Assembly (NCBI GenBank): GCA_944989445.1
Contig: CALYLW010000322.1
Coordinates: forward strand, 217,723-281,722
Direction: 5' to 3'
DNA: 64,000 nt
DNA from: Ampullaceana balthica
Taxonomy: Eukaryota > Mollusca > Gastropoda > Lymnaeidae
Every line of letters starts with the position of its first letter. The stretch's first letter is position 1. The position numbers and the translations under genes were made by a program. Below the pieces are notes generated by a model. It did not search any database. It saw only the letters and a program-made list of their open reading frames with translations, and was not told the origin of the DNA. Positions 1-64,000 of this stretch are shown one piece after another.

Positions 1-210
1 TTGCAAAATAGAAATGGTTGAAGTATTTCTGAATTGGTTGGGATGGATTATTTAAGTAAAAATTAAGGTTAGAAATGGTTGAAGGATGTGTGTACTTATA
101 AATATAACCAACGGAATTATTTGTGTAATGCTAAGAGATTGTGAGAGCTTAGACGAATTTCACATTCTATGTGATTAGGAACAGTTGAACGATTTATGTA
201 TTGATTAGGG
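1..210. other. Gene A intron, homologous to gene B intron at 56560-56765
   Basis: Shared stretches include aaggttagaaatggttgaag, tgtaacaaatggaattattt-like text and gaggttaggaacagttgag-like text. This anchors the left edge to the intron before Ig1 and shows that the two genes arose by tandem duplication. Confidence 0.65.
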
Positions 211-1289
211 CAGGGGCGGATTAAAACTGCACGGGGCCTTGACTGCAATTCAAACTTTGGGCCCAGGCAAACCAGCGTCCATTCAAATGAAATGATTTCT
301 AGCAGCTAATATAAGACTTAACTTGTAAGGCAGAGTGTAATAAGACTAAAATTTAAAAAAAGTAAATTTAATTAATATAAAGCTACATGAATCATAAATT
401 CATTTAAATATTTATACTTATTTATAACAGCCTAGAACTTTCGTTTGCGAACTTTTCTCATGGCGAAGTTATCAATCAAGTCAGTAAAGCTGTGAGCTTA
501 CAAGTGCCTTTTCAATGCTGATTAGAGAGAACATACTCTCTTTGTTGTCCCATGCAACTTCTAGCTTCATGTTTAATTCGTTTCAACTTTAAAAATGATT
601 GCTCTCTTCTGCAGTTTGATGTCATCATTAAGAGATAGTTACGAAGTGCAGTTTGTACATTTAGAAAGGATTGTGTACAAAATTTCGCTAACAAAATATA
701 GCTCTGTGCATGTGTTTTGAGTTTCGCATTATGCTACTTCCTGAATACCTTTTTGAAGAGTTCTGAACATTGGACTAATTATGATGGGAAGTAGTCTTTA
801 AAATCATTTGAATTGATTCCATTGGCTTGGCTGCTGCTCATCGGATGGCGTCATTGCTGAGCTCAGTTAGGTTAGTAAGAAAGCCACATTTCTCATGGAT
901 GTCTTTATATGCGTCTAACCGACGTTGTAGGGCAGAAGGAAGTTTGTCAATGATTACCAGAAATATCTCAACCTTGAATTTTTGTCTCGGGGTAAATACT
1001 GTTTCGGCTGTTGGCCCTTCCTCAAACTGACAATTTCTCTTTTTTTTAAAAATCGTTTTGAAGATTTTTTATAATATTTCGCCACGGACTTGTCCTTTCC
1101 TTTTTCTTCATATGAATCAAATTTAGAACGCTGTCTTTTAATAAACCCAAGGAGAGAATTCAACAAATATATGGCTGAATTCAAAGATAGTCCCCGCCAT
1201 TGAAGGGATATTGTTTTTCTTAACTTATTTGTATTTAATTATATTTATTCGAATATTTACTTCTTACTGAAGTCTGTCGGTAGATCAAA

Positions 1290-2350
1290 GGGTCGTAAAT
1301 GGTTGTGTATCTTGGTTATTGTTCTTTACCCTTCTCGTCCATGAGGGGCATCCACCAATCATCGTCGGCATCTGTATCTTGGTTATTGTTTTTTACCCTT
1401 CTCGTCCATGAGGGGCATCCACCATCATCGTCGGCATCTGCAAATCGTCCAAGGGTATAGGCCACCTACGAGAGACCTCTAGGCATGCATTTCCAGGGCC
1501 AGCTTATCCGAGATCTTCCATTCATGACCAATTCTCTTGATGTCTGCCTTCAATTCTCGGCGCCAAGTGTTAATTGGATGACCCCTTTCCCGCTTACCCT
1601 GTGGGTTCCATTTCAGGGCTTGCCTTGTTGTATTGGAAGCAGTTTTTCTTAATGTAAGACCAATCCTCCTCGACCGCTTCTGGAGAATCTCTTCCTCAAT
1701 TGGCTTCTGCTTTGTCTGCTGCCACCATTCCCTTATTTCTGATTTTGTCCGGCCAGTGAATTCTGAGAATCGTTCTTAGACAATTGTTGATAAAGGACGT
1801 CGCTCTCAACTTCTCGGCTCCATATTGCAGCACAGGTTTACGGCCGTTGTTCTCCATGTCTCGGCTCCATATTGCAGCACAGGTTTACGGCCGTTGTTCT
1901 CCATGTCTCGGCTCCATATTGCAGCACAGGTTTACGGCCGTTGTTCTCCATGTCTCGGCTTCATATTGCAGCACAGGTTTACGGCCGTTGTTCTCCATGT
2001 CTCGGCTCCATATTGCAGCACTGGTTTCACCATACCTTTAAAAATCCTTACTTTTAACTTGCTGACTAAGTTGTTGGCGACCCAAACATTCCTGAGTTGC
2101 TGGAAGGCTGCTCTTGCTTTTCCGATCCTTATTTTGACGTCCGCATCTGTACCACCTTGTTTATCTACCACGCTGCCAATGTAAACAAAATTGTCCACCT
2201 CCTCAAGTGCTTCTCTTTGAAGTACGATTGGTGATGTACTGGTGGCATTAATAATATTTTGTGTATATTGAGACAGTTCAATCCTGGGAGAGATTCCTAG
2301 TTGTGAAAAAGTCTTTGACAGTGTATCTCGGTAGTTGGTTAAAAATTCAA
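1290..2350 (-). mobile_element. LINE fragment, reverse transcriptase C-terminal part
   Basis: Minus-strand translation shows VDNFVYIGSVVDKQGG and VLQYGAETWR, the usual region after the reverse-transcriptase core of RTE-type non-LTR elements. The open frame is disrupted by a 47-bp tandem repeat. It is nested in the hAT relic. Confidence 0.7.
1812..2026. repeat. 47-bp tandem repeat, about 4.5 copies
   Basis: Units begin at 1812, 1859, 1906, 1953 and 2000 (tctcggctccatattgcagc...). The expansion lies inside LINE coding sequence (QYGAE region), so it arose after or during decay of the element. Confidence 0.9.
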
Positions 2351-2778
2351 TCATTGAATTATATTATGTTAAAGTTTCGTACTCGCATTTTTTGCAAACT
2401 AATGAGAAATCAATTGTTTTCCTTGGTTAGGTTTTCTCTTTGTTGCATAATAGTTTTTAGATATTATTGCAAACGATGACGATTTATGGTAATTCATACT
2501 CTTCGACATTTTCTTGTGATAAATAGATGATATTTTATTAATTTATTTATATTTTCAGGGATTTATGCTAACATGTGCCCACTTATATTATAAAAAATAA
2601 AAAGTTTGGGGGCCCTAAAATGTTTGGGGCCCCTGGCTTTATCCCGTTCAGCCCCCTCTTAATCCACCAAAAGATTACGGTTACGAAAGATGTCTGTATG
2701 CATTATGGTTATAAAAGATTTCTGTTTTGGTTGAAGTTATGAGTAGTTTTGGTATCATTGCTAATTATTATTTTTTTA

Positions 2779-3029
2779 TGTGGACATTAAGTTGTGGACA
2801 TTAAGTTGTGGACATTAAGTTGTGGACATTAAGTTGTGGACATTAAGTTGTGGACATTAAGTTGTGGACATTAAGTTGTGGACATTAAGTTGTGGACATT
2901 AAGTTGTGGACATTAAGTTGTGGACATTAAGTTGTGGACATTAAGTTGTGGACATTAAGTTGTGGACATTAAGTTGTGGACATTAAGTTGTGGACATTAA
3001 GTTGTGGACATTAAGTTGTGGACATTAAC
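2779..3029. repeat. 14-bp minisatellite, about 18 copies
   Basis: Unit tgtggacattaagt, almost perfect. It lies in the intron about 180 bp upstream of the Ig1 exon of gene A. The equivalent place in gene B holds a different array (20-bp, 56930-57480). Confidence 0.93.
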
Positions 3030-3208
3030 TTGCTACAAGTTTGTGATTAAAACTAAATCCAATTCTAAATCTGCAGAAAAAAATAAACAAAATCATTTGC
3101 ACTTTCTTTAGACACTTTAGATAATTATACTGTTTTTTTTCCACATGAATTTTTAAAAATTATATTGAAAAACATGTAACGTTTTATGTTTTAAAAATTA
3201 ATCAAAAG

Positions 3209-3502
3209 GCCAAATTTCAATGAAAGTCAACAACATAGAAACGTCCAGGAATAAAGTAGTCCGTATAGAAAAAGGCAAAACTCTTGACATACGATGCGAT
3301 CTACTAAACAACAAACTACCAGTTAAAATGACCTTGGCACTAAACGATGAGTTCAAAATGAATACTGTAAGGAAAGCCCTGATATTTCATATACGAGTCA
3401 CGACGTGCAGTCATTCGGGGATATACAGTTGTAATGCAGATTTCCTTGATAGAATACCGATAGTTACTGCTTCGAACTCCATCTCCATTGACATTGCATC
3501 TT
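3209..3502 (+). CDS. Gene A exon: Ig domain 1
   Basis: The exon follows AG at 3207-3208 and ends before gtaagt at 3503; phase 1 at both ends. The B-strand cysteine lies in the motif LDIRCDLL and the F-strand cysteine in SGIYSC. An additional cysteine sits exactly eight residues before the F-strand one (CSHSGIYSC). The canonical Ig core tryptophan is absent. The exon has the same length (294 nt) as the gene B exon at 58091-58384 and is about 55% identical to it in protein by hand count. Extracellular, immediately before the linker exon. Confidence 0.85.
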
Positions 3503-6500
3503 GTAAGTATTGGTTGACATTATTTGGAAAGAGGACTCACATGACTGACTCACATGACTGACTTACATGACTGACTCACCTGACTGACTTACATGACTGA
3601 CTCACCTGACTGACTTACATGACTGACTCACATGACTAGCTCACATTATTGACTTACATGACTGAATCGCATGACTGACTCACATGACTGACTCACATGG
3701 CTTATCAAATGACTGACTTACATGACTGACTCACATGGCTGACTCACATGACTGACTCACATGGCTGACTCACATGACTGACTTAAATGACTGACTAACA
3801 TGACTGACTCACATGACTGACCCACCCGACTCACCATCCATCTTCAGTATCGACATTATTCGACATACTTGTCCCTTCAATCCATCCACCCGCGTCATTC
3901 TCTATCTGTTTTTCTCTCTGCGTCTCTCAATAACTTTCTATGTTTGTATCTCTGTCTGCGTCTCTATGTCGTTATGACTCCATCTCTCTCTACTTCTCTC
4001 TATCTCTTTCTGTCTATCTCTCTATCATTCAGTCTCCATATTTCTCTGCCTCTATCTCTCTATTATTCAGTCTCCATATTTCTCTGCCTCTATCTCTCTA
4101 TCATTCAGTCTCCATATTTCTCTGCCTCTATCTCTCTATCATTCAGTCTCCATATTTCTCTGCCTCTATCTCTCTATCCTTCAGTCTCCATATTTCTCTG
4201 CCTCTATCTCTCTATCATTCAGTCTCCATATTTCTCTGCCTCTATCTCTCTATCATTCAGTCTCCATATTTCTCTGCCTCTATCTCTCTATCATTCAGTC
4301 TCCATATTTCTCTGCCTCTATCTCTCTATCATTCAGTCTCCATATTTCTCTGCCTCTATCTCTCTATCATTCAGTCTCCATATTTCTCTGCCTCTATCTC
4401 TCTATCATTCAGTCTCCATATTTCTCTGCCTCTATCTCTCTATCATTCAGTCTCCATATTTCTCTGCCTCTATCTCTCTATCATTCAGTCTCCATATTTC
4501 TCTGCCTCTATCTCTTTATCATTCAGTCTCCATATTTCTCTGCCTCTATCTCTCTATCATTCAGTCTCCATATTTCTCTGCCTCTATCTCTCTATCATTC
4601 AGTCTCCATATTTCTCTGCCTCTATCTCTCTATCATTCAGTCTCCATATTTCTCTGCCTCTATCTCTCTATCATTCAGTCTCCATATTTCTCTGCCTCTA
4701 TCTCTCTATCATTCAGTCTCCATATTTCTCTGCCTCTATCTCTCTATCATTCAGTCTCCATATTTCTCTGCCTCTATCTCTCTATCATTCAGTCTCCATA
4801 TTTCTCTGCCTCTATCTCTCTATCATTCAGTCTCCATATTTCTCTGCCTCTATCTCTCTATCATTCAGTCTCCATATTTCTCTGCCTCTATCTCTCTATC
4901 ATTCAGTCTCCATATTTCTCTGCCTCTATCTCTCTATCATTCAGTCTCCATATTTCTCTGCCTCTATCTCTCTATCATTCAGTCTCCATATTTCTCTGCC
5001 TCTATCTCTCTATCATTCAGTCTCCATATTTCTCTGCCTCTATCTCTCTATCATTCAGTCTCCATATTTCTCTGCCTCTATCTCTCTATCATTGAGTCTC
5101 CATATTTCTCTGCCTCTATCTCTCTATCATTCAGTCTCCATATTTCTCTGCCTCTATCTCTCTATCATTCAGTCTCCATATTTCTCTGCCTCTATCTCTC
5201 TATCATTCAGTCTCCATATTTCTCTGCCTCTATCTCTCTATCATTCAGTCTCCATATTTCTCTGCCTCTATCTCTCTATCATTCAGTCTCCATATTTCTC
5301 TGCCTCTTTCTCTCTATCATTCAGTCTCCATATTTCTCTGCCTCTATCTCTCTATCATTCAGTCTCCATATTTCTCTGCCTCTATCTCTCTATCATTCAG
5401 TCTCCATATTTCTCTGCCTCTATCTCTCTATCATTCAGTCTCCATATTTCTCTGCCTCTATCTCTCTATCATTCAGTCTCCATATTTCTCTGCCTCTATC
5501 TCTCTATCATTCAGTCTCCATATTTCTCTGCCTCTATCTCTCTATCATTCAGTCTCCATATTTCTCTGCCTCTATCTCTCTATCATTCAGTCTCCATATT
5601 TCTCTGCCTCTATCTCTCTATCATTCAGTCTCCATATTTCTCTGCCTCTATCTCTCTATCATTCAGTCTCCATATTTCTCTGCCTCTATCTCTCTATCAT
5701 TCAGTCTCCATATTTCTCTGCCTCTATCTCTCTTTCCCAATTGTGTTCTTCATGTTACTTTCTATCAATCTATCTCGGTCTGAATCTCTAATTCTGTCTG
5801 ACTCCATCACTCTGTCTCTCTATCACTCAATTTCTCTCAACCTCTCTCTAGCTGTCTCTGTATATCTCTCTGCAACTCAATCTCTATTTCTTTGCCTCTC
5901 TTTTTGTCAGTCTATCTGTTTCTCTAATATCTCATCAATTACTGACACTCCTTTTAACAGAACGTAATTGTGTCCTACTTGTATTAATTATTTATTTCTA
6001 TTGTATAACTTTAGTTATAGCTTTCAATGTTGACAGTAAATTGGTTTTAATTAGCTGAATCAGACGATTCATTCCTAGCTTTAATTTCAAATGGGGAGAA
6101 ATATAATTTCTATGTGTTTATTTTCTGGTATATGGAAAAAAAGAACGTGTTATTATGCCTATGTTTATTCCGGTACTAGACTGTTGTTTCTTTGTATTTG
6201 ATCGAAATATCAACTTTCAGGATATTTATATTGACATATATCATATTGAAAGGTAAAGACATTAACCTTATTCTGTGATGTAAGTTATATTTGATTTTAT
6301 TGTCGTTGACTATAAATAAATAATATGCGTATTCATGTTTTTACGGACAGGTGCAAATGCTTCTGAAATTGATAATTCAAGCTATAAAGTAGGTATGTTT
6401 CTACAAATATACAATGCTTTTTAAACGGAATAATTATTACCAGTATGTGTACATATATTCTTTATGTATGTATTTATGGCTGCCGTCCGTTCTCAATGGA

Positions 6501-9500
6501 CGATGGCGTTGGCTCTTCCTCCCCCCCCCCAAAAAAAAATTATCCTGGCTCATCTCTCTTCACTCATGGCTGTTAGGATAGCTTCCGCAACTTGAATGCC
6601 CTTATGCACCCTGGACCGCCAGAGGGTGAGCTCCACAACCGTGGCTTCCCCAATCTTATCTTCGATGCGCGCCAGTAAAATGTCTTTTTGCAGACGCCCT
6701 TGTAGTGCAGAAATAGGGTGACCTCTTTTTTCAAACCAGTGGTCAGCTCACCGAAAAACAGGGCTATTTGAATACGCTACGAGCCTATCCTGTGGACATA
6801 TCCAAACCACCACAGGCGCATTGCACTCAGGGTTGAGTGCATACTCATAATTTGCCTCCTCCTGTGTACCTCCACATTTGTGATTTTATCTTGCCACTTG
6901 ATGTGTAGGATCCTACGCAAGAATCGCATGTGGAAACTGTTAAGCAGCCTAGCGAAGGTCGTCCAGCAGTGGCTGCCATAAAGGAGTGTGCCAAGCACGC
7001 AGGCGTGGTACACAGTGATTTTCCTCCTATCAATGAGCTGTGCTTTGTTCCACACTCTTTGATTTAGCCTAACGATTCGACCTTACCGATGCTAATTTAT
7101 ATATTATTTTACGTGGAGAGTTTGCTTACCGTGTGATGTTACCGCCATAGTAGGTGTAATCTTCGACAAGATCCAAGGTAATTCCCTAATTGGAGATTGC
7201 TGGGAGGCAGTCTGTGCCATGTCTTAAAATTGGTCTGTTTTAGGCTTATCGATAAACCTGAATTCCTTGCATGCCTCTGAGAATTTCTTTACCAGTAGTC
7301 TAAGACCTTTCTCTGATTTTGCGGTAAGAGTTACGCCATCCACGAAGAGCAACTCTCTGACTAATACAGTTTTCACTTAATCCTCGCACGGAACTGACTA
7401 ATGTTATATAGCTTCCATCCGCTGTGGTATGTATGTTCACATACTTGGAGCAATCCACGAAAGCATGTTGCAGTAACACCGAGAAGAAGATAAAACATAG
7501 TGTTGGTGCCAGTACGTTGCCCTGTTTGGCTCCACTACACACTGGGAAGGGTTCTAATGTGACGTTATCGAAGAGCACTGTGCTGTGCATATTGGTGTGA
7601 AAAAACTCGATGATGAGAAGTCGAGGCGGACATCCTATTTTTTCCAGTATAAGGAACAGAACCTTGCGGCTGAACAGTTCAAATGCCTTTGTTAAATCTA
7701 TGAGTGCAACAAAGTTTGCTTTCTGTTGCTCCCGACATTTCTCTTGCAGCTAAAAGAGTAAGAAAATCATGTTCATTGTTGATCGGCCAGCCCGAAAACC
7801 GCTTAGAGATTCCGGATAGACATTTTGTTCCAGATTTTGCAGTCATGCAAGGACAACTCTGGCAAAGGTATTTCCCAAAATATTCAGTAGGGATAACTCG
7901 ACTGTTATTGCTATCGCTGCGATCACGTTTGTTTTTATAAAGCGTTACTACTTTTGGAATCGTGCATGTCCTGTGGGATGTGGCCATGTTCCCAACAATC
8001 GCATATGTTTTCGTCAGAGGCTTCAGTAATGCTGGTATGCCATGCTTAAATACTGGTGCAGAAATCCCATTGTTGCCTGGAGCTCACTATTACTCAGCTG
8101 ATCAATGGCCTTTGTAGGCTACTCATGTGACGGTGGCGCATCAAGCTGATCTACAACTGGTAAATCTGGTATTCTCTCTAGGGAAGAGTCATTTACGACA
8201 TTCTGTCTTGCATAGAGTTCCAGGCTGTACTCAGTCCAGCGCTGCATCTGCTTGTCTCGTTTTGTGATCACCAAACCTGTCTGTGACTTTACATATACGT
8301 TATATGCTGTATACGTTTATTATATTAACATTTAACAATGTATTAATTTTATAAACAACAATTCCATGATTTTCTTTCACCACATATTTCATCAGATAAG
8401 GGAAGACCTGTTTGCTCTGGCCCAAACACAGAATTATCTGAGGGAATCTGTTTTATATACTTTGAAGGAAAAGCCACCTTTAAAAAGGCAGAGGTATTTT
8501 CATTATAACATATGAGAAGTAAATTCGTTTTAAGAAAATAGTTGACTAGCTCAAAATATCACATAGACTAGGAATGCGATAACGACTTTTAAATAAAATA
8601 CGAAAGACAAGCAAATTATTGGCTCCATATGGATTAAAATAAATTTAAAAATTTTATCCAACCAAGAAATATTATTCCCGTTGCGCTTTTCCCTGTAACT
8701 TTTGAAAATTCTACTCTTTTCTTATGTACTGTGTCATTGTTTGTCTTTGCTTTTATTTTATTTTTTGGTTTTTATGTTGTTGTTTTTTTTTCCGTTCCTT
8801 TCTTTTATCTTTACGTAATTATTTAGCCTTGATAAAGTATGTCTTAATAATTTAAATACAAATGAAATACTTGTGTAAGTATGGTATATGATTTGTATTG
8901 ACGAATGCATTAGCTGAAAAGTATGTTTTTTGTATTAGTTATTTAATAAAGCTTTTTAAATTATTGTTTTTTCTTTACACAATTTGTTTGTGTAATTTGT
9001 ACTAGCGCAAATGTATGAAGGAAACATCAGCTTTTTATCCATGGTCTTGTTCAACTATGTGCTTGTTATATACAGCCACTCTTCTATATTTTGTAATCTT
9101 TTGTAACATACAACATTTGTATCTATTTACACATTTTTAACACACTTTTACGGCATTTTGGCTAATGTTTTACACTCGTATATAATATACAGGAGAAGTG
9201 CCAACAGAAAGATGCAGTTTTAGCTGCCTTTAAATCATTGAGCCAGATGCAGAACATCTTTAAAGGATGGAGAGACAGACAATCTGGTCAGTGTAAGGTT
9301 AAAATATTTCAGTTACTGGTATCTATACTAATACAGAAGAAAGCCCTGATTCAATCAACACTAATTATCCAATTCTACGTGTATGTGTCAGCGTAAATCG
9401 TTAGAAATATGTTGAGCACATCCCCGCAATGGTAATAAGCAAAACAAAAATTAAATTATCATTCACTGGGTACCAGGGGCAAAATCTATTTTTTCCTTAA

Positions 9501-12500
9501 ATGAGCTATATGAAAATTAGTTTAAATTCTGGCTACTGTTTAAATGGATGTATTTTGACGAAACATTATTTTTTTTTAAACTTGATAATCCATATTAAAC
9601 GTCTGTAGGGCAATTTACTCCTTCTAGCCATTCCTTTTGTGCAGTGTAGCTCAAAATCATTTTTTTCCTAAACAATTGATTCCGCATTACTCATTCCATT
9701 CTACTCGATTAGACCAATGTTAAAACAAGTGATGCATCTATCATAGTCTAGATTGAAATCAATAGAAGTTTTTAACTTTACATCTTACACCTATTGGGCA
9801 AGAGATCGATGCCCTTAGGATCCTTTTTGTCTTATGTGATCTTTAAACTATGACTGTATTCATCCGATTGCCTTAAACTTAACAAAATTGTTGAGTACAT
9901 CAAATTGCTGTGACGCGGTGGTCGAGTGGCAGCGCACTGGACTGTCGCACCGATGGTCACGGGTTCGAATCCGTGTGAAGGCAAGGGTTTGTTCCCGGGG
10001 CCTAGGGCGTCACTGAGCTGGGTAATGCGTGGAACCCACAAAGCCATGGCCTGTGAACGCTGCATCACTTGCCAACAGATCATCTGTCATGGTCTGTGGA
10101 CGCAACTATCTTCTGCATAGAAGGAGCGTCTGTATAGATAAGATAAGATAACAAAAACTTCTGGCATATTTTTAGTACCACTTAGTAAGAGCTGGGAGTG
10201 GGGTGGCAAAACTATCGTTTTCACAACATAAGTTGTAAAAATATATTTTAAACTGTGTCTACTGGGTAATTGGATAAATGATGATGCAATTTGATACATA
10301 AGAATATGATTGCCCATATTAAAATTCTATAAGGTACTAATCTCATAATGTCACCTCCTTTTGGGCCTAGGGCCGAAATCTTTCATTTATAAACGTTTAA
10401 ATCTTTTTCCCCATAATTTTTGGTAAATAGTCTTTACAAATATTGACACATATTTCCATCATGATTCAGTTTGAAAATTTCAAGCCTGTGATCTTTACAT
10501 CTTGCAGCGTTTAGACCAGAGCCCTAAATGTCAGTTTAATATCAATTTAATTTAACACGCTTTTGAAAAAAAAGACAAACAATTACATCCATCATTATCC
10601 AGATTACCTTTCCGCTTCAGAGCGCAAGTATTTTGCTAGTTATACATAATTCGGATTTTTTCATAATAAAATATGCAACCTATTAATTGAAAAGAAAAAT
10701 ATCAATCTTTAAACCACAATTGAAATTTCTTATTAGTGAAACGAACATGCCTAATAATATGAGCACAGTGGCATGGCTGGCGGAAACACAATCACGTGTT
10801 TGAATCTCTCTGAAAACAAAGATTTGTTCCGTAGAATAGAGTGTCCATGAGTCCACCCAGGGATTTGTTACGTTGTCTAGAGCAGTGCTTCTCATACTTT
10901 TTATTATTGCGGACAGGCAGATAATTTTTGCATTAACACTTGGTACCGGTGAATTATTTTTCATGTACTGACGTGGTAGCGAAATGTCCTGTCGTAGTAA
11001 CTGCTGCGGACCGGCATCGGATGGCTCACGAACCGACACCGGTCCATAGACAAAAACTTTGAGAAGCACTGGTCTAGAGTGTCCCTGAGTCCACCCAGGG
11101 ATTTGTTCCGTAGTCTAGTGCAGTAATTTTTTTAGTGATCCGCCAGGATGAAATTTTAATTTATATAAGTATAGTATCTATACATTTCCTGCACAAGGGT
11201 AGCAAAATTTTCAGTAGTGGTCCGCGGCTAAGTCACAAATTGTTCAAGTGGTCCTTGAATCTGATAAAGGTTGAGAACGACTGGTCTATAGTGTACCTGA
11301 GTCCACCCAGACAAAATGAGAACCAGACAATAGTGATAAAAACGTTTCTGGATATTCTGTCACGAAATCCCTTAATAGCCGTGCCCTATTAAACAGCGTC
11401 ACTTACCCACAGACCCGCATGGTCTGTGCTTTGCTATCCTACATGTGGATCAAAATCAGCATCCACGAGCCTAGTGCTCTTCATGAGTCTTCCAGGAAAA
11501 TCCCCCTCAGCTATCCCGCCCCCTTTCCCAAAATAAAATTAACAGCTGAGAGCACCCCCCCCTGCCCGGAATACTCTTTTGTGTAGACGGAGCTTCAGTT
11601 ATAGATGAGATAAGATGGCTCCATCTGTATCTGCAACTTCTGTTTACTGAAGATAGTTTGAATTCAATTCAAGTTAACCAAAAATTAAATAAATATTTTT
11701 ATATTTGATTCTTTTGTTTTATCAACATTAATTTTGATTGCAGAATGCAAATCAATGGTAAAATAAATGTGTGGCTCATACACACAGAAAATATTTATTG
11801 CAATAATTCTGGTTAAGGTCCGTTATGGTTGGGGTTAAAATTTTATGAAATTTGTTATTAATATTTATTTTTGGTCAGTTTGGGTTGGTGCCAATAATCT
11901 ACAAGGTTCAGCAATCTTCAAATGGATCGCCAATAAAAAGATATTGAGACCTGATTCACCAATGTTGTCCAAAGAACCGACCAGTAAACAGGGACCAGAC
12001 AGTTGTCTTGTGAGGAACACAAACCTTTTTCTGTCTCAATCAGACTGTAACACGATGTATCCTTATATGTGTATGAGTTTATACTCAGGTAAGAGAATTG
12101 TTTCAAACTAATTCTTAACATAACTTTTCTAAACGCTTAGGTTTTCATTTTATTATCATGACATCGAAATGTATGTTTTTAAAGCGATTTAGATTTTGGT
12201 TTTAAAACTAAATTTTATAAAGAAGAAAAATTAATGTTTTATCTTATGTAATTAATATGTAGGCGTTCATTTGATCTAACAGAAACACATTTCATTATGT
12301 ATATATTTATTTCGCCTAAACCGACATGTGAAAACGAGCGTGACAAATGACCCTCGCTAGGGTCGACACATCACAGTTGGCAAGCGCGGTGGGATGAAAA
12401 GAAGACAAATAAAACAAACCCGTAAAAACAAAGTTTTTGACTATAAATCCCTTATATATGAGACATAACTAACAGTATTGATTATTTTCAAACATTTACA

Positions 12501-15500
12501 GACTGAATCTGTATTAACTCAACTTTGCATCATAACCCTAGTGGGGGGGGAGGGGTGGGTGGGGGGAGGGGAGAGGGGAAAAGTCTGGTCACCGATTCGC
12601 TTGACCGAGCTCAGAGTGACACGTAAAATGTAAACAAAAGCGCCCGTCGCTTCGTTGGGTCGCCTAATTGCGTCAGCTCAAAATTTCACGTGGCAAAAAA
12701 ACAATAACAAACCGTGAATTAAAATTACATACCTCATATTAGGATAAACTAAAAATGCATTAATTTAATTACGGTACGTTCGAACGATCTGAAATTTTGA
12801 TACGATGCATTGTTAGGTCAGACGGGTCCGTGTGCCAAATTTCAGTTCGATCGGATCATGGGAAGTGGGTCATTTTTGACTTCTGTTTTTCCGCCCGCCC
12901 GCCGAGCCCAAGACAGAGAGAGAGAGAGAGAGACGGCTGCGAAGTTAATATAAGGGATTTAAAAAACAAACCCGTAAAAACAAAGTTTTTGACTATAAAT
13001 CCCTTATATATGAGACATAACTAACAGTATTGATTATTTTCAAACATTTACAGACTGACACCGAGTGATGTCCCTTGTCTTTAATAAATGGGGGTGGGAT
13101 GCGTGTCGGCACGACGGTCGGCGTCAACACGACGGTCGGCGTCAACTCAAACTCACGTGGAACTGGGCAGAAAAAAAACAATAACAAACAGTGAATTTTG
13201 AATTACATACCTCATATAAGGATAAACTAAAAATGCTCTAATTTAATTACGGTACGTTCGATCGATCTGAAATTTTGATACAATGCATTGTTAGGTTAGA
13301 TGGGTCCGTGTGCCAAATTTCAGTTTGATCGGATCATGGGAAGTGGGTCATTTTTGACTTCTGTTTTTCCGCCCGCCCGCCCGCCGAGCCCAAGACAGAC
13401 AGAGAGAGGGAGACGGCCGCGAAGTTAATATAAGGGATTTAAAAAGAAGGGGGGAGGATGGCAACGATGCTTCACTTGCTTTGTTCCAGCATAGAAAAAC
13501 ATATGATTAGTAGTGTAGTGGTTATCACATCCACCAATCACGTGGAAAGTCATGCGTTCAAGACACAGCACAAACACATTTCAAAATATATTTAACGTAT
13601 TTTTTTTGTTTAATGTTCTTTTCCATTTTATTTTTATTTTTATTTTTTATTTTTATTTTTTATTTTATATTTATTTTGTTTTTTTTTAAATTATTTTATT
13701 TGTATTATATATTTTTTTGCGAACATGACAAAACCTTGCTAGGGTAATCAAATCACAGTTTTTGGTTGCCAAGGGATGGTAGTAAAGGGTGGGGTAGGGA
13801 AGATAACAACAACCGCAGTGTACATGTCTCCACGTTCACTCTCTTTTTTTAATTACTTGGTGCTGCTCTTTGTGTCCGTTCTGTCACCCCCCCCCCAAAC
13901 ACTTTGCATATCTATGAGCTGCAGCGTATGCTACACCGCGTGTCGTTATTGTTATTGTTATTCTCTCTATATTTCATTTATTTAAATAATTTATTTGTAT
14001 TTCAATATTTCTACTATTATCATTATTTACTTATTTATGTTTGGTAAATTCAAAATCTACTTTATTTTGTCTGATATCAAAATATATACTTAAGTATCTG
14101 AGTCAGTATTCATTATATAATCATTAACGATTTTCAGAGGTCTAATATTATCAATATTTACTGAAGTGTGTCTTGTAAAATTTCTGGTTACGTTAGGAAT
14201 CAATAATCTATAATCAATAATCAATAATCTATACAAACTATTTCTTTTTAAAAAATAATAATAAAATCAATATCTAATTTAGCATGTCTGGTAACAAGAT
14301 TAAATATTGGTATATCTGATTTCATTCAAATCTACTTTAGTAACTACTATAGTAGCCTATATCTGCTATCTATATGTACATTTGCCTATTCGGTTAACTA
14401 TTAAAAAGTTAATTGTCAACTTGCAGAAGTTCTCACTGTCAATGTCAATGATGAACCAACAGAAAGAAATGACAAGGTTTTTATCTTAAAGAACTCAACC
14501 ATGACCATCGAGTGTCTGGCTAAAACTACCAACGACTCGATTATCTTGTCCATCAGGTTCAAAGATCACGTCATCATGATAGTTTCTAACCAATCACGGC
14601 TTGTGTATGACAAAGACAATGCCCAGTGCGAGGATGCTGGGAGATATAGCTGCAAGGTTGATTTTATTGACAGTGGAATTTCTGTGGAATATTTCATTTT
14701 TATAGATATGGATTGTAAGTTGTATGGAAGGTTTTATTTTCATTAATATGGATTTAAATTTTTAGTAATATTTCATTTTTATATATATTGATTGTAGATT
14801 TGAATTAAAATTTAATTCTCATGAAATATGGAATTTAAGTCTAACGCGATATTTCATTTTTATAGATGTGGATTGTAAATCAAAAATATTTTTAAAAATT
14901 TAATGGAATTATAGGTTTAAGGAGATGTGTGTGTCAGAAATCGGGGGAAAATACATTTTAAAGCATTTCTTGATTTCGATATATTTGGTTTCTAAAGCCA
15001 CTTTTAATTTAATAATAATAATAAATAGATACTTTAAATATCGCTGTATCCCAGGAAGGATTTGGGCTCACGGCGCTTTACATGAAGGTATTGAACTTGA
15101 ACTATCCCTTAACCTGTGGTTGGGTCGTTGGGGCATCATCGTGAACTGCTCACTATCTCACGCCTTTTGTCCCGGTCCTGTGCTGCCCTTTGAGAGTCGC
15201 TAAATGAAAGAACGGTCCACTCTTTAAAATCGTCCTCCCATCTCTTCTATTGTCTGCCTCTTTTCCTTCCTCCCTGGACAGTGCCTTGCAATATGGTCTT
15301 GCGAGACCTCCAGAACTTGTCAAGTGTCCATACCATCGTAGTTTCCTCTTTTAATGGAGGCGTGAAGGTCCTTGTAGGGGCCAATGACAGTAATTATTGT
15401 GTTGCGCACCGCTTCGTTTATGATGTGCGCTGTGTAGGAGATGTTCAATATCTTTCTGAAACATCTCATCTCTAGCGCATTGATTCTTCTTTGGAGGTCT

Positions 15501-18500
15501 GCAGTGAGCGTCCGCGCCTCACAGCCATACATGAAGACTGACATTGCAAGAGAGCCCATTAGTCGGATATTGGATCTCAAGGAGATTTTTTGCTTTGCAA
15601 CATTTGCTTTAGTTTACTCAATGCTGCCATTGTTTGGGCTACTCTGCCAAGAATTTCTGGCTTTGAGCCTTCGTCGGATATTATGACCCCTAGATACTTG
15701 AAGGTGGAGACCTCTTCGAGTTTATGCCCGTCTATCCGAATCTCACTTGTGAGTTTTCTATTTGCCATAACCTTGGTCTTTTCTGCATTTATTTCCATGC
15801 GTACGCCTTTGCTGTATTCTCTATCTTTGCAAGGAATTCTTTTAGTTCATCGTCGCTACCAGCTAGGCCGTCTATGTCAACGGCGAAGCGTAGGTTGGTC
15901 ATACTTCTCCCTCCGATGCTGAATGTTCCGACATGGTCTTCTAGCACATCTGTCATAATCATTTCAAGGAAGAGGTTGAAGAGGATGGGGAAAAGTAAGC
16001 ATCCTTGTCTGACACCAACAGTGATCTTGAACCAATCTCCCAGCTTGCTGTTGAAGAGTACTGCGCTGGTTGCTCTGTTGTATAGGTTCTTGATCACTTC
16101 AATGAGTTTTGCATTAATGTTGAATTTGTTCATAGTTGCCCACAGTGCCGTATGCCACACTCTGTCGAAGGCTTTTTTAAAGTCTATAAAGACATGTTAG
16201 AGGTCATTCTGGTGTTGGAGATGTTTTTACACAGAGCAATCGCAGGTTAATGATTTGCTCCGTTGTGCTTCTTAATTCTCTGAAGCCCGCCTGTACTTCT
16301 GAAATGATTTGCTCTGCTTGTGGTTTCAGTTTGTTTAATATGATCATAAGCATGACTTTGCTGGGGTGACTAAATAGGCTGATTGTATGGTAGTTCTGAC
16401 ACTTCTGTAGATTACCCTTTTTGGGAGCGTGATAACCAGCGATTGCGTCCAGGGGGTGTGCCATTTTCCTGTCTGCCAGATCTTGTTGCACATGTTAGTT
16501 AGGATGTTTATTACGGGTCATCTCCTGCCTGAATCAGTTCGCCTGGAATGTTGTCTGCTCCAGCTGATTTCTCATTTTTCAGTTTTCGTACAGCCAGCTC
16601 CACCTTGTCGCGGAGAATAGAATGCATGTCTGTGTTAGTTTACTTCGGGTAGTTGAGCACTGATGCATCGCCTTTGGAGTCTTCATTTTACAGCTCAGAA
16701 CAGTATTCTGTCCATCTTTTGAGAATTTCTTGTTCTTCTGTTATGCATTTTGCGGATGTATCTTGTGGGGTTGAGATACGACCTTGTTTGGTGGACGTCA
16801 AGTATTAACATTCATATAAGTAATAAATTAGCATTCTTACCATAACAGCCACATTAATTACAGTACATAACACAAAAAAGCAACTTTAATCATTACAAGA
16901 ATTGTTTCATTAATTTGGACAATAAATTTTGAAAAGATGTGTCTTAAGTGAAGTCTTGAAGGACTTGGTTTGAATACTAAGGATGTGTAGTGGTAGAGAA
17001 ATCCATTGTTTGGCTGCACAAAAATGGAACGACTCTTTGCCAAATATATACATATATATAAATATATGCATTACATTTTTATACTTTTTAAAATATATTA
17101 TTAACAATAATTTATTTAGGTGTTTTTAAGTCTATTTTGATACTTAATACTGTTTTTTTACCGACTCCATTCATGTACTTGAAAACGTCCAACCATGTTA
17201 TCAATGAGAAGCTGGATTTTTCCAGATTTAGATGAATATAAATTCCCGATATAAGTCCATAGTAACATTTATGTATTGTTGTATGTCTAGTGACTGTAAC
17301 ATTTATGTATTGTTGTATGTCTAGTGACTGTAACATTTTTGTATTGTTGTATGTCTAGTGACTGTAACATTTATGTATTGTTGTATGTCTAGTGACTGTA
17401 ACATTTATGTATTGTTGTATGTCTAATGACTGTAACATTTTTGTATTGTTGTATGTCTAGTGACTGTAACATTTATGTATTGTTGTATGTCTAGTGACTG
17501 TAACATTTTTTGTATTGTTGTATGTCTAGTGACTGTAACATTTATGTATTATTGTATGTCTAGTGACTGTAACATTTATGTATTGTTGTATGTCTAGTGA
17601 CTGTAACATTTTTGTATTGTTGTATGTCTAGTGACTGTAACATTTATGTATTGTTGTATGTCTAGTGACTGTAACATTTATGTATTGTTGTATGTCTAGT
17701 GACTGTAACATTTATGTATTGTTGTATGTCTAGTGACTGTAACATTTATGTATTGTTCTAGGTCCAGCGACTGTAATATTGGCTATTAACCAGATGGTAG
17801 CCACCCCCTCACATCATATCATGACAAGTGTGGGCTCAGATCTGTACTTTAACTGTACTGTAAATTACGCCAAGGAAGATTTTTATTTGGAAATTCTTAA
17901 GAATGACAAAGTTCTTACAAAACAGTATGACATCACTACTGTGACCTTTAACCTCTCGGTGTTTGGCTGCAATGACTCGGATGTCTACACCTGTCGATAT
18001 CATCAACTACATCCAGATATGACCACGAAGAGCTCACCTTTGTTTATAGGCGTGCACAATTGTGGGTGACTGTTGTGAAGCCTTTTTAAAAAAAAATTCA
18101 ATAATAAATAAAATGTATCTTTTTAAAAATACAATAAATCAAATCAAACTTGCATCGTATCAATATATTTTAAGAACTATTTCTTATAAAGGCATTTGTG
18201 TTTGTTTTTTCTTTTAATATTTTTGTGTGTCCCACAACTTTGTGGTCGTAGGGGATTCTAATGATTCCATTAGAAGTTTCTCGGGGATTAGTAGACCTTG
18301 GCGGAGCCCATCTCCTCTCCAAGTCAGCGGATGACTTTTTTAGCGAAAGTCATTCATCAACATTTGTATTGTGGCTTTAATGTGAGCTAGATCCCACGCC
18401 CCTCAGCTTGTGAGGCGATCACGCTATTGAATTCGCTATCCAGCTAAATAGGGATACGATTCCTAATTACGTTTTTAATCTTTGATATTTTTTAGCTTTT

Positions 18501-21500
18501 ATCTAAAATAAAAATAATACTCTAAGAAACTTTGGATTTCTAGTACTTTTCATTTCTGTTCCACAGGTCCAACCCACATTCTTTCGTTCGGTATCACTCA
18601 AAATGTAATGATGTATGATGATTCTGATGATGATGATTCCGAAGTTGATGGAATTTCTGGGGCAGATGAATTCCGATACTTGCGACCTGAAGTGAATGTG
18701 AAACTAGTTTGTAATGCTGAGACATATTCACGTCCGACAACTCTACTGATCAAGTCTGAGTATGGAAATGTTCTCAACAGCCAAGAAAACACGTCGGTCA
18801 TTGACCTTTATTCTAGTCACATGACGTGTAAGGACAAAGGAAAACTTGTGTGTCAAATCATGGACCATTTGAGAAATGAGACGGACTCGAAAACTTCACA
18901 CATATGGGTGCGAAGATGTGAGTTGACACTACGTTCCTTAGTAACCTTTAGTCACCATTAGTTACCACAGATAGATATTGGATGACATTGCATTGTATCA
19001 AAATTTCAGATCAATCGAATGTACCTTTATTAAATTAATGCATTTTTAGTTTATCTCTATATAGTTTCTGTATCTGTCTGCTATTGTTGACATCCACGCA
19101 ACATCGTAGTTAACACCAGCAATCGATGACCACATCCCATGTTTTACAACAAGGAGATTTCAGTTAGTTTCAGTCTGTAAATGTTTGTCGCACGATGCGT
19201 ATTATATTGAACATAATCAATACTTCAATAATCAATAATCAAAATGAAGCGACAAAACTCACCAAGGCATACACTTAGACTAAAAAGAATAATATAAATA
19301 GAGGTAAAAAGTAGATTTTTAAAAACAACTTTTTTATAAGTGAACTAAAGAGAAGAAAATAATTTAAAACGTATAAGTTCAAGTACTCTAATTTCACATG
19401 ACTAAAAACTTGTTGCCAGCGCTTATGAGGTTTTACATGCATAGTTCAGTCATTTAGTTCACTTATAGATCTCTCTTTTGCCTACTAAATTATAAATCTT
19501 TAGTTTTTATACCAAACACCTATCTTTGTGTTGTATTTCTAAATCAGAATGGGATTTTGAAGAATTCGCCTAACATGTGTAGTCATATGAAAGGAAAGTA
19601 CTTGAACTTATACATTTTGAATTATTTTCTTCTGTTTATTCCACCTATAAAAAACCCTGGTTTTTAAAAACCTTTTTTTTTAAACCACTATTTATAGTTT
19701 ATAAAATGTAATGGTTTTATCTATCAGGCAGGCTTCTTTTAATTAATATATAACACGAATCATTTGACAAAAAGGAATGAGGTAAAATTGGTTTTTGAAA
19801 AATGCTAATAAAAATGGTTCGCTTCGACGTCTTTCCACCAGTCATTATTTATTTATCACCAGTTATTTAGTTTTTATTAACACCTCTTCTATACTTCCCA
19901 TTAGTTTTTAATTGATAAGCTTTATACAATTTATGAAAATAACAATTGTTTTTCTTTTTCTACCACCATTTGGATCATTTATTAAAATTGGATCCAACCA
20001 TATGTTTTTAAAATTCTTATAAATTATTAGTAAATGGATAACATGTAAACGGGGTATGATTTAGCCTGACAGGACTTAACAAAACAGTGAAAGTTTTGAC
20101 AAAGAGCCTTCCTCAACGAACAAACAATACACAAATAAAACGAAAATAAATAAATAAAACATAAAAACTTAGCTGCGGTGAAATCCAACGAGTCAATGAA
20201 GGCAATGTTCACTTATAAATTCTTACACCTTATCCCCCCTCCCACACACACAATTAGCTAAAATACGTCACATTGGATCCAGGTGACCTAAGAAAAACGT
20301 TAAAATGATTTTCTTAAAATAAACTCACGTCTTTTATGTAAGTTATCATTATGTACCTTATCATTATGTAACTTATCATTATGTAACTTATCATTATGTA
20401 ACTTATCATTATGTAACTTATCATTATGAAACTTATCATTATGTAACTTATCATTATGTAACTTATCATTATGTAACTTATCATTATGTAACTTATCATT
20501 ATGTAACTTATCATTATGTAACTTATCATTATGTAACTTATCATTATGTAACTTATCATTATGTAACTTATCATTATGTAACTTATCATTATGTAACTTA
20601 TCATTATGTAACTTATCATTATGTAACTTATCATTATGTAACTTATCATTATGTAACTTATCATTATGTAACTTATCATTATGTAACTTATCATTATGTA
20701 ACTTATCATTATGTAACTTATCATTATGTAACTTATCATTATGTAACTTATCATTATGTAACTTATCATTATGTAACTTATCATTATGTAACTTATCATT
20801 ATGTAACTTATCATTATGTAACTTATCATTATGTAACTTATCATTATGTAACTTATCATTATGTAACTTATCATTATGTAACTTATCATTATGTAATATT
20901 TCGCTAGGTGAACCAACTTTGTGTCGCCACCAAAACCATTTCAAACGACTCCACCCACATCTGTCACACAACGTGACAGCCGTCTTCTGTTTTATGATGG
21001 ACAGAACGTTGCACAGAATCAATGAAATACAACTGTTCCACGACGGAAGACTATTGGAGACGAACTCCACAAGTAAACACGTCATAAACATCAAGGCTGA
21101 CAGGACAAACCATTATCAATACACTTTAGATGTGAAACTTGTCAATGTTCAAGTTGAAGATATCGGGAAGTATGTCATCCTACTAATATTTAATGACAGA
21201 ACTGTGTTGACATTTTTTATAACAGTTCAGAAGTCCGGTGAGTCAATACAATGTTTTAAATAATTAGAGTACTTTTCTACTTTTCTCAAAAGAGGAATAT
21301 TTCTTTTTATTAAATCCCTTCTGTTTTTTCTTTTAATTTTTTTTTGTTCAAATCGTATATGTTATGAAATTACGCTTTAAAAAATTATAATAAGTATTAT
21401 AGACATGGTAAAACTATTTTTAATCAGATTGTTAAACAGTTTCATTTTTCACTTCAAAACTTTTATTTGTATGAGCCATGAGAACCTGGAATGAATTTAA

Positions 21501-23734
21501 GTTAGTTACAAAAATAAACGATATCTGCCAATGAGTTTATTTGAACAATTAAATATATAGAACCTGGTTTCCAGTCCATGACGGACTATGGGGCAAGTGA
21601 AGTAGCGTTCACAAGTTTTATTTAGCCACCACTAACGAGCAAGGGATTGTGTGGCGCTATTTCTAGACCACCGCATAAATGCAAATTCGAAAGTGTTTAT
21701 ATGATTAATGCTAACTTTACACATCGTTTTTATCCTTAATCTATCTGGAATTTAGGTAAAATATTCTTTGTTTTCACCAATAGTTTTGCAATACACCGCA
21801 TACATATCTTTCGGGTGCTCAATTACCTTGTTGTTATTTTAATGATTGTAAAATGATTTTTTTTCCAAAAATTCAACATAAAGAAATCTATAATAAAATT
21901 TTTATACTAAATTACTATAAAGTTGTAAAATTTCTTGATCGGACAAATGTTTATTTTTTTAAAGATATAAAATTATTTAATTTTCATTCACAGGTCAAAG
22001 TTCAACACAGGATTTCTCCTCTCCTTTAATGTCTTACGGATTGCCTTGTCTTATATTCCTTCTTTTAGTTCTTGCATCGGTGGCTATTTATAACATTGTT
22101 AAAAAGACAGTGTAAGTTCCTTTCTTAGCTTTATAAATTTGTAAAAAATATTAAACTTAATTTCTTTATCCTACATACGTAACAAATGTTTACCAAAACT
22201 TGATGGCAGAAATTATAATAAAATTTTTTAAAAAAAAAGATAAATACAATACTTAAAAATATAAAGGCGTTTTTTTAAATACTTTTTTTTTAAATTGAAA
22301 GTTTAATGTGTGTATGTGTTAGGCTTGACTTATTGACTTTATTTATTAATTATTTTACTTTTTTTTCTTAAAAAGGCATTACTGAATGTAAGTTACCTTA
22401 GAAATTATTTTAAGTTTTTGCATTAAAGAGAACTAAAAAAAAATATTAAAATAAAAATTCATATAAAGTTGTGTGATCTTTTCTTTCATATGTGATACTA
22501 TCTCAATACACATTTCTTTTTTGTGGATTCTGTAGGCGTGCTTTGAAGAAGACCAGCAATAAATGTATGTACAAATATCAAATTTAAAAAAAAACTAATA
22601 TAACAATATTAAAATTAGATAATTCCTTACTAACATACACAAAAATGTTTATTTTCCTTTTAAAAACATATTTACGGCTCAGGATTAATTTACAAATAAT
22701 TTTGTCTGAAAAGAGAATTCACGATTGTAATGTGATTAAAATAGATTAAGGTTTTTAAATAAATATGTGAAAAAATGTATTCTCTTAAATAATTTAACCG
22801 ACTTCATACTTTTAAATTCCAACTGCAGCCTAATCTCAAATTTCCAAATATTGTAAAATATCTTGACACAAAATACCAAATACCACGTGACGGGTCTCAC
22901 CAATACCCCAGGCTGTTTGGGTTCCTATACTCACAACTCAGGTCTATTCTATCAGATACCACGTGACGGGTGTCACCAATACCCCAGGCTGTTTGGGTTC
23001 CTATACTCACACCTCACGTCTATTCTATCTGCTATCGTTTCTGAGATACTATAAGGGAGATGTTTAGAGCAGTCTTAATTTCTATCAAATTATTTGACCA
23101 GAATTAGAACTGGCACTCAACAATTGTAAAGATACAATTATTGCACTTCTAGACTGCTGACAGAGAAATATATACTCTCATATTTCATATACTTTTCTCA
23201 TATCTTGTGCAATGAAAGCTAAACACACAAACGTGGTATACATAATATCTAATCTAATTCACTGAAAGCTGAACACACACATTAGTGGTATGTGTATTGT
23301 ATTGCCTCGTTGCCAATCTGACGTGTTTCCTCGCCTCCAATGTTGCGTTTGAGCTAACTGTGTTGTACCTCGTTCCCACTCAGCTAGCTGACTGTGTTCG
23401 TGCAGTAACTTGTGCATTGTGCATGTCAGCGTTGTTGACAATTGTCCTGTACATTGCGGTGCCACTGACGCACAATTTTGTTATCTTCTTGTGTTTATTA
23501 GACAAAACATAAATACTTAAACCCGTTCCAATTTGTCTTTATTGGAATATCAAGATGTTCTCAAATGTCGTGATGTTCTCAAATGTCGTGATTTTCTCAA
23601 ATGTTGTGATGTTCTCAAATTTCGTGATGTTCTCAAATGTCGGAATGTTCTAAAATTTCTGCTTGTGTATTTTAGGTGACGTGGGCCAAGTGATGAGTGA
23701 TGGATTCAAGTACACGACAATTAGAGAAGAATAG
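3209..23734 (+). CDS. Gene A: multi-Ig/C-type-lectin single-pass transmembrane receptor (5' end outside window)
   Basis: Twelve coding exons can be joined: 3209-3502, 6351-6392, 8396-8493, 9193-9292, 11879-12088, 14427-14714, 17762-18061, 18567-18917, 20908-21237, 21994-22111, 22536-22564 and 23676-23734. They sum to 2219 nt and stay in one frame to the TAG at 23732-23734. The order is Ig1, linker, CTLD2 (three exons), Ig2, Ig3, Ig4, Ig5, TM and tail. Almost every domain boundary is phase 1, as expected for shuffled extracellular modules. The left edge of the window matches an intron of gene B (about 56560-56765) that precedes Ig1, so the missing 5' part should encode a signal peptide and CTLD1 as in gene B. 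The likely role is surface recognition, possibly immune; that is inference from the domains. Exon edges rest on AG/GT sites and domain ends. RNA data could move single edges, for example 9286 versus 9292. Confidence 0.82.
3534..3835. repeat. 13-bp minisatellite (ctcacatgactga)
   Basis: About 20 imperfect units starting right after the Ig1 donor. The related array at 59790-60010 follows Ig1 in gene B, so this array predates the gene duplication. Confidence 0.85.
4010..5735. repeat. 38-bp minisatellite, about 45 copies
   Basis: A pyrimidine-rich unit containing attcagtctccatatttctc. Because 38 is not a multiple of three and no frame holds a stop, the + strand frames read through and produce long false ORFs. 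Flanks 3890-4010 and 5735-5940 are degenerate CT repeats. Gene B at 60080-60410 has only the degenerate CT region, so the array expanded in gene A alone. Confidence 0.95.
5936..6350. other. Gene A intron sequence conserved with gene B 60410-60911
   Basis: Shared text such as atatctcatcaattactgac, taaattggttttaattag and tatcatattgaaa marks an unexpanded paralogous intron. Nothing else recognised. Confidence 0.6.
6351..6392 (+). CDS. Gene A exon: 14-residue linker between Ig1 and CTLD2
   Basis: A 42-nt exon between cag (6348-6350) and gtatgt (6393), phase 1 at both ends, encoding GANASEIDNSSYKV. It would be missed by ORF finding. It is supported by the equivalent exon of gene B at 60912-60953, which has the same length, splice phases and core IDNS. 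It is probably a flexible hinge between the Ig and lectin domains. Confidence 0.78.
   Translation: MQMLLKLIIQAIK
6478..8295 (-). mobile_element. RTE-like LINE, 3' half, decayed
   Basis: Minus-strand frames show reverse-transcriptase and post-RT pieces: CSGAKQGNVLAPTL, WNKAQLIDRRKITVYHACVL, HMRFLRRILHIKWQDKI and RLWWFGYVHR. The same family is present in better shape at 32112-35730. Frameshifts and stops break it. Inserted in the linker-CTLD2 intron of gene A. Confidence 0.82.
8396..8493 (+). CDS. Gene A exon: CTLD2 part 1
   Basis: A 98-nt exon after catcag (8390-8395) and before gtattt (8494); starts in phase 1, ends in phase 0. It encodes the lectin N-terminal half with the motif ELSEGICFIYFEGKATF and two cysteines, and ends in the conserved alanine of the AxxxC lectin motif, which is completed by the next exon. 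Gene B has the counterpart at 61107-61204, again 98 nt. Confidence 0.82.
8494..9192. other. Gene A CTLD2 intron 1, partly conserved with gene B
   Basis: Matches gene B 61205-61523 (ttggctccatatggatta, tttttcttttatctttacgt-like text). Otherwise AT-rich with no feature recognised. Confidence 0.5.
9193..9292 (+). CDS. Gene A exon: CTLD2 part 2
   Basis: Begins after acag at 9189-9192 with EKCQQKDAVLAAF, which supplies the conserved lectin cysteine and the following Leu-Ala. The exon starts in phase 0 and ends in phase 1. Two donors are possible: gtaagg at 9293 (stronger, used here) or gtcagt at 9287. Both keep the frame and differ by two residues. The corresponding exon of gene B CTLD1 is 46303-46393; no counterpart is seen in gene B CTLD2. 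Confidence 0.78.
9903..10150 (+). mobile_element. tRNA-derived SINE
   Basis: The head carries A-box-like ggtggtcgagtggcagc and B-box ggttcgaatccg. The body includes ggtaatgcgtggaacccac and the element ends in gataa repeats. Further copies on the minus strand are at 34783-35151 and 59150-59450. The head is tRNA-like but the length and tail identify a SINE, not a tRNA gene. Confidence 0.85.
10883..11071. mobile_element. hAT-type MITE, 189 bp
   Basis: Ends cagtgcttctca and tgagaagcactg are inverted repeats. A perfect 8-bp target duplication gtctagag lies at 10875-10882 and 11072-11079. No coding capacity. Confidence 0.88.
11121..11283. mobile_element. Second hAT-like MITE, about 163 bp
   Basis: Bounded by cagtaattttt and gagaacgactg with a near target duplication, gtctagtg (11113-11120) and gtctatag (11284-11291). 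More diverged than its neighbour. Confidence 0.6.
11879..12088 (+). CDS. Gene A exon: CTLD2 part 3
   Basis: The exon follows tcag (11875-11878) and precedes gtaaga (12089); phase 1 at both ends. It shows the lectin WVGA motif, a later KW, and the cysteines of DSC, SDC and YMC that form the C-terminal disulphides. The position of the carbohydrate-binding EPN/QPD motif reads EPT, and the WND position before the penultimate cysteine reads SQS. Classical calcium-dependent sugar binding therefore looks lost (inference). Confidence 0.85.
12345..13445. repeat. Interspersed repeat with internal direct duplication
   Basis: Long direct repeats: 12415-12510 with 12960-13060 (acaaagtttttgactataaa), and 12705-12965 with 13190-13445 (gaccttaaag-free; shared cggatcatgggaagtgggtc and gaagttaatataagggattt). 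A related start, accctcgctagggtcg, occurs at 51165. Probably a non-autonomous transposon family. Confidence 0.7.
13450..13990 (+). repeat. Interspersed repeat with tRNA-Val-like head
   Basis: tagtgtagtggttatcac at about 13511 resembles the D-arm region of tRNA-Val, followed by a degraded T-arm gcgttcaagac. A T/A-rich stretch (13600-13710) and a ggtagtaaagggtggggt segment follow. The same family appears inverted at 51165-51720. Confidence 0.6.
14427..14714 (+). CDS. Gene A exon: Ig domain 2
   Basis: The exon follows ttgcag (14421-14426) and precedes gtaagt (14715); phase 1 at both ends. The B-strand cysteine is in TIECLA and the F-strand motif is DAGRYSC, with the extra cysteine eight residues before (CEDAGRYSC). 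No core tryptophan. N-glycosylation sequons NST and NDS are visible. Extracellular. Confidence 0.85.
15040..16800 (-). mobile_element. LINE fragment (non-LTR reverse transcriptase)
   Basis: Minus-strand frames show VGVRQGCLLFPILFNLFLE, FAVDIDGLAGSDDEL (the FADD-type catalytic motif reads FAVD), INAEKTKVMANRK, STFKYLGVIISDEG and MSVFMYGCEARTL. It is broken by stops. It lies in the Ig2-Ig3 intron. The left end abuts a short element (cgctgtatcccaggaagg) also found at 44980 and 48505. Confidence 0.82.
17265..17757. repeat. 34-bp minisatellite seeded from the Ig3 splice acceptor
   Basis: About 14 units of the type tgtctagtgactgtaacatt. The array runs straight into the Ig3 acceptor. The junction text tattgttctaggtccagcga followed by ctgtaatatt aligns to the unit with about six mismatches in 31 nt, so each unit carries a decoy ctag. 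Confidence 0.9.
17762..18061 (+). CDS. Gene A exon: Ig domain 3
   Basis: The exon follows ttctag (17756-17761) and precedes gtgggt (18062); phase 1 at both ends, 300 nt. Cysteines occur in YFNCTV and SDVYTC, with the extra cysteine in CNDSDVYTC. No core tryptophan. Sequons NCT and NLS are present. The intron just upstream is filled by a 34-bp minisatellite whose unit resembles this exon's own acceptor region. Confidence 0.84.
18567..18917 (+). CDS. Gene A exon: Ig domain 4 with acidic N-terminal stretch
   Basis: The exon follows ccacag (18561-18566) and precedes gtgagt (18918); phase 1 at both ends, 351 nt, the longest Ig exon. Its N-terminal part carries an aspartate-rich run (YDDSDDDDSEVDG) not seen in the other Ig exons, coded by a gat-rich stretch at about 18615-18650. 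Ig cysteines are in KLVCNAE and KLVCQIM, with the extra cysteine in CKDKGKLVC. The usual F-strand tyrosine is leucine here. Confidence 0.84.
18965..19480. repeat. Interspersed repeat family (also 45640-46000 and 57530-57850)
   Basis: Shared text includes tggatgacattgcattgt, tgcatttttagtttatctct and the attcaagtact-type ends. The copy at 57530-57850 is inverted. Non-coding, probably a non-autonomous DNA element; it occurs in introns of both genes. Confidence 0.65.
20037..20200. repeat. Interspersed element preceding a minisatellite, copy 1
   Basis: tgtaaacggggtatgattta, gacaaagagccttcctcaac and aaaacttagctgcggtgaaa match 24285-24425. Both copies are followed within about 140 bp by a tandem array. 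Confidence 0.6.
20338..20896. repeat. 15-bp minisatellite, about 37 copies
   Basis: Near-perfect acttatcattatgta units just upstream of the Ig5 exon. Because 15 is a multiple of three and the unit lacks stops in several frames, it produces false proteins on the minus strand (LHNDK repeats). Confidence 0.95.
20908..21237 (+). CDS. Gene A exon: Ig domain 5, membrane-proximal, lacking the F-strand cysteine
   Basis: The exon follows gctag (20903-20907) and precedes gtgagt (21238); phase 1 at both ends. The fold signature is kept (VEDIGKYVI), but both cysteines of the C-x7-C motif found in Ig1-Ig4 are replaced, by V and I. The upstream cysteine in VFCFMM remains, and another lies near the start (TLCRH). 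The domain sits directly outside the membrane. The intron upstream ends in a 15-bp minisatellite that stops about 11 bp before the acceptor. Confidence 0.82.
21238..21993. other. Ig5-TM intron, nothing recognised
   Basis: AT-rich, no ORF or repeat that I can identify. Confidence 0.4.
21994..22111 (+). CDS. Gene A exon: transmembrane segment
   Basis: The exon follows cacag (21989-21993) and precedes gtaagt (22112); phase 1 in, phase 2 out. A short stalk is followed by an uninterrupted hydrophobic run (LPCLIFLLLVLASVAIY) and then IVKK, a typical stop-transfer sequence. This makes gene A a single-pass type I membrane protein. Confidence 0.85.
22536..22564 (+). CDS. Gene A exon: basic juxtamembrane cytoplasmic segment
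   Basis: A 29-nt exon between tgtag (22531-22535) and gtatgt (22565) encoding RALKKTSNK; phase 2 in, phase 1 out. It is very short and supported by the exact frame link between the TM exon and the terminal exon, plus the basic composition expected inside the membrane. Confidence 0.65.
22881..23032. repeat. 76-bp tandem duplication, two copies
   Basis: taccacgtgacgggtctcac and taccacgtgacgggtgtcac start at 22881 and 22957; each copy includes ggctgtttgggttcctatac. In the intron before the terminal exon of gene A. Confidence 0.85.
23550..23655. repeat. 18-bp minisatellite, about 6 copies
   Basis: Unit gatgttctcaaatgtcgt with drift, ending about 20 bp before the terminal exon acceptor of gene A. 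Confidence 0.85.
23676..23734 (+). CDS. Gene A terminal exon: cytoplasmic tail with YTTI motif
   Basis: The exon follows tttag (23671-23675) and ends at TAG 23732-23734. The last residues are DGFKYTTIREE. The YTTI tetrapeptide fits the YxxI pattern of adaptor-binding endocytosis signals and of half-ITAM signalling motifs. It is not a strict ITIM because position -2 is Phe. Confidence 0.75.
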
Positions 23735-23826
23735 GAAATCAATGCGCCTTGTTAATAGACATTTGTTGATGTTATTTTTAGAGCTTGCGGGATATGTCAC
23801 ATATAGATTAATCTTTAATTTCTTGT

Positions 23827-23832
23827 AATAAA
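23827..23832 (+). terminator. Polyadenylation signal AATAAA of gene A
   Basis: A canonical hexamer 93 nt after the gene A stop codon, in a T-rich context. It defines a probable 3' end near 23850. Confidence 0.6.
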
Positions 23833-23884
23833 GCATTTCTATGAAACATATATTCATCTATATTCGTTTTTGGATCTGCCAAAC

Positions 23885-24020
23885 ATAGGTATACATCGTC
23901 ACTACCTTGTTAGAACTGTCACGTATAGATACTTCTGTCATACCTTGTTAGACCTGCCACACATAAGTACATCGTCACTACCTTGTTAGAACTGTCACGT
24001 ATAGATACTTCTGTCAGACA
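23885..24020. repeat. Short direct repeat downstream of gene A
   Basis: Two copies of acatcgtcactaccttgtta followed by gaactgtcacgtatagatac, about 76 bp apart, just beyond the polyadenylation signal. Confidence 0.75.
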
Positions 24021-24284
24021 TTCCTACATACCTCTTATTATCTTGTGTAACTGTATAAAATATTTTACAAATGCCCTTGCTAATATTGTCATACAGTTTT
24101 ATCATACCTCGTAAAAGTTGACACGTATTCATGCATCTGTGTTAACTCAATATCTGTTTTCAATTTCATTACATCTTTTATATCTGGTATAATCTAAAAA
24201 TATTTTTTACTTTCTTCCAAATTTTATAGCGAACAAAATATGGGTGAGACTGCAATCAGGCTATAAGAAAAGTAGATTGATAAA

Positions 24285-24425
24285 ATGTAAACAGGGTATA
24301 TATGAGTCTGTCAAGACGTCACAAGAAACGAACGTTTTAGGAAAGAGCCTTTTTTTGACGAACAAATAGAACAAAGAGAAATAAAATAATTTTTTTAAAA
24401 ATTAAAACTTAGTTGTGGTAAAACC
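24285..24425. repeat. Interspersed element preceding a minisatellite, copy 2
   Basis: tgtaaacagggtatatatga, aggaaagagcctttttttga and aaaacttagttgtggtaaaa correspond to 20037-20200. It runs directly into the 33-bp array. Confidence 0.6.
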
Positions 24426-24970
24426 TAAGGTGAAAGTGATGAGTGATGTTATGTATAATGATGTGAAAGTGATGAGTTATGTTACGTATATTAATGTGAA
24501 AGTGATGAGTGATGTTATGTATAATAATGTGAAAGTGATGAGTGATGTTATGTATAATAATGTGAAAGTGCTGAGTGATGTTATGTATAATAATGTGAAA
24601 GTGATGAGTGATGTTATGTATAATAATGTGAAAGTGCTGAGTGATGTTATGTATAATAATGTGAAAGTGATGAGTGATGTTATGTATAATAATGTGAAAG
24701 TGATGAGTGATGTTATGTATAATAATGTGAAAGTGATGATTTCTATGACGTATAATGATGTTAAAGTGATGATTTATGTTACGTATAATAATGTGAAAGT
24801 GATGAGTTATGTTACGTATAATAATGTGAAAGTGATGAGTTATGTTACGTATAATAATGTGAAAGTGATGAGTTATGTTACGTATAATAACGTGAAAGTG
24901 ATGAGTTATGTTACGTATAATAATGTGAAAGTGATGAGTGATGTAACGTATAATGATGTGACATTGATGT
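24420..24970. repeat. 33-bp minisatellite, about 16 copies
   Basis: Units gatgttatgtataataatgt followed by gaaagtgatgagt, with two subtypes (gatgttatg and tatgttacg). Its length, divisible by three, creates a false 198-codon ORF. Intergenic. Confidence 0.93.
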
Positions 24971-25200
24971 CTCTACTTAATAGGACCAAGTTAGACTCGG
25001 ACTGGCGGTAACACTACGGTAATGCCGGTGTCAGGACGTATAATGATGTGACATTGATGTCTCTACTTAATAGGACCAAGTTAGACTCGGACTGGCGGTA
25101 ACACTACGGTAATGCCGGTGTCAGGACGTATAATGATGTGACATTGATGTCTCTACTTAATAGGACCAAGTTAGACTCGGACTGGCGGTAACACTACGGT
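24942..25200. repeat. 90-bp higher-order repeat, three copies
   Basis: Units start with the tail of the 33-bp array (acgtataatgatgtgacatt) and end with the head of the 20-bp array (cactacggtaatgccggtgt). The joint between two arrays has itself been tandemly amplified. Confidence 0.88.
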
Positions 25201-25668
25201 AATGCCGGTAACACTACGGTAATGCCGGTAACACTACGGTAATGCCGGTAACACTACGGTAATGCCGGTAACACTACGGTAATGCCGGTAACACTACGGT
25301 AATGCCGGTAACACTACGGTAATGCCGGTAACACTACGGTAATGCCGGTAACACTACGGTAATGCCGGTAACACTACGGTAATGCCGGTAACACTACGGT
25401 AATGCCGGTAACACTACGGTAATGCCGGTAACACTACGGTAATGCCGGTAACACTACGGTAATGCCGGTAACACTACGGTAATGCCGGTAACACTACGGT
25501 AATGCCGGTAACACTACGGTAATGCCGGTAATACTAATGGTAATGCCGGTAACACTACGGTAATGCCGGTAACACTACGGTAATGCCGGTAACACTACGT
25601 TAATGCCGGTAACACTACGGTAATGCCGGTAACACTACGGTAATGCCGGTAACACTACGGTAATGCCG
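25004..25668. repeat. 20-bp minisatellite, about 24 contiguous copies plus joints
   Basis: Near-perfect aatgccggtaacactacggt from about 25190, with earlier copies inside the 90-bp units. More GC-rich than its surroundings. Confidence 0.93.
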
Positions 25669-25679
25669 GTGTCAGGAAA

Positions 25680-26106
25680 TAAAGTATCCCCTTAAATAGT
25701 CTCCCTGGGAGAGTTGATTTTAAAATATAGTCTCCGAGACAAAATAGAATCGCCCCTAAGTTTGTTAAAAACTAGGAATGAAGGTCTTACAAGGGCTTAT
25801 ATTTTGCAATATATGTAATAGTATTTGTGCAGCGTGCATGTTTGTATGATTACTAAAGTGTCAAACATCATGAGTTTAACCAGAGGCGCTGTGGGGAGAG
25901 CTCTAATTGGCATGGCCTTGACCTCTGTGTGCCTCGCTCTCATAGTTGTGAACTGATTCCAAACCTATTACATGCATTATATTTTGACAGTAAATCAAAC
26001 GCAATAAAATGTACTACATGAATTGTACTTAAACAATACATCAAGTATTATCTACAAATAATTAGTGTTATGTTTAGTTATTGTCTTTTTTAATGTGTGT
26101 ACACGT
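25680..26106. other. Intergenic, nothing recognised
   Basis: AT-rich spacer between gene A arrays and the 26137 open frame. No feature seen. Confidence 0.4.
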
Positions 26107-26439
26107 TATGGTTTGTTAAATGATTAACTAGACTCTGTGCCTCTTTTCATGTGTATTATGAGAGGTGTAACTGTAGGGTTTAAAGCGGTTTGCAATGACC
26201 GTCTAAGTCGGTCAATAACCCAATGTCACGTGTTGGAATGTCTAGGCCATGAAATTATGTCAATGACGAATGACCGAATTTGTATATGTAACAAGGGTTC
26301 TCATTTTTCAAATATATATGTCGAACATTTCCACTTGCAACGCCCTTCTGAATCTACATTTTGCATGACACTCAAGTTTGCCACAAACATTACGTTAGTT
26401 AATTTATTGTTCTCTGGCAATCCACCTACTAGAACATAA
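26107..26439 (+). other. Unexplained cysteine-rich open frame, possible lone exon
   Basis: An open frame follows an acceptor-like ttaactag and continues to TAA at 26437-26439. It has seven cysteines in about 100 residues, including RICICNKG. An NIT sequon lies near its end (FATNITLVN). Composition is unlike the repeats around it. It might be a lone secreted-domain exon or the remnant of a third receptor copy between the two genes. I recognise no family, and no start or donor is compelling. Confidence 0.3.
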
Positions 26440-26904
26440 GTACGATTTTTGTGCTACAAGATACAAATTTTATACGTAATTTAGGAATCAAAAACATTGG
26501 TTTCTAGTGTTCAAACGTAATTGCGTTATTTTTTATTTTTCAAATGTAAATAAGTTCTTAAAGCCTTTAATTTTTAAGAAAAGCATTGGTTTGTTTAACC
26601 TGCTGTCATACGTTTGTTGTTTAGACAGCATGAAGTGGTATCTACATGGTTGGTTCTTAAAGTTCATTAATTTTGATGTTTTAGCATATAACTGTGTCCT
26701 GCAAATAAGTGAAAAAAGAATGTCACTTTCACAAGGATTATTTCAGAACGTTTACTTTCACTTTGACGACTCGAATATTTTTTAAAAAAAAATCATTATT
26801 TACAAATTTTACAATCATTCGTTATAAAATGTACATCAATCAAGTACAAATTATATATATCAAATACAAAATGTACATACACCAAGTCAAAATTTTGGAT
26901 ATTG

Positions 26905-27085
26905 TTAACTACAAAGTGTGGATAGGTCAACTACAAAGTGTGGATACGTCAACTACAAAGTGTGGATACGTCAACTACAAAGTGTGGATACGTCAACTAC
27001 AAAGTGTGGATACGTCAACTACAAAGTGTGGATACGTCAACTACAAAGTGTGGATACGTCAAATACAAAGAGTGGATACGTCAAC
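26905..27085. repeat. 22-bp minisatellite, about 8 copies
   Basis: Unit gtggatacgtcaactacaaa plus gt; intergenic, about 1 kb upstream of gene B. It accounts for the ORF read here. Confidence 0.9.
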
Positions 27086-27129
27086 TAAAAAGTACTGTAG
27101 ACACAAATTAAGCTCAATTTGTCATTAAC

Positions 27130-28090
27130 ATTAAGCTAACATATAAATAATTGTATTTTGTTTGTCGTGTGTACGAGCGTGTCTGTATCACAGCGCGCTG
27201 TAGTTACATGAAAGTTCAACGGCATTTAGAAAAGTGGATGATCTTTTGATACCCCCCATTTCCTGTAGACACTTGACTCCATGCAGCTAGTGTAGTCAAC
27301 ACATTTCATGAAGCTCACATGGGAATAAAGGTTTGTTCCTTAGTACACGACAAATTTCATTGTTTAAGTTATTCACTAGCTTTTCAAAATAACGCAGATA
27401 ATTTAACATTTTTCGCCGCAATGTAATCAATTTGTAAATTTAGTAATCCAGTACGTAAGATGTAATTTACTGTAAATATAATGCAATATGATTGTATAGA
27501 CATTAACGTAAAAAAATATAAGGTGTGTGAAGTGCGAACAATAAATGAATAAATTGAAATTCAAAAAGTTTTTAAGTATTATGCCCTTATAGTCATACAA
27601 TAAAATTGATATGGTGTTCATTGTAGGAAGTCAAAGGCGTACATTGTCTTTTATTACAATAACTAGATGTTTTATTCCACCTAAGTGGATATTTTTTTCA
27701 CAAATATTTTAACAACTTCTAGCCTGGCTCTAGCGACAAACTAAAGAATTAATGCCAAGTCTTTTTGCTTAAATAAATCGTTTTTGTCTTTGAAAAGCAG
27801 GATAGAAGAAAAAATTAATCTGTAAATTTAAATACATTTAGCTTAAATTGATTCATTTAGAGACAAAAGTATTTATTTTTTTGTAATATATTTTTGTTTA
27901 CTTTCATACATTTAATAATATACCTCGGTGAATTCCTACCAATTTGTCTTTTTTGTAATAAATTTGGCGTTAAGCAATATATTAATGTTTCACTTTTGAG
28001 AGTGTAATTAACTACGCCACTGTTGAGACTGTATTTAAAGCATTTAATGTGAGTGTTTAGATGACATTAATTCATATATTGATGTTTCAC
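27130..28090. promoter_or_regulatory. Upstream region of gene B
   Basis: AT-rich region before the gene B start. It should hold the promoter and a probable 5'UTR exon, but no element is convincing by eye. Confidence 0.25.
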
Positions 28091-28103
28091 TTACAGTAAA
28101 ACC

Positions 28104-28176
28104 ATGAAAATAATCTACCAACAACTCCGGCTTGTCATAATCATTGTGTTCGCTAGCCTCCCTTTGGAGATTGAAG
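28104..28176 (+). CDS. Gene B start exon: signal peptide
   Basis: The ATG at 28104 is followed by MKIIYQQLRLVIIIVFASLP and a short tail to a gtaggc donor at 28177, phase 1. A basic n-region, hydrophobic core and polar end fit a secretory signal peptide. An acceptor-like ttacag at 28091-28096 lies just upstream, so the 5'UTR may be split by an intron. No TATA box or other promoter element is convincing. Confidence 0.75.
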
Positions 28177-31100
28177 GTAGGCAATTTTATTTAGTGAAAA
28201 ATATATTGCCTACTATTATTGTTAAACTCTATGTATTTGCTTAAGTAAAGTTAAATGACACAGCAAATTCTGTTTTTAGGACAATCAAATTATTTTTACT
28301 CAAATTCTAACAATCACAATAAACAAATTATTAGTTCCAATAATATACATAAATGATTTTATTCAACGAAAGATATTGATAAATAGTAATATAAATAATA
28401 ACTTGTAAATTATCGCAACTTTACACACAGAATTAATGCTAGAGCAAATTGTACGGTTATAGTTAGTTACAAAAATGTTTAACACGTAGAACTTAGTTTT
28501 AAGAACTTCAGCACAAAATACTTAATGTATATCATAAACAATCGAATAGTGTAGATGTTGCACATATACCTTTGGCATGTTTCTATGAAAGTAAGGCACG
28601 GTTCATAACTTAAACTTATAGTTTGAACATATTACTATGTAAGGTATAAAATAATATGGGTCTTTCACATATATTTTAGGACAATTTACTATGTAGCTAT
28701 CCAGTTTCGGTCAAGATGGTGGACTTTTGAAAAACATTAAGCTTAAGGCTACTTTTTTGTTGAAATTATAGAAGATAAGATGTAATCTCCATCAAATTAC
28801 ATCAACATCGTCGTCATCTAAGGTTTACCTTTTCATGCATGTATTTATTAGCCTTAGATTTAGCAATAAGCTTTCTTTTACATCTTAATCGGACCACTGT
28901 CACTTTAAAACTCCGTGCGTCAGGCAGTAGAACATCATCAACCATTTAACGCTACTTACATAAAAGAAGGAAAACTGTTCACAAACCTCCGCTGCCTTGC
29001 GGTTATACTCACTCTCGAGAAAAGCTAGTGGAGTAAACCCTGATGGCAAATCAACGACTTGGTGAGGAGTTGGGCACCACCAAGTCTATAAGCCCACAGA
29101 AAAGAAATATGAAAACATAACAGATAAAGTTATCCATGCTGGTCGGTCGAGGAATGGATTAACAACCACGCACTCCACTGCAAGTCACCAGAATGGGAGC
29201 GTTAATCATAATTTTTTGAACCGACCCAATTAGGCTTCCAATAGAGGGGATAAATATAGGAACTTGAAGCGTAAGAACCCTGTATCAGTGTGGAAAAGTA
29301 AAAGAAATAACGCATGAATTAAAACGGTACAGTTGGGACATCATAGGATTTGCCGAAGTCCGTTGGACAGGGTTTGGTGAAACATCAACAGAGGAGGGAC
29401 ATAAAATTTTGGTTCAGCGTTGATGACTACACATCGATATGGCGTAGCGATCCTTGTCAGAAAGGAAATATTTGCATCAGTAATTAGTTGCACACCAATT
29501 TCAAACCTGCTGATAAGCATAGGAATAGGTGCCAGATCCCATAATCTTACGATCATACAGGTGTATGCTCCCAGTTCCGACCACAGTGATGACAACCTGG
29601 AAAAAATATATGAGAAAATAGAACAAGTCATCAAGAGAACACGAAGAAAATAAATTCTAATAATAATGGGCGACCTGAATGCAAAGGTTGGCCCTGACGC
29701 GTACTAACAATTGCCGGGTACAGTTGGAAAATTCGGTTGGGGCGAAACAAATGATAGAGGAATGAGATTTCTCATATTCGCGCAAAGTCATTGCTTGACC
29801 CTTGCTAATTCCCTGCACCTACACAAGCAATCAAGAACCATAACCTGGCAATAACCTGGTGGCTTAATCAAAATATTACATTCTTATTCGAGGCTTTCAA
29901 ATCTAGTAACAATAAAGCACAAACAAGGTCTTTCCCTGGTGCAGATATAGGAAGTGACCATAATCTTGTCCTAACTAGACTAAAGCTGGAACTGATGTTA
30001 AATAGAGGAAACAGAAAACCACGCATTCGTTTCGATTTGGACAAGCTAAAAGACCCGGTAATAGCGGAGATATTCCAGGCCAAAGTTGGTGGCAAGTTTG
30101 CAGCATTGGCCACTATTGACAAAGATGTAGACGACTTGGCTAACAACTTTTTAAAAAATTTAACTTCAGCGGCAGAATAAGTCATATGTAGGCAACGAAG
30201 TCAAGAAACAGAACATGGTCTTAAATAAGATTATTGATTTGTCTGATAAAAGAAGAATTTAACGGAAAAAAATATTCTAATCAGTTTACAGTGGGGCTGT
30301 TAACGATTAATTTAAATTTAATCTTAATCGTTAACTTTTGAAAAATTAACGATTCATATTAAAAAATAACAATTAATAATCGTTAATTTTGATTAAAGTA
30401 AAAAATTGAAATTTACGGTGTCATAAGTAAATTGTAGTAAATGTACTGGTCGAAAATGGAAATAATACTGGAATGTCTTCTATATATGACATCTCTTTAC
30501 CAAAGACGCAAACAGACAAGAGTATTGACATTATATGGTTCAAGTGATGCGCGGTCTTATTGACAATATCACCCGCCGAGCTGAACAATCGTTCACATAG
30601 ATTTGCATTGTCTAAGCTGAAGTTTCTGATATTGTAGTGGGTGTTTAGTTTACAGGTGATATATAAACAAAGTGTTAGAACAATGGTAGATATGTGCCCT
30701 TTAAGCAGTGCGACTGCTCAGATATTTGACCGACGCTATGCAGGAGCTTAGAATCACGCCCAGGAAATATTGTTAAATATTGCACTAAAAAATGGAAGTT
30801 GTGCAACTTTGCACATGAGTTGTTTTTTTTTAAACTTTGAACACGGACCAACGAAGCTTAGACTTAGAGGGAACATTGCATGTTGTGCTAACGAATTCTC
30901 TCAATTTACACTTTAACCTTTATCAACATTTTGAACATTCACGTCAGTCAATATTTTAAAACAAAAAAATTCGTGTAATCGTCCGGAAATTAGTTTATAT
31001 TTAACGGGCAAAATATTTTACTTTTTGACTTCCAGTACATTTATTAGTTGTGGGCATGGGCGTCGCTAGGAATTTTTCCAAGGGGGGGGGCAAAAAAACA

Positions 31101-34100
31101 ACACATTTTTATTTTAACTGACAATGCCATACAGGTACAATTTTCAATTAAATTCAAGTTCAGTATAACATAAGGGTCGAAAAAAGCCTTAGAAATTAAT
31201 AAGACTTACAAATTAGTGCTGTAATTGCTAAAATACAACATTTATTAATGCATTTAATGAATTAAAAACTTAAGTTCTAACGAGAAAATTGAATTTTGCT
31301 GTGAAATAATATACGTGTAGAAACTGCAGGATTACCAAGGATGGATATCATAAATATTTTTACAGGCTAAAATAAATCGAAAAATAGACCAATCGCGAGA
31401 TTCCAAAAAGTCGTTATTAGAAGATTTTGGGGTTTCTGCAGCATCTGACTTTCATCATTGGCATTGAGGACTACAGTAAACGTTCAACAGCCAGACACAG
31501 CTGAAGCAACTGTTCCTAATTATATTGACGCTGACACTTATTCATTTCCTAAATTGGATATTGGAAGGTATGTCTAGACTACTCTAGACATACGACCTTT
31601 CAAATAAGTTGAAATTTCAGCTGATTCGTGATTGTTGGACCCTTGATAGAAATTATGATTTTAGAGCTGACAGTGAGGAAAACAGAGTTTTTAGTTTTTA
31701 TATATGCATGGTTATCAAACTATTCACCGTGGCTTGTATACAGAGTGTTTAGTTTTTAGATATGCATGGTTATAGACTATTCACCGTGGCTTGTATACTC
31801 GCAAATGTTAATAGGTGCATTTTGCAAATATTGCGTGTTGTTTCTGCAAAAAAGTAATTCTATGAGTTCAGTGGGTATTTGTCATCAAACCATGTACAAA
31901 ATATAAAGATTTCAACGAAGATGCACGTAGCAACCTGCAAAGCATATTATGGCACAAAGGCTCTCATGAAGATGCAAGCCATTTTATTTGCTTTCTTGGA
32001 AGCCAAAGCAGTTTCTATAGATGAGCAGTTGGACTCATCATTTAGAAGACAAATTCAAGAAAATCTCAACGAACTGGGTCCCATCCTTTCTACAATCCTT
32101 TTTTGCTGCATCCAAGGTCCAAGGTTAGTATTGCCCGGGGTGGGAGTGGGAAATAAGCACCCACTCCTCTCGAAATATCCCCATAGCTTGCGTCTCATAA
32201 TAGCCTCTGCTAACCAAAGTCCAACTCATTGCCTTCTCGTATGACTTGTAACCAAGTCTGGCGGATCACGTTTCAGCTGACAGGAGAAGGGGTGAAGGCG
32301 GGCCGCTGGTGCCATAAAACCAGCCACTTCGGTCAGATTCGGCTCGTTAACCTTAATAGGTAGCTCATCTAGGAGAGGGAAACTCCAATCGCAAACCTCC
32401 GCTGTCTCGCGGCCACACATGTTCATGGAGAGACTAAGGGAGTAAACCGTAACAGAAAATCAGGAGACGGAGTCCCTTAGGTTGAACTGGCGGCACTTGG
32501 CACTGAGAGGATACTCGGCATTAAAATTTCAACATCATCTGGCGCAGCCCATATCCTCAGCCTGTATGCACCATCTCTCTGCTCCGAAGAAGAGTTAAAA
32601 GACAACTTCCATGAGGCTCTAGACTCTGCAGTAGCAAATATTCCCACATATGAGAGTCTATACCTCCTCGGTGACTTCAACGCCAGGGTAGGTGCAGATC
32701 AGAAAGCCTGGTCCACCAGCATTGGCTTATATGGCATTGGTAAAATTAATAACAACGTTGAGCGACTGCTCGAGCTATGCAGTACTCACAATCTGTGTGT
32801 AACTAACACATTCTTCAAATGCAAGAACATCCACAAAGTGTCTTGGAGACACCCCCGCTCCAAGCACTGGCACCAGCTTGATCTCGTTCTCACCAGGCGA
32901 TCTGACCTGGCCAGTGTGCTCCAAACATGCAGTTACCACAGTGCCGACTGTGACACAGACCACTCTTTGGTCGCAAGTAGAATCAAATTAATTCCAAAGA
33001 AATTGTGTCACTCTAAGAGCAAGGGTAAAACTCGCATCAACACGCAGAATATCAACTGCCCTGAGAAAAGGGATCAGCTTAACACCAAGCTCTTAAAGCC
33101 AACACCTCGCAGAAAGAAATCCCCAATTATCATGATGCTATAGGGATAGAACAAATCGATGCGAATTGGCTCCATCTTCGAGACACTATTTACAACACCT
33201 CTCTTGCCGTCCTCGGGAGGAATGAAAGAAAAAATGCAGATTGGTTTGAGGCCCACTGGGTTACAATGAATCCCGTGATGGAGACAAAAAGAAAAGCTCT
33301 ATTGGCCTACAAAGCTTCCCCAGGACCTGACACCCTGAAATGTCTCAGAAATGCCAGAAACACAGCCCGGAAGACTGCACGTTTTTGCGCTAACACTTAT
33401 TGGATGGAACTATGCAAAGCATTCAATCTGCTGCTGATCAGGGAGATATTAAACAAATGTACGAAGGCATAAAAAAGGCCACTGAGCCCACAACATCAAA
33501 GTCAGCGCCAATCAAGACACAAAATCAGGTGAGATGATCACAGAACGAGACAAGCAGATGCGGCGCTAGACTGAGCCCTATCTAGAACTCTATGCGAAAC
33601 AAAATGTAGTATCTGACTTTGCCATAGAAAGAATCCCAGATCTACCAGTTCTAGATCAGCTTGATGCTCCACCGTCAATAGAGGAGCTTAGTAGGGCTAT
33701 CGAGCATCTGAGAAATGGGAAGGCCCCAGGCAACGATGGCATTCCTGCAGAAGTCCTTAAGCACGGCCAGCCAGCACTACTGAAGCCTCTGCACGAACTC
33801 ATATGCGATTGCTGGGAATGCGGTCACATCCCACAGGACATGCGTGACGCCAAAATAGTCACGCTTTATAAGAAACGAATGAGATCGCACCGATTGCAAT
33901 AACTATCGTGGTATCTCATAACTGAGTATTGTGGGAAAGGCTTTTGCCAGAGTGATCCTTGCACGCCTGCAAATTCTGGCGCAAAATGTCTACCCAGAAT
34001 CACAATGCGGTTTTCGGACTTGCCGGTCAACCTTGGACATGATCTTCTACTTCGTCAGCTACAAGAGAAATGTCGGGAGCAACAGAAAGCCCTCTTCGTT

Positions 34101-37100
34101 GCCTTCATAGATCTAACAAAGGCATTTGACCTGGTCAGCCGCAAGGGTTTGCTACGTATATTGGAAAAAATAAGATGACCGCCACGGCTTCTCGCCATCA
34201 TCGAGTCCTTCCACACCAATATGCACAGCACTGTGTTCTTCGATGGTGCCACCTCAGAACCCTTCCCAGTTTGTAGCGGAGTCAAACAGGGCTGTGTACT
34301 GGCTCCAAAACCCTTCGGTATTTTTTTCTCGATGCTACAGCGTCATGCTTTCGAGGACTGATTCGAGGGTGTAAACATCCATACCAGGACGGATGGAAAT
34401 CTGTACAACATCAGCCGTCTCCGTGCAAAGATAAAAGTGGAAAATGTTTTAATTAGAGAGCTGCTTTTCGCGGATGACGCAGACCTTACCTCACATTCAG
34501 AGATAGGTCTCCAACTTTTGGTCAACAAGTTCTCAGAGGCATGCAAGGATTTTGGTCTAACGATAAGCCTAAAAAAAAACACTTATGAGACAAGGAACAG
34601 ACTGCTTCCCAGCAATCTCCATTGAGGGAAACACCTTGAATGTCGTCGATGATTTTACCTACCTTGGCACTAACATCACAAGCACGCTCTCCCTGGAAAA
34701 GGAAATTGAAACCAGAATCGGCAAGGCTGCATCATTAATGGCTCGGCTGAATCAAAGAGTGTGGAACAATGCACAGCTCACTTCTTCTTCTTCTTCGTTC
34801 TCAATTTGAGTATTGCGTGCCGACGAGTTTTGCGCCAATTGGCCCGTGGTCTCCGACTTCAGCCTGCTGTTTTTTCTGGATGTGCTTCCATAGCCTTTGG
34901 TCAGCCAAGACCATCTGCAAGGCAGCAGTTGATTTTGGCAAGTGATGCAGCGTTCACATGCCACGGCTATAAGGGTTCCACGCATTACCCAGCCGCCTTT
35001 TATTTTCCCTAACTATGCGTTAGGTACCCACTCGAAGCTGGGTGGACTCGGGGACGCCCTAGGCCCCGGGAACAAATCCATGGCTTCCCATGGATTCGAA
35101 CCTATGACCATCGGTACGCCAGTCGAGCGCGCTACCACTCGACCACCATATCTCACTGATAGGACGAAAATAACTGTGTACCAGTTCTGCGTGCTCAGCA
35201 CACTCCTTATGGCAGCGAGTACTGGACGACCTATGCCAAACAAACAAAGCAACTCAACAGCTTCCACTTACGATGCCTGCGCAGGATTCTGCACATCAAG
35301 TGGCAGGACAAGATAAAGAATGTCGTGTCGAGGTACTCAGAAGGAGTCATATGCTGAGCATGCACTCAATCCTGAGTGAGAGGCGCCTGTGGTGGCTGGG
35401 ACATGCCGGCAGGATGAAATCGGAGCGCATTCCAAGAGCCCTGCTTTACGGTGAGCTGGCAACTGGTATGCGGAAGAGAGGACGCCCCTGCTTGCGCTTC
35501 AAGGATGTCTGCAAACATGACATGAGTCTGGCGCAGATAGACCATAAAACGTGGGAGACAATTGCTGAGGAACGCACCTCCTGGCGGGCTAAAGTACGCG
35601 AGGGCATTCAAGTCGCGGAAGCTTCCCTTACAGCCAGGAGCAAGGAGAAAAGGGACAGGAGAAAGGGGAAGGGGGATAGAGGAGCAGGAGGAAACGCCAT
35701 CATCCCATGAGGATGGACGGATGCCATAGATTTTGCTGCATGCATGTTCTAGCAATTCGTGGAAAAGAATCAAATTCTGGTAATTTTTATGACCTGTTAC
35801 TGTTAGAGTTTCGTATTGAATCTGGAGATGGAGTTCTTGGTAATAGTTTGTCAATTGGTTCTTGTAATGCTGAGTATGGTTCACAGACAAAACGGCCCCG
35901 GACAAAACGGCCCCGACAATTGGGCTCCGACATAACGGCCCCGACAAAACGCCCTTGACTAATAGATGGACTAAGAGTAAAATTTACAATCAAATATAAT
36001 CGTATTTTTACTCAACTATTCAGTGTCAGGTTTAGCTAACAATAAACAATAATAATAACGACACAAAAGTGAATTTAATAGCCTTTACGCGAAAAGGTAC
36101 CAATAACGGTTGTTTGTTGACAAGAAAAAATATAACATCACAAGAAATAATTTTAAAATTTTACCACTTTTTTAAAGGTGAAAAAGTTGACGAAAGCTTA
36201 AGATGCAAAAAAAATAATAAAATTTTTTTTTGTTAAAAAATGTTAACAATTTGTCTGGGGCGTTTTGACTGGGGCAGTTATGTCGGGCCGTTTTGACGGG
36301 TAACCGCTGAGTGTATCTCAGCAACTACGCAAAACACTATAATCGAAATTTGCGGGTCTCTCTTGCGTGAAGACATTGATCGTGAAGCAAATAATTCAGT
36401 TGCATTTTCTATACTTGCCGACGGGACAAATGACATTTCAGGCATTGAGCAGATGTCACTTGGTGTTAGATTTGTCAAAGAAAAAATGGGAAAATGATGG
36501 TCACTGAAGAATTCATGGGATATATTCCAATTTTCAATAGAACAGCTGAAGGTTTAACCAACATCATCACTACTAATTCATTAGAATTTTGATTAAATAT
36601 GACAAAGCTTGTTGGTCAAGGATACTACGGATGTTCTGCAATGACAGGTAAAGAAGGAGGAGTCCAAGCAATAATTCGAAAAAGAATACCCAAAAGCAGC
36701 ATTTGTACACTGCAGTTCACATAAAGTAAATCTTGTTGTGAACGATTTAAATAATGTGAATGTTGTATGAAACACAATATGAACAATTAAGTCAATTATA
36801 GTGTTTTTTCCGATAAAGTAATAAGCAAAGAAAACTTTTTCTAAATGTTCCTTTGCTATGTGAAACTAGATGGTCACATAAATATAAAAGTTTGCGGATT
36901 TTTGCTGAAAATGTTACAGATATTGTTAACAAAACTGGAATATTTAGACCAATCAGTAATGTAATCAGTTATACTTGCAGTTATAATTCTTTTGTATGTT
37001 GGATAAATGTAAACTGTCGTCCATGTAATAAACTTTCAGGAAATTTAGTTCAGTATTATTGTAACAACATTATGACATTTTTATGACATTTTTTTTTCTC

Positions 37101-40100
37101 AAATGTAAAGGAGGGGGGGATGCCTATGCAAAAGTCTATAACTTTTTAAAGTGATGGATTGTAAAACCCAAACATTCAATCTAGTTACAAATGTCTTGGC
37201 AGTGAGGATAGAGCTAAATGTCGTGGTTGGGACGGTAAATACCAATGTCGTGGTTATAGTTGTCGAAATTTAATGATGTGGTGATGTAAGTCAAGGTAAA
37301 TGATGTGGTGATGTAAGTCAAGGTTAATGATGTGGTGATGTAAGTCAAGGTTAATGATGTGGTGATGTAAGTCAAGGTTAATGATGTGGTGATGTAAGTC
37401 AAAGTTAATGATGTGGTGATGTAAGTCAAGGTTAATGATGTGGTGATGTAAGTCAAGGTTAATGATGTGGTGATGTAAGTTAAGATTAATGATGTGGTGA
37501 TTTAAGTCAAGGTTAATGATGTGGTGATGTAAGTCAAGGATAATGATGTGGTGATGTAAGTCAAGGTAAATGATGTGGTGATGTAAGTCAAGGTTAATGA
37601 TGTGGTGATGTAAGTCAAGGTTAATGATGTGGTGATGTAAGTCAAGGTTAATGATGTGGTGATGTAAGTCAAGGTTAATGATGTGGTGATGTAAGTCAAG
37701 GTTAATGATGTGGTGATGTAAGTCAAGGTTAATGATGTGGTGATGTAAGTTAAGATTAATGATGTGGTGATTTAAGTCAAGGTTAATGATGTGGTGATGT
37801 AAGTCAAGGATAATGATGTGGTGATGTAAGTCAAGGTTAATGATGTGGTGATGTAAGTCAAGGTTAATGATGTGGTGATGTAAGTCAAGGTTAATGATGT
37901 GGTGATGTAAGTCAAGGTTAATGATGTGGTGATGTAAGTCAAGATTAATGATGTGGTGATGTAAGTCAAGGTTAATGATGTGGTGATGTAAGTCAATGTT
38001 AATAATGTGGTGATGTAAGTCAAGGTAAATAATGTGGTGGTGTTGTTCCAGATTAATGATATGGCGGTGTTGGTCTAGATTAATGATGTGGTGGTGTTAG
38101 TCAAGATTAATGATGTGGTGGTGTTGGTCAAGATTAATGATGTGGTGGTGTTGGTCAAGATTAATGATGTGGTGATGTTGTTCAAGATTAATGATATGGC
38201 GGTGTTGGTCTAGATTAATGATGTGGTGGTGTTGGTCAAGATTAATGATGTGGTGATGTTGTTCAAGATTAATGATATGGCGGTGTTGGTCTAGATTAAT
38301 GATGTGGTGGTGTTAGTCAAGATTAATGATGTGGTGGTGTTGGTCAAGATTAATGATGTGGTGGTGTTAGTCAAGATTAATGATGTGGTGGTGTTGGTCA
38401 AGATTAATGATGTGGTGGTGTTAGTCAAGATTAATGATGTGGTGGTGTTGGTCAAGATTAATGATGTGGTGGTGTTGGTCAAGATTACTGATGTGGTGTT
38501 GGTCAATATAAATGATGTGGTGTTGGTCAAGATTAATGATGTGGTGTTGGTCAAGAATAATGATGTGGTCTTGGTCAAGATTAATGATGTGGCGGTGTTC
38601 GATATTAATATCGTTGTGTTGGTCATGATTGTAATGTGGTGATGTTCGATATTAATGTCGTAGTGGTGGTAGAGTCCAATTTTATGTTGATGGCAAAGAG
38701 TCTTTTGATCATTGAACATTTTAGTCATAATTTTTCTAAGTGTATTTATAGATTTTGTTTGTTGTTTTGTTGAGGATGTCACTTATTGTTTCCTAATCTC
38801 TCTTACATTTTATTTGATAAATTCATTCTTATTACTTTAACAATTGTTAATTTTTTTCAAATTTAATTATTACAGCTTGTAAACTGCCCCATACATCAAT
38901 GATGGGTAAGTAACTCAAATAAAACAAAAACATTTACATTTTACAACTCATGCTAGACTCGACTCTCATGTTACAATCAGTTGGAGGTATTTTTGTATGT
39001 GTATGTTGGAAAATGATTCGAACGATTACAAGTGGAAACATTGATTATCCAAACCGAATTGAAAGTGGTCAACAATTATAACAATTAATGAAAGAAAGTT
39101 TTCCTTTTGACCTCTGACCTCTGGAAACCTAATTGGTCCTTCTAGTCAAATGGGCTGGAAAAAAAAAGAATTCACCAGTTTATATTTGACTACTTATAAA
39201 TCATTATTTCAATTGTGTTTACATGTGCAAATAATTCGTCGTTCATTTTTTTTAAACAATGTCCCACTTTCGTATCTGACATTCAATCATTTTTAAATAA
39301 CCAAAACTGTTCAACACAAAAGTTTTGATTAAAAATAAAATGTATTTAATGTATATATCTATATTGTTTTTGTTTAAATATAGATCTAGTTGGTATTAAA
39401 ATGTGTAATTTATTAATATTTTTATTTAAAATAATTTTTTCAGTTCATGCATTCGAGTTTGAAAGCCGATGTTTTTTTCTGACCTATCATCGAGAAAAGT
39501 ACCTTGACGCGCGGGTAAAAGCTTTCCAGAAATTTCATTAAGTATTCAATATAAATAATAATAATAATAATACATATAAGACGCATTTGTTGTCTGTCTG
39601 TCTGTCTGTTCCCTATTAACTCAAGATCCAGAAAACCAAATAACGTGAAATTTGGTACACGTACACAACATTATACCGGAAAGGTTATTAAACAGGTTTC
39701 GTTCCATATATATAAGATACTGGGGGCCGGGGGCCGAAAATGTAGTTTTTCCTAATATGAGCTCTATAAAAAATAAAAAATAAAAATTATCATATTTCCC
39801 GTGTAGGTAGAAGCATAAAACTTTCGGTAGTTGTTAAGTATCATTTGGCGATGGTAACAGGTAAACAATTATATAAATTGTCACTTATGGGGGGCCGGGG
39901 ACCCTAATGTAGTTTTTTTAATATTTAAAACTGACTCAACATGAATTCTTCAATTTCCCGTGAAGGTAGAAGCATGAAACTATGGGAACTTGCTGAATAC
40001 ACTCTTACAACGATAATTGTCAAAAATATTTTAAAAAGATTTCACTCGCGGGTGGCCGGTGGCCCAAAATCGTTTTTTTATATGTGCTATACAAAACTGA

Positions 40101-43100
40101 ATCAACACTAATTCCTCATCTTTCTTTGTAGGTAGAAACATGAGTTTTTGAAAGTTGTTGAGTACCCTACGCGATGGTAGCAGTCGAAAATTTTGTATCT
40201 CAAACTGGGGGGCCGGGGGCCCAAATTTTAAACATATAAGACGCATTAGTTTGTCTGTTTCCCTAATAACTCAAGATCCAGACAACAAAATAACGTGAAA
40301 TTCGTTACACATTCACACAATGACACGAGAAAGGTTGTTAAACAGGTTACGTTCCATATATATAAGATGCTGGGGGCCAGGGCCCATTATGTACTTTGTT
40401 CCTAACATGAGCTCTATAAAAAATAAAAAATAATAAAAGTAGCCTATTTCCCGTAAAGGTAGAAGCATGAAACTTTCGGTGTTTGTTAAGTATCATTTGG
40501 CGATGGTAACAGTTAAAAAATTATATAACTTTTCACTTACTGGGGGCCGGGGGCCTTAATGTAGTTTTTTTATATTTAAAACTGACTCAACACTAATTTC
40601 TTCAACTTTCCGTGAAAATAGAAGCATGAAACTTTGGGAACTTGCTGAATACACTCTTATAAAAATAATTGGCGAAAACCATTAAAAAAATTTGACTCAT
40701 GGGTGGTCGGGGGCCCAAAACTGTTTTTTTTTCTTATATGGGTTACACTAATTCGTCAACTTTCTTTGTAGGTACAAATATAAACTTTGGAAAGTTTTTG
40801 AGTACCCTCCCGCGATGGCAGCTGTCGAAAAAAAAATTATCACTAACTGGGGGGCCGGGGGCCAATATGTTATACATATAAGGCGCATTAGTTGTGTGTT
40901 TATCTGTTCCCTAATAACTCAAGATCCAGACAACCAAATAACGTGAATTGTGGCTTATTTTAAACCCGGGAAAAGTTTCTCCTTTATTAGTGAGGGTAGG
41001 AGTCAATAATATCGTCCATCCCTGGGTGGCATACACACTATAGCTTAACAACTGTTTTTATACTTTTTGCATAACTTAAAATAAACCAGCAGGGTAAATT
41101 TTAAGCTCAAACCTTGCGTTTCGAAATTTTTCTTAAAAACAAATAAACCCAATACACACCTGACATAAACATTAATATTCACATAAATATCCCTTACAAT
41201 ATTGTGGCTTGGCGTGTCCGTGTGAGTGGGGTATCTAATAAAATAAATTATTGCAAATTAAGACGAAAAATAATAAATACGTGTCCGTGTGAGGCACCGG
41301 GGTATCTAATAAAATAAATTATTGCAAATTAAGACGAAAAATAATACATATTTTGGTGTCGAGATTAACAAGAAGGCATTTCTAGCTTGATATGTCTCAC
41401 TTTACAGTCACATATTTTTTGTTAACGCAATGTGCATCGCGCTTCCGGCGGTTAATAAACAACCGGTTTATCACGATATATTTGGAATACTCCAAAATTC
41501 TTCACTGCAGTTGCCCTTTGTGCGGTATGTAATTCACTATGCATTTACTTTTATAATGACTATATCATTAATATTTATGCAAAATAATATAGCGCGTAGC
41601 CCAAGATTAAGGGTTTTCTCATTACAAATAAATTCATATATATAATATAGATATACATTATTATTTTAATAATATACTTGGGCAATTTTTTCAATATATT
41701 ATCACATAACCATAAAAATAATTAGCATACTTATCATTTTTAGTGCTAGCTCTAAAGCTTTCTTGATTTTCATCTTGAATTGAAGCATATCTTTTATTTA
41801 GTTTTGAACATTAATTATATAATTTTTATAGTATGTTCAAAACAAATCATATAAATAGTAGGGAAAATATTAATGAAAGAAAATTTATATGATTTGATTT
41901 GCTACGCTGGTATTCGTATCACTTTGACATTCATAACGGGCATTTTAATCAGTTTCTGAATGCCGGAAAGCTCACTCACCAATTTGTGGTTGATGCCTTT
42001 TTCAAGACTGCAGCCAATCGATTAAAGTGTGTTCTAATAAATCAAAGTGAATTAATAGCTGAAGACAATGATGTCCTCTACAAATTCGTAAACAGACAAG
42101 AATCGCGTGATATTAACATAATACCTTAATACAAAGTGATACTGCCTTCAAGTTTCCAATGAAGTCCCAGAAATATGGCTCAAAAGTTCCTAATGGGAAA
42201 TAAACGCAATACTTCTTTGTTATATTTACTTTACTGCTAGCAAACACTGCAATAAATATCACATTTACATTACATTCCTTCATTCACAGGAAAGCATTGT
42301 CATCTTTTGCTACAGTCATGCCTATGAGAAAAAGGGGGAGTCTGGGCAGGAAAACAGTCAAGTCAAAAGTCGTAGAACATACACGTGCAGTAGAAGCTCC
42401 TGCTGAAAAAAAGCAAGAATCCAGGCAGATCAGGTCCGCCACAGAGTTGCCAGATCAGCAGAAAGACCTGAGCAAAGGCAATCACGTCTCCAGGAAGATC
42501 AGGTCCGCCTCAGAGTTTCCAAATCAGCAGAAAGACCTGAGCAAAGGCAATCACGTCTCCAGGAAGATCAGGTCCACAACAGAGTTGCCAGATCAGCATA
42601 AAGACCTGAACAAAGGCAATAACGTCTCCAGGAAGATCAGGTCCGCCACAGAGTTGCTAGATCAGCAGAAAGACCTGAGCAAAGGCAATCACGTCTCCGG
42701 GAAGATCAGGTCCACCACAGAGTAGCCAGATCAGCTGAAACAGCTGAACAAAGGCAATCACGTCTCCAGAAAGATCAGGACCGCCACAGAGTTGCCAGAT
42801 CAGCTGAAAGACCTCTATTCAGCATGTGACACGTCTTCTTGGCATAAGAAAACAGAGAAATATTTACATCACTTTGAAATCGAAAGCCCACATACATGAT
42901 GGTTTCATGTACACCCATCATATGACTATGAAAGCAACAATCTTCTTGACATTGGCAGAATGGCAAATGTTTGTCTAAAGTGTAGTGCACTTAAGTGGAA
43001 AGGAGAAACTCCAGGCATGTGCTGCTCCAGTGGTAAAGTCAAACTGCCACCAATTCTAAAGCCACCAGAACCATTGTGCAGTCTGTTGAATGGTAAAACT

Positions 43101-46100
43101 GCACAATCAAAGGACTTTGTGAAACATATTAGACTATTCAATAATTTGTTTGCCATGACTTCCTTCAAGTCTAATGTTGTCGTGAATAATGGGTGGACAC
43201 CAACATTCAAGGTCAAAGGCCAAGTGTACTACCATCCTGGACCTCTTCATCCAGTCAATGCTGTAGACCGCAAATATCTCCAGATTTACTTCTTGGGAGA
43301 AGATGATCAAGTGCAAAGACGACAGGATTTGCTTGACAGTCCTGTTGACAGAAACATTGTCCTCAAACTGCAAAGAATGCTATATCAGCATAACAGCTAT
43401 GTGCGGTCATTTAAAATGGCTGCTGAGATTATGGATAACACTCAAGTGGACTACAAAATCAAAATTTCTGGCAAGGCACCATTAAAGGAACACAAAGGCA
43501 GATTCAATGCACCATCTGTTAGTGATTGCTGGAGAGCTAGGTGATCGTAGGGACATTGTGCTGCATTCAAGAAGTTGCTCACAAATGCCACTTCAAAGGA
43601 TTCAAGACACTAACAGGTCATATGATCCACTTCAGTACCCTCAGCTATTTGTTCAAATCATATGGCTATGATTTGAACATAAATGATGTAAACAAGGCCA
43701 CAAGCAATGCATATCGCATGATGCAAAGAGTCAACGAATTTAATACACTCCTGAGATGCCCACACCTTTTCCAGCAATACATAGTTGATATGTATGCTAA
43801 GGTTGAGAATGAGAGATTGCGTTTCATCAGACTCAACCAAACAAAACTTAGAGCTGAGGAATATGGTGTACTATTAGAGGCAGTAAGGAATGACAACAAT
43901 TTGTCTTCTGAAAATCTTGGCAAATTAGTGGTGCTGCCTTCATCCTTCAGTGGAGGGCTCCGTTACATGCATGAATATGCACAGGATGGAATGACCTATG
44001 TACGTCATAGAGGCACAAGTATCAAGTAGATTTGCAAGTATGTTACTAAGGGAAGTGATGCAGCCATGTTTGCTGTTGCAAATGAAATGCCGAACAGGCT
44101 TGATGAGGTTACAAATTATCAACAAGGACGATACATTAGTAGCAGTGAGGCAGTGTGGCGCCTGCTTAACTTTCCAATCCATCAAAGGTATCCAACAGCT
44201 GTTCACTTGGCAGTACATCTTGAAGGAGGCCAAGGAGTATACTATAAACCAGGACAGCCAACAGCACATTTGACAGACACTCCACCAAAGACTACATTAA
44301 CAGCCTTTTTTGATCTTCGAAAAACAGATCCTCTTGCAAAAACATTGCTGTATTCTGAAGTACCTAGACATTTTCGCTGGGATGCAAGTCAAAAGGTCTG
44401 GCAAATCCAAAAAAAGGTCTTGCAGACTTCCCGGGATATGTGACAGACAATACCTTGGGAAGAGTGTACACTGTGCATCCTTACAACAGAGATGCATTTC
44501 AGATGGGCCTTCTGTTGCACCATATTCGGGGACCTATTTAATTTGAAGATCTCAAAACTGTTATTGTGAGAGATGAGGATGGTGACATCCTTGAAATTAA
44601 GCCATGCAGCACATACACTGTTAAATGTACCATTTTATTGCATGCAAGTAAACAGTTTTGTACGCTTCTACAGAAAACCTTATTTTAAACCAGGGATAAG
44701 CCGGGTACTTGCCCCTAGTAAATAATATATAAAATTCATTTTAATTATTTTATTTTATTAAAAAAATTCTCTTTTCACAATTTAACGACAATAACTATTA
44801 TATCTGAAAACAAAATGTATTGTTTAATTAATTACATTATTTTGTATAATTTGGTTTTACATGCCAAAAAGTATATTTATTTAAATAGAATAGCAGTTGA
44901 CACATTAAATTACATGTCGATCTTTTTAACAATTTCAAAAGAAAGTGTGGGTTTTTTTCAAAACTGTTTGATAATTTATATAGCGCTGTATCCCAGTAAG
45001 GACCGGGCTCACAGCGCTTTACATGGAGATCATAACATACATATAATAATTAAATAACCATTCATACCATAATCCTATATAATAAAAGGACAACTTCTGT
45101 CCCGTCATCGATAGCGATTGGTCCCTCAAACACATATGACTCCTACACTCCTACAGCCTATCATATTGAACACGTTTGCGCGGAGGTTCAAAATGAGTTA
45201 TTTTTGGTGCAGTATTTCTTCCAAGACTTTATTTTGAGTTATGCGCCACGATTTATAGTAAAAAACTCTGTTTTTACGAGTTATTTATTTTAACTATATG
45301 AAAAATATTTTTGACGTGATGCACATGTATGCCGGTCGAAACGGCTGTTGGAGGGGAATTACTACATGCCAACGAACGGTGGCGGAACGACCTTGGAAGG
45401 GCTTTGTTGCTCGTATTTTAATAACATAATATATTGACCAGAAACATAACTGATGTTGTGTTGAAGAATTTAAATCGTTTTTAAAGTTGTTTTTTGACAC
45501 TTTGGTGACATTTTCTAATCTCAAACAACAATTTAAAATCCAATCAATAATCTTTTTATTATTACTAGATTTTATTTAAGTCACACTGTTTGTATGTTGT
45601 ATTTTCCGTCAAATCTTGTAACGTAAATTAAACCATTTCTAATGGTCCTAATGATCTTAAACTTTTACCACAGATATATATTGGATGACAATGCATTGTT
45701 TAAAAATTTCAGATCGATCGAATGTACCGTTAATTAAATCAATGCATTTTTAGTTTATCTCTATTTATCACATGTATCCGTCTGGTCAAGTTGACATTCA
45801 CGTGCCGAGTTAACACCGTGACCACATCCGCGTGGTATTATATTAAAATGTTGGGTGGGCGCTTATGAGGTGTTTGGTATAAAAAATAAATATAGGTAAC
45901 AAAAAGATTTTTTTTTAATCACTTTTTTATACGTGAACTAAAAAGAAGAAAATAATTTAAAACTTATAAGTTCAAGTACTTTGATTTAATATGACTACAA
46001 AACTATCAACTGCAAAATATCGTGGGGCATTCAAAAGGCTGCGAAACATAAGTAAAAATTTATATGAATATTAATTAACATTAAAATGTTCACTACTTGG

Positions 46101-49100
46101 ATCCTATACATGCTACTATCATATTATTTAGAAGCACCCCACGCTTTAAAGTGCAGTGGATAGGTTTACGGATTTCACCTGTAATCATAGTAATTTTTTA
46201 TTTTCTTCTTTTTAGTGCACTTTCTATTTGTAAATAAAAGCATGTCCTTTTTTAAAGATATATTTTTTAAACTATATTTTTTTTTGAAATTCATTGTAAC
46301 AGACACAGTGTCAGGAAAACGGACTTGTACTTGCACGCATTTATTCAAATTCACAGCTTCGGGAAATAGCAAAGAGATTTAAAAAGACTTTTGGTAAGTA
46401 ATATTTTGCAATTTATAATTTTAATAAAAATCTTGATAAGAAAGATTAAAATATTTTTAGTTTAATAAAGATCTTGGTAACAACGAGTAAAATAATTGTA
46501 AATTTACTAAAAACTCATGGTAATTAATTAAATTGTATTTATTATACTGATTTCATTTAGTATACAACTATAAACACAGCATTTTAATAATATGTTACAA
46601 CTTGAGTGCATTTATTTAAATCGTTTCTGTATTATAGACAACAGATGGAGTGCAATAATTAAAACCGTGTGTTATATGACATCATTTCCCCTCAATGGAC
46701 GATTGCTTTGAATCCAGCTCCTCTCCACCCACCCACATTTCTTCTAGCCCTTCTCAATTCACTCCTAGATGTGAGTGTTTTTCCCGCAGCTTGTTTGCCC
46801 TCATGTACCTTTGACCGCCAGAGGGTGCGCTCCTCAGGAATGGCCCCCCACTTACCTTTGACCGCCAAAAGTTGCGCTCCTCAGCAATGGCTCCCCACAT
46901 ACCTTTGACCGCCAGAAGGTGCGCTCCTCAGGAATAGCTCCACACGTACCTTTGACCGTCAGAGGCTACGCTCCTCAGCAATGGCTCCCCACATACCTTT
47001 GACCGCCAAAAGGTGCACTCCTCAGCAATGGCTCCCCACGTACCTTTTACCGCCAGAAGGTGCGCTCCTAAGCAATGGCTCCCCACATACCTTTGACCGC
47101 CAGAAGGTGCGCTCCTCAACAATGACTCCCCACATACATTTGACCGCCAGAAGTTGCGCTCCTCAGCAATGGCTCCCCAAATACCTTTGACCGCCAGAAG
47201 GTGCGCTCCTCAGCAATGGCTCCCCACGTACCTTTGACCACCAGTAGGTGCGCTCCTCAGCAATGGCTCCTCACATACCTTTGACCGCCAGACGGTGCGC
47301 TCCTAAGCAATGGCCACCCACGTACCTTTGACAGCTAGAAGGTGCGCTCATCAGCAATGGCTCCCCACGTACCTTTGACCACCAGAAGGTGCACTCATCA
47401 TCAATGACACCCCACGTACATTTGACCGTCAGATGGTGCGCTCCTCAGCAATGGCTCCCCACGTAACTTTGACCGAGAGAAGGTGCGCTCCTCAGCAATG
47501 GCTCCCCCACATACCTTTGACCGCCAGAAGGTGGGCTCATCAGCAATGACTCCCCACGTACATTTGACCACCAGAAAGTGCGCTCCTCAGCAATGGCTCC
47601 CCATGTAACTTTGACCGCCAGAAGGTGGGCTCATCAGCAATGACTCCCCACGTACATTTGACCACCAGAAAGTGCGCTCCTCAGCAATGGCTCCCCATGT
47701 AACTTTGACCGCCAGAAGGTGCGCTCCTCAGCAATGGCCCCCCACGTACCTTTTGACCGACTGAGGGTGCGCTCCTCAGCAATGGCTCCCCACATACCTT
47801 TGACCGCCAGAAGGTGCGCTCCTCAGCAATGGCCCCCACGTACCTTTGACCGCCAGAAGGTGCACTCCTCACCAATGGCTCCCCACATACTTTTGACCAC
47901 CAGAAGTTGCGCTCCTCAGCAATGGCTCCCCCACATACATTTGACCGTCAGAAGGTGCGCTCCTCAGCAATGGCTCCCCACGTAACTTTGACCGCCAGAA
48001 GGTGCGCTCCTCAGCAATGGCCCCCCCACGTACCTTTGACCGCCAGAAGGTGCGCTCCTCAGCAATGGCCCCCACGTACCTTTGACCGCCAAAGGTTGCG
48101 CTCCTCAGCAATGGCCCCCCACGTACCTTTTGACCGACCGAGGGTGCGCTTCTCAGCAATGGCTCCCCACGTACCCTTGACCGCCAAAAGGTGCGCACCT
48201 CAGCAATCGCCACCCACGTTGTGTTGTTGATGCCCGCTTGTAAATTGTATTTCTTACAGATGTTCTTGTAGGGCAGGCAAGAGTGACATTTTGTCTTAGG
48301 ACCAGTTGCAGGCTTGTTCTATATTATATACTAGAAAGAAACTCAAAAATAATAATATTAATGAGTATTTAAACGCTATTTCCAACAAGGAATTCCGATT
48401 TTTTATCAAGGGAAATCATTCCAGATTACATTAAAATTCGATTCAAATAAGTAATTGTGAAAGTAATAATAATAATAATAATAAAATAATATTTTATATA
48501 GCGCTGTATTCCAGCAAAGAGCCGGGCTCAAAGTGCTTTACATGGGGAAAACACACTATAACGTCATATCCCCTCCAGCTACATCACACCAAGAATGTGT
48601 CAATATAATGTGAACCACGCAACAATCTAACATAAGCATTCACAAAGCACGAACACCCCATTAACTATCACTCTACATTACATTAAAAGTCATTTCAAAT
48701 CAATAATTTTGATACTAAACAAAACAATTGTTTTCAAAAATTGCTTCTAAACTTACGAGAGTCGAACGAAAAGTGATTTTTGAAAAATTCCTTCTCCAAC
48801 ATTGTTCTAAATATTATTACCTCTTGTTAGACGTTTGTTTCAACCTGAGTGATGTTATGGTTGGCAAGCAACTGACAAAATACTGATATTTTTCGGTTTA
48901 TGTTTGGGATTTTCCAGGAAATCCAGTAAACATTTTCGGTATTTGTTTGGCCGTTGCACATCCTTGGAACCTCCTTAGCATATTTGCCAAGGCCGGAACC
49001 CTCTGTCTGGTATTGTTCAGGAGGATTTGCATGTGCAAGCGCTACAGACATTTCGAATCTATAAATGCAATTTTTCCAAAGGAAATTGCGTTAAAAAAAG

Positions 49101-51908
49101 CTCGCTGTACACGAAGAACACTATGATTACGTTAGATTAGTTTAACCCTAGATAACATTTCTGAAAGATGTAACAAAACGTAACAATGACTGTTGGAAAA
49201 GTTCAATATGGCGACTAGGGATATCGTATTTTTTAAAACTATTTGCCGTATTCGAATAGTTTGGAAAAGAATGTTTCCGGATTCCGGATTTGGATATCTC
49301 CAGATTTAGGTGTAAGAGCTAAGGTGGTTTATTTTAATACTATCTATTTAGTATTTAATAGTATATATTAAAATATTTTTTATCCAACATATGAGGAGTA
49401 TGTGCTATTTACAATGACAATCTGTGACACTGTCAATGTCAAAAATTAACATTTTACAATGAATTGAATGAACGAACGTAAACGAAGTTCAGCGATCTGT
49501 GCATTGTGTACCTTGTGTTTTCTTGAGTGTGTAGTGTGGTGTACACGAAGTTGTAATCTAGGGCCATAATAAAAACTGCTCTTTTATTCAGACGACTTTA
49601 GCTTATTTTGCCGTTAGTTGACTACGTTTGTTATTTTAAGAAGGAAAGTAATATCTATATTTGTAACTTTTTAACTTAATACTTTTTCTCGTATGGAAAT
49701 TGTTTTGTTATATTTTGCATGGATTCGAATGATTTTATGAACAATGCTTTTTAGTTTGTTTATTATGTTCTATATTAATAATTTAATGTATCACTTAATT
49801 TGTTATTTACCTTATTTTTATAATTGTAATATTCACAATAGACTACCGTCTAAATTATAAGTCTGAATAAGAAATAAAACGTGAGACAAGCAAATATTTA
49901 TGTGTAAGTTCGCAAGTCAAATCAGTATTGCCATCACCATTTAAAGTTAACTTTTGAAAAATTAACGATTAATTAATCTTTCCTTTCGATTAAAACCCAA
50001 AATTAAAAGTCATGATGTCATAAGTAACACTTATTAAAAGTTCTTGTTGAAAATCTAAATATCACTGGAATGTCTCATTAACATGTCATCTTTTAACCAA
50101 CTACGAAAAAAGACAAGTGTGTTGACCTTATTTGATACAAGTGATCAGCGGGTCTAATTGGCTATTTAACAAGCCAAGCTGAACAATCATTCACATTGAA
50201 CTGAGGTAACTGGTATGCGCAAAACGGTCTTGGCAAGGAATGGCATTATCGGATATCGGTGTTCATTAAGTTTACACCAGTGTAGAGGGTTAATAGATTC
50301 AGGAAATTTAATCTCCATTTATTTGTAACGCAATAATTCATAAGAAGAGCTCTTGTCATTTTCTGTCTCTGAGTCAGACTCCATTACTGCAATTAGCTTA
50401 ATACGCTTTTCATTTTGTTTGACAAGTAGACGAAATGTTAGAACCATGGTAGTGGTAGGCAAACTTTATCAACATTTTGAACCTTCCCATCAGTCAATAT
50501 TTTAAAACAAAATGTTGTGTAAGCATCAGGAAATTTCTTATTATTCATCTGCCGTTATTTTTGTTTACTTTTTGACTTCCAATTAATCGTTAAAAATAAT
50601 TAAATTGTAACATTTTTTACGATCTATATAGAAATTATTCATTAATTTTGGCAGCCCTAATATACATACAATTTACTTTGTATATGTTCCTTCGTAACAC
50701 TATGTAACATTTTAGAAAAAACACTGTTAAAACAAAAAGCCTTAAAAAAAAGTACGGCACAAAAAATAACTATTTTTGAACATCCACATAATATTGTTCA
50801 ACATAGAAATGAGATTTAAATTTTCGCTATTTGTCTCTACATTGTCTGATTATTTACTACTAGACGCCCCGCGGCGTAGCATACGCCGCAGACTTGCTCA
50901 TGGAGAGTGCAAAGAAAGTGGAGAAATAACGGACACAAACTACAGCACGAAGAAATCAAAACAACGCGAGTGAACGTCGGTTTGGGGGGGAGGGGACTGC
51001 CAACTCATTGTTGGTTTCGAGACGTTTGCAGGCGAAATTCGGTATACCCCTAACTTCTATTAAGTCAGCTATAAAACGATAATCGGTTTAAAATCAGAGT
51101 TACATAATCGATAATTGGTTAAAAAAAACAACAACACGGAATGCAAAACCCTAAACATGACTAACCCTCGCTAGGGTCGGCCAATCACAATTTATGTTTA
51201 AGGGATGGTAGTATTAAATGGGAGGCGGGTAACAACAACCTTAGTGTGCTTGTCTCCATGTTTACTCGCTATTCTTTACTTACTTTGTGCTGCTTTTTGT
51301 GTCTGTACGTTCATCCCCCCCCCCAATCAGTTCTTTGCACTGTCTATTATGAGCAAGTCAGCGGCGTATGCTACGTCGCGGGTCTCTCCAGAGTTCCTTC
51401 TTTTCATTCACTCACAGTCGTTTGCCCAAACCCATCCCATTTCGACAACTGGATCTTTCAGGAAGTCTTCACCCGTAACTAAATCATTAGCGGCGTATGC
51501 TACGCCGCGGGTTCAGCTATTGTTAGCAATAAAGAGGTAAACGAACGGGCACATACAGACACTTTTAAAAAAAATGTATTTACTGGGATTTGAACCCAGG
51601 ACCATCTAGGTATGAGACGGACGTGATAACCAGTACACTACAAATCTCACATTTACTGTGAAGGAACAATGCAAGTAAACGCAAGTGCATTGTTGCCACC
51701 CACTCCCCCCTTTTGTTCATTTCATCACACCACGCTTTCCAACAGTGTTTAGTTGACCCGAGCGAGGGTCATTCGTCATGCTCAGTTGCACATACTTGCA
51801 GCTTGCTTGCCTCTCGTGGTCCCATGAAGAGAATTATATATGTAGATATGGTAATAAAATCAATTGACATTTTTTTTTAAACTTACGTCTTTTTTTTTAC
51901 GGGTAATA

Positions 51909-51943
<35 letters not shown>

Positions 51944-54900
51944 CCTAATGTGGCTAAAAATGAATTAATTACGACAACAGACAAACTACACAGTTAATGA
52001 AATACTACATGAATGAAGGTTGCACAATATATAATTTAAAAAACGCGAATATTTATTTTCCAAAGTAAAAAAATTAAAATTACAGATTTAGAGTGACTGA
52101 AGAAGAACCGGACACAATTGCTGGTTCTGAAACTTGGTTAAACCCAACAATTATCAGAAGGAATGTTAATAAAAGCAACTTAAATTTTTTTAGAAAAGAT
52201 AGGTCAAAAAGTGGTGAAGGAGTTCTACTTGCAATAAAATCAACTATAATAGCTGTAGACATTGCACTACGAACAAATCTTAATATTGAGTCTCTTTTTG
52301 GTAAACCAGTTACACTGAACTCAGCACCACTTATTGTAGGCTGCAGATACAGACCACAGACCTGTTACACTGAACTCAGCACCACTTATTGTAGGCTGCA
52401 GATACAGACCACAGACCTGTTACACTGAACTCAGCACCACTTATTGTAGGCTGCAGATATAGACCACAGACCAGTTACACTGAACTCAGCACCACTTATT
52501 GTAGGCTGCAGATATAGACCACAGACCTGTTACACTGAACTCAGCACCACTTATTGTTGGCTGCAGATACAGACCACAGACCAGTTACACTGAACTCAGC
52601 ACCACTTACTGTAGGCTGCAGATATATACCACAGACCAGTTACACTGAACTCAGCACCACTTATTGTAGGCTGCAGATACAGACCACAGACCTAAAATAT
52701 ATGAAGGATCTTTGTAGTCAACTAACATTCAAAAAAGAAAATAATAAAACGCTGAGTATGGGGAGATGAGGCTTTAACCTTCAGGATATAAATTGAAACA
52801 GCTGTGCAATAGATAACTACAAAACTATTTAAGAAATAAACGAACACTTCATAGACACCTAGCACCAAAAACCTAGAACAAATAGTCACAAAAGCTACAA
52901 GCAAAAATAAAACACTAGATTTTATATCAACAAATTGAGCAAGACGAGTGATAGATTGCGAAATAATTTCTGGACTGTCCCAATGCAATGAAAACTAAAA
53001 TATGTAGGATACCTAGAAGAATAATCTATCTATAGAATAAATATAATTTAATAAAATTAAACCAAACAGCTGCTAATTTGGAAAAAAAAATTCCTATGTA
53101 GATTTAAAATAAATATTCCAGAAGAAGAAATTAAGAAATATACAAACAGATCAAAATCTATGATGGATGAGAAAGTTTAAAAAAACAAACTAGCATCAAT
53201 TAAAACTAACAAATGCTGGTTTAATTCTAAATTATAAAGAAAATATTTGCAAAATAAAAAACAACTCTATTTTAAAAATTTTAAGCTACCAATTTAAGAA
53301 AGGATACAAAAATACTAAACAATTAAGGGATACCAAAAATACATAAAGATTAAACACTTGACACAAAACTTAGTCGAGTACTCCAAAATGAATATATATA
53401 GTAAACTAATTAATTGAGTTTCACATGATAGGTTTTTCCTAAAGTTGAAGTCGTCATTGGACATTACGTTTGTCCAGGGGATTATCTATTTTACGATGTA
53501 TTATGTGTTCTATATGTTTACATATGATACTAGTAATTCAATAGTTTATCACTTAAGCAAACATAATGTCCTTTGTCCACATCAACACAGCTTTAGGAAA
53601 AACCGATCATGTGAAACACACTTAATTGGTCTAATATGTTATCTGTCAGAAGGCTTAGACAATAATAATAAAATAAAATGACAAGACTTCTCAAAAGCAT
53701 TTGACAAAGTCACCCACTTTAGTGTACTCAAAAAACTTAATTACTTTGGAATCTAAGGTCCCTTAAAATGCCTTACATCACGGGATCCAAGATTTCTATT
53801 TGGGTAAAGAGCGAATTGTTGTAATTAATGGATCTTAATCAGCACAAATAAAGGGTAACTCAGGTGTTAATAAAGTAGCTGCTACAGGACCGTTACTCTT
53901 TTTAAATTATGTAAATGAATTACCCAACAACATCTCAACAGGAAGAAAAGTTAGGTTATTTGCTAATGATTGTATAATCTATAGAGCAATTAAATCAGAA
54001 CAAGACAGAAAAACCCAGGCCAATTGATATTTCACACGTCGACTATACGTGAAGGCGTTGGTGTTTTCCCCACGTTCCGAGGCCAACTCAGAATTTATTG
54101 ATAAGATTTATGCGCATCTGTCCACCCAACATCGGTGTGGGTGCAGAGAAGACGGGGAGAGGGGAGCGTTAGGTCGTGCAGGGCTCGTCCTACTATAAAA
54201 TCCTACAATGTGATACACCTTGTTCACCGTAAGTCCCCTATGATTATAGACACACTGCCATGTTAACATTATAAAGCCACGTTATTAAAAAATAACAGAG
54301 AAATTCTCTCTTTTATTAGTGATTACCTATCAATTGTTTCGGTTCATCTTATTTTATTGTTGTGTAGCTGAACCATGATATGTCGAGCCCTTAAGAGGGC
54401 AAAATTAAAATGTGTGTTATCAATAATTTTAGTATTGTCTCTAAGCAATAAAAGGTTGCGTCAAGTTTCCATTCGTACCATGAGACTTGGTTGTGTTCTT
54501 AAGAACGACTAGTATTTCTAAAATATAAAAATCTCTATTTTCAATATATAAGTAATAACCATTCAGTGCAATTTTAACTATAATGATAAACGCCATAATT
54601 GTTTTAAGATAAATTTCTATTTTGACTGCGTATCTTCATTGTCGACAGGAGCTAACGTCCAAACCGAATTGTGGGTAGGAGCCAGTGCTTTTGAACATGA
54701 AAGGCGTTTCATGTGGTTAGCTGACAACATGGAACTTGAGGAAAAATCTTCTCTTTGGGAAGAAGGAGAACCAAACAATAAGTATTATTTTGAAGATTGC
54801 GTCGAAATAAGCGCAAGTGATAGGCTGAGTGATACCACTTGTGCCATTGAAAAGAGGTTTCTCTGCATGTCAGTGCAAGACGGTAAGAATTTCAAATAAT

Positions 54901-57900
54901 AAAAATAATATTTTCAAAAATTAAAGTATTATAGAAATGTAATAATGCTACGTAAAACCACATGCATTAGCCAAAGGTCTTTCTCATTAAAAGACAATAA
55001 ACAACAACAAATAAGTAAATAAATTAGAAAGATTATGCTCCTAGGGAGTACTTGTGTTTTTATCGGAATTTGTAGAGTTATAAGTTGTGTGATTAGTTAG
55101 AAGTTGTGTGATTAATTAGAAGTTGTGTGCAGTGATTAGTTAGAAGTTGTGTGATTAGATACAAGTTGTGTGATTAGTTAGAAGTTGTGTGCAGTGATTA
55201 GTTAGAAGTTGTATGATTAGTTATAAGTTGTGTGATTAGTTAGAAGTTGTGAGCAGTGAATAGTTAGAAGTTGTGTGATTAGTTAGAAGATGTGTGATTA
55301 GTTAGAAGTTGTGTGCAGTGATTAGTTAGAAGTTGTGTGCAGTGATTAGTTAGAAGTTGTGTGCAGTGATTAGTTAGAAGTTGTGTGATTAGTTAGAAGT
55401 TGTGTGATTAGTTAGAAGTTGTGTGCAGTGTTTAGTTAGAAGTTGTGTGATTAGTTAGAAGTTGTGTGATTAGTTAGACTGTCAGATAAGTTCGAAAGTT
55501 TATGCAGTTATTTGCTTTGGGAATAGTCGAAATATTTGCACAGTGTTCAAGGGTGAGGTATGTTTAGACAGTTTTTGTAATGGCAACTGGTTGAAAGATG
55601 ATGTCATAAGTTTAGTTCGGAAATTTTTTTAAAATTGTGTGTGTCATTATCATTATATTCAGTCTTGTTGCAGTCGTTGAGGGGGGGGGAGCATGAACAC
55701 ATCATCAGACGATCTTCACATTTGACTATCTTGAACGGCGGCCAATAATTCATGCAACCTCATCTCTCACCATACCTCTCTGTTGTAATCTCATCTCTCA
55801 CCATATCTCTATGTTGTAATCTCATCTCTCACCATACCTCTATGTTGTAATCTCATCTCTCACCATACCTCTATGTTGTAATCTCATCTCTCACCATACC
55901 TCTATGTTGTAATCTCATCTCTCACCATATCCTCTATGTTGTAATCTCATCTCTCACCATATCTCTATGTTGTAATCTCATCTCTCACCATACCTCTATG
56001 TTGTAATCTCATCTCTCACCATACCTCTATGTTGTAATCTCATCTCTCACCATACCTCTATGTTGTAATCTCATCTCTCACCATATCCTCTATGTTGTAA
56101 TCTCATCTCTCACCATACCTCTATGTTGTAATCTCATCTCTCATCATAACTCTATGTTTTAATCGCATCTCTCAACATACCTGTATGTTGTAATGTTGTA
56201 ATATCAAGTCTCACCATACATCTATGTTGTAATGTTGTAACCTCATCTCTCATCATACCTCTATGTTGTAATCTCATCTCTCACCATACATCTATGTTGT
56301 AATACCCACAACGCCGCTGTCGACCTTTTCGCCGACCCTTTTCTAAAGTGCAGGATGATTTTTTTCGGGCTGTCATGCATGGACCAGACTATGCCATGTT
56401 TTTAATTTAGGCTATTATATCCTAGGGTAATAATTGAGGGATAAGAGCGGAATGAATGGGAGAATGTGTGCAACACTGAATGTTATGAAAGGATTTATGA
56501 ACAGTTAAGGATTATGGAGAATCGGAGAATATGTTAGCTCTATAGAAATATAAATGGCTTAAGTATTTTTGACTTGGTTGTAAGGTATTATTTACGGTAA
56601 AATTAAGGTTAGAAATGGTTGAAGGATGTGTGCACTTATTAATGTAACAAATGGAATTATTTGTGTAGTCTTCTGATTAGGAGAGTTTAGGCACGTTTCA
56701 CATTGTATGAGGTTAGGAACAGTTGAGAGATTTTTGTTGTGGTTATGAAAGATGATACAAATATATTTATTGGTTAGGGTTATGAAAGATGTCTATATTT
56801 TTTTGGTGTTTATGAGAGATGTCTGTATTTAGTGTATATCAGAGATGTCTGTATTTGCGTATTTGGTAGGAATTATGAAATATTTCTGTATCAGGGGTTT
56901 TGAAAATGTCTGTATTGATAAGTAATTTTGAAATATTTCTGAATTGGTGTGAGAATGTCAGTATTGCTTTGAGAATGTCAGTATTTTTGTGAGAATGTCT
57001 GTATTGGGTTGAGAATGTATGTATTTGTTTGAGAATTTCTGTATTGATTTGACAATGTCTGTATTAGTGTGAGAATGTCTGTATTGGTGTGAGAATAACT
57101 GTATTGGTGTGAAACTATATGTATTGGTGTGAGAATGTATGTATTGTTGTGAGAATGTCTGTATTGGTATGAGAATGTCTGTATTGGTGTGAAAATTTCT
57201 GTATTGGTGTGAGATTGTCTGTATTGGTTTGATAATGTCATTATTGGTTTGATAATGTCATTATTGCTTTGAGAATGTCTGTATTGGGTTGAGAATGTCT
57301 GTATGCGTTTGAGAATGTCAGTATTGTTGTGAGAATGTGTGTATTGGTGTGAGGATGTCTGTATTGATGTGACAATGTCTGTATTGGTGTGAAATGTCTG
57401 TATTGGTGTGAGAATTATTGTATTGGTGTGAGAATGTCTGTATTGGTGTAAAAATGTCTTTTTTGGTGTGAGAATGTTTTATTAGTTAGACAGTAAGTAG
57501 CTACAAGTTTGTGAATAAATAAGAAAAATATTTTTTTTTAATTTCCTTTTTTTTAAAAGGACAAGTTTCTATTTTCTTCATTTTAGTCCACTTAAAAATC
57601 ATGATTTTTAAAAATCTTTGTTTACCTCTATTTATTATACCAAACACCTCATAAACGCACTCCCAAGGTTTAAATACCACAGGGATGAGATCACGGGGTC
57701 AACTCGGCTCTTGAATGTAAAGAATAGCAGACGAATACAGATTGTATATTGAGATCAACTATAAAATGCATTCATTTAATTACAGTACATTCGATCGATC
57801 TGAAATTTTGAAACAATGCATTGTCATCCAAGATCTATCTGTGCTAAACATTTTGAGAATCATCAGCAGTGGTTTAATTTTACGTTAAAATATTTGTCGG

Positions 57901-60900
57901 AAAATACTAACAGTGTGACTTAAATAAAAGTGTGCAAAATTGTCTAACTTGTTTCTTAAACTGCAGACAAAAAATCCTAAAATCACTTGCATTTCCGTGA
58001 TACACCCCTAAAAAAATAATGTCATTTTTTCATCATTGTTTTTTTTTATTAAAAAAAAATTAACATTAAATATTTTAAAATAAATTGTAGATTTAATTTC
58101 AATGAAAGTCAACAACATCGAAATGTCCAGGAATCACGTTTTACATGTAAAAAACATGAAAAATCTCGAAATACGATGCGATCTGCTAGACAATGAACGA
58201 CCAGCTGAGCTTACCTTGACGCTAAACGATGAAATTTTGATGAAAAGTGAGAGGAGATGTCTGAGTTTTGACATACCAGTTACAAAATGCAATTACTCCG
58301 GAATTTACAGATGTAATGTTGATTTCCTGGGCAGAAGAGCTGATGTTACTGTTTCGACCTCGATCTCCATTGTCTTTCATCCTTGTAAGTATTGTTTGAC
58401 ATTATTTAGTATTTTTAATCATCATCATCAGTCCCGTAACCGGAAGTTGGAGCATACATCTGTATGGTGTGAGATAATGAGGTCTGGCCCATATTCTAAT
58501 GCTTATCAGTCGGTTTGTAATTGGTGTGCAGCTAATGAATGATGCAAATATTTCCTTCCTGACAAGGAACGATACGCCATATTGATGTTTGGAGTCATCA
58601 CCGCTGAACCAAATTGTCTGCCCTTCGTCCGTTGATGTTTCACTAAACCCTGTCCAATGGACTTCGGCAAGTCCTATGATGTCCCAACTGTACCGTTGTA
58701 ATTCATGCTTTAGTTCTTTTTCTTTGTCCACACTGATAAAGGGTTCTCACGTTATAAGTGCGTATATTTATCCCTTCTCTGGAGTTCTTTTACTTTTCCA
58801 CACTGATACAGGGTTCATGTGTTCCAAGTGCCTATATTTATCGTTTCCCTAGAAAGCCTAATCGAGTCGGTTCCATATTTATAATTAACGCTCCCATTCT
58901 GATGACTTGCACTGGAGTGCGTTGTTGTTAATTCGTTCCTCGACCGATACGGCATGGATAACTTTATCTATGGGCTTAAAGACTTGGTGGCGCCCAGCTC
59001 CTCTCCAAGTCGTTTATTTGTGATCAGGGTTTACTCCTCTAGCTTTTCTCGAGATTGAGTATGACCGCAAGGCAGCGGAGATTTGTGCTCCGAGTTTTCC
59101 TTTTCTTATGTGAGCAGCGTTACATGGTTAATGATGTTCTATATTATCTATCTTATCTTATTTTATCTTATCTATACAGACGCTCCTTCTATGCAGAAGA
59201 TAGTTGCGTCCACAGACCTTGACAGATGATCTGTTGGCAAGTGATGCAGCATTCACAGGCCACGGCTTTGTGGGTTCCACGCATTACCCAGCCGCCTAAC
59301 TACATGTAGTGTAGTGTTAGGTAAACATTCGGAGCGGGGTGACTCAGGGATGCCCTAGGGGAACAAACCCTTGCCTTCACACGGATTCGAACCCGTGACC
59401 ATCGGTACGACAGTCCAGTGCGCACTGCCACTCGACCACCACGCACGTGGTTTTAAAGCACTATTGGTCCGATTAAGATTTTTAAGAAAGCTTATAGCTA
59501 AATTTAAGGCTAATAAATACTTGCATGAATAGGTCAACCTTAGATGACGCCTTTTTCGATGTATTTGAATGGAGATTTGATCTTATCTTTTAAAATTTCA
59601 ACTAAAAAAGAATTGCTTTAAGTTTTATGTGTTTTTTTTAAAGTCCGCCATCTTGGTATTTTTAATATATAGAAATGCATCAATTTTTGTATCTATATTA
59701 TATCCAAACTTTGTGAACTAATATTTTTTTCAAATCTATCCGATGTTTTTAAACGTAACAATTTATGAAAAAAAAACTACAAACCTGACTCACTTGACTT
59801 AATCACATAGCTCACATGACTGGCTCACTTAAATTACTCACATAGCTCACATGACTGCCTCCCGTGACTTACTCACATAGGTCACATGACTGGCTCACTT
59901 GACTTACTCACATAGCTCACATGACTGACTCCCGTGACTTACTCACATAGCTCACATGGCTGACTCCCGTGACTTACTCACATAGCTCACCTGTGTGACT
60001 CACCTGAATGACTCACATTACTGTCTCAACTACCATCTCTAGGATCGACAAACTTCTCACTTAAACCATCGGGCCCTGTGCGTCTCTCTCTCTGAGTGTG
60101 TGCATCTATTTATCTCTCTCATTTTTTCTTTATCGCTCTACATCTTTCTATATCTTTATATTTCTATTTCTCAAACTGTCTATCTCCGTTGAACTCTGTT
60201 TCCCCTGTCACTTTCTATCGCTCTATATGTGTCGAACTCTCTATCTCTGAATGACTCTAACTCTCTTTCTATCTCTCTCTCTCTCTCTGTCTGTCTATGG
60301 CTCACTATCTCCCAAAATCTTTCTATGACTCTGACTATCTCTCTGTCATTCAGTCTCTATCTCTTATTATCTATTCGTCTCTCTCTCCCTCTCTTTCTGT
60401 CTCTTTAATATATCATCAATTACAGACACTCCATTATTAATTTCTGGTCTAGCATTTTATTAAAGATTTAAATTTTGAAAGTAAATTGGTTTTAATTAGT
60501 TGAATTAGGAAATCCATGCCATGCTTTAATTCCAAAATGGGAAAAAGAGAATCCCCATGTCTCTTTTCTGGCATACGTCAAAAAGAAACTAAAAGAGTTT
60601 ATGATAGCAATACAGTATAGCTAAAGTAAAACTCTCGTGAACTGTGAATATTTTCTAGGGTTTTTTCTAAGTTTATTTTTGAATCACTTTTCTTAATATA
60701 TTTCCATGAGTATTTTCACGAATTTTTTTTATTTACTTAGATTTAATTTTATTAAAATTTGATTTTAGACCATTTCTTTGTCTATTTTTATTTACATGTA
60801 TCATATTGAAATGTAAAGGCTTTACCTTATACTGTGACGTAAGTAACATAAAATGTCTTTGTATTTGAATATAAATGAGTAATATACAGAACATATCGTT

Positions 60901-61204
60901 TGTCCGGACAGGTGGAAATGGTTCTGATATTGATAATTCAAGACATATTGTAGGTATGTTTGAACAAATACACAATATTTTTATAGCTCAATAATCGTTG
61001 CGAATGTTTACCTATTTACTTTATGAGTTTGGTTTAATAGCTTTTAATTATGTTTAAATTAATAAATAATAATTCAAAGATTGGCTTTCACAAATTGTTT
61101 CATCAGATAAGCGAAGACCTGATTGCTCTGGCAAGGACACCGAATTATCTGAGGGAAGCTGTTTTACATACTTCAAAGAAAGAGCTATCTTTAAAGATGC
61201 AGTG
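28104..61204 (+). CDS. Gene B: paralogous Ig/C-type-lectin receptor (3' end outside window)
   Basis: Exons: 28104-28176, 38876-38905, 39444-39514, 46303-46393, 54649-54882, 58091-58384, 60912-60953 and 61107-61204. They sum to 933 nt, an exact 311 codons. Order: signal peptide, short N-terminal exon, CTLD1 (three exons), Ig1, linker and CTLD2 exon 1. Splice phases and the lengths of the shared exons equal those of gene A. Introns reach about 10.7 kb. After 61204 the match to gene A stops at about 61523, where a Helitron-like end and a duplicated block begin. CTLD2 exon 2 is not found, so the downstream part is outside the window, displaced, or lost. Whether gene B is functional cannot be decided here. 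Confidence 0.78.
28690..30235 (+). mobile_element. RTE-like LINE, 5' region and endonuclease, 3'-truncated
   Basis: A non-coding leader (28690-29240) is followed by endonuclease-like reading on the + strand: WDIIGFAEVRWTGFGETST, HRYGVAILVRKEI, NLTIIQVYAPSSDHSDDNL and IIMGDLNAKVGP. Frames are broken. A partner copy lies inverted at 58400-59700. Located in the first intron of gene B. Confidence 0.8.
30285..31060 (-). mobile_element. hAT transposon remnant, C-terminal domain
   Basis: Minus strand near 30540-30610 reads ANLCERLFSSAGDIVNKTAH, the hAT dimerisation signature. Ends carry aatcgttaa-type repeats. A more decayed relative is at 49940-50665. Confidence 0.65.
32112..35730 (+). mobile_element. 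RTE-like LINE, near full length, with 11-bp target duplications
   Basis: Endonuclease (YLLGDFNARVGADQKAW, LVLTRRSDLASVLQTCSYHS), reverse transcriptase (IEHLRNGKAPGNDGIPAEVL, FVAFIDLTKAFDLVSRKGLL, FADDADLTSHSEIGL) and a C-terminal region (LRCLRRILHIKWQDKIK-like, RLWWLGHAGRM) occur in order. Direct repeats ttttgctgcat flank it at 32101-32111 and 35731-35741. The coding frame has several shifts. A SINE sits inside at 34783-35151. Confidence 0.9.
34783..35151 (-). mobile_element. tRNA-derived SINE nested in the LINE
   Basis: The minus strand carries ggtggtcgagtggtagcg and ggttcgaatccatg boxes. A ctcact target duplication occurs at 34777-34782 and 35152-35157. Removing it rejoins the LINE frame (VWNNAQLT with DRTKITVYQF). 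Confidence 0.88.
35886..36300. mobile_element. MITE with GGCCGTTTTGTC-type inverted repeats
   Basis: The left end has acaaaacggcccc motifs repeated (35886-35957). The right end has the inverse gggccgttttgacggg (36283-36300). The AT-rich interior has no coding. It interrupts the hAT pseudogene exactly between two conserved segments. Confidence 0.72.
37263..38655. repeat. 27-bp minisatellite, two subtypes
   Basis: 37263-38040: gatgtggtgatgtaagtcaa plus ggttaat, about 28 units, with an internal higher-order duplication (the ttaagattaatgatgtggtg variants recur about 270 bp apart). 38040-38655: gatgtggtggtgttggtcaa plus gattaat, about 22 units. False threonine-rich ORFs arise on the minus strand. 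Ends about 220 bp before exon 38876. Confidence 0.93.
38876..38905 (+). CDS. Gene B exon: short N-terminal segment
   Basis: A 30-nt exon between tattacag (to 38875) and gtaagt (38906), phase 1 at both ends, encoding ACKLPHTSMM. It contains one cysteine. It joins the signal-peptide exon to CTLD1 in frame. Small size makes it the least certain exon of gene B. Confidence 0.6.
39444..39514 (+). CDS. Gene B exon: CTLD1 part 1
   Basis: The exon follows ttttttcag (to 39443) and precedes gtaaaa (39515); phase 1 in, phase 0 out. It encodes ESRCFFLTYHREKYLDAR, the lectin N-terminus with its first cysteine and the A of the AxxxC motif, which becomes complete (ARTQC) when joined to 46303. Confidence 0.75.
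39571..40945. repeat. Tandem repeat of about 660 bp, 2.1 copies
   Basis: acatataagacgcattagtt, followed by ccctaataactcaagatcca, recurs near 39571, 40235 and 40873. Each copy contains several gggggccgggggccc blocks. In the intron after CTLD1 part 1; possibly a non-autonomous Helitron or similar. Confidence 0.8.
41214..41347. repeat. 67-bp tandem duplication
   Basis: gtgtccgtgtgag at 41214 and 41281, followed by ggggtatctaataaaataaa in both copies. Confidence 0.85.
41880..42190 (+). pseudogene. Helitron Rep fragment
   Basis: The + frame reads FNQFLNAGKLTHQFVVDAFF and KTAANRLKCVLINQSELIAE, then ILPSSF. This is the segment also present at 43735-43960 of the larger Helitron relic, so it is a separate fragment inserted beside it. 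Confidence 0.7.
42297..44718 (+). mobile_element. Helitron relic: Rep N-terminal region and 3' terminus
   Basis: In several frames on the + strand: MANVCLKCSALKWKGE, CCSSGKVKLPPILKPPEPL, VYYHPGPLHPVNAVDRKYLQ, LPSSFSGGLRYMHEYAQDGM, YVTKGSDAAMFAVANEMPNR and GRVYTVHPYNRDAFQMGLLL. These are the Helitron-like N-terminal domain and following region; the helicase half is missing. The 3' end gccgggtacttgccccCTAG at 44718, followed by T, fits a Helitron terminus. Frameshifts and stops throughout. Confidence 0.82.
42419..42815 (+). repeat. 69-bp in-frame repeat in the Helitron protein, about 6 copies
   Basis: Encodes SRKIRSATELPDQQKDLSKG with small changes, 23 residues per unit. Length divisible by three, basic/acidic composition. 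The repeat ended in a stop in the fifth unit. Confidence 0.88.
44970..45060. repeat. Short interspersed element (tatagcgctgtatcccag)
   Basis: tatatagcgctgtatcccag and gggctcacagcgctttacat recur at 15045-15090 and 48495-48545. Too short to classify. Confidence 0.6.
45072..45420 (+). mobile_element. Helitron-like 5' end fragment
   Basis: Starts with TCCTATATAATAAAAGGAC after an A. The next roughly 170 bp match 61524-61694. No 3' terminus was identified for this copy. It lies about 350 bp after the 3' end of the decayed Helitron, in the CTLD1 intron. Confidence 0.5.
45640..46000. repeat. Interspersed repeat family member
   Basis: Same family as 18965-19480: ttggatgacaatgcattgtt, atgcatttttagtttatctc. 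Confidence 0.6.
46303..46393 (+). CDS. Gene B exon: CTLD1 part 2
   Basis: The exon follows gtaacag (to 46302) and precedes gtaagt (46394); phase 0 in, phase 1 out. It encodes TQCQENGLVLARIYSNSQL and onward, a clear CxxxGxxLA lectin helix segment. The exon has no long ORF around it and is recognised by motif and phase. Confidence 0.78.
46680..48220. repeat. 47-bp minisatellite, about 30 copies, seeded in a LINE tail
   Basis: Unit ctcctcagcaatggctcccc plus acgtacctttgaccgccaga plus aggtgcg. The leader 46680-46830 resembles the 3' tail of the LINE at 6480-6660 (tcaatggacgat, gaccgccagagggtg). The GC-rich array gives false ORFs on both strands. Located just after CTLD1 part 2. Confidence 0.92.
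48230..48820. other. Intron sequence, one short repeat copy
   Basis: Only the tatagcgctgtattccagc element at about 48495-48545 and a short aataat run are recognised. Confidence 0.4.
48827..49051 (-). CDS. Unrecognised 74-codon open frame
   Basis: Minus-strand ATG to TGA-type stop, non-repetitive composition (NPPEQYQTEGSGLGKYAKEV). It could be a retrocopy fragment inside the gene B intron, a transposon piece or chance. No family recognised and no regulatory support. Confidence 0.22.
   Translation of the reverse strand: MSVALAHANPPEQYQTEGSGLGKYAKEVPRMCNGQTNTENVYWISWKIPNINRKISVFCQLLANHNITQVETNV
49060..49935. other. Intron sequence, nothing recognised
   Basis: AT-rich, no repeat or coding signature that I can identify. 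Confidence 0.35.
49940..50665 (-). mobile_element. Decayed hAT-like element
   Basis: Shares gttaacttttgaaaaattaa, gacaagtgtgttgacctta and ttttgacttccaattaatcg-like text with 30285-31060, and ends near ggcagccctaa. Coding is unreadable. Confidence 0.6.
50862..51790 (-). mobile_element. Non-autonomous Helitron-like element
   Basis: Minus-strand 3' end: the hairpin gcggcgtatgctacgccgc followed by ggggcgtCTAG and T (plus-strand actagacgccccgcggcg at about 50860). The interior includes the family seen at 13450-13990, with a tRNA-like segment. The hairpin motif recurs at 51360 and 51490. The left (5') end is not certain. Confidence 0.6.
51572..51645 (-). other. tRNA-Val-like relic
   Basis: The minus strand reads tgtagtgtactggttatcac, then cctgggttcaaatcccag. 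D-arm and T-arm are tRNA-like, but the acceptor and anticodon stems pair poorly. It sits inside a repeat shared with 13450-13990, so it is a SINE head or tRNA pseudogene, not a working tRNA. Confidence 0.55.
51917..51945. repeat. AT dinucleotide microsatellite
   Basis: Pure (at)n run of about 28 bp. Confidence 0.9.
52090..54030 (+). mobile_element. Jockey/CR1-like LINE, decayed, with internal 55-bp repeat
   Basis: Endonuclease N-terminus (IAGSETWLNPTIIRRNVN, LNFFRKDRSKSGEGVLLAIK, LNSAPLIVGCRYRPQT), then scattered pieces and reverse-transcriptase motifs near the end (FSKAFDKVTHFSVLKKLNYF, VRLFANDCIIYRAIKSEQ). The catalytic FADD reads FAND. Many stops. Different family from the RTE-like copies. 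Its 3' 280 bp are also in the duplicated block at 61694. Confidence 0.8.
52309..52693. repeat. 55-bp tandem repeat in the LINE endonuclease, 7 copies
   Basis: Units start with gttacactgaactcagcacc at 52309, 52364 and every 55 bp after that. The period is not divisible by three, so the frame shifts each unit. A unit encodes the end of the LNSAPLIVGCRYRP strand. Confidence 0.92.
54649..54882 (+). CDS. Gene B exon: CTLD1 part 3 with EPN motif
   Basis: The exon follows gtcgacag (to 54648) and precedes gtaaga (54883); phase 1 at both ends, 234 nt. It has WVGA, FMWLAD, WEEGEPNN, EDCVEIS, a cysteine in TTC and the terminal FLCMS. EPN is the loop motif associated with mannose-type binding in C-type lectins. 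The usual WND before the penultimate cysteine reads LSD, so calcium binding is uncertain. A second copy lies at 62596-62829. Confidence 0.87.
55060..55480. repeat. 19/24-bp minisatellite after CTLD1 exon 3
   Basis: Units agttagaagttgtgtgatt, and a longer form with gcagtg inserted, intermixed. The duplicate at 63007-63427 has the same order of short and long units, showing how recent the copy is. Confidence 0.9.
55740..56310. repeat. 31-bp minisatellite, about 18 copies
   Basis: Unit tctcatctctcaccatacct plus ctatgttgtaa. The partner array at 63700-64000 runs off the window and differs in unit order and variants. Confidence 0.92.
56560..56930. other. Gene B intron conserved with window start
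   Basis: Counterpart of 1-210 and 2673-2760. It contains the uninterrupted ggttagggttatgaaagatg site where gene A carries the hAT insertion, consistent with an empty site in gene B. Confidence 0.6.
56930..57485. repeat. 20-bp minisatellite, about 27 diverged copies
   Basis: Unit ggtgtgagaatgtctgtatt with frequent changes; intron upstream of gene B Ig1. Confidence 0.9.
57530..57850. repeat. Interspersed repeat family member, inverted
   Basis: acagtacattcgatcgatct, gaaacaatgcattgtcatcc: reverse orientation of 18965-19480 and 45640-46000. Confidence 0.62.
58091..58384 (+). CDS. Gene B exon: Ig domain 1
   Basis: The exon follows tgtag (to 58090) and precedes gtaagt (58385); phase 1 at both ends. 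It matches gene A Ig1 in length and pattern: EIRCDLL, then CNYSGIYRC with the extra cysteine. It begins with the same SMKVNNIE stretch as gene A. No core tryptophan. Confidence 0.86.
58400..59700 (-). mobile_element. RTE-like LINE 5' region, inverted relative to 28690-30235
   Basis: Minus-strand frame 58402-58731 reads ELQRYSWDIIGLAEVHWTGF and YGVSFLVRKEIFASFISCTP, the endonuclease start. The leader (58860-59140, 59450-59700) matches 28690-29240 in reverse, interrupted by a SINE. It directly follows the Ig1 donor of gene B. Confidence 0.8.
59150..59450 (-). mobile_element. tRNA-derived SINE nested in LINE leader
   Basis: The minus strand has ggtggtcgagtggcagtg and gggttcgaatccgtgtga, body gcgtggaacccacaaagccg-like, and a gataa-repeat tail (plus-strand ttatcttatctatacagacg). 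Same family as 9903-10150. Confidence 0.85.
59790..60410. repeat. Degenerate gactcacatagctcacatgactg array and CT-rich tract
   Basis: Gene B counterpart of the 13-bp array (3534-3835) and of the CT-rich flanks of the 38-bp array. No 38-bp expansion here. The CT tract includes a (tc)n run near 60275. Confidence 0.8.
60912..60953 (+). CDS. Gene B exon: 14-residue linker
   Basis: A 42-nt exon between cag (60909-60911) and gtatgt (60954), encoding GGNGSDIDNSRHIV. Same phase and length as gene A 6351-6392. Flanking intron sequence is also similar between the genes. Confidence 0.76.
   Translation: MEMVLILIIQDIL
61107..61204 (+). CDS. Gene B exon: CTLD2 part 1
   Basis: The exon follows catcag (61101-61106) and precedes gtaatt (61205); phase 1 in, phase 0 out. 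It contains TELSEGSCFTYFKERAIF, strongly like gene A 8396-8493. The next intron matches the gene A intron until about 61523 and then breaks off into a Helitron-like end. Confidence 0.78.
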
Positions 61205-61523
61205 GTAATTTCATTTAGAAACAATTTGAAGTATAACCTTTTTGACGATAACAGTTAATTTGTGGTCTAGAACAAAATGCATTAATGAGAGTAGGGAGGT
61301 GATAAAGCTTTTACATAAAATACAAAACACTCAATCAAATTGTTGGCTCCATATGGATTAAAACAAATTCAGAATTTTACAAAACTGTAAAAGCATTTTT
61401 TCCCGTTGTTGTTTTCACTGTAACCTTTTTCTTACATCCCGTTTCAATTTTTGTTCGTTTTTTTTTCTTTTCCTTTTTTTATCTTTACGTAACTATTTTC
61501 CTTGATATAGTATGTCTTATTTA

Positions 61524-61694
61524 TCTATAATAATAAAAGGCAATTTTCTGTCCCTTCTGTCTGATCCTCCATAGCGATTTGTCCCTCAAACACATATGAC
61601 TCCTTCAGCCAAGCATATTGAACACGTTTACGCGGACGTTCAAAACGAGTTATTTTTGGTGCAGTATTTCTTCACGGACTTTATTTTGAGTTAT
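61524..61694 (+). mobile_element. Helitron-like 5' end fragment
   Basis: Alignment of gene A and gene B introns breaks at an A|T site, after which TCTATAATAATAAAAGG begins: the TC start and AT insertion context expected of a Helitron. About 165 bp match the fragment at 45072-45250. It then switches at a tgga microhomology into the duplicated block. Confidence 0.6.
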
Positions 61695-64000
61695 GGAATC
61701 TAAGGTCCCTTAAAATGCCTTACATCACGGGATCCAAGATTTCTATTTGGGTAAAGAGCGAATTGTTGTAATTAATGGATCTTAATCAGCACAAATAAAG
61801 GGTAACTCAGGTGTTAATAAAGTAACTGCTATAGGTCCGTTACTCTTTTTAAATTATGTAAATGATTTACCCAACAACATCTCAACACGAAGAAAAGTTA
61901 GGTTATTTGCTAATGGTTGTATAATCTATAGAGCAATTAAATCAAAACAAGACATAAAAGCCCAGGCCAATTGATATTTCACCCGTCGACCATACGTGAA
62001 GGCGTTGGTGTTTTCCCCACGTTCCGAGGCCAACTCAGAATTTATTGATAAGATTTATGCGCATCTGTCCACCCAACATCGGTGTGGGTGCAGAGAAGAC
62101 GGGGAGAGGGGAGCGTTAGGTCGTGCAGGGCTCGTCCTACTATAAAATCCTACAATGTGATACACCTTGTTCACCGTAAGTCCCCTATGATTATAGACAC
62201 ACTGCCATGTTAAGATTATAAAGCCACGTTATTAAAAAATAACAGAGAAATTCTCTCTTTTATTAGTGATTACCTATCAATTGTGTCGGTTCATCTTATT
62301 TTATTGTTGTGTAGCTGAACCATGATATGTCGAGCCCTTAAGAGGGCAAAATTAAAATGTGTGTTATCAATAATTTTAGTATTGTCTCTAAGCAATAAAA
62401 GGTTGCGTCAAGTTTCCATTCGTACCATGAGACTTGGTTGTGTTCTTAAGAACGACTAGTATTTCTAAAATATAAAAATCTCTATTTTCAATATATAAGT
62501 AATAACCATTCAGTGCAATTTTAACTATAATGATAAACGCCATAATTGTTTTAAGATAAATTTCTATTTTGACTGCGTATCTTCATTGTCGACAGGAGCT
62601 AACGTCCAAACCGAATTGTGGGTAGGAGCCAGTGCTTTTGAACATGAAAGGCGTTTCATGTGGTTAGCTGACAACATGGAACTTGTGGAAAAATCTTCTC
62701 TTTGGGAAGAAGGAGAACCAAACAATAAGTATTATTTTGAAGATTGCGTCGAAATAAGCGCAAGTGATAGGCTGAGTGATACCACTTGTGCCATTGAAAA
62801 GAGGTTTCTCTGCATGTCAGTGCAAGACGGTAAGAATTTCAAATAATAAAAATAATATTTTCAAAAATTAAAGTATTATAGAAATGTAATAATGCTACGT
62901 AAAACCACATGCATTAGCCAAAGGTCTTTCTCATTAAAAGACAATAAACAACAACAAATAAGTAAATAAATTAGAAAGATTATGCTCCTAAGGAGGACTT
63001 GTGTTTTTATCGGAATTTGTAGAGTTATAAGTTGTGTGATTAGTTAGAAGTTGTGTGATTAATTAGAAGTTGTGTGCAGTGATTAGTTAGAAGTTGTGTG
63101 ATTAGATACAAGTTGTGTGATTAGTTAGAAGTTGTGTGCAGTGATTAGTTAGAAGTTGTATGATTAGTTATAAGTTGTGTGATTAGTTAGAAGTTGTGAG
63201 CAGTGAATAGTTAGAAGTTGTGTGATTAGTTAGAAGATGTGTGATTAGTTAGAAGTTGTGTGCAGTGATTAGTTAGAAGTTGTGTGCAGTGATTAGTTAG
63301 AAGTTGTGTGCACTGATTAGTTAGAAGTTGTGTGATTAGTTAGAAGTTGTGTGATTAGTTAGAAGTTGTGTGCAGTGTTTAGTTAGAAGTTGTGTGATTA
63401 GTTAGAAGTTGTGTGATTAGTTAGACTGTCAGATAAGTTCGAAAGTTTATGCAGTTATTTGCTTTGGGAATAGTCGAAATATTTGCACAGTGTTCAAGGG
63501 TGAGGTATGTTTAGACAGTTTTTGTAATGGCAACTGGTTGAAAGATGATGTCATAAGTTTAGTTCGGAAATTTTTTTTAAATTGTGTGTGTCATTATCAT
63601 TATATTCAGTCTTGTTGCAGTCGTTGAGGGGGGGGGGAGCATGAACACATCATCAGACGAACTTCACATTTGACTATCTTGAACGGCGGCCAATAATTCA
63701 TGCAACCTCATCTCTCACCATACCTCTCTGTTGTAATCTCATCTCTCACCTTATCTGTATGTTGTACTCTCATCTCTCACCATACATCTATGTTGTAATC
63801 TCATCTATCACCATACCTCCATGTTCTAACCTCTTCTCTCACCTTATCTCTATGTTGTAATCTCATCTCTCACCATACCTCTATGTTGTAATCTCATCTC
63901 TCACCATACCTCTATGTTGTAATCTCATCTCTCACCATACCTCTATGTTGTAATCTCATCTCTCACCATACCTCTATGTTGTAATCTCATCTCTCACCAT
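61694..64000 (+). repeat. Recent segmental duplication of 53747-56053
   Basis: From about 61694 the sequence repeats 53747 onward, with roughly 20 differences counted over 2 kb and almost no indels until a G-run (9 versus 10 Gs) and the 31-bp minisatellite. It carries a LINE reverse-transcriptase fragment, CTLD1 exon 3, the tgtgtgattagttagaag minisatellite and the start of the 31-bp array. The right end is outside the window. Confidence 0.9.
62596..62829 (+). pseudogene. Duplicated copy of CTLD1 exon 3
   Basis: Identical in length, splice sites and phase to 54649-54882. One visible residue change, MELEEK to MELVEK. It lies at an exact offset of 7947 bp inside a roughly 2.3-kb duplicated block. 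It would not join in frame to 61107-61204, because that exon ends in phase 0 and this one begins in phase 1. It is either an orphan exon, part of an alternative arrangement outside the window, or an assembly effect. Confidence 0.75.

Follow-up and report, generated by a model that had tools for sequence, protein, structure and literature searches.

The 64,000-nucleotide stretch of DNA analysed here (the window) carries, on its forward strand, exons of two genes in the same orientation, which we call gene A and gene B. Gene A, predicted at 3209-22111, comprises nine exons, which in 5' to 3' order are an Ig1 exon (3209-3502; 294 nt, phase 1-1), three exons of a C-type lectin domain, CTLD2 (N-terminal third, 8396-8493, 98 nt, phase 1-0; middle exon, 9193-9292, phase 0-1; C-terminal exon, 11879-12088, phase 1-1), an Ig2 exon (14427-14714, phase 1-1), an Ig3 exon (17762-18061, phase 1-1), two Ig-like exons, Ig4 (18567-18917, phase 1-1) and Ig5 (20908-21237, phase 1-1, the second Ig cysteine missing), and a membrane-span exon (21994-22111, phase 1-2 with a GTAAGT donor, or else running to the stop TAA at 22113-22115). 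All nine have AG/GT borders and agree in phase, and they join into a single frame of 695 codons with zero stops and 10 N-glycosylation sequons; for comparison, 4 to 7% of random window segments of 210 to 351 nt are open in a given frame. The 5' end of the gene lies beyond the left edge of the window. In 1-3209 a hydropathy filter gave two signal-peptide candidates, both lacking an acceptable donor, and a pattern search for the N-terminal third of a further lectin domain, CTLD1, gave three rows 5' of gene A that overlap one another at 2071-2180.

The initial annotation had treated the 98-nt exon at 8396-8493 as a linker. In fact, a CTLD begins in this exon (...VCSGPNTELSEGICFIYFEGKATFKKAE), and the domain is completed by the middle exon (EKCQQKDAVLAAF...), which joins the C-terminal exon. 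In the joined gene A model, Pfam finds Lectin_C at residues 123-229 (E 6.6e-9) and Ig_3 (E 4e-16), both above the curated cut-off, while single exons give Ig_3 for Ig1 (E 1.8e-4, below the curated cut-off), PF00047 for Ig2 (E 0.001) and Ig_2 for Ig3 (E 1.2e-5). Sequence profiles thus back the predicted CTLD and Ig1-Ig3 of gene A. Among the best 60 of 70 PDB sequence matches, the top one for CTLD2 is the macrophage mannose receptor, with a whole-sequence E of 6.2e-9 that adds up three individually weak stretches. As for Ig4 and Ig5, neither is significant in Pfam as a single exon (Ig_3 E 0.08 and 0.17, with the unrelated families ACC_central, 0.013, and DUF2107, 0.018, scoring better, respectively), and Ig5 was not recovered by a profile built from the other Ig exons. 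Structure models of the two, compared using Foldseek, match mostly Ig-fold chains (among the best 50 of 1853 and 1976 rows), with query TM of 0.33-0.60 and, among the rows listed, one match each at E<=1e-3; VIA Z maxima are 9.1 and 8.7, slightly above the 7 to 8 typical in cases without a clear match. These models, of modest confidence and the sole basis for calling the two exons Ig-like, support the fold and nothing further. Finally, a protein search using the gene A model yielded 4188 word-sharing candidates and zero homologues at E<=1e-3, in a search limited to shared 5-residue words, which distant relatives may escape; the database does include animals, as Helitron and LINE queries (see below) drew named animal proteins.

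The predicted membrane span, PCLIFLLLVLASVAIYNIV, has a 19-residue Kyte-Doolittle mean of 2.46 and zero charged residues. The frame of its exon ends in IYNIVKKTV-stop, with the GTAAGT donor overlapping the end, and consequently the tail of gene A is either very short or continued on a further exon. Many weak in-phase acceptors exist for such an exon, with no criterion to pick one, and none was accepted. The short signalling-type tail proposed earlier therefore finds no backing here: the frame closes on KKTV-stop, no tail exon was accepted and no signalling motif was established.

Gene B is represented by four exons, namely a CTLD1 middle exon (46303-46393, phase 0-1), a CTLD1 C-terminal exon carrying an EPN motif (54649-54882, phase 1-1; Lectin_C E 1.4e-8 alone), an Ig1 exon (58091-58384, 294 nt, phase 1-1; Ig_2 E 0.005) and the N-terminal third of CTLD2 (61107-61204, 98 nt, phase 1-0). 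These exons are open, have AG/GT borders and match in phase, and Lectin_C is found in the gene B model at E 3e-10. The CTLD1 middle and C-terminal exons match PDB mosGCTL-1 (E 1.1e-7) and, among the best 60 of 103 PDB matches, also collectin-11 and CD209-like chains. An EPN motif implies Ca2+/mannose-type binding; gene A CTLD2 has EPT where CTLD1 has EPN. The 5' part of gene B was searched for in several ways. A pattern search for the N-terminal third of CTLD1 gave zero rows in 40000-46303, and looser patterns in 22200-46303 gave eight rows, none of which was accepted by eye. A CTLD profile run on 1977 six-frame pieces recovered N-terminal thirds at 8347-8505 and 61073-61255 only, all other matches to this part of the profile having E >2. 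In 44500-46303 the hydropathy filter left zero signal-peptide candidates. An ATG at 46086 opens MFTTWILYMLLSYYLEAPHALKCSG (...LKCSG), but this frame closes at a stop codon (46161) short of the middle exon (46303), and the candidate failed the hydropathy filter. In other words, the signal peptide previously assigned to this protein was not accepted for gene B in 44500-46303, nor within 1-3209 for gene A.

That the two genes are same-orientation paralogues with shared exon lengths and phases, as first proposed, is borne out by the exons present in both, i.e. Ig1 (294 nt, 1-1) and CTLD2-N (98 nt, 1-0). Paralogy was also assessed by a forward blastn comparison of 1-22200 with 44501-64000, which gave blocks at 6-207/56546-56745 (80%), 3063-3525/57953-58407 (72.4%, E 2e-60), 6223-6466/60783-61025 (76%), 8301-8703/61013-61428 (73.7%, E 6e-62) and 8782-8858/61457-61532 (86%). 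These blocks are collinear between the genes, introns included, and repeat-rich and dispersed blocks occur besides; of 20 block-shuffled controls, a single one produced matches at E<=1e-3, the strongest of them at 6e-5. Judged by these alignments, genes A and B are true tandem paralogues, beyond what chance would give. In Ig1, dN between the genes is 0.28 and dS 0.67 (NG86, 97 codons), as would be seen for a constrained coding exon, and in the CTLD2-N exon the two are about equal (0.21 and 0.23, NG86), at a length of 32 codons that is too short for a conclusion. The leftmost block, 6-207, is of particular use. Its only matches in the window at E<=1e-3 are the gene B partner and one 21-base match, and for this reason it is not a common repeat. 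In gene B, the partner block 56546-56745 is separated from the CTLD1 C-terminal exon on its left by 1.7 to 1.9 kb that include minisatellites of variable length, and, given the collinearity of block 6-207, the corresponding exon of gene A would be expected within about 2 kb to the left of base 1.

Several repeats and mobile elements occur in the window. An inverted LINE-like copy at 6472-8289, 72-78% identical to 33514-35731, sits in the gene A intron before CTLD2-N; the gene B counterparts of its flanks at 6466 and 8301 are adjacent (61025/61013), so its insertion or loss postdates the gene duplication. The LINE protein drew 727 matches, and among the at least 120 listed the best are about 60-63% identical and come from mixed animals, including three Biomphalaria glabrata rows, one Candidula row and no named spider. 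Helitron helicase fragments lie at 42900-44026 (+), with Helitron_like_N in 43541-44026 (Pfam, E 1.5e-22) and no Pfam family in 42900-43541. The encoded protein is 88% identical over 190 aa to protein P0001 of the orb-weaver spider Trichonephila clavipes and 92% identical over 171 aa to a protein from another public contig; in a molluscan host, such similarity would suggest horizontal transfer. In gene A, the intron between Ig4 and Ig5 has two stretches (at 18962-19410) that are 84-86% identical to sequence immediately 5' of the first supported exon of gene B (45665-46004); the first of them also matches three further places in the window and is on that account a dispersed repeat. Two arrays lie at or near splice acceptors. 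A 34-bp minisatellite at 17262-17780 (15.2 copies) runs into the Ig3 acceptor at 17762, and since TCTAGTGACT, which resembles that acceptor, is part of the repeat unit, many decoy acceptors may exist upstream of Ig3; between a 15-bp array at 20334-20896 and the Ig5 acceptor there are 11 bases. A 38-bp minisatellite at 4013-5733 (45 copies, 99% match) produces long open frames in three + strand frames, which are not genes. Rfam has one match at gathering level in the whole window, a tRNA at 51575-51647 (-, 35.9 bits), possibly a tRNA-derived repeat.

A feature absent from the earlier description bears directly on the state of gene B. Namely, a 7947-bp unit at 53747-61693 (+), holding CTLD1-C, Ig1 and CTLD2-N, is followed from 61694 by a second copy that runs off the window, such that 53747-56053 equals 61694-64000 at 98.57% over 2308 columns. 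The first 1950 columns hold 25 ungapped differences, of which 11 fall in the first 300 and 7 form one consecutive run near the end. The second copy includes another CTLD1 C-terminal exon (62596-62829, +), differing at 1 of 231 compared nt. The left border of the unit falls between CTLD1-mid and CTLD1-C, in what looks by eye, from its motif, like a LINE reverse-transcriptase fragment (a Pfam scan of 53839-54024 gave no family at E<=0.01), and the second copy starts 3' of CTLD2-N, before the expected CTLD2-mid. We considered whether the second CTLD1-C could serve as an in-frame extra CTLD-Ig module and rejected this, given that CTLD2-N ends in phase 0 and CTLD1-C starts in phase 1, with no middle exon between. 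The repeat is either an assembly artefact or a recent duplication. Its coding content is 626 nt (234 for CTLD1-C, 294 for Ig1 and 98 for CTLD2-N), which is not a multiple of three and would shift the frame if the unit were included, and for this reason gene B is misassembled, skip-spliced or broken.

It could accordingly be argued that gene B is decayed or misassembled, that gene A alone (or neither gene) is functional, and that the repeat arose either artefactually, through haplotype duplication, or as a recent tandem duplication without function. The near-identity of the copies, the border in an apparent retroelement fragment and the frame-shifting unit all point this way, as do the missing parts: an intact CTLD1 N-terminal third was not found, and no CTLD middle exon was found between 61204 and 62596. 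On the other hand, the intactness of the visible exons, with their borders and phases, speaks against decay, and the frame could survive through exon skipping. We regard the chances of this explanation as roughly even.

What, then, would these genes encode? The best overall explanation, to which we assign a probability of roughly 0.6, is that the pair are animal genes in tandem, whose products are type I membrane proteins with a single span and an ectodomain of C-type lectin and Ig domains, the intact order being most likely CTLD1-Ig1-CTLD2-Ig2-Ig3-Ig4-Ig5-TM. There is good support for gene A encoding a protein with several Ig domains, a CTLD and one span, and a two-CTLD ectodomain is plausible. 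Of the two CTLDs, five Ig domains and one span deduced initially, the gene A CTLD, Ig1-Ig3 and the span hold, while Ig4 and Ig5 are Ig-like by structure models and the CTLD1 of gene A would lie outside the window. The joined architecture is therefore shown in part, being assembled from two incomplete genes, one of them apparently impaired. In such a protein, CTLD1, which keeps the EPN of the Ca2+/sugar site, is predicted to bind glycans at the cell surface, CTLD2 has lost the motif, and the four membrane-proximal Ig or Ig-like domains could form a stalk or a second binding face. As the span is without charge and the visible tail very short, signalling would need a further tail exon or a partner protein. 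The mode of action may resemble that of the candidate receptors of Biomphalaria, which are hyperdiverse single-pass proteins with CTLD and Ig domains. One may go further and suppose that a stalk of four Ig domains carries two CTLDs of different chemistry, one with EPN and one without, in alternation with Ig domains, and that the CTLD introns act as exchange points in the array, unequal crossing-over between CTLD1 and CTLD2 creating new module counts; this we offer as an improbable, speculative extension.

The putative recognition role has a competitor, namely that the proteins serve in cell adhesion, during development or the wiring of nerves, and are not immune receptors. Among the Foldseek rows listed for Ig4 and Ig5 are Ig domains of FGFR, NCAM and KIT, a shared fold that shows no function, whereas clustered single-pass CTLD plus Ig proteins are reported, in the accessible part of PMC10875847, for the hyperdiverse Biomphalaria receptor candidates; a role in adhesion seems to us somewhat unlikely. 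Quite unlikely is a single CTLD per gene, with the two-CTLD protein an artefact of joining the 5' half and the 3' half of different genes: no one gene in the window has both CTLDs complete, but gene B has the order CTLD1-mid, CTLD1-C, Ig1, CTLD2-N, and gene A is collinear with it from base 6 on, which helps the two-CTLD deduction by predicting a gene A CTLD1 left of base 1.

How does the tandem CTLD/Ig pair compare with known systems? The macrophage mannose receptor family provides the top PDB match for CTLD2 and has several CTLDs per membrane protein, yet its architecture differs and it is not known to have Ig domains. A FREP-like C-terminal fibrinogen domain is not seen, as neither the gene A model nor that of gene B matches fibrinogen at E<=1. 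CREPs, as described in the available portions of PMC10075465 and PMC10875847, carry a CTLD at the C-terminus together with one or two Ig domains, the complete ones with a signal peptide and secreted; they share Ig plus CTLD with gene A, whose CTLD is, however, internal and accompanied by five Ig or Ig-like domains and then a span, so that the layout is not that of a CREP. The PTC2 proteins of B. glabrata, of 166 to 530 codons, are likewise products of clustered single-pass membrane genes, and differ in having no known domain beyond the span, as far as the accessible text of PMC7494358 goes. In the parts available of PMC12297450, PMC10140915 and PMC8861042 no closer architecture appears, PMC11426442 contains none of the terms looked for, and the literature searched (few subscription journals, and articles without supplementary tables), again available in part, names no receptor with two CTLDs and five Ig domains.

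The closest parallel is BSUD.12903 of Biomphalaria sudanica (LG16; orthologue BGLB024560 in B. glabrata), which the accessible part of PMC10875847 describes as a single-pass receptor with C-type lectin, Ig and TMEM154 domains and an optional, alternatively expressed FN3. It belongs to a hyperdiverse gene cluster in which many members have C-type lectin, Ig and FN3 domains together, and its ectodomain shows a nonsynonymous excess (PMC10875847, same portion). The existence of such Biomphalaria clusters of single-pass CTLD/Ig/FN3 receptors, on the evidence of that text, overturns the initial view that no described family fits. Both systems place CTLD and Ig in one single-pass protein (the span being predicted here), both form gene clusters, and the sizes are comparable, with 647 or 741 aa there (PMC10875847) and at least 695 aa for gene A. 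Unlike BSUD.12903, the gene A model has no FN3 or TMEM154 match at E<=1, in a model that excludes tail exons and with FN3 being optional in the counterpart; moreover, the CTLD here precedes four exons of Ig or Ig-like type, and another CTLD probably lies upstream of it. The likeness to BSUD.12903 is drawn from the described domain types, the single span and the clustering. By this analogy, genes A and B are probably a variant of the BSUD.12903-type kind, and their domain order may be new. For now, the window chiefly extends an already described kind; if the two-CTLD protein is expressed, it would add a domain order to the gastropod membrane-bound CTLD+Ig candidates thought to recognise parasites, and the tandem paralogues would permit tests of module gain and loss in such arrays.
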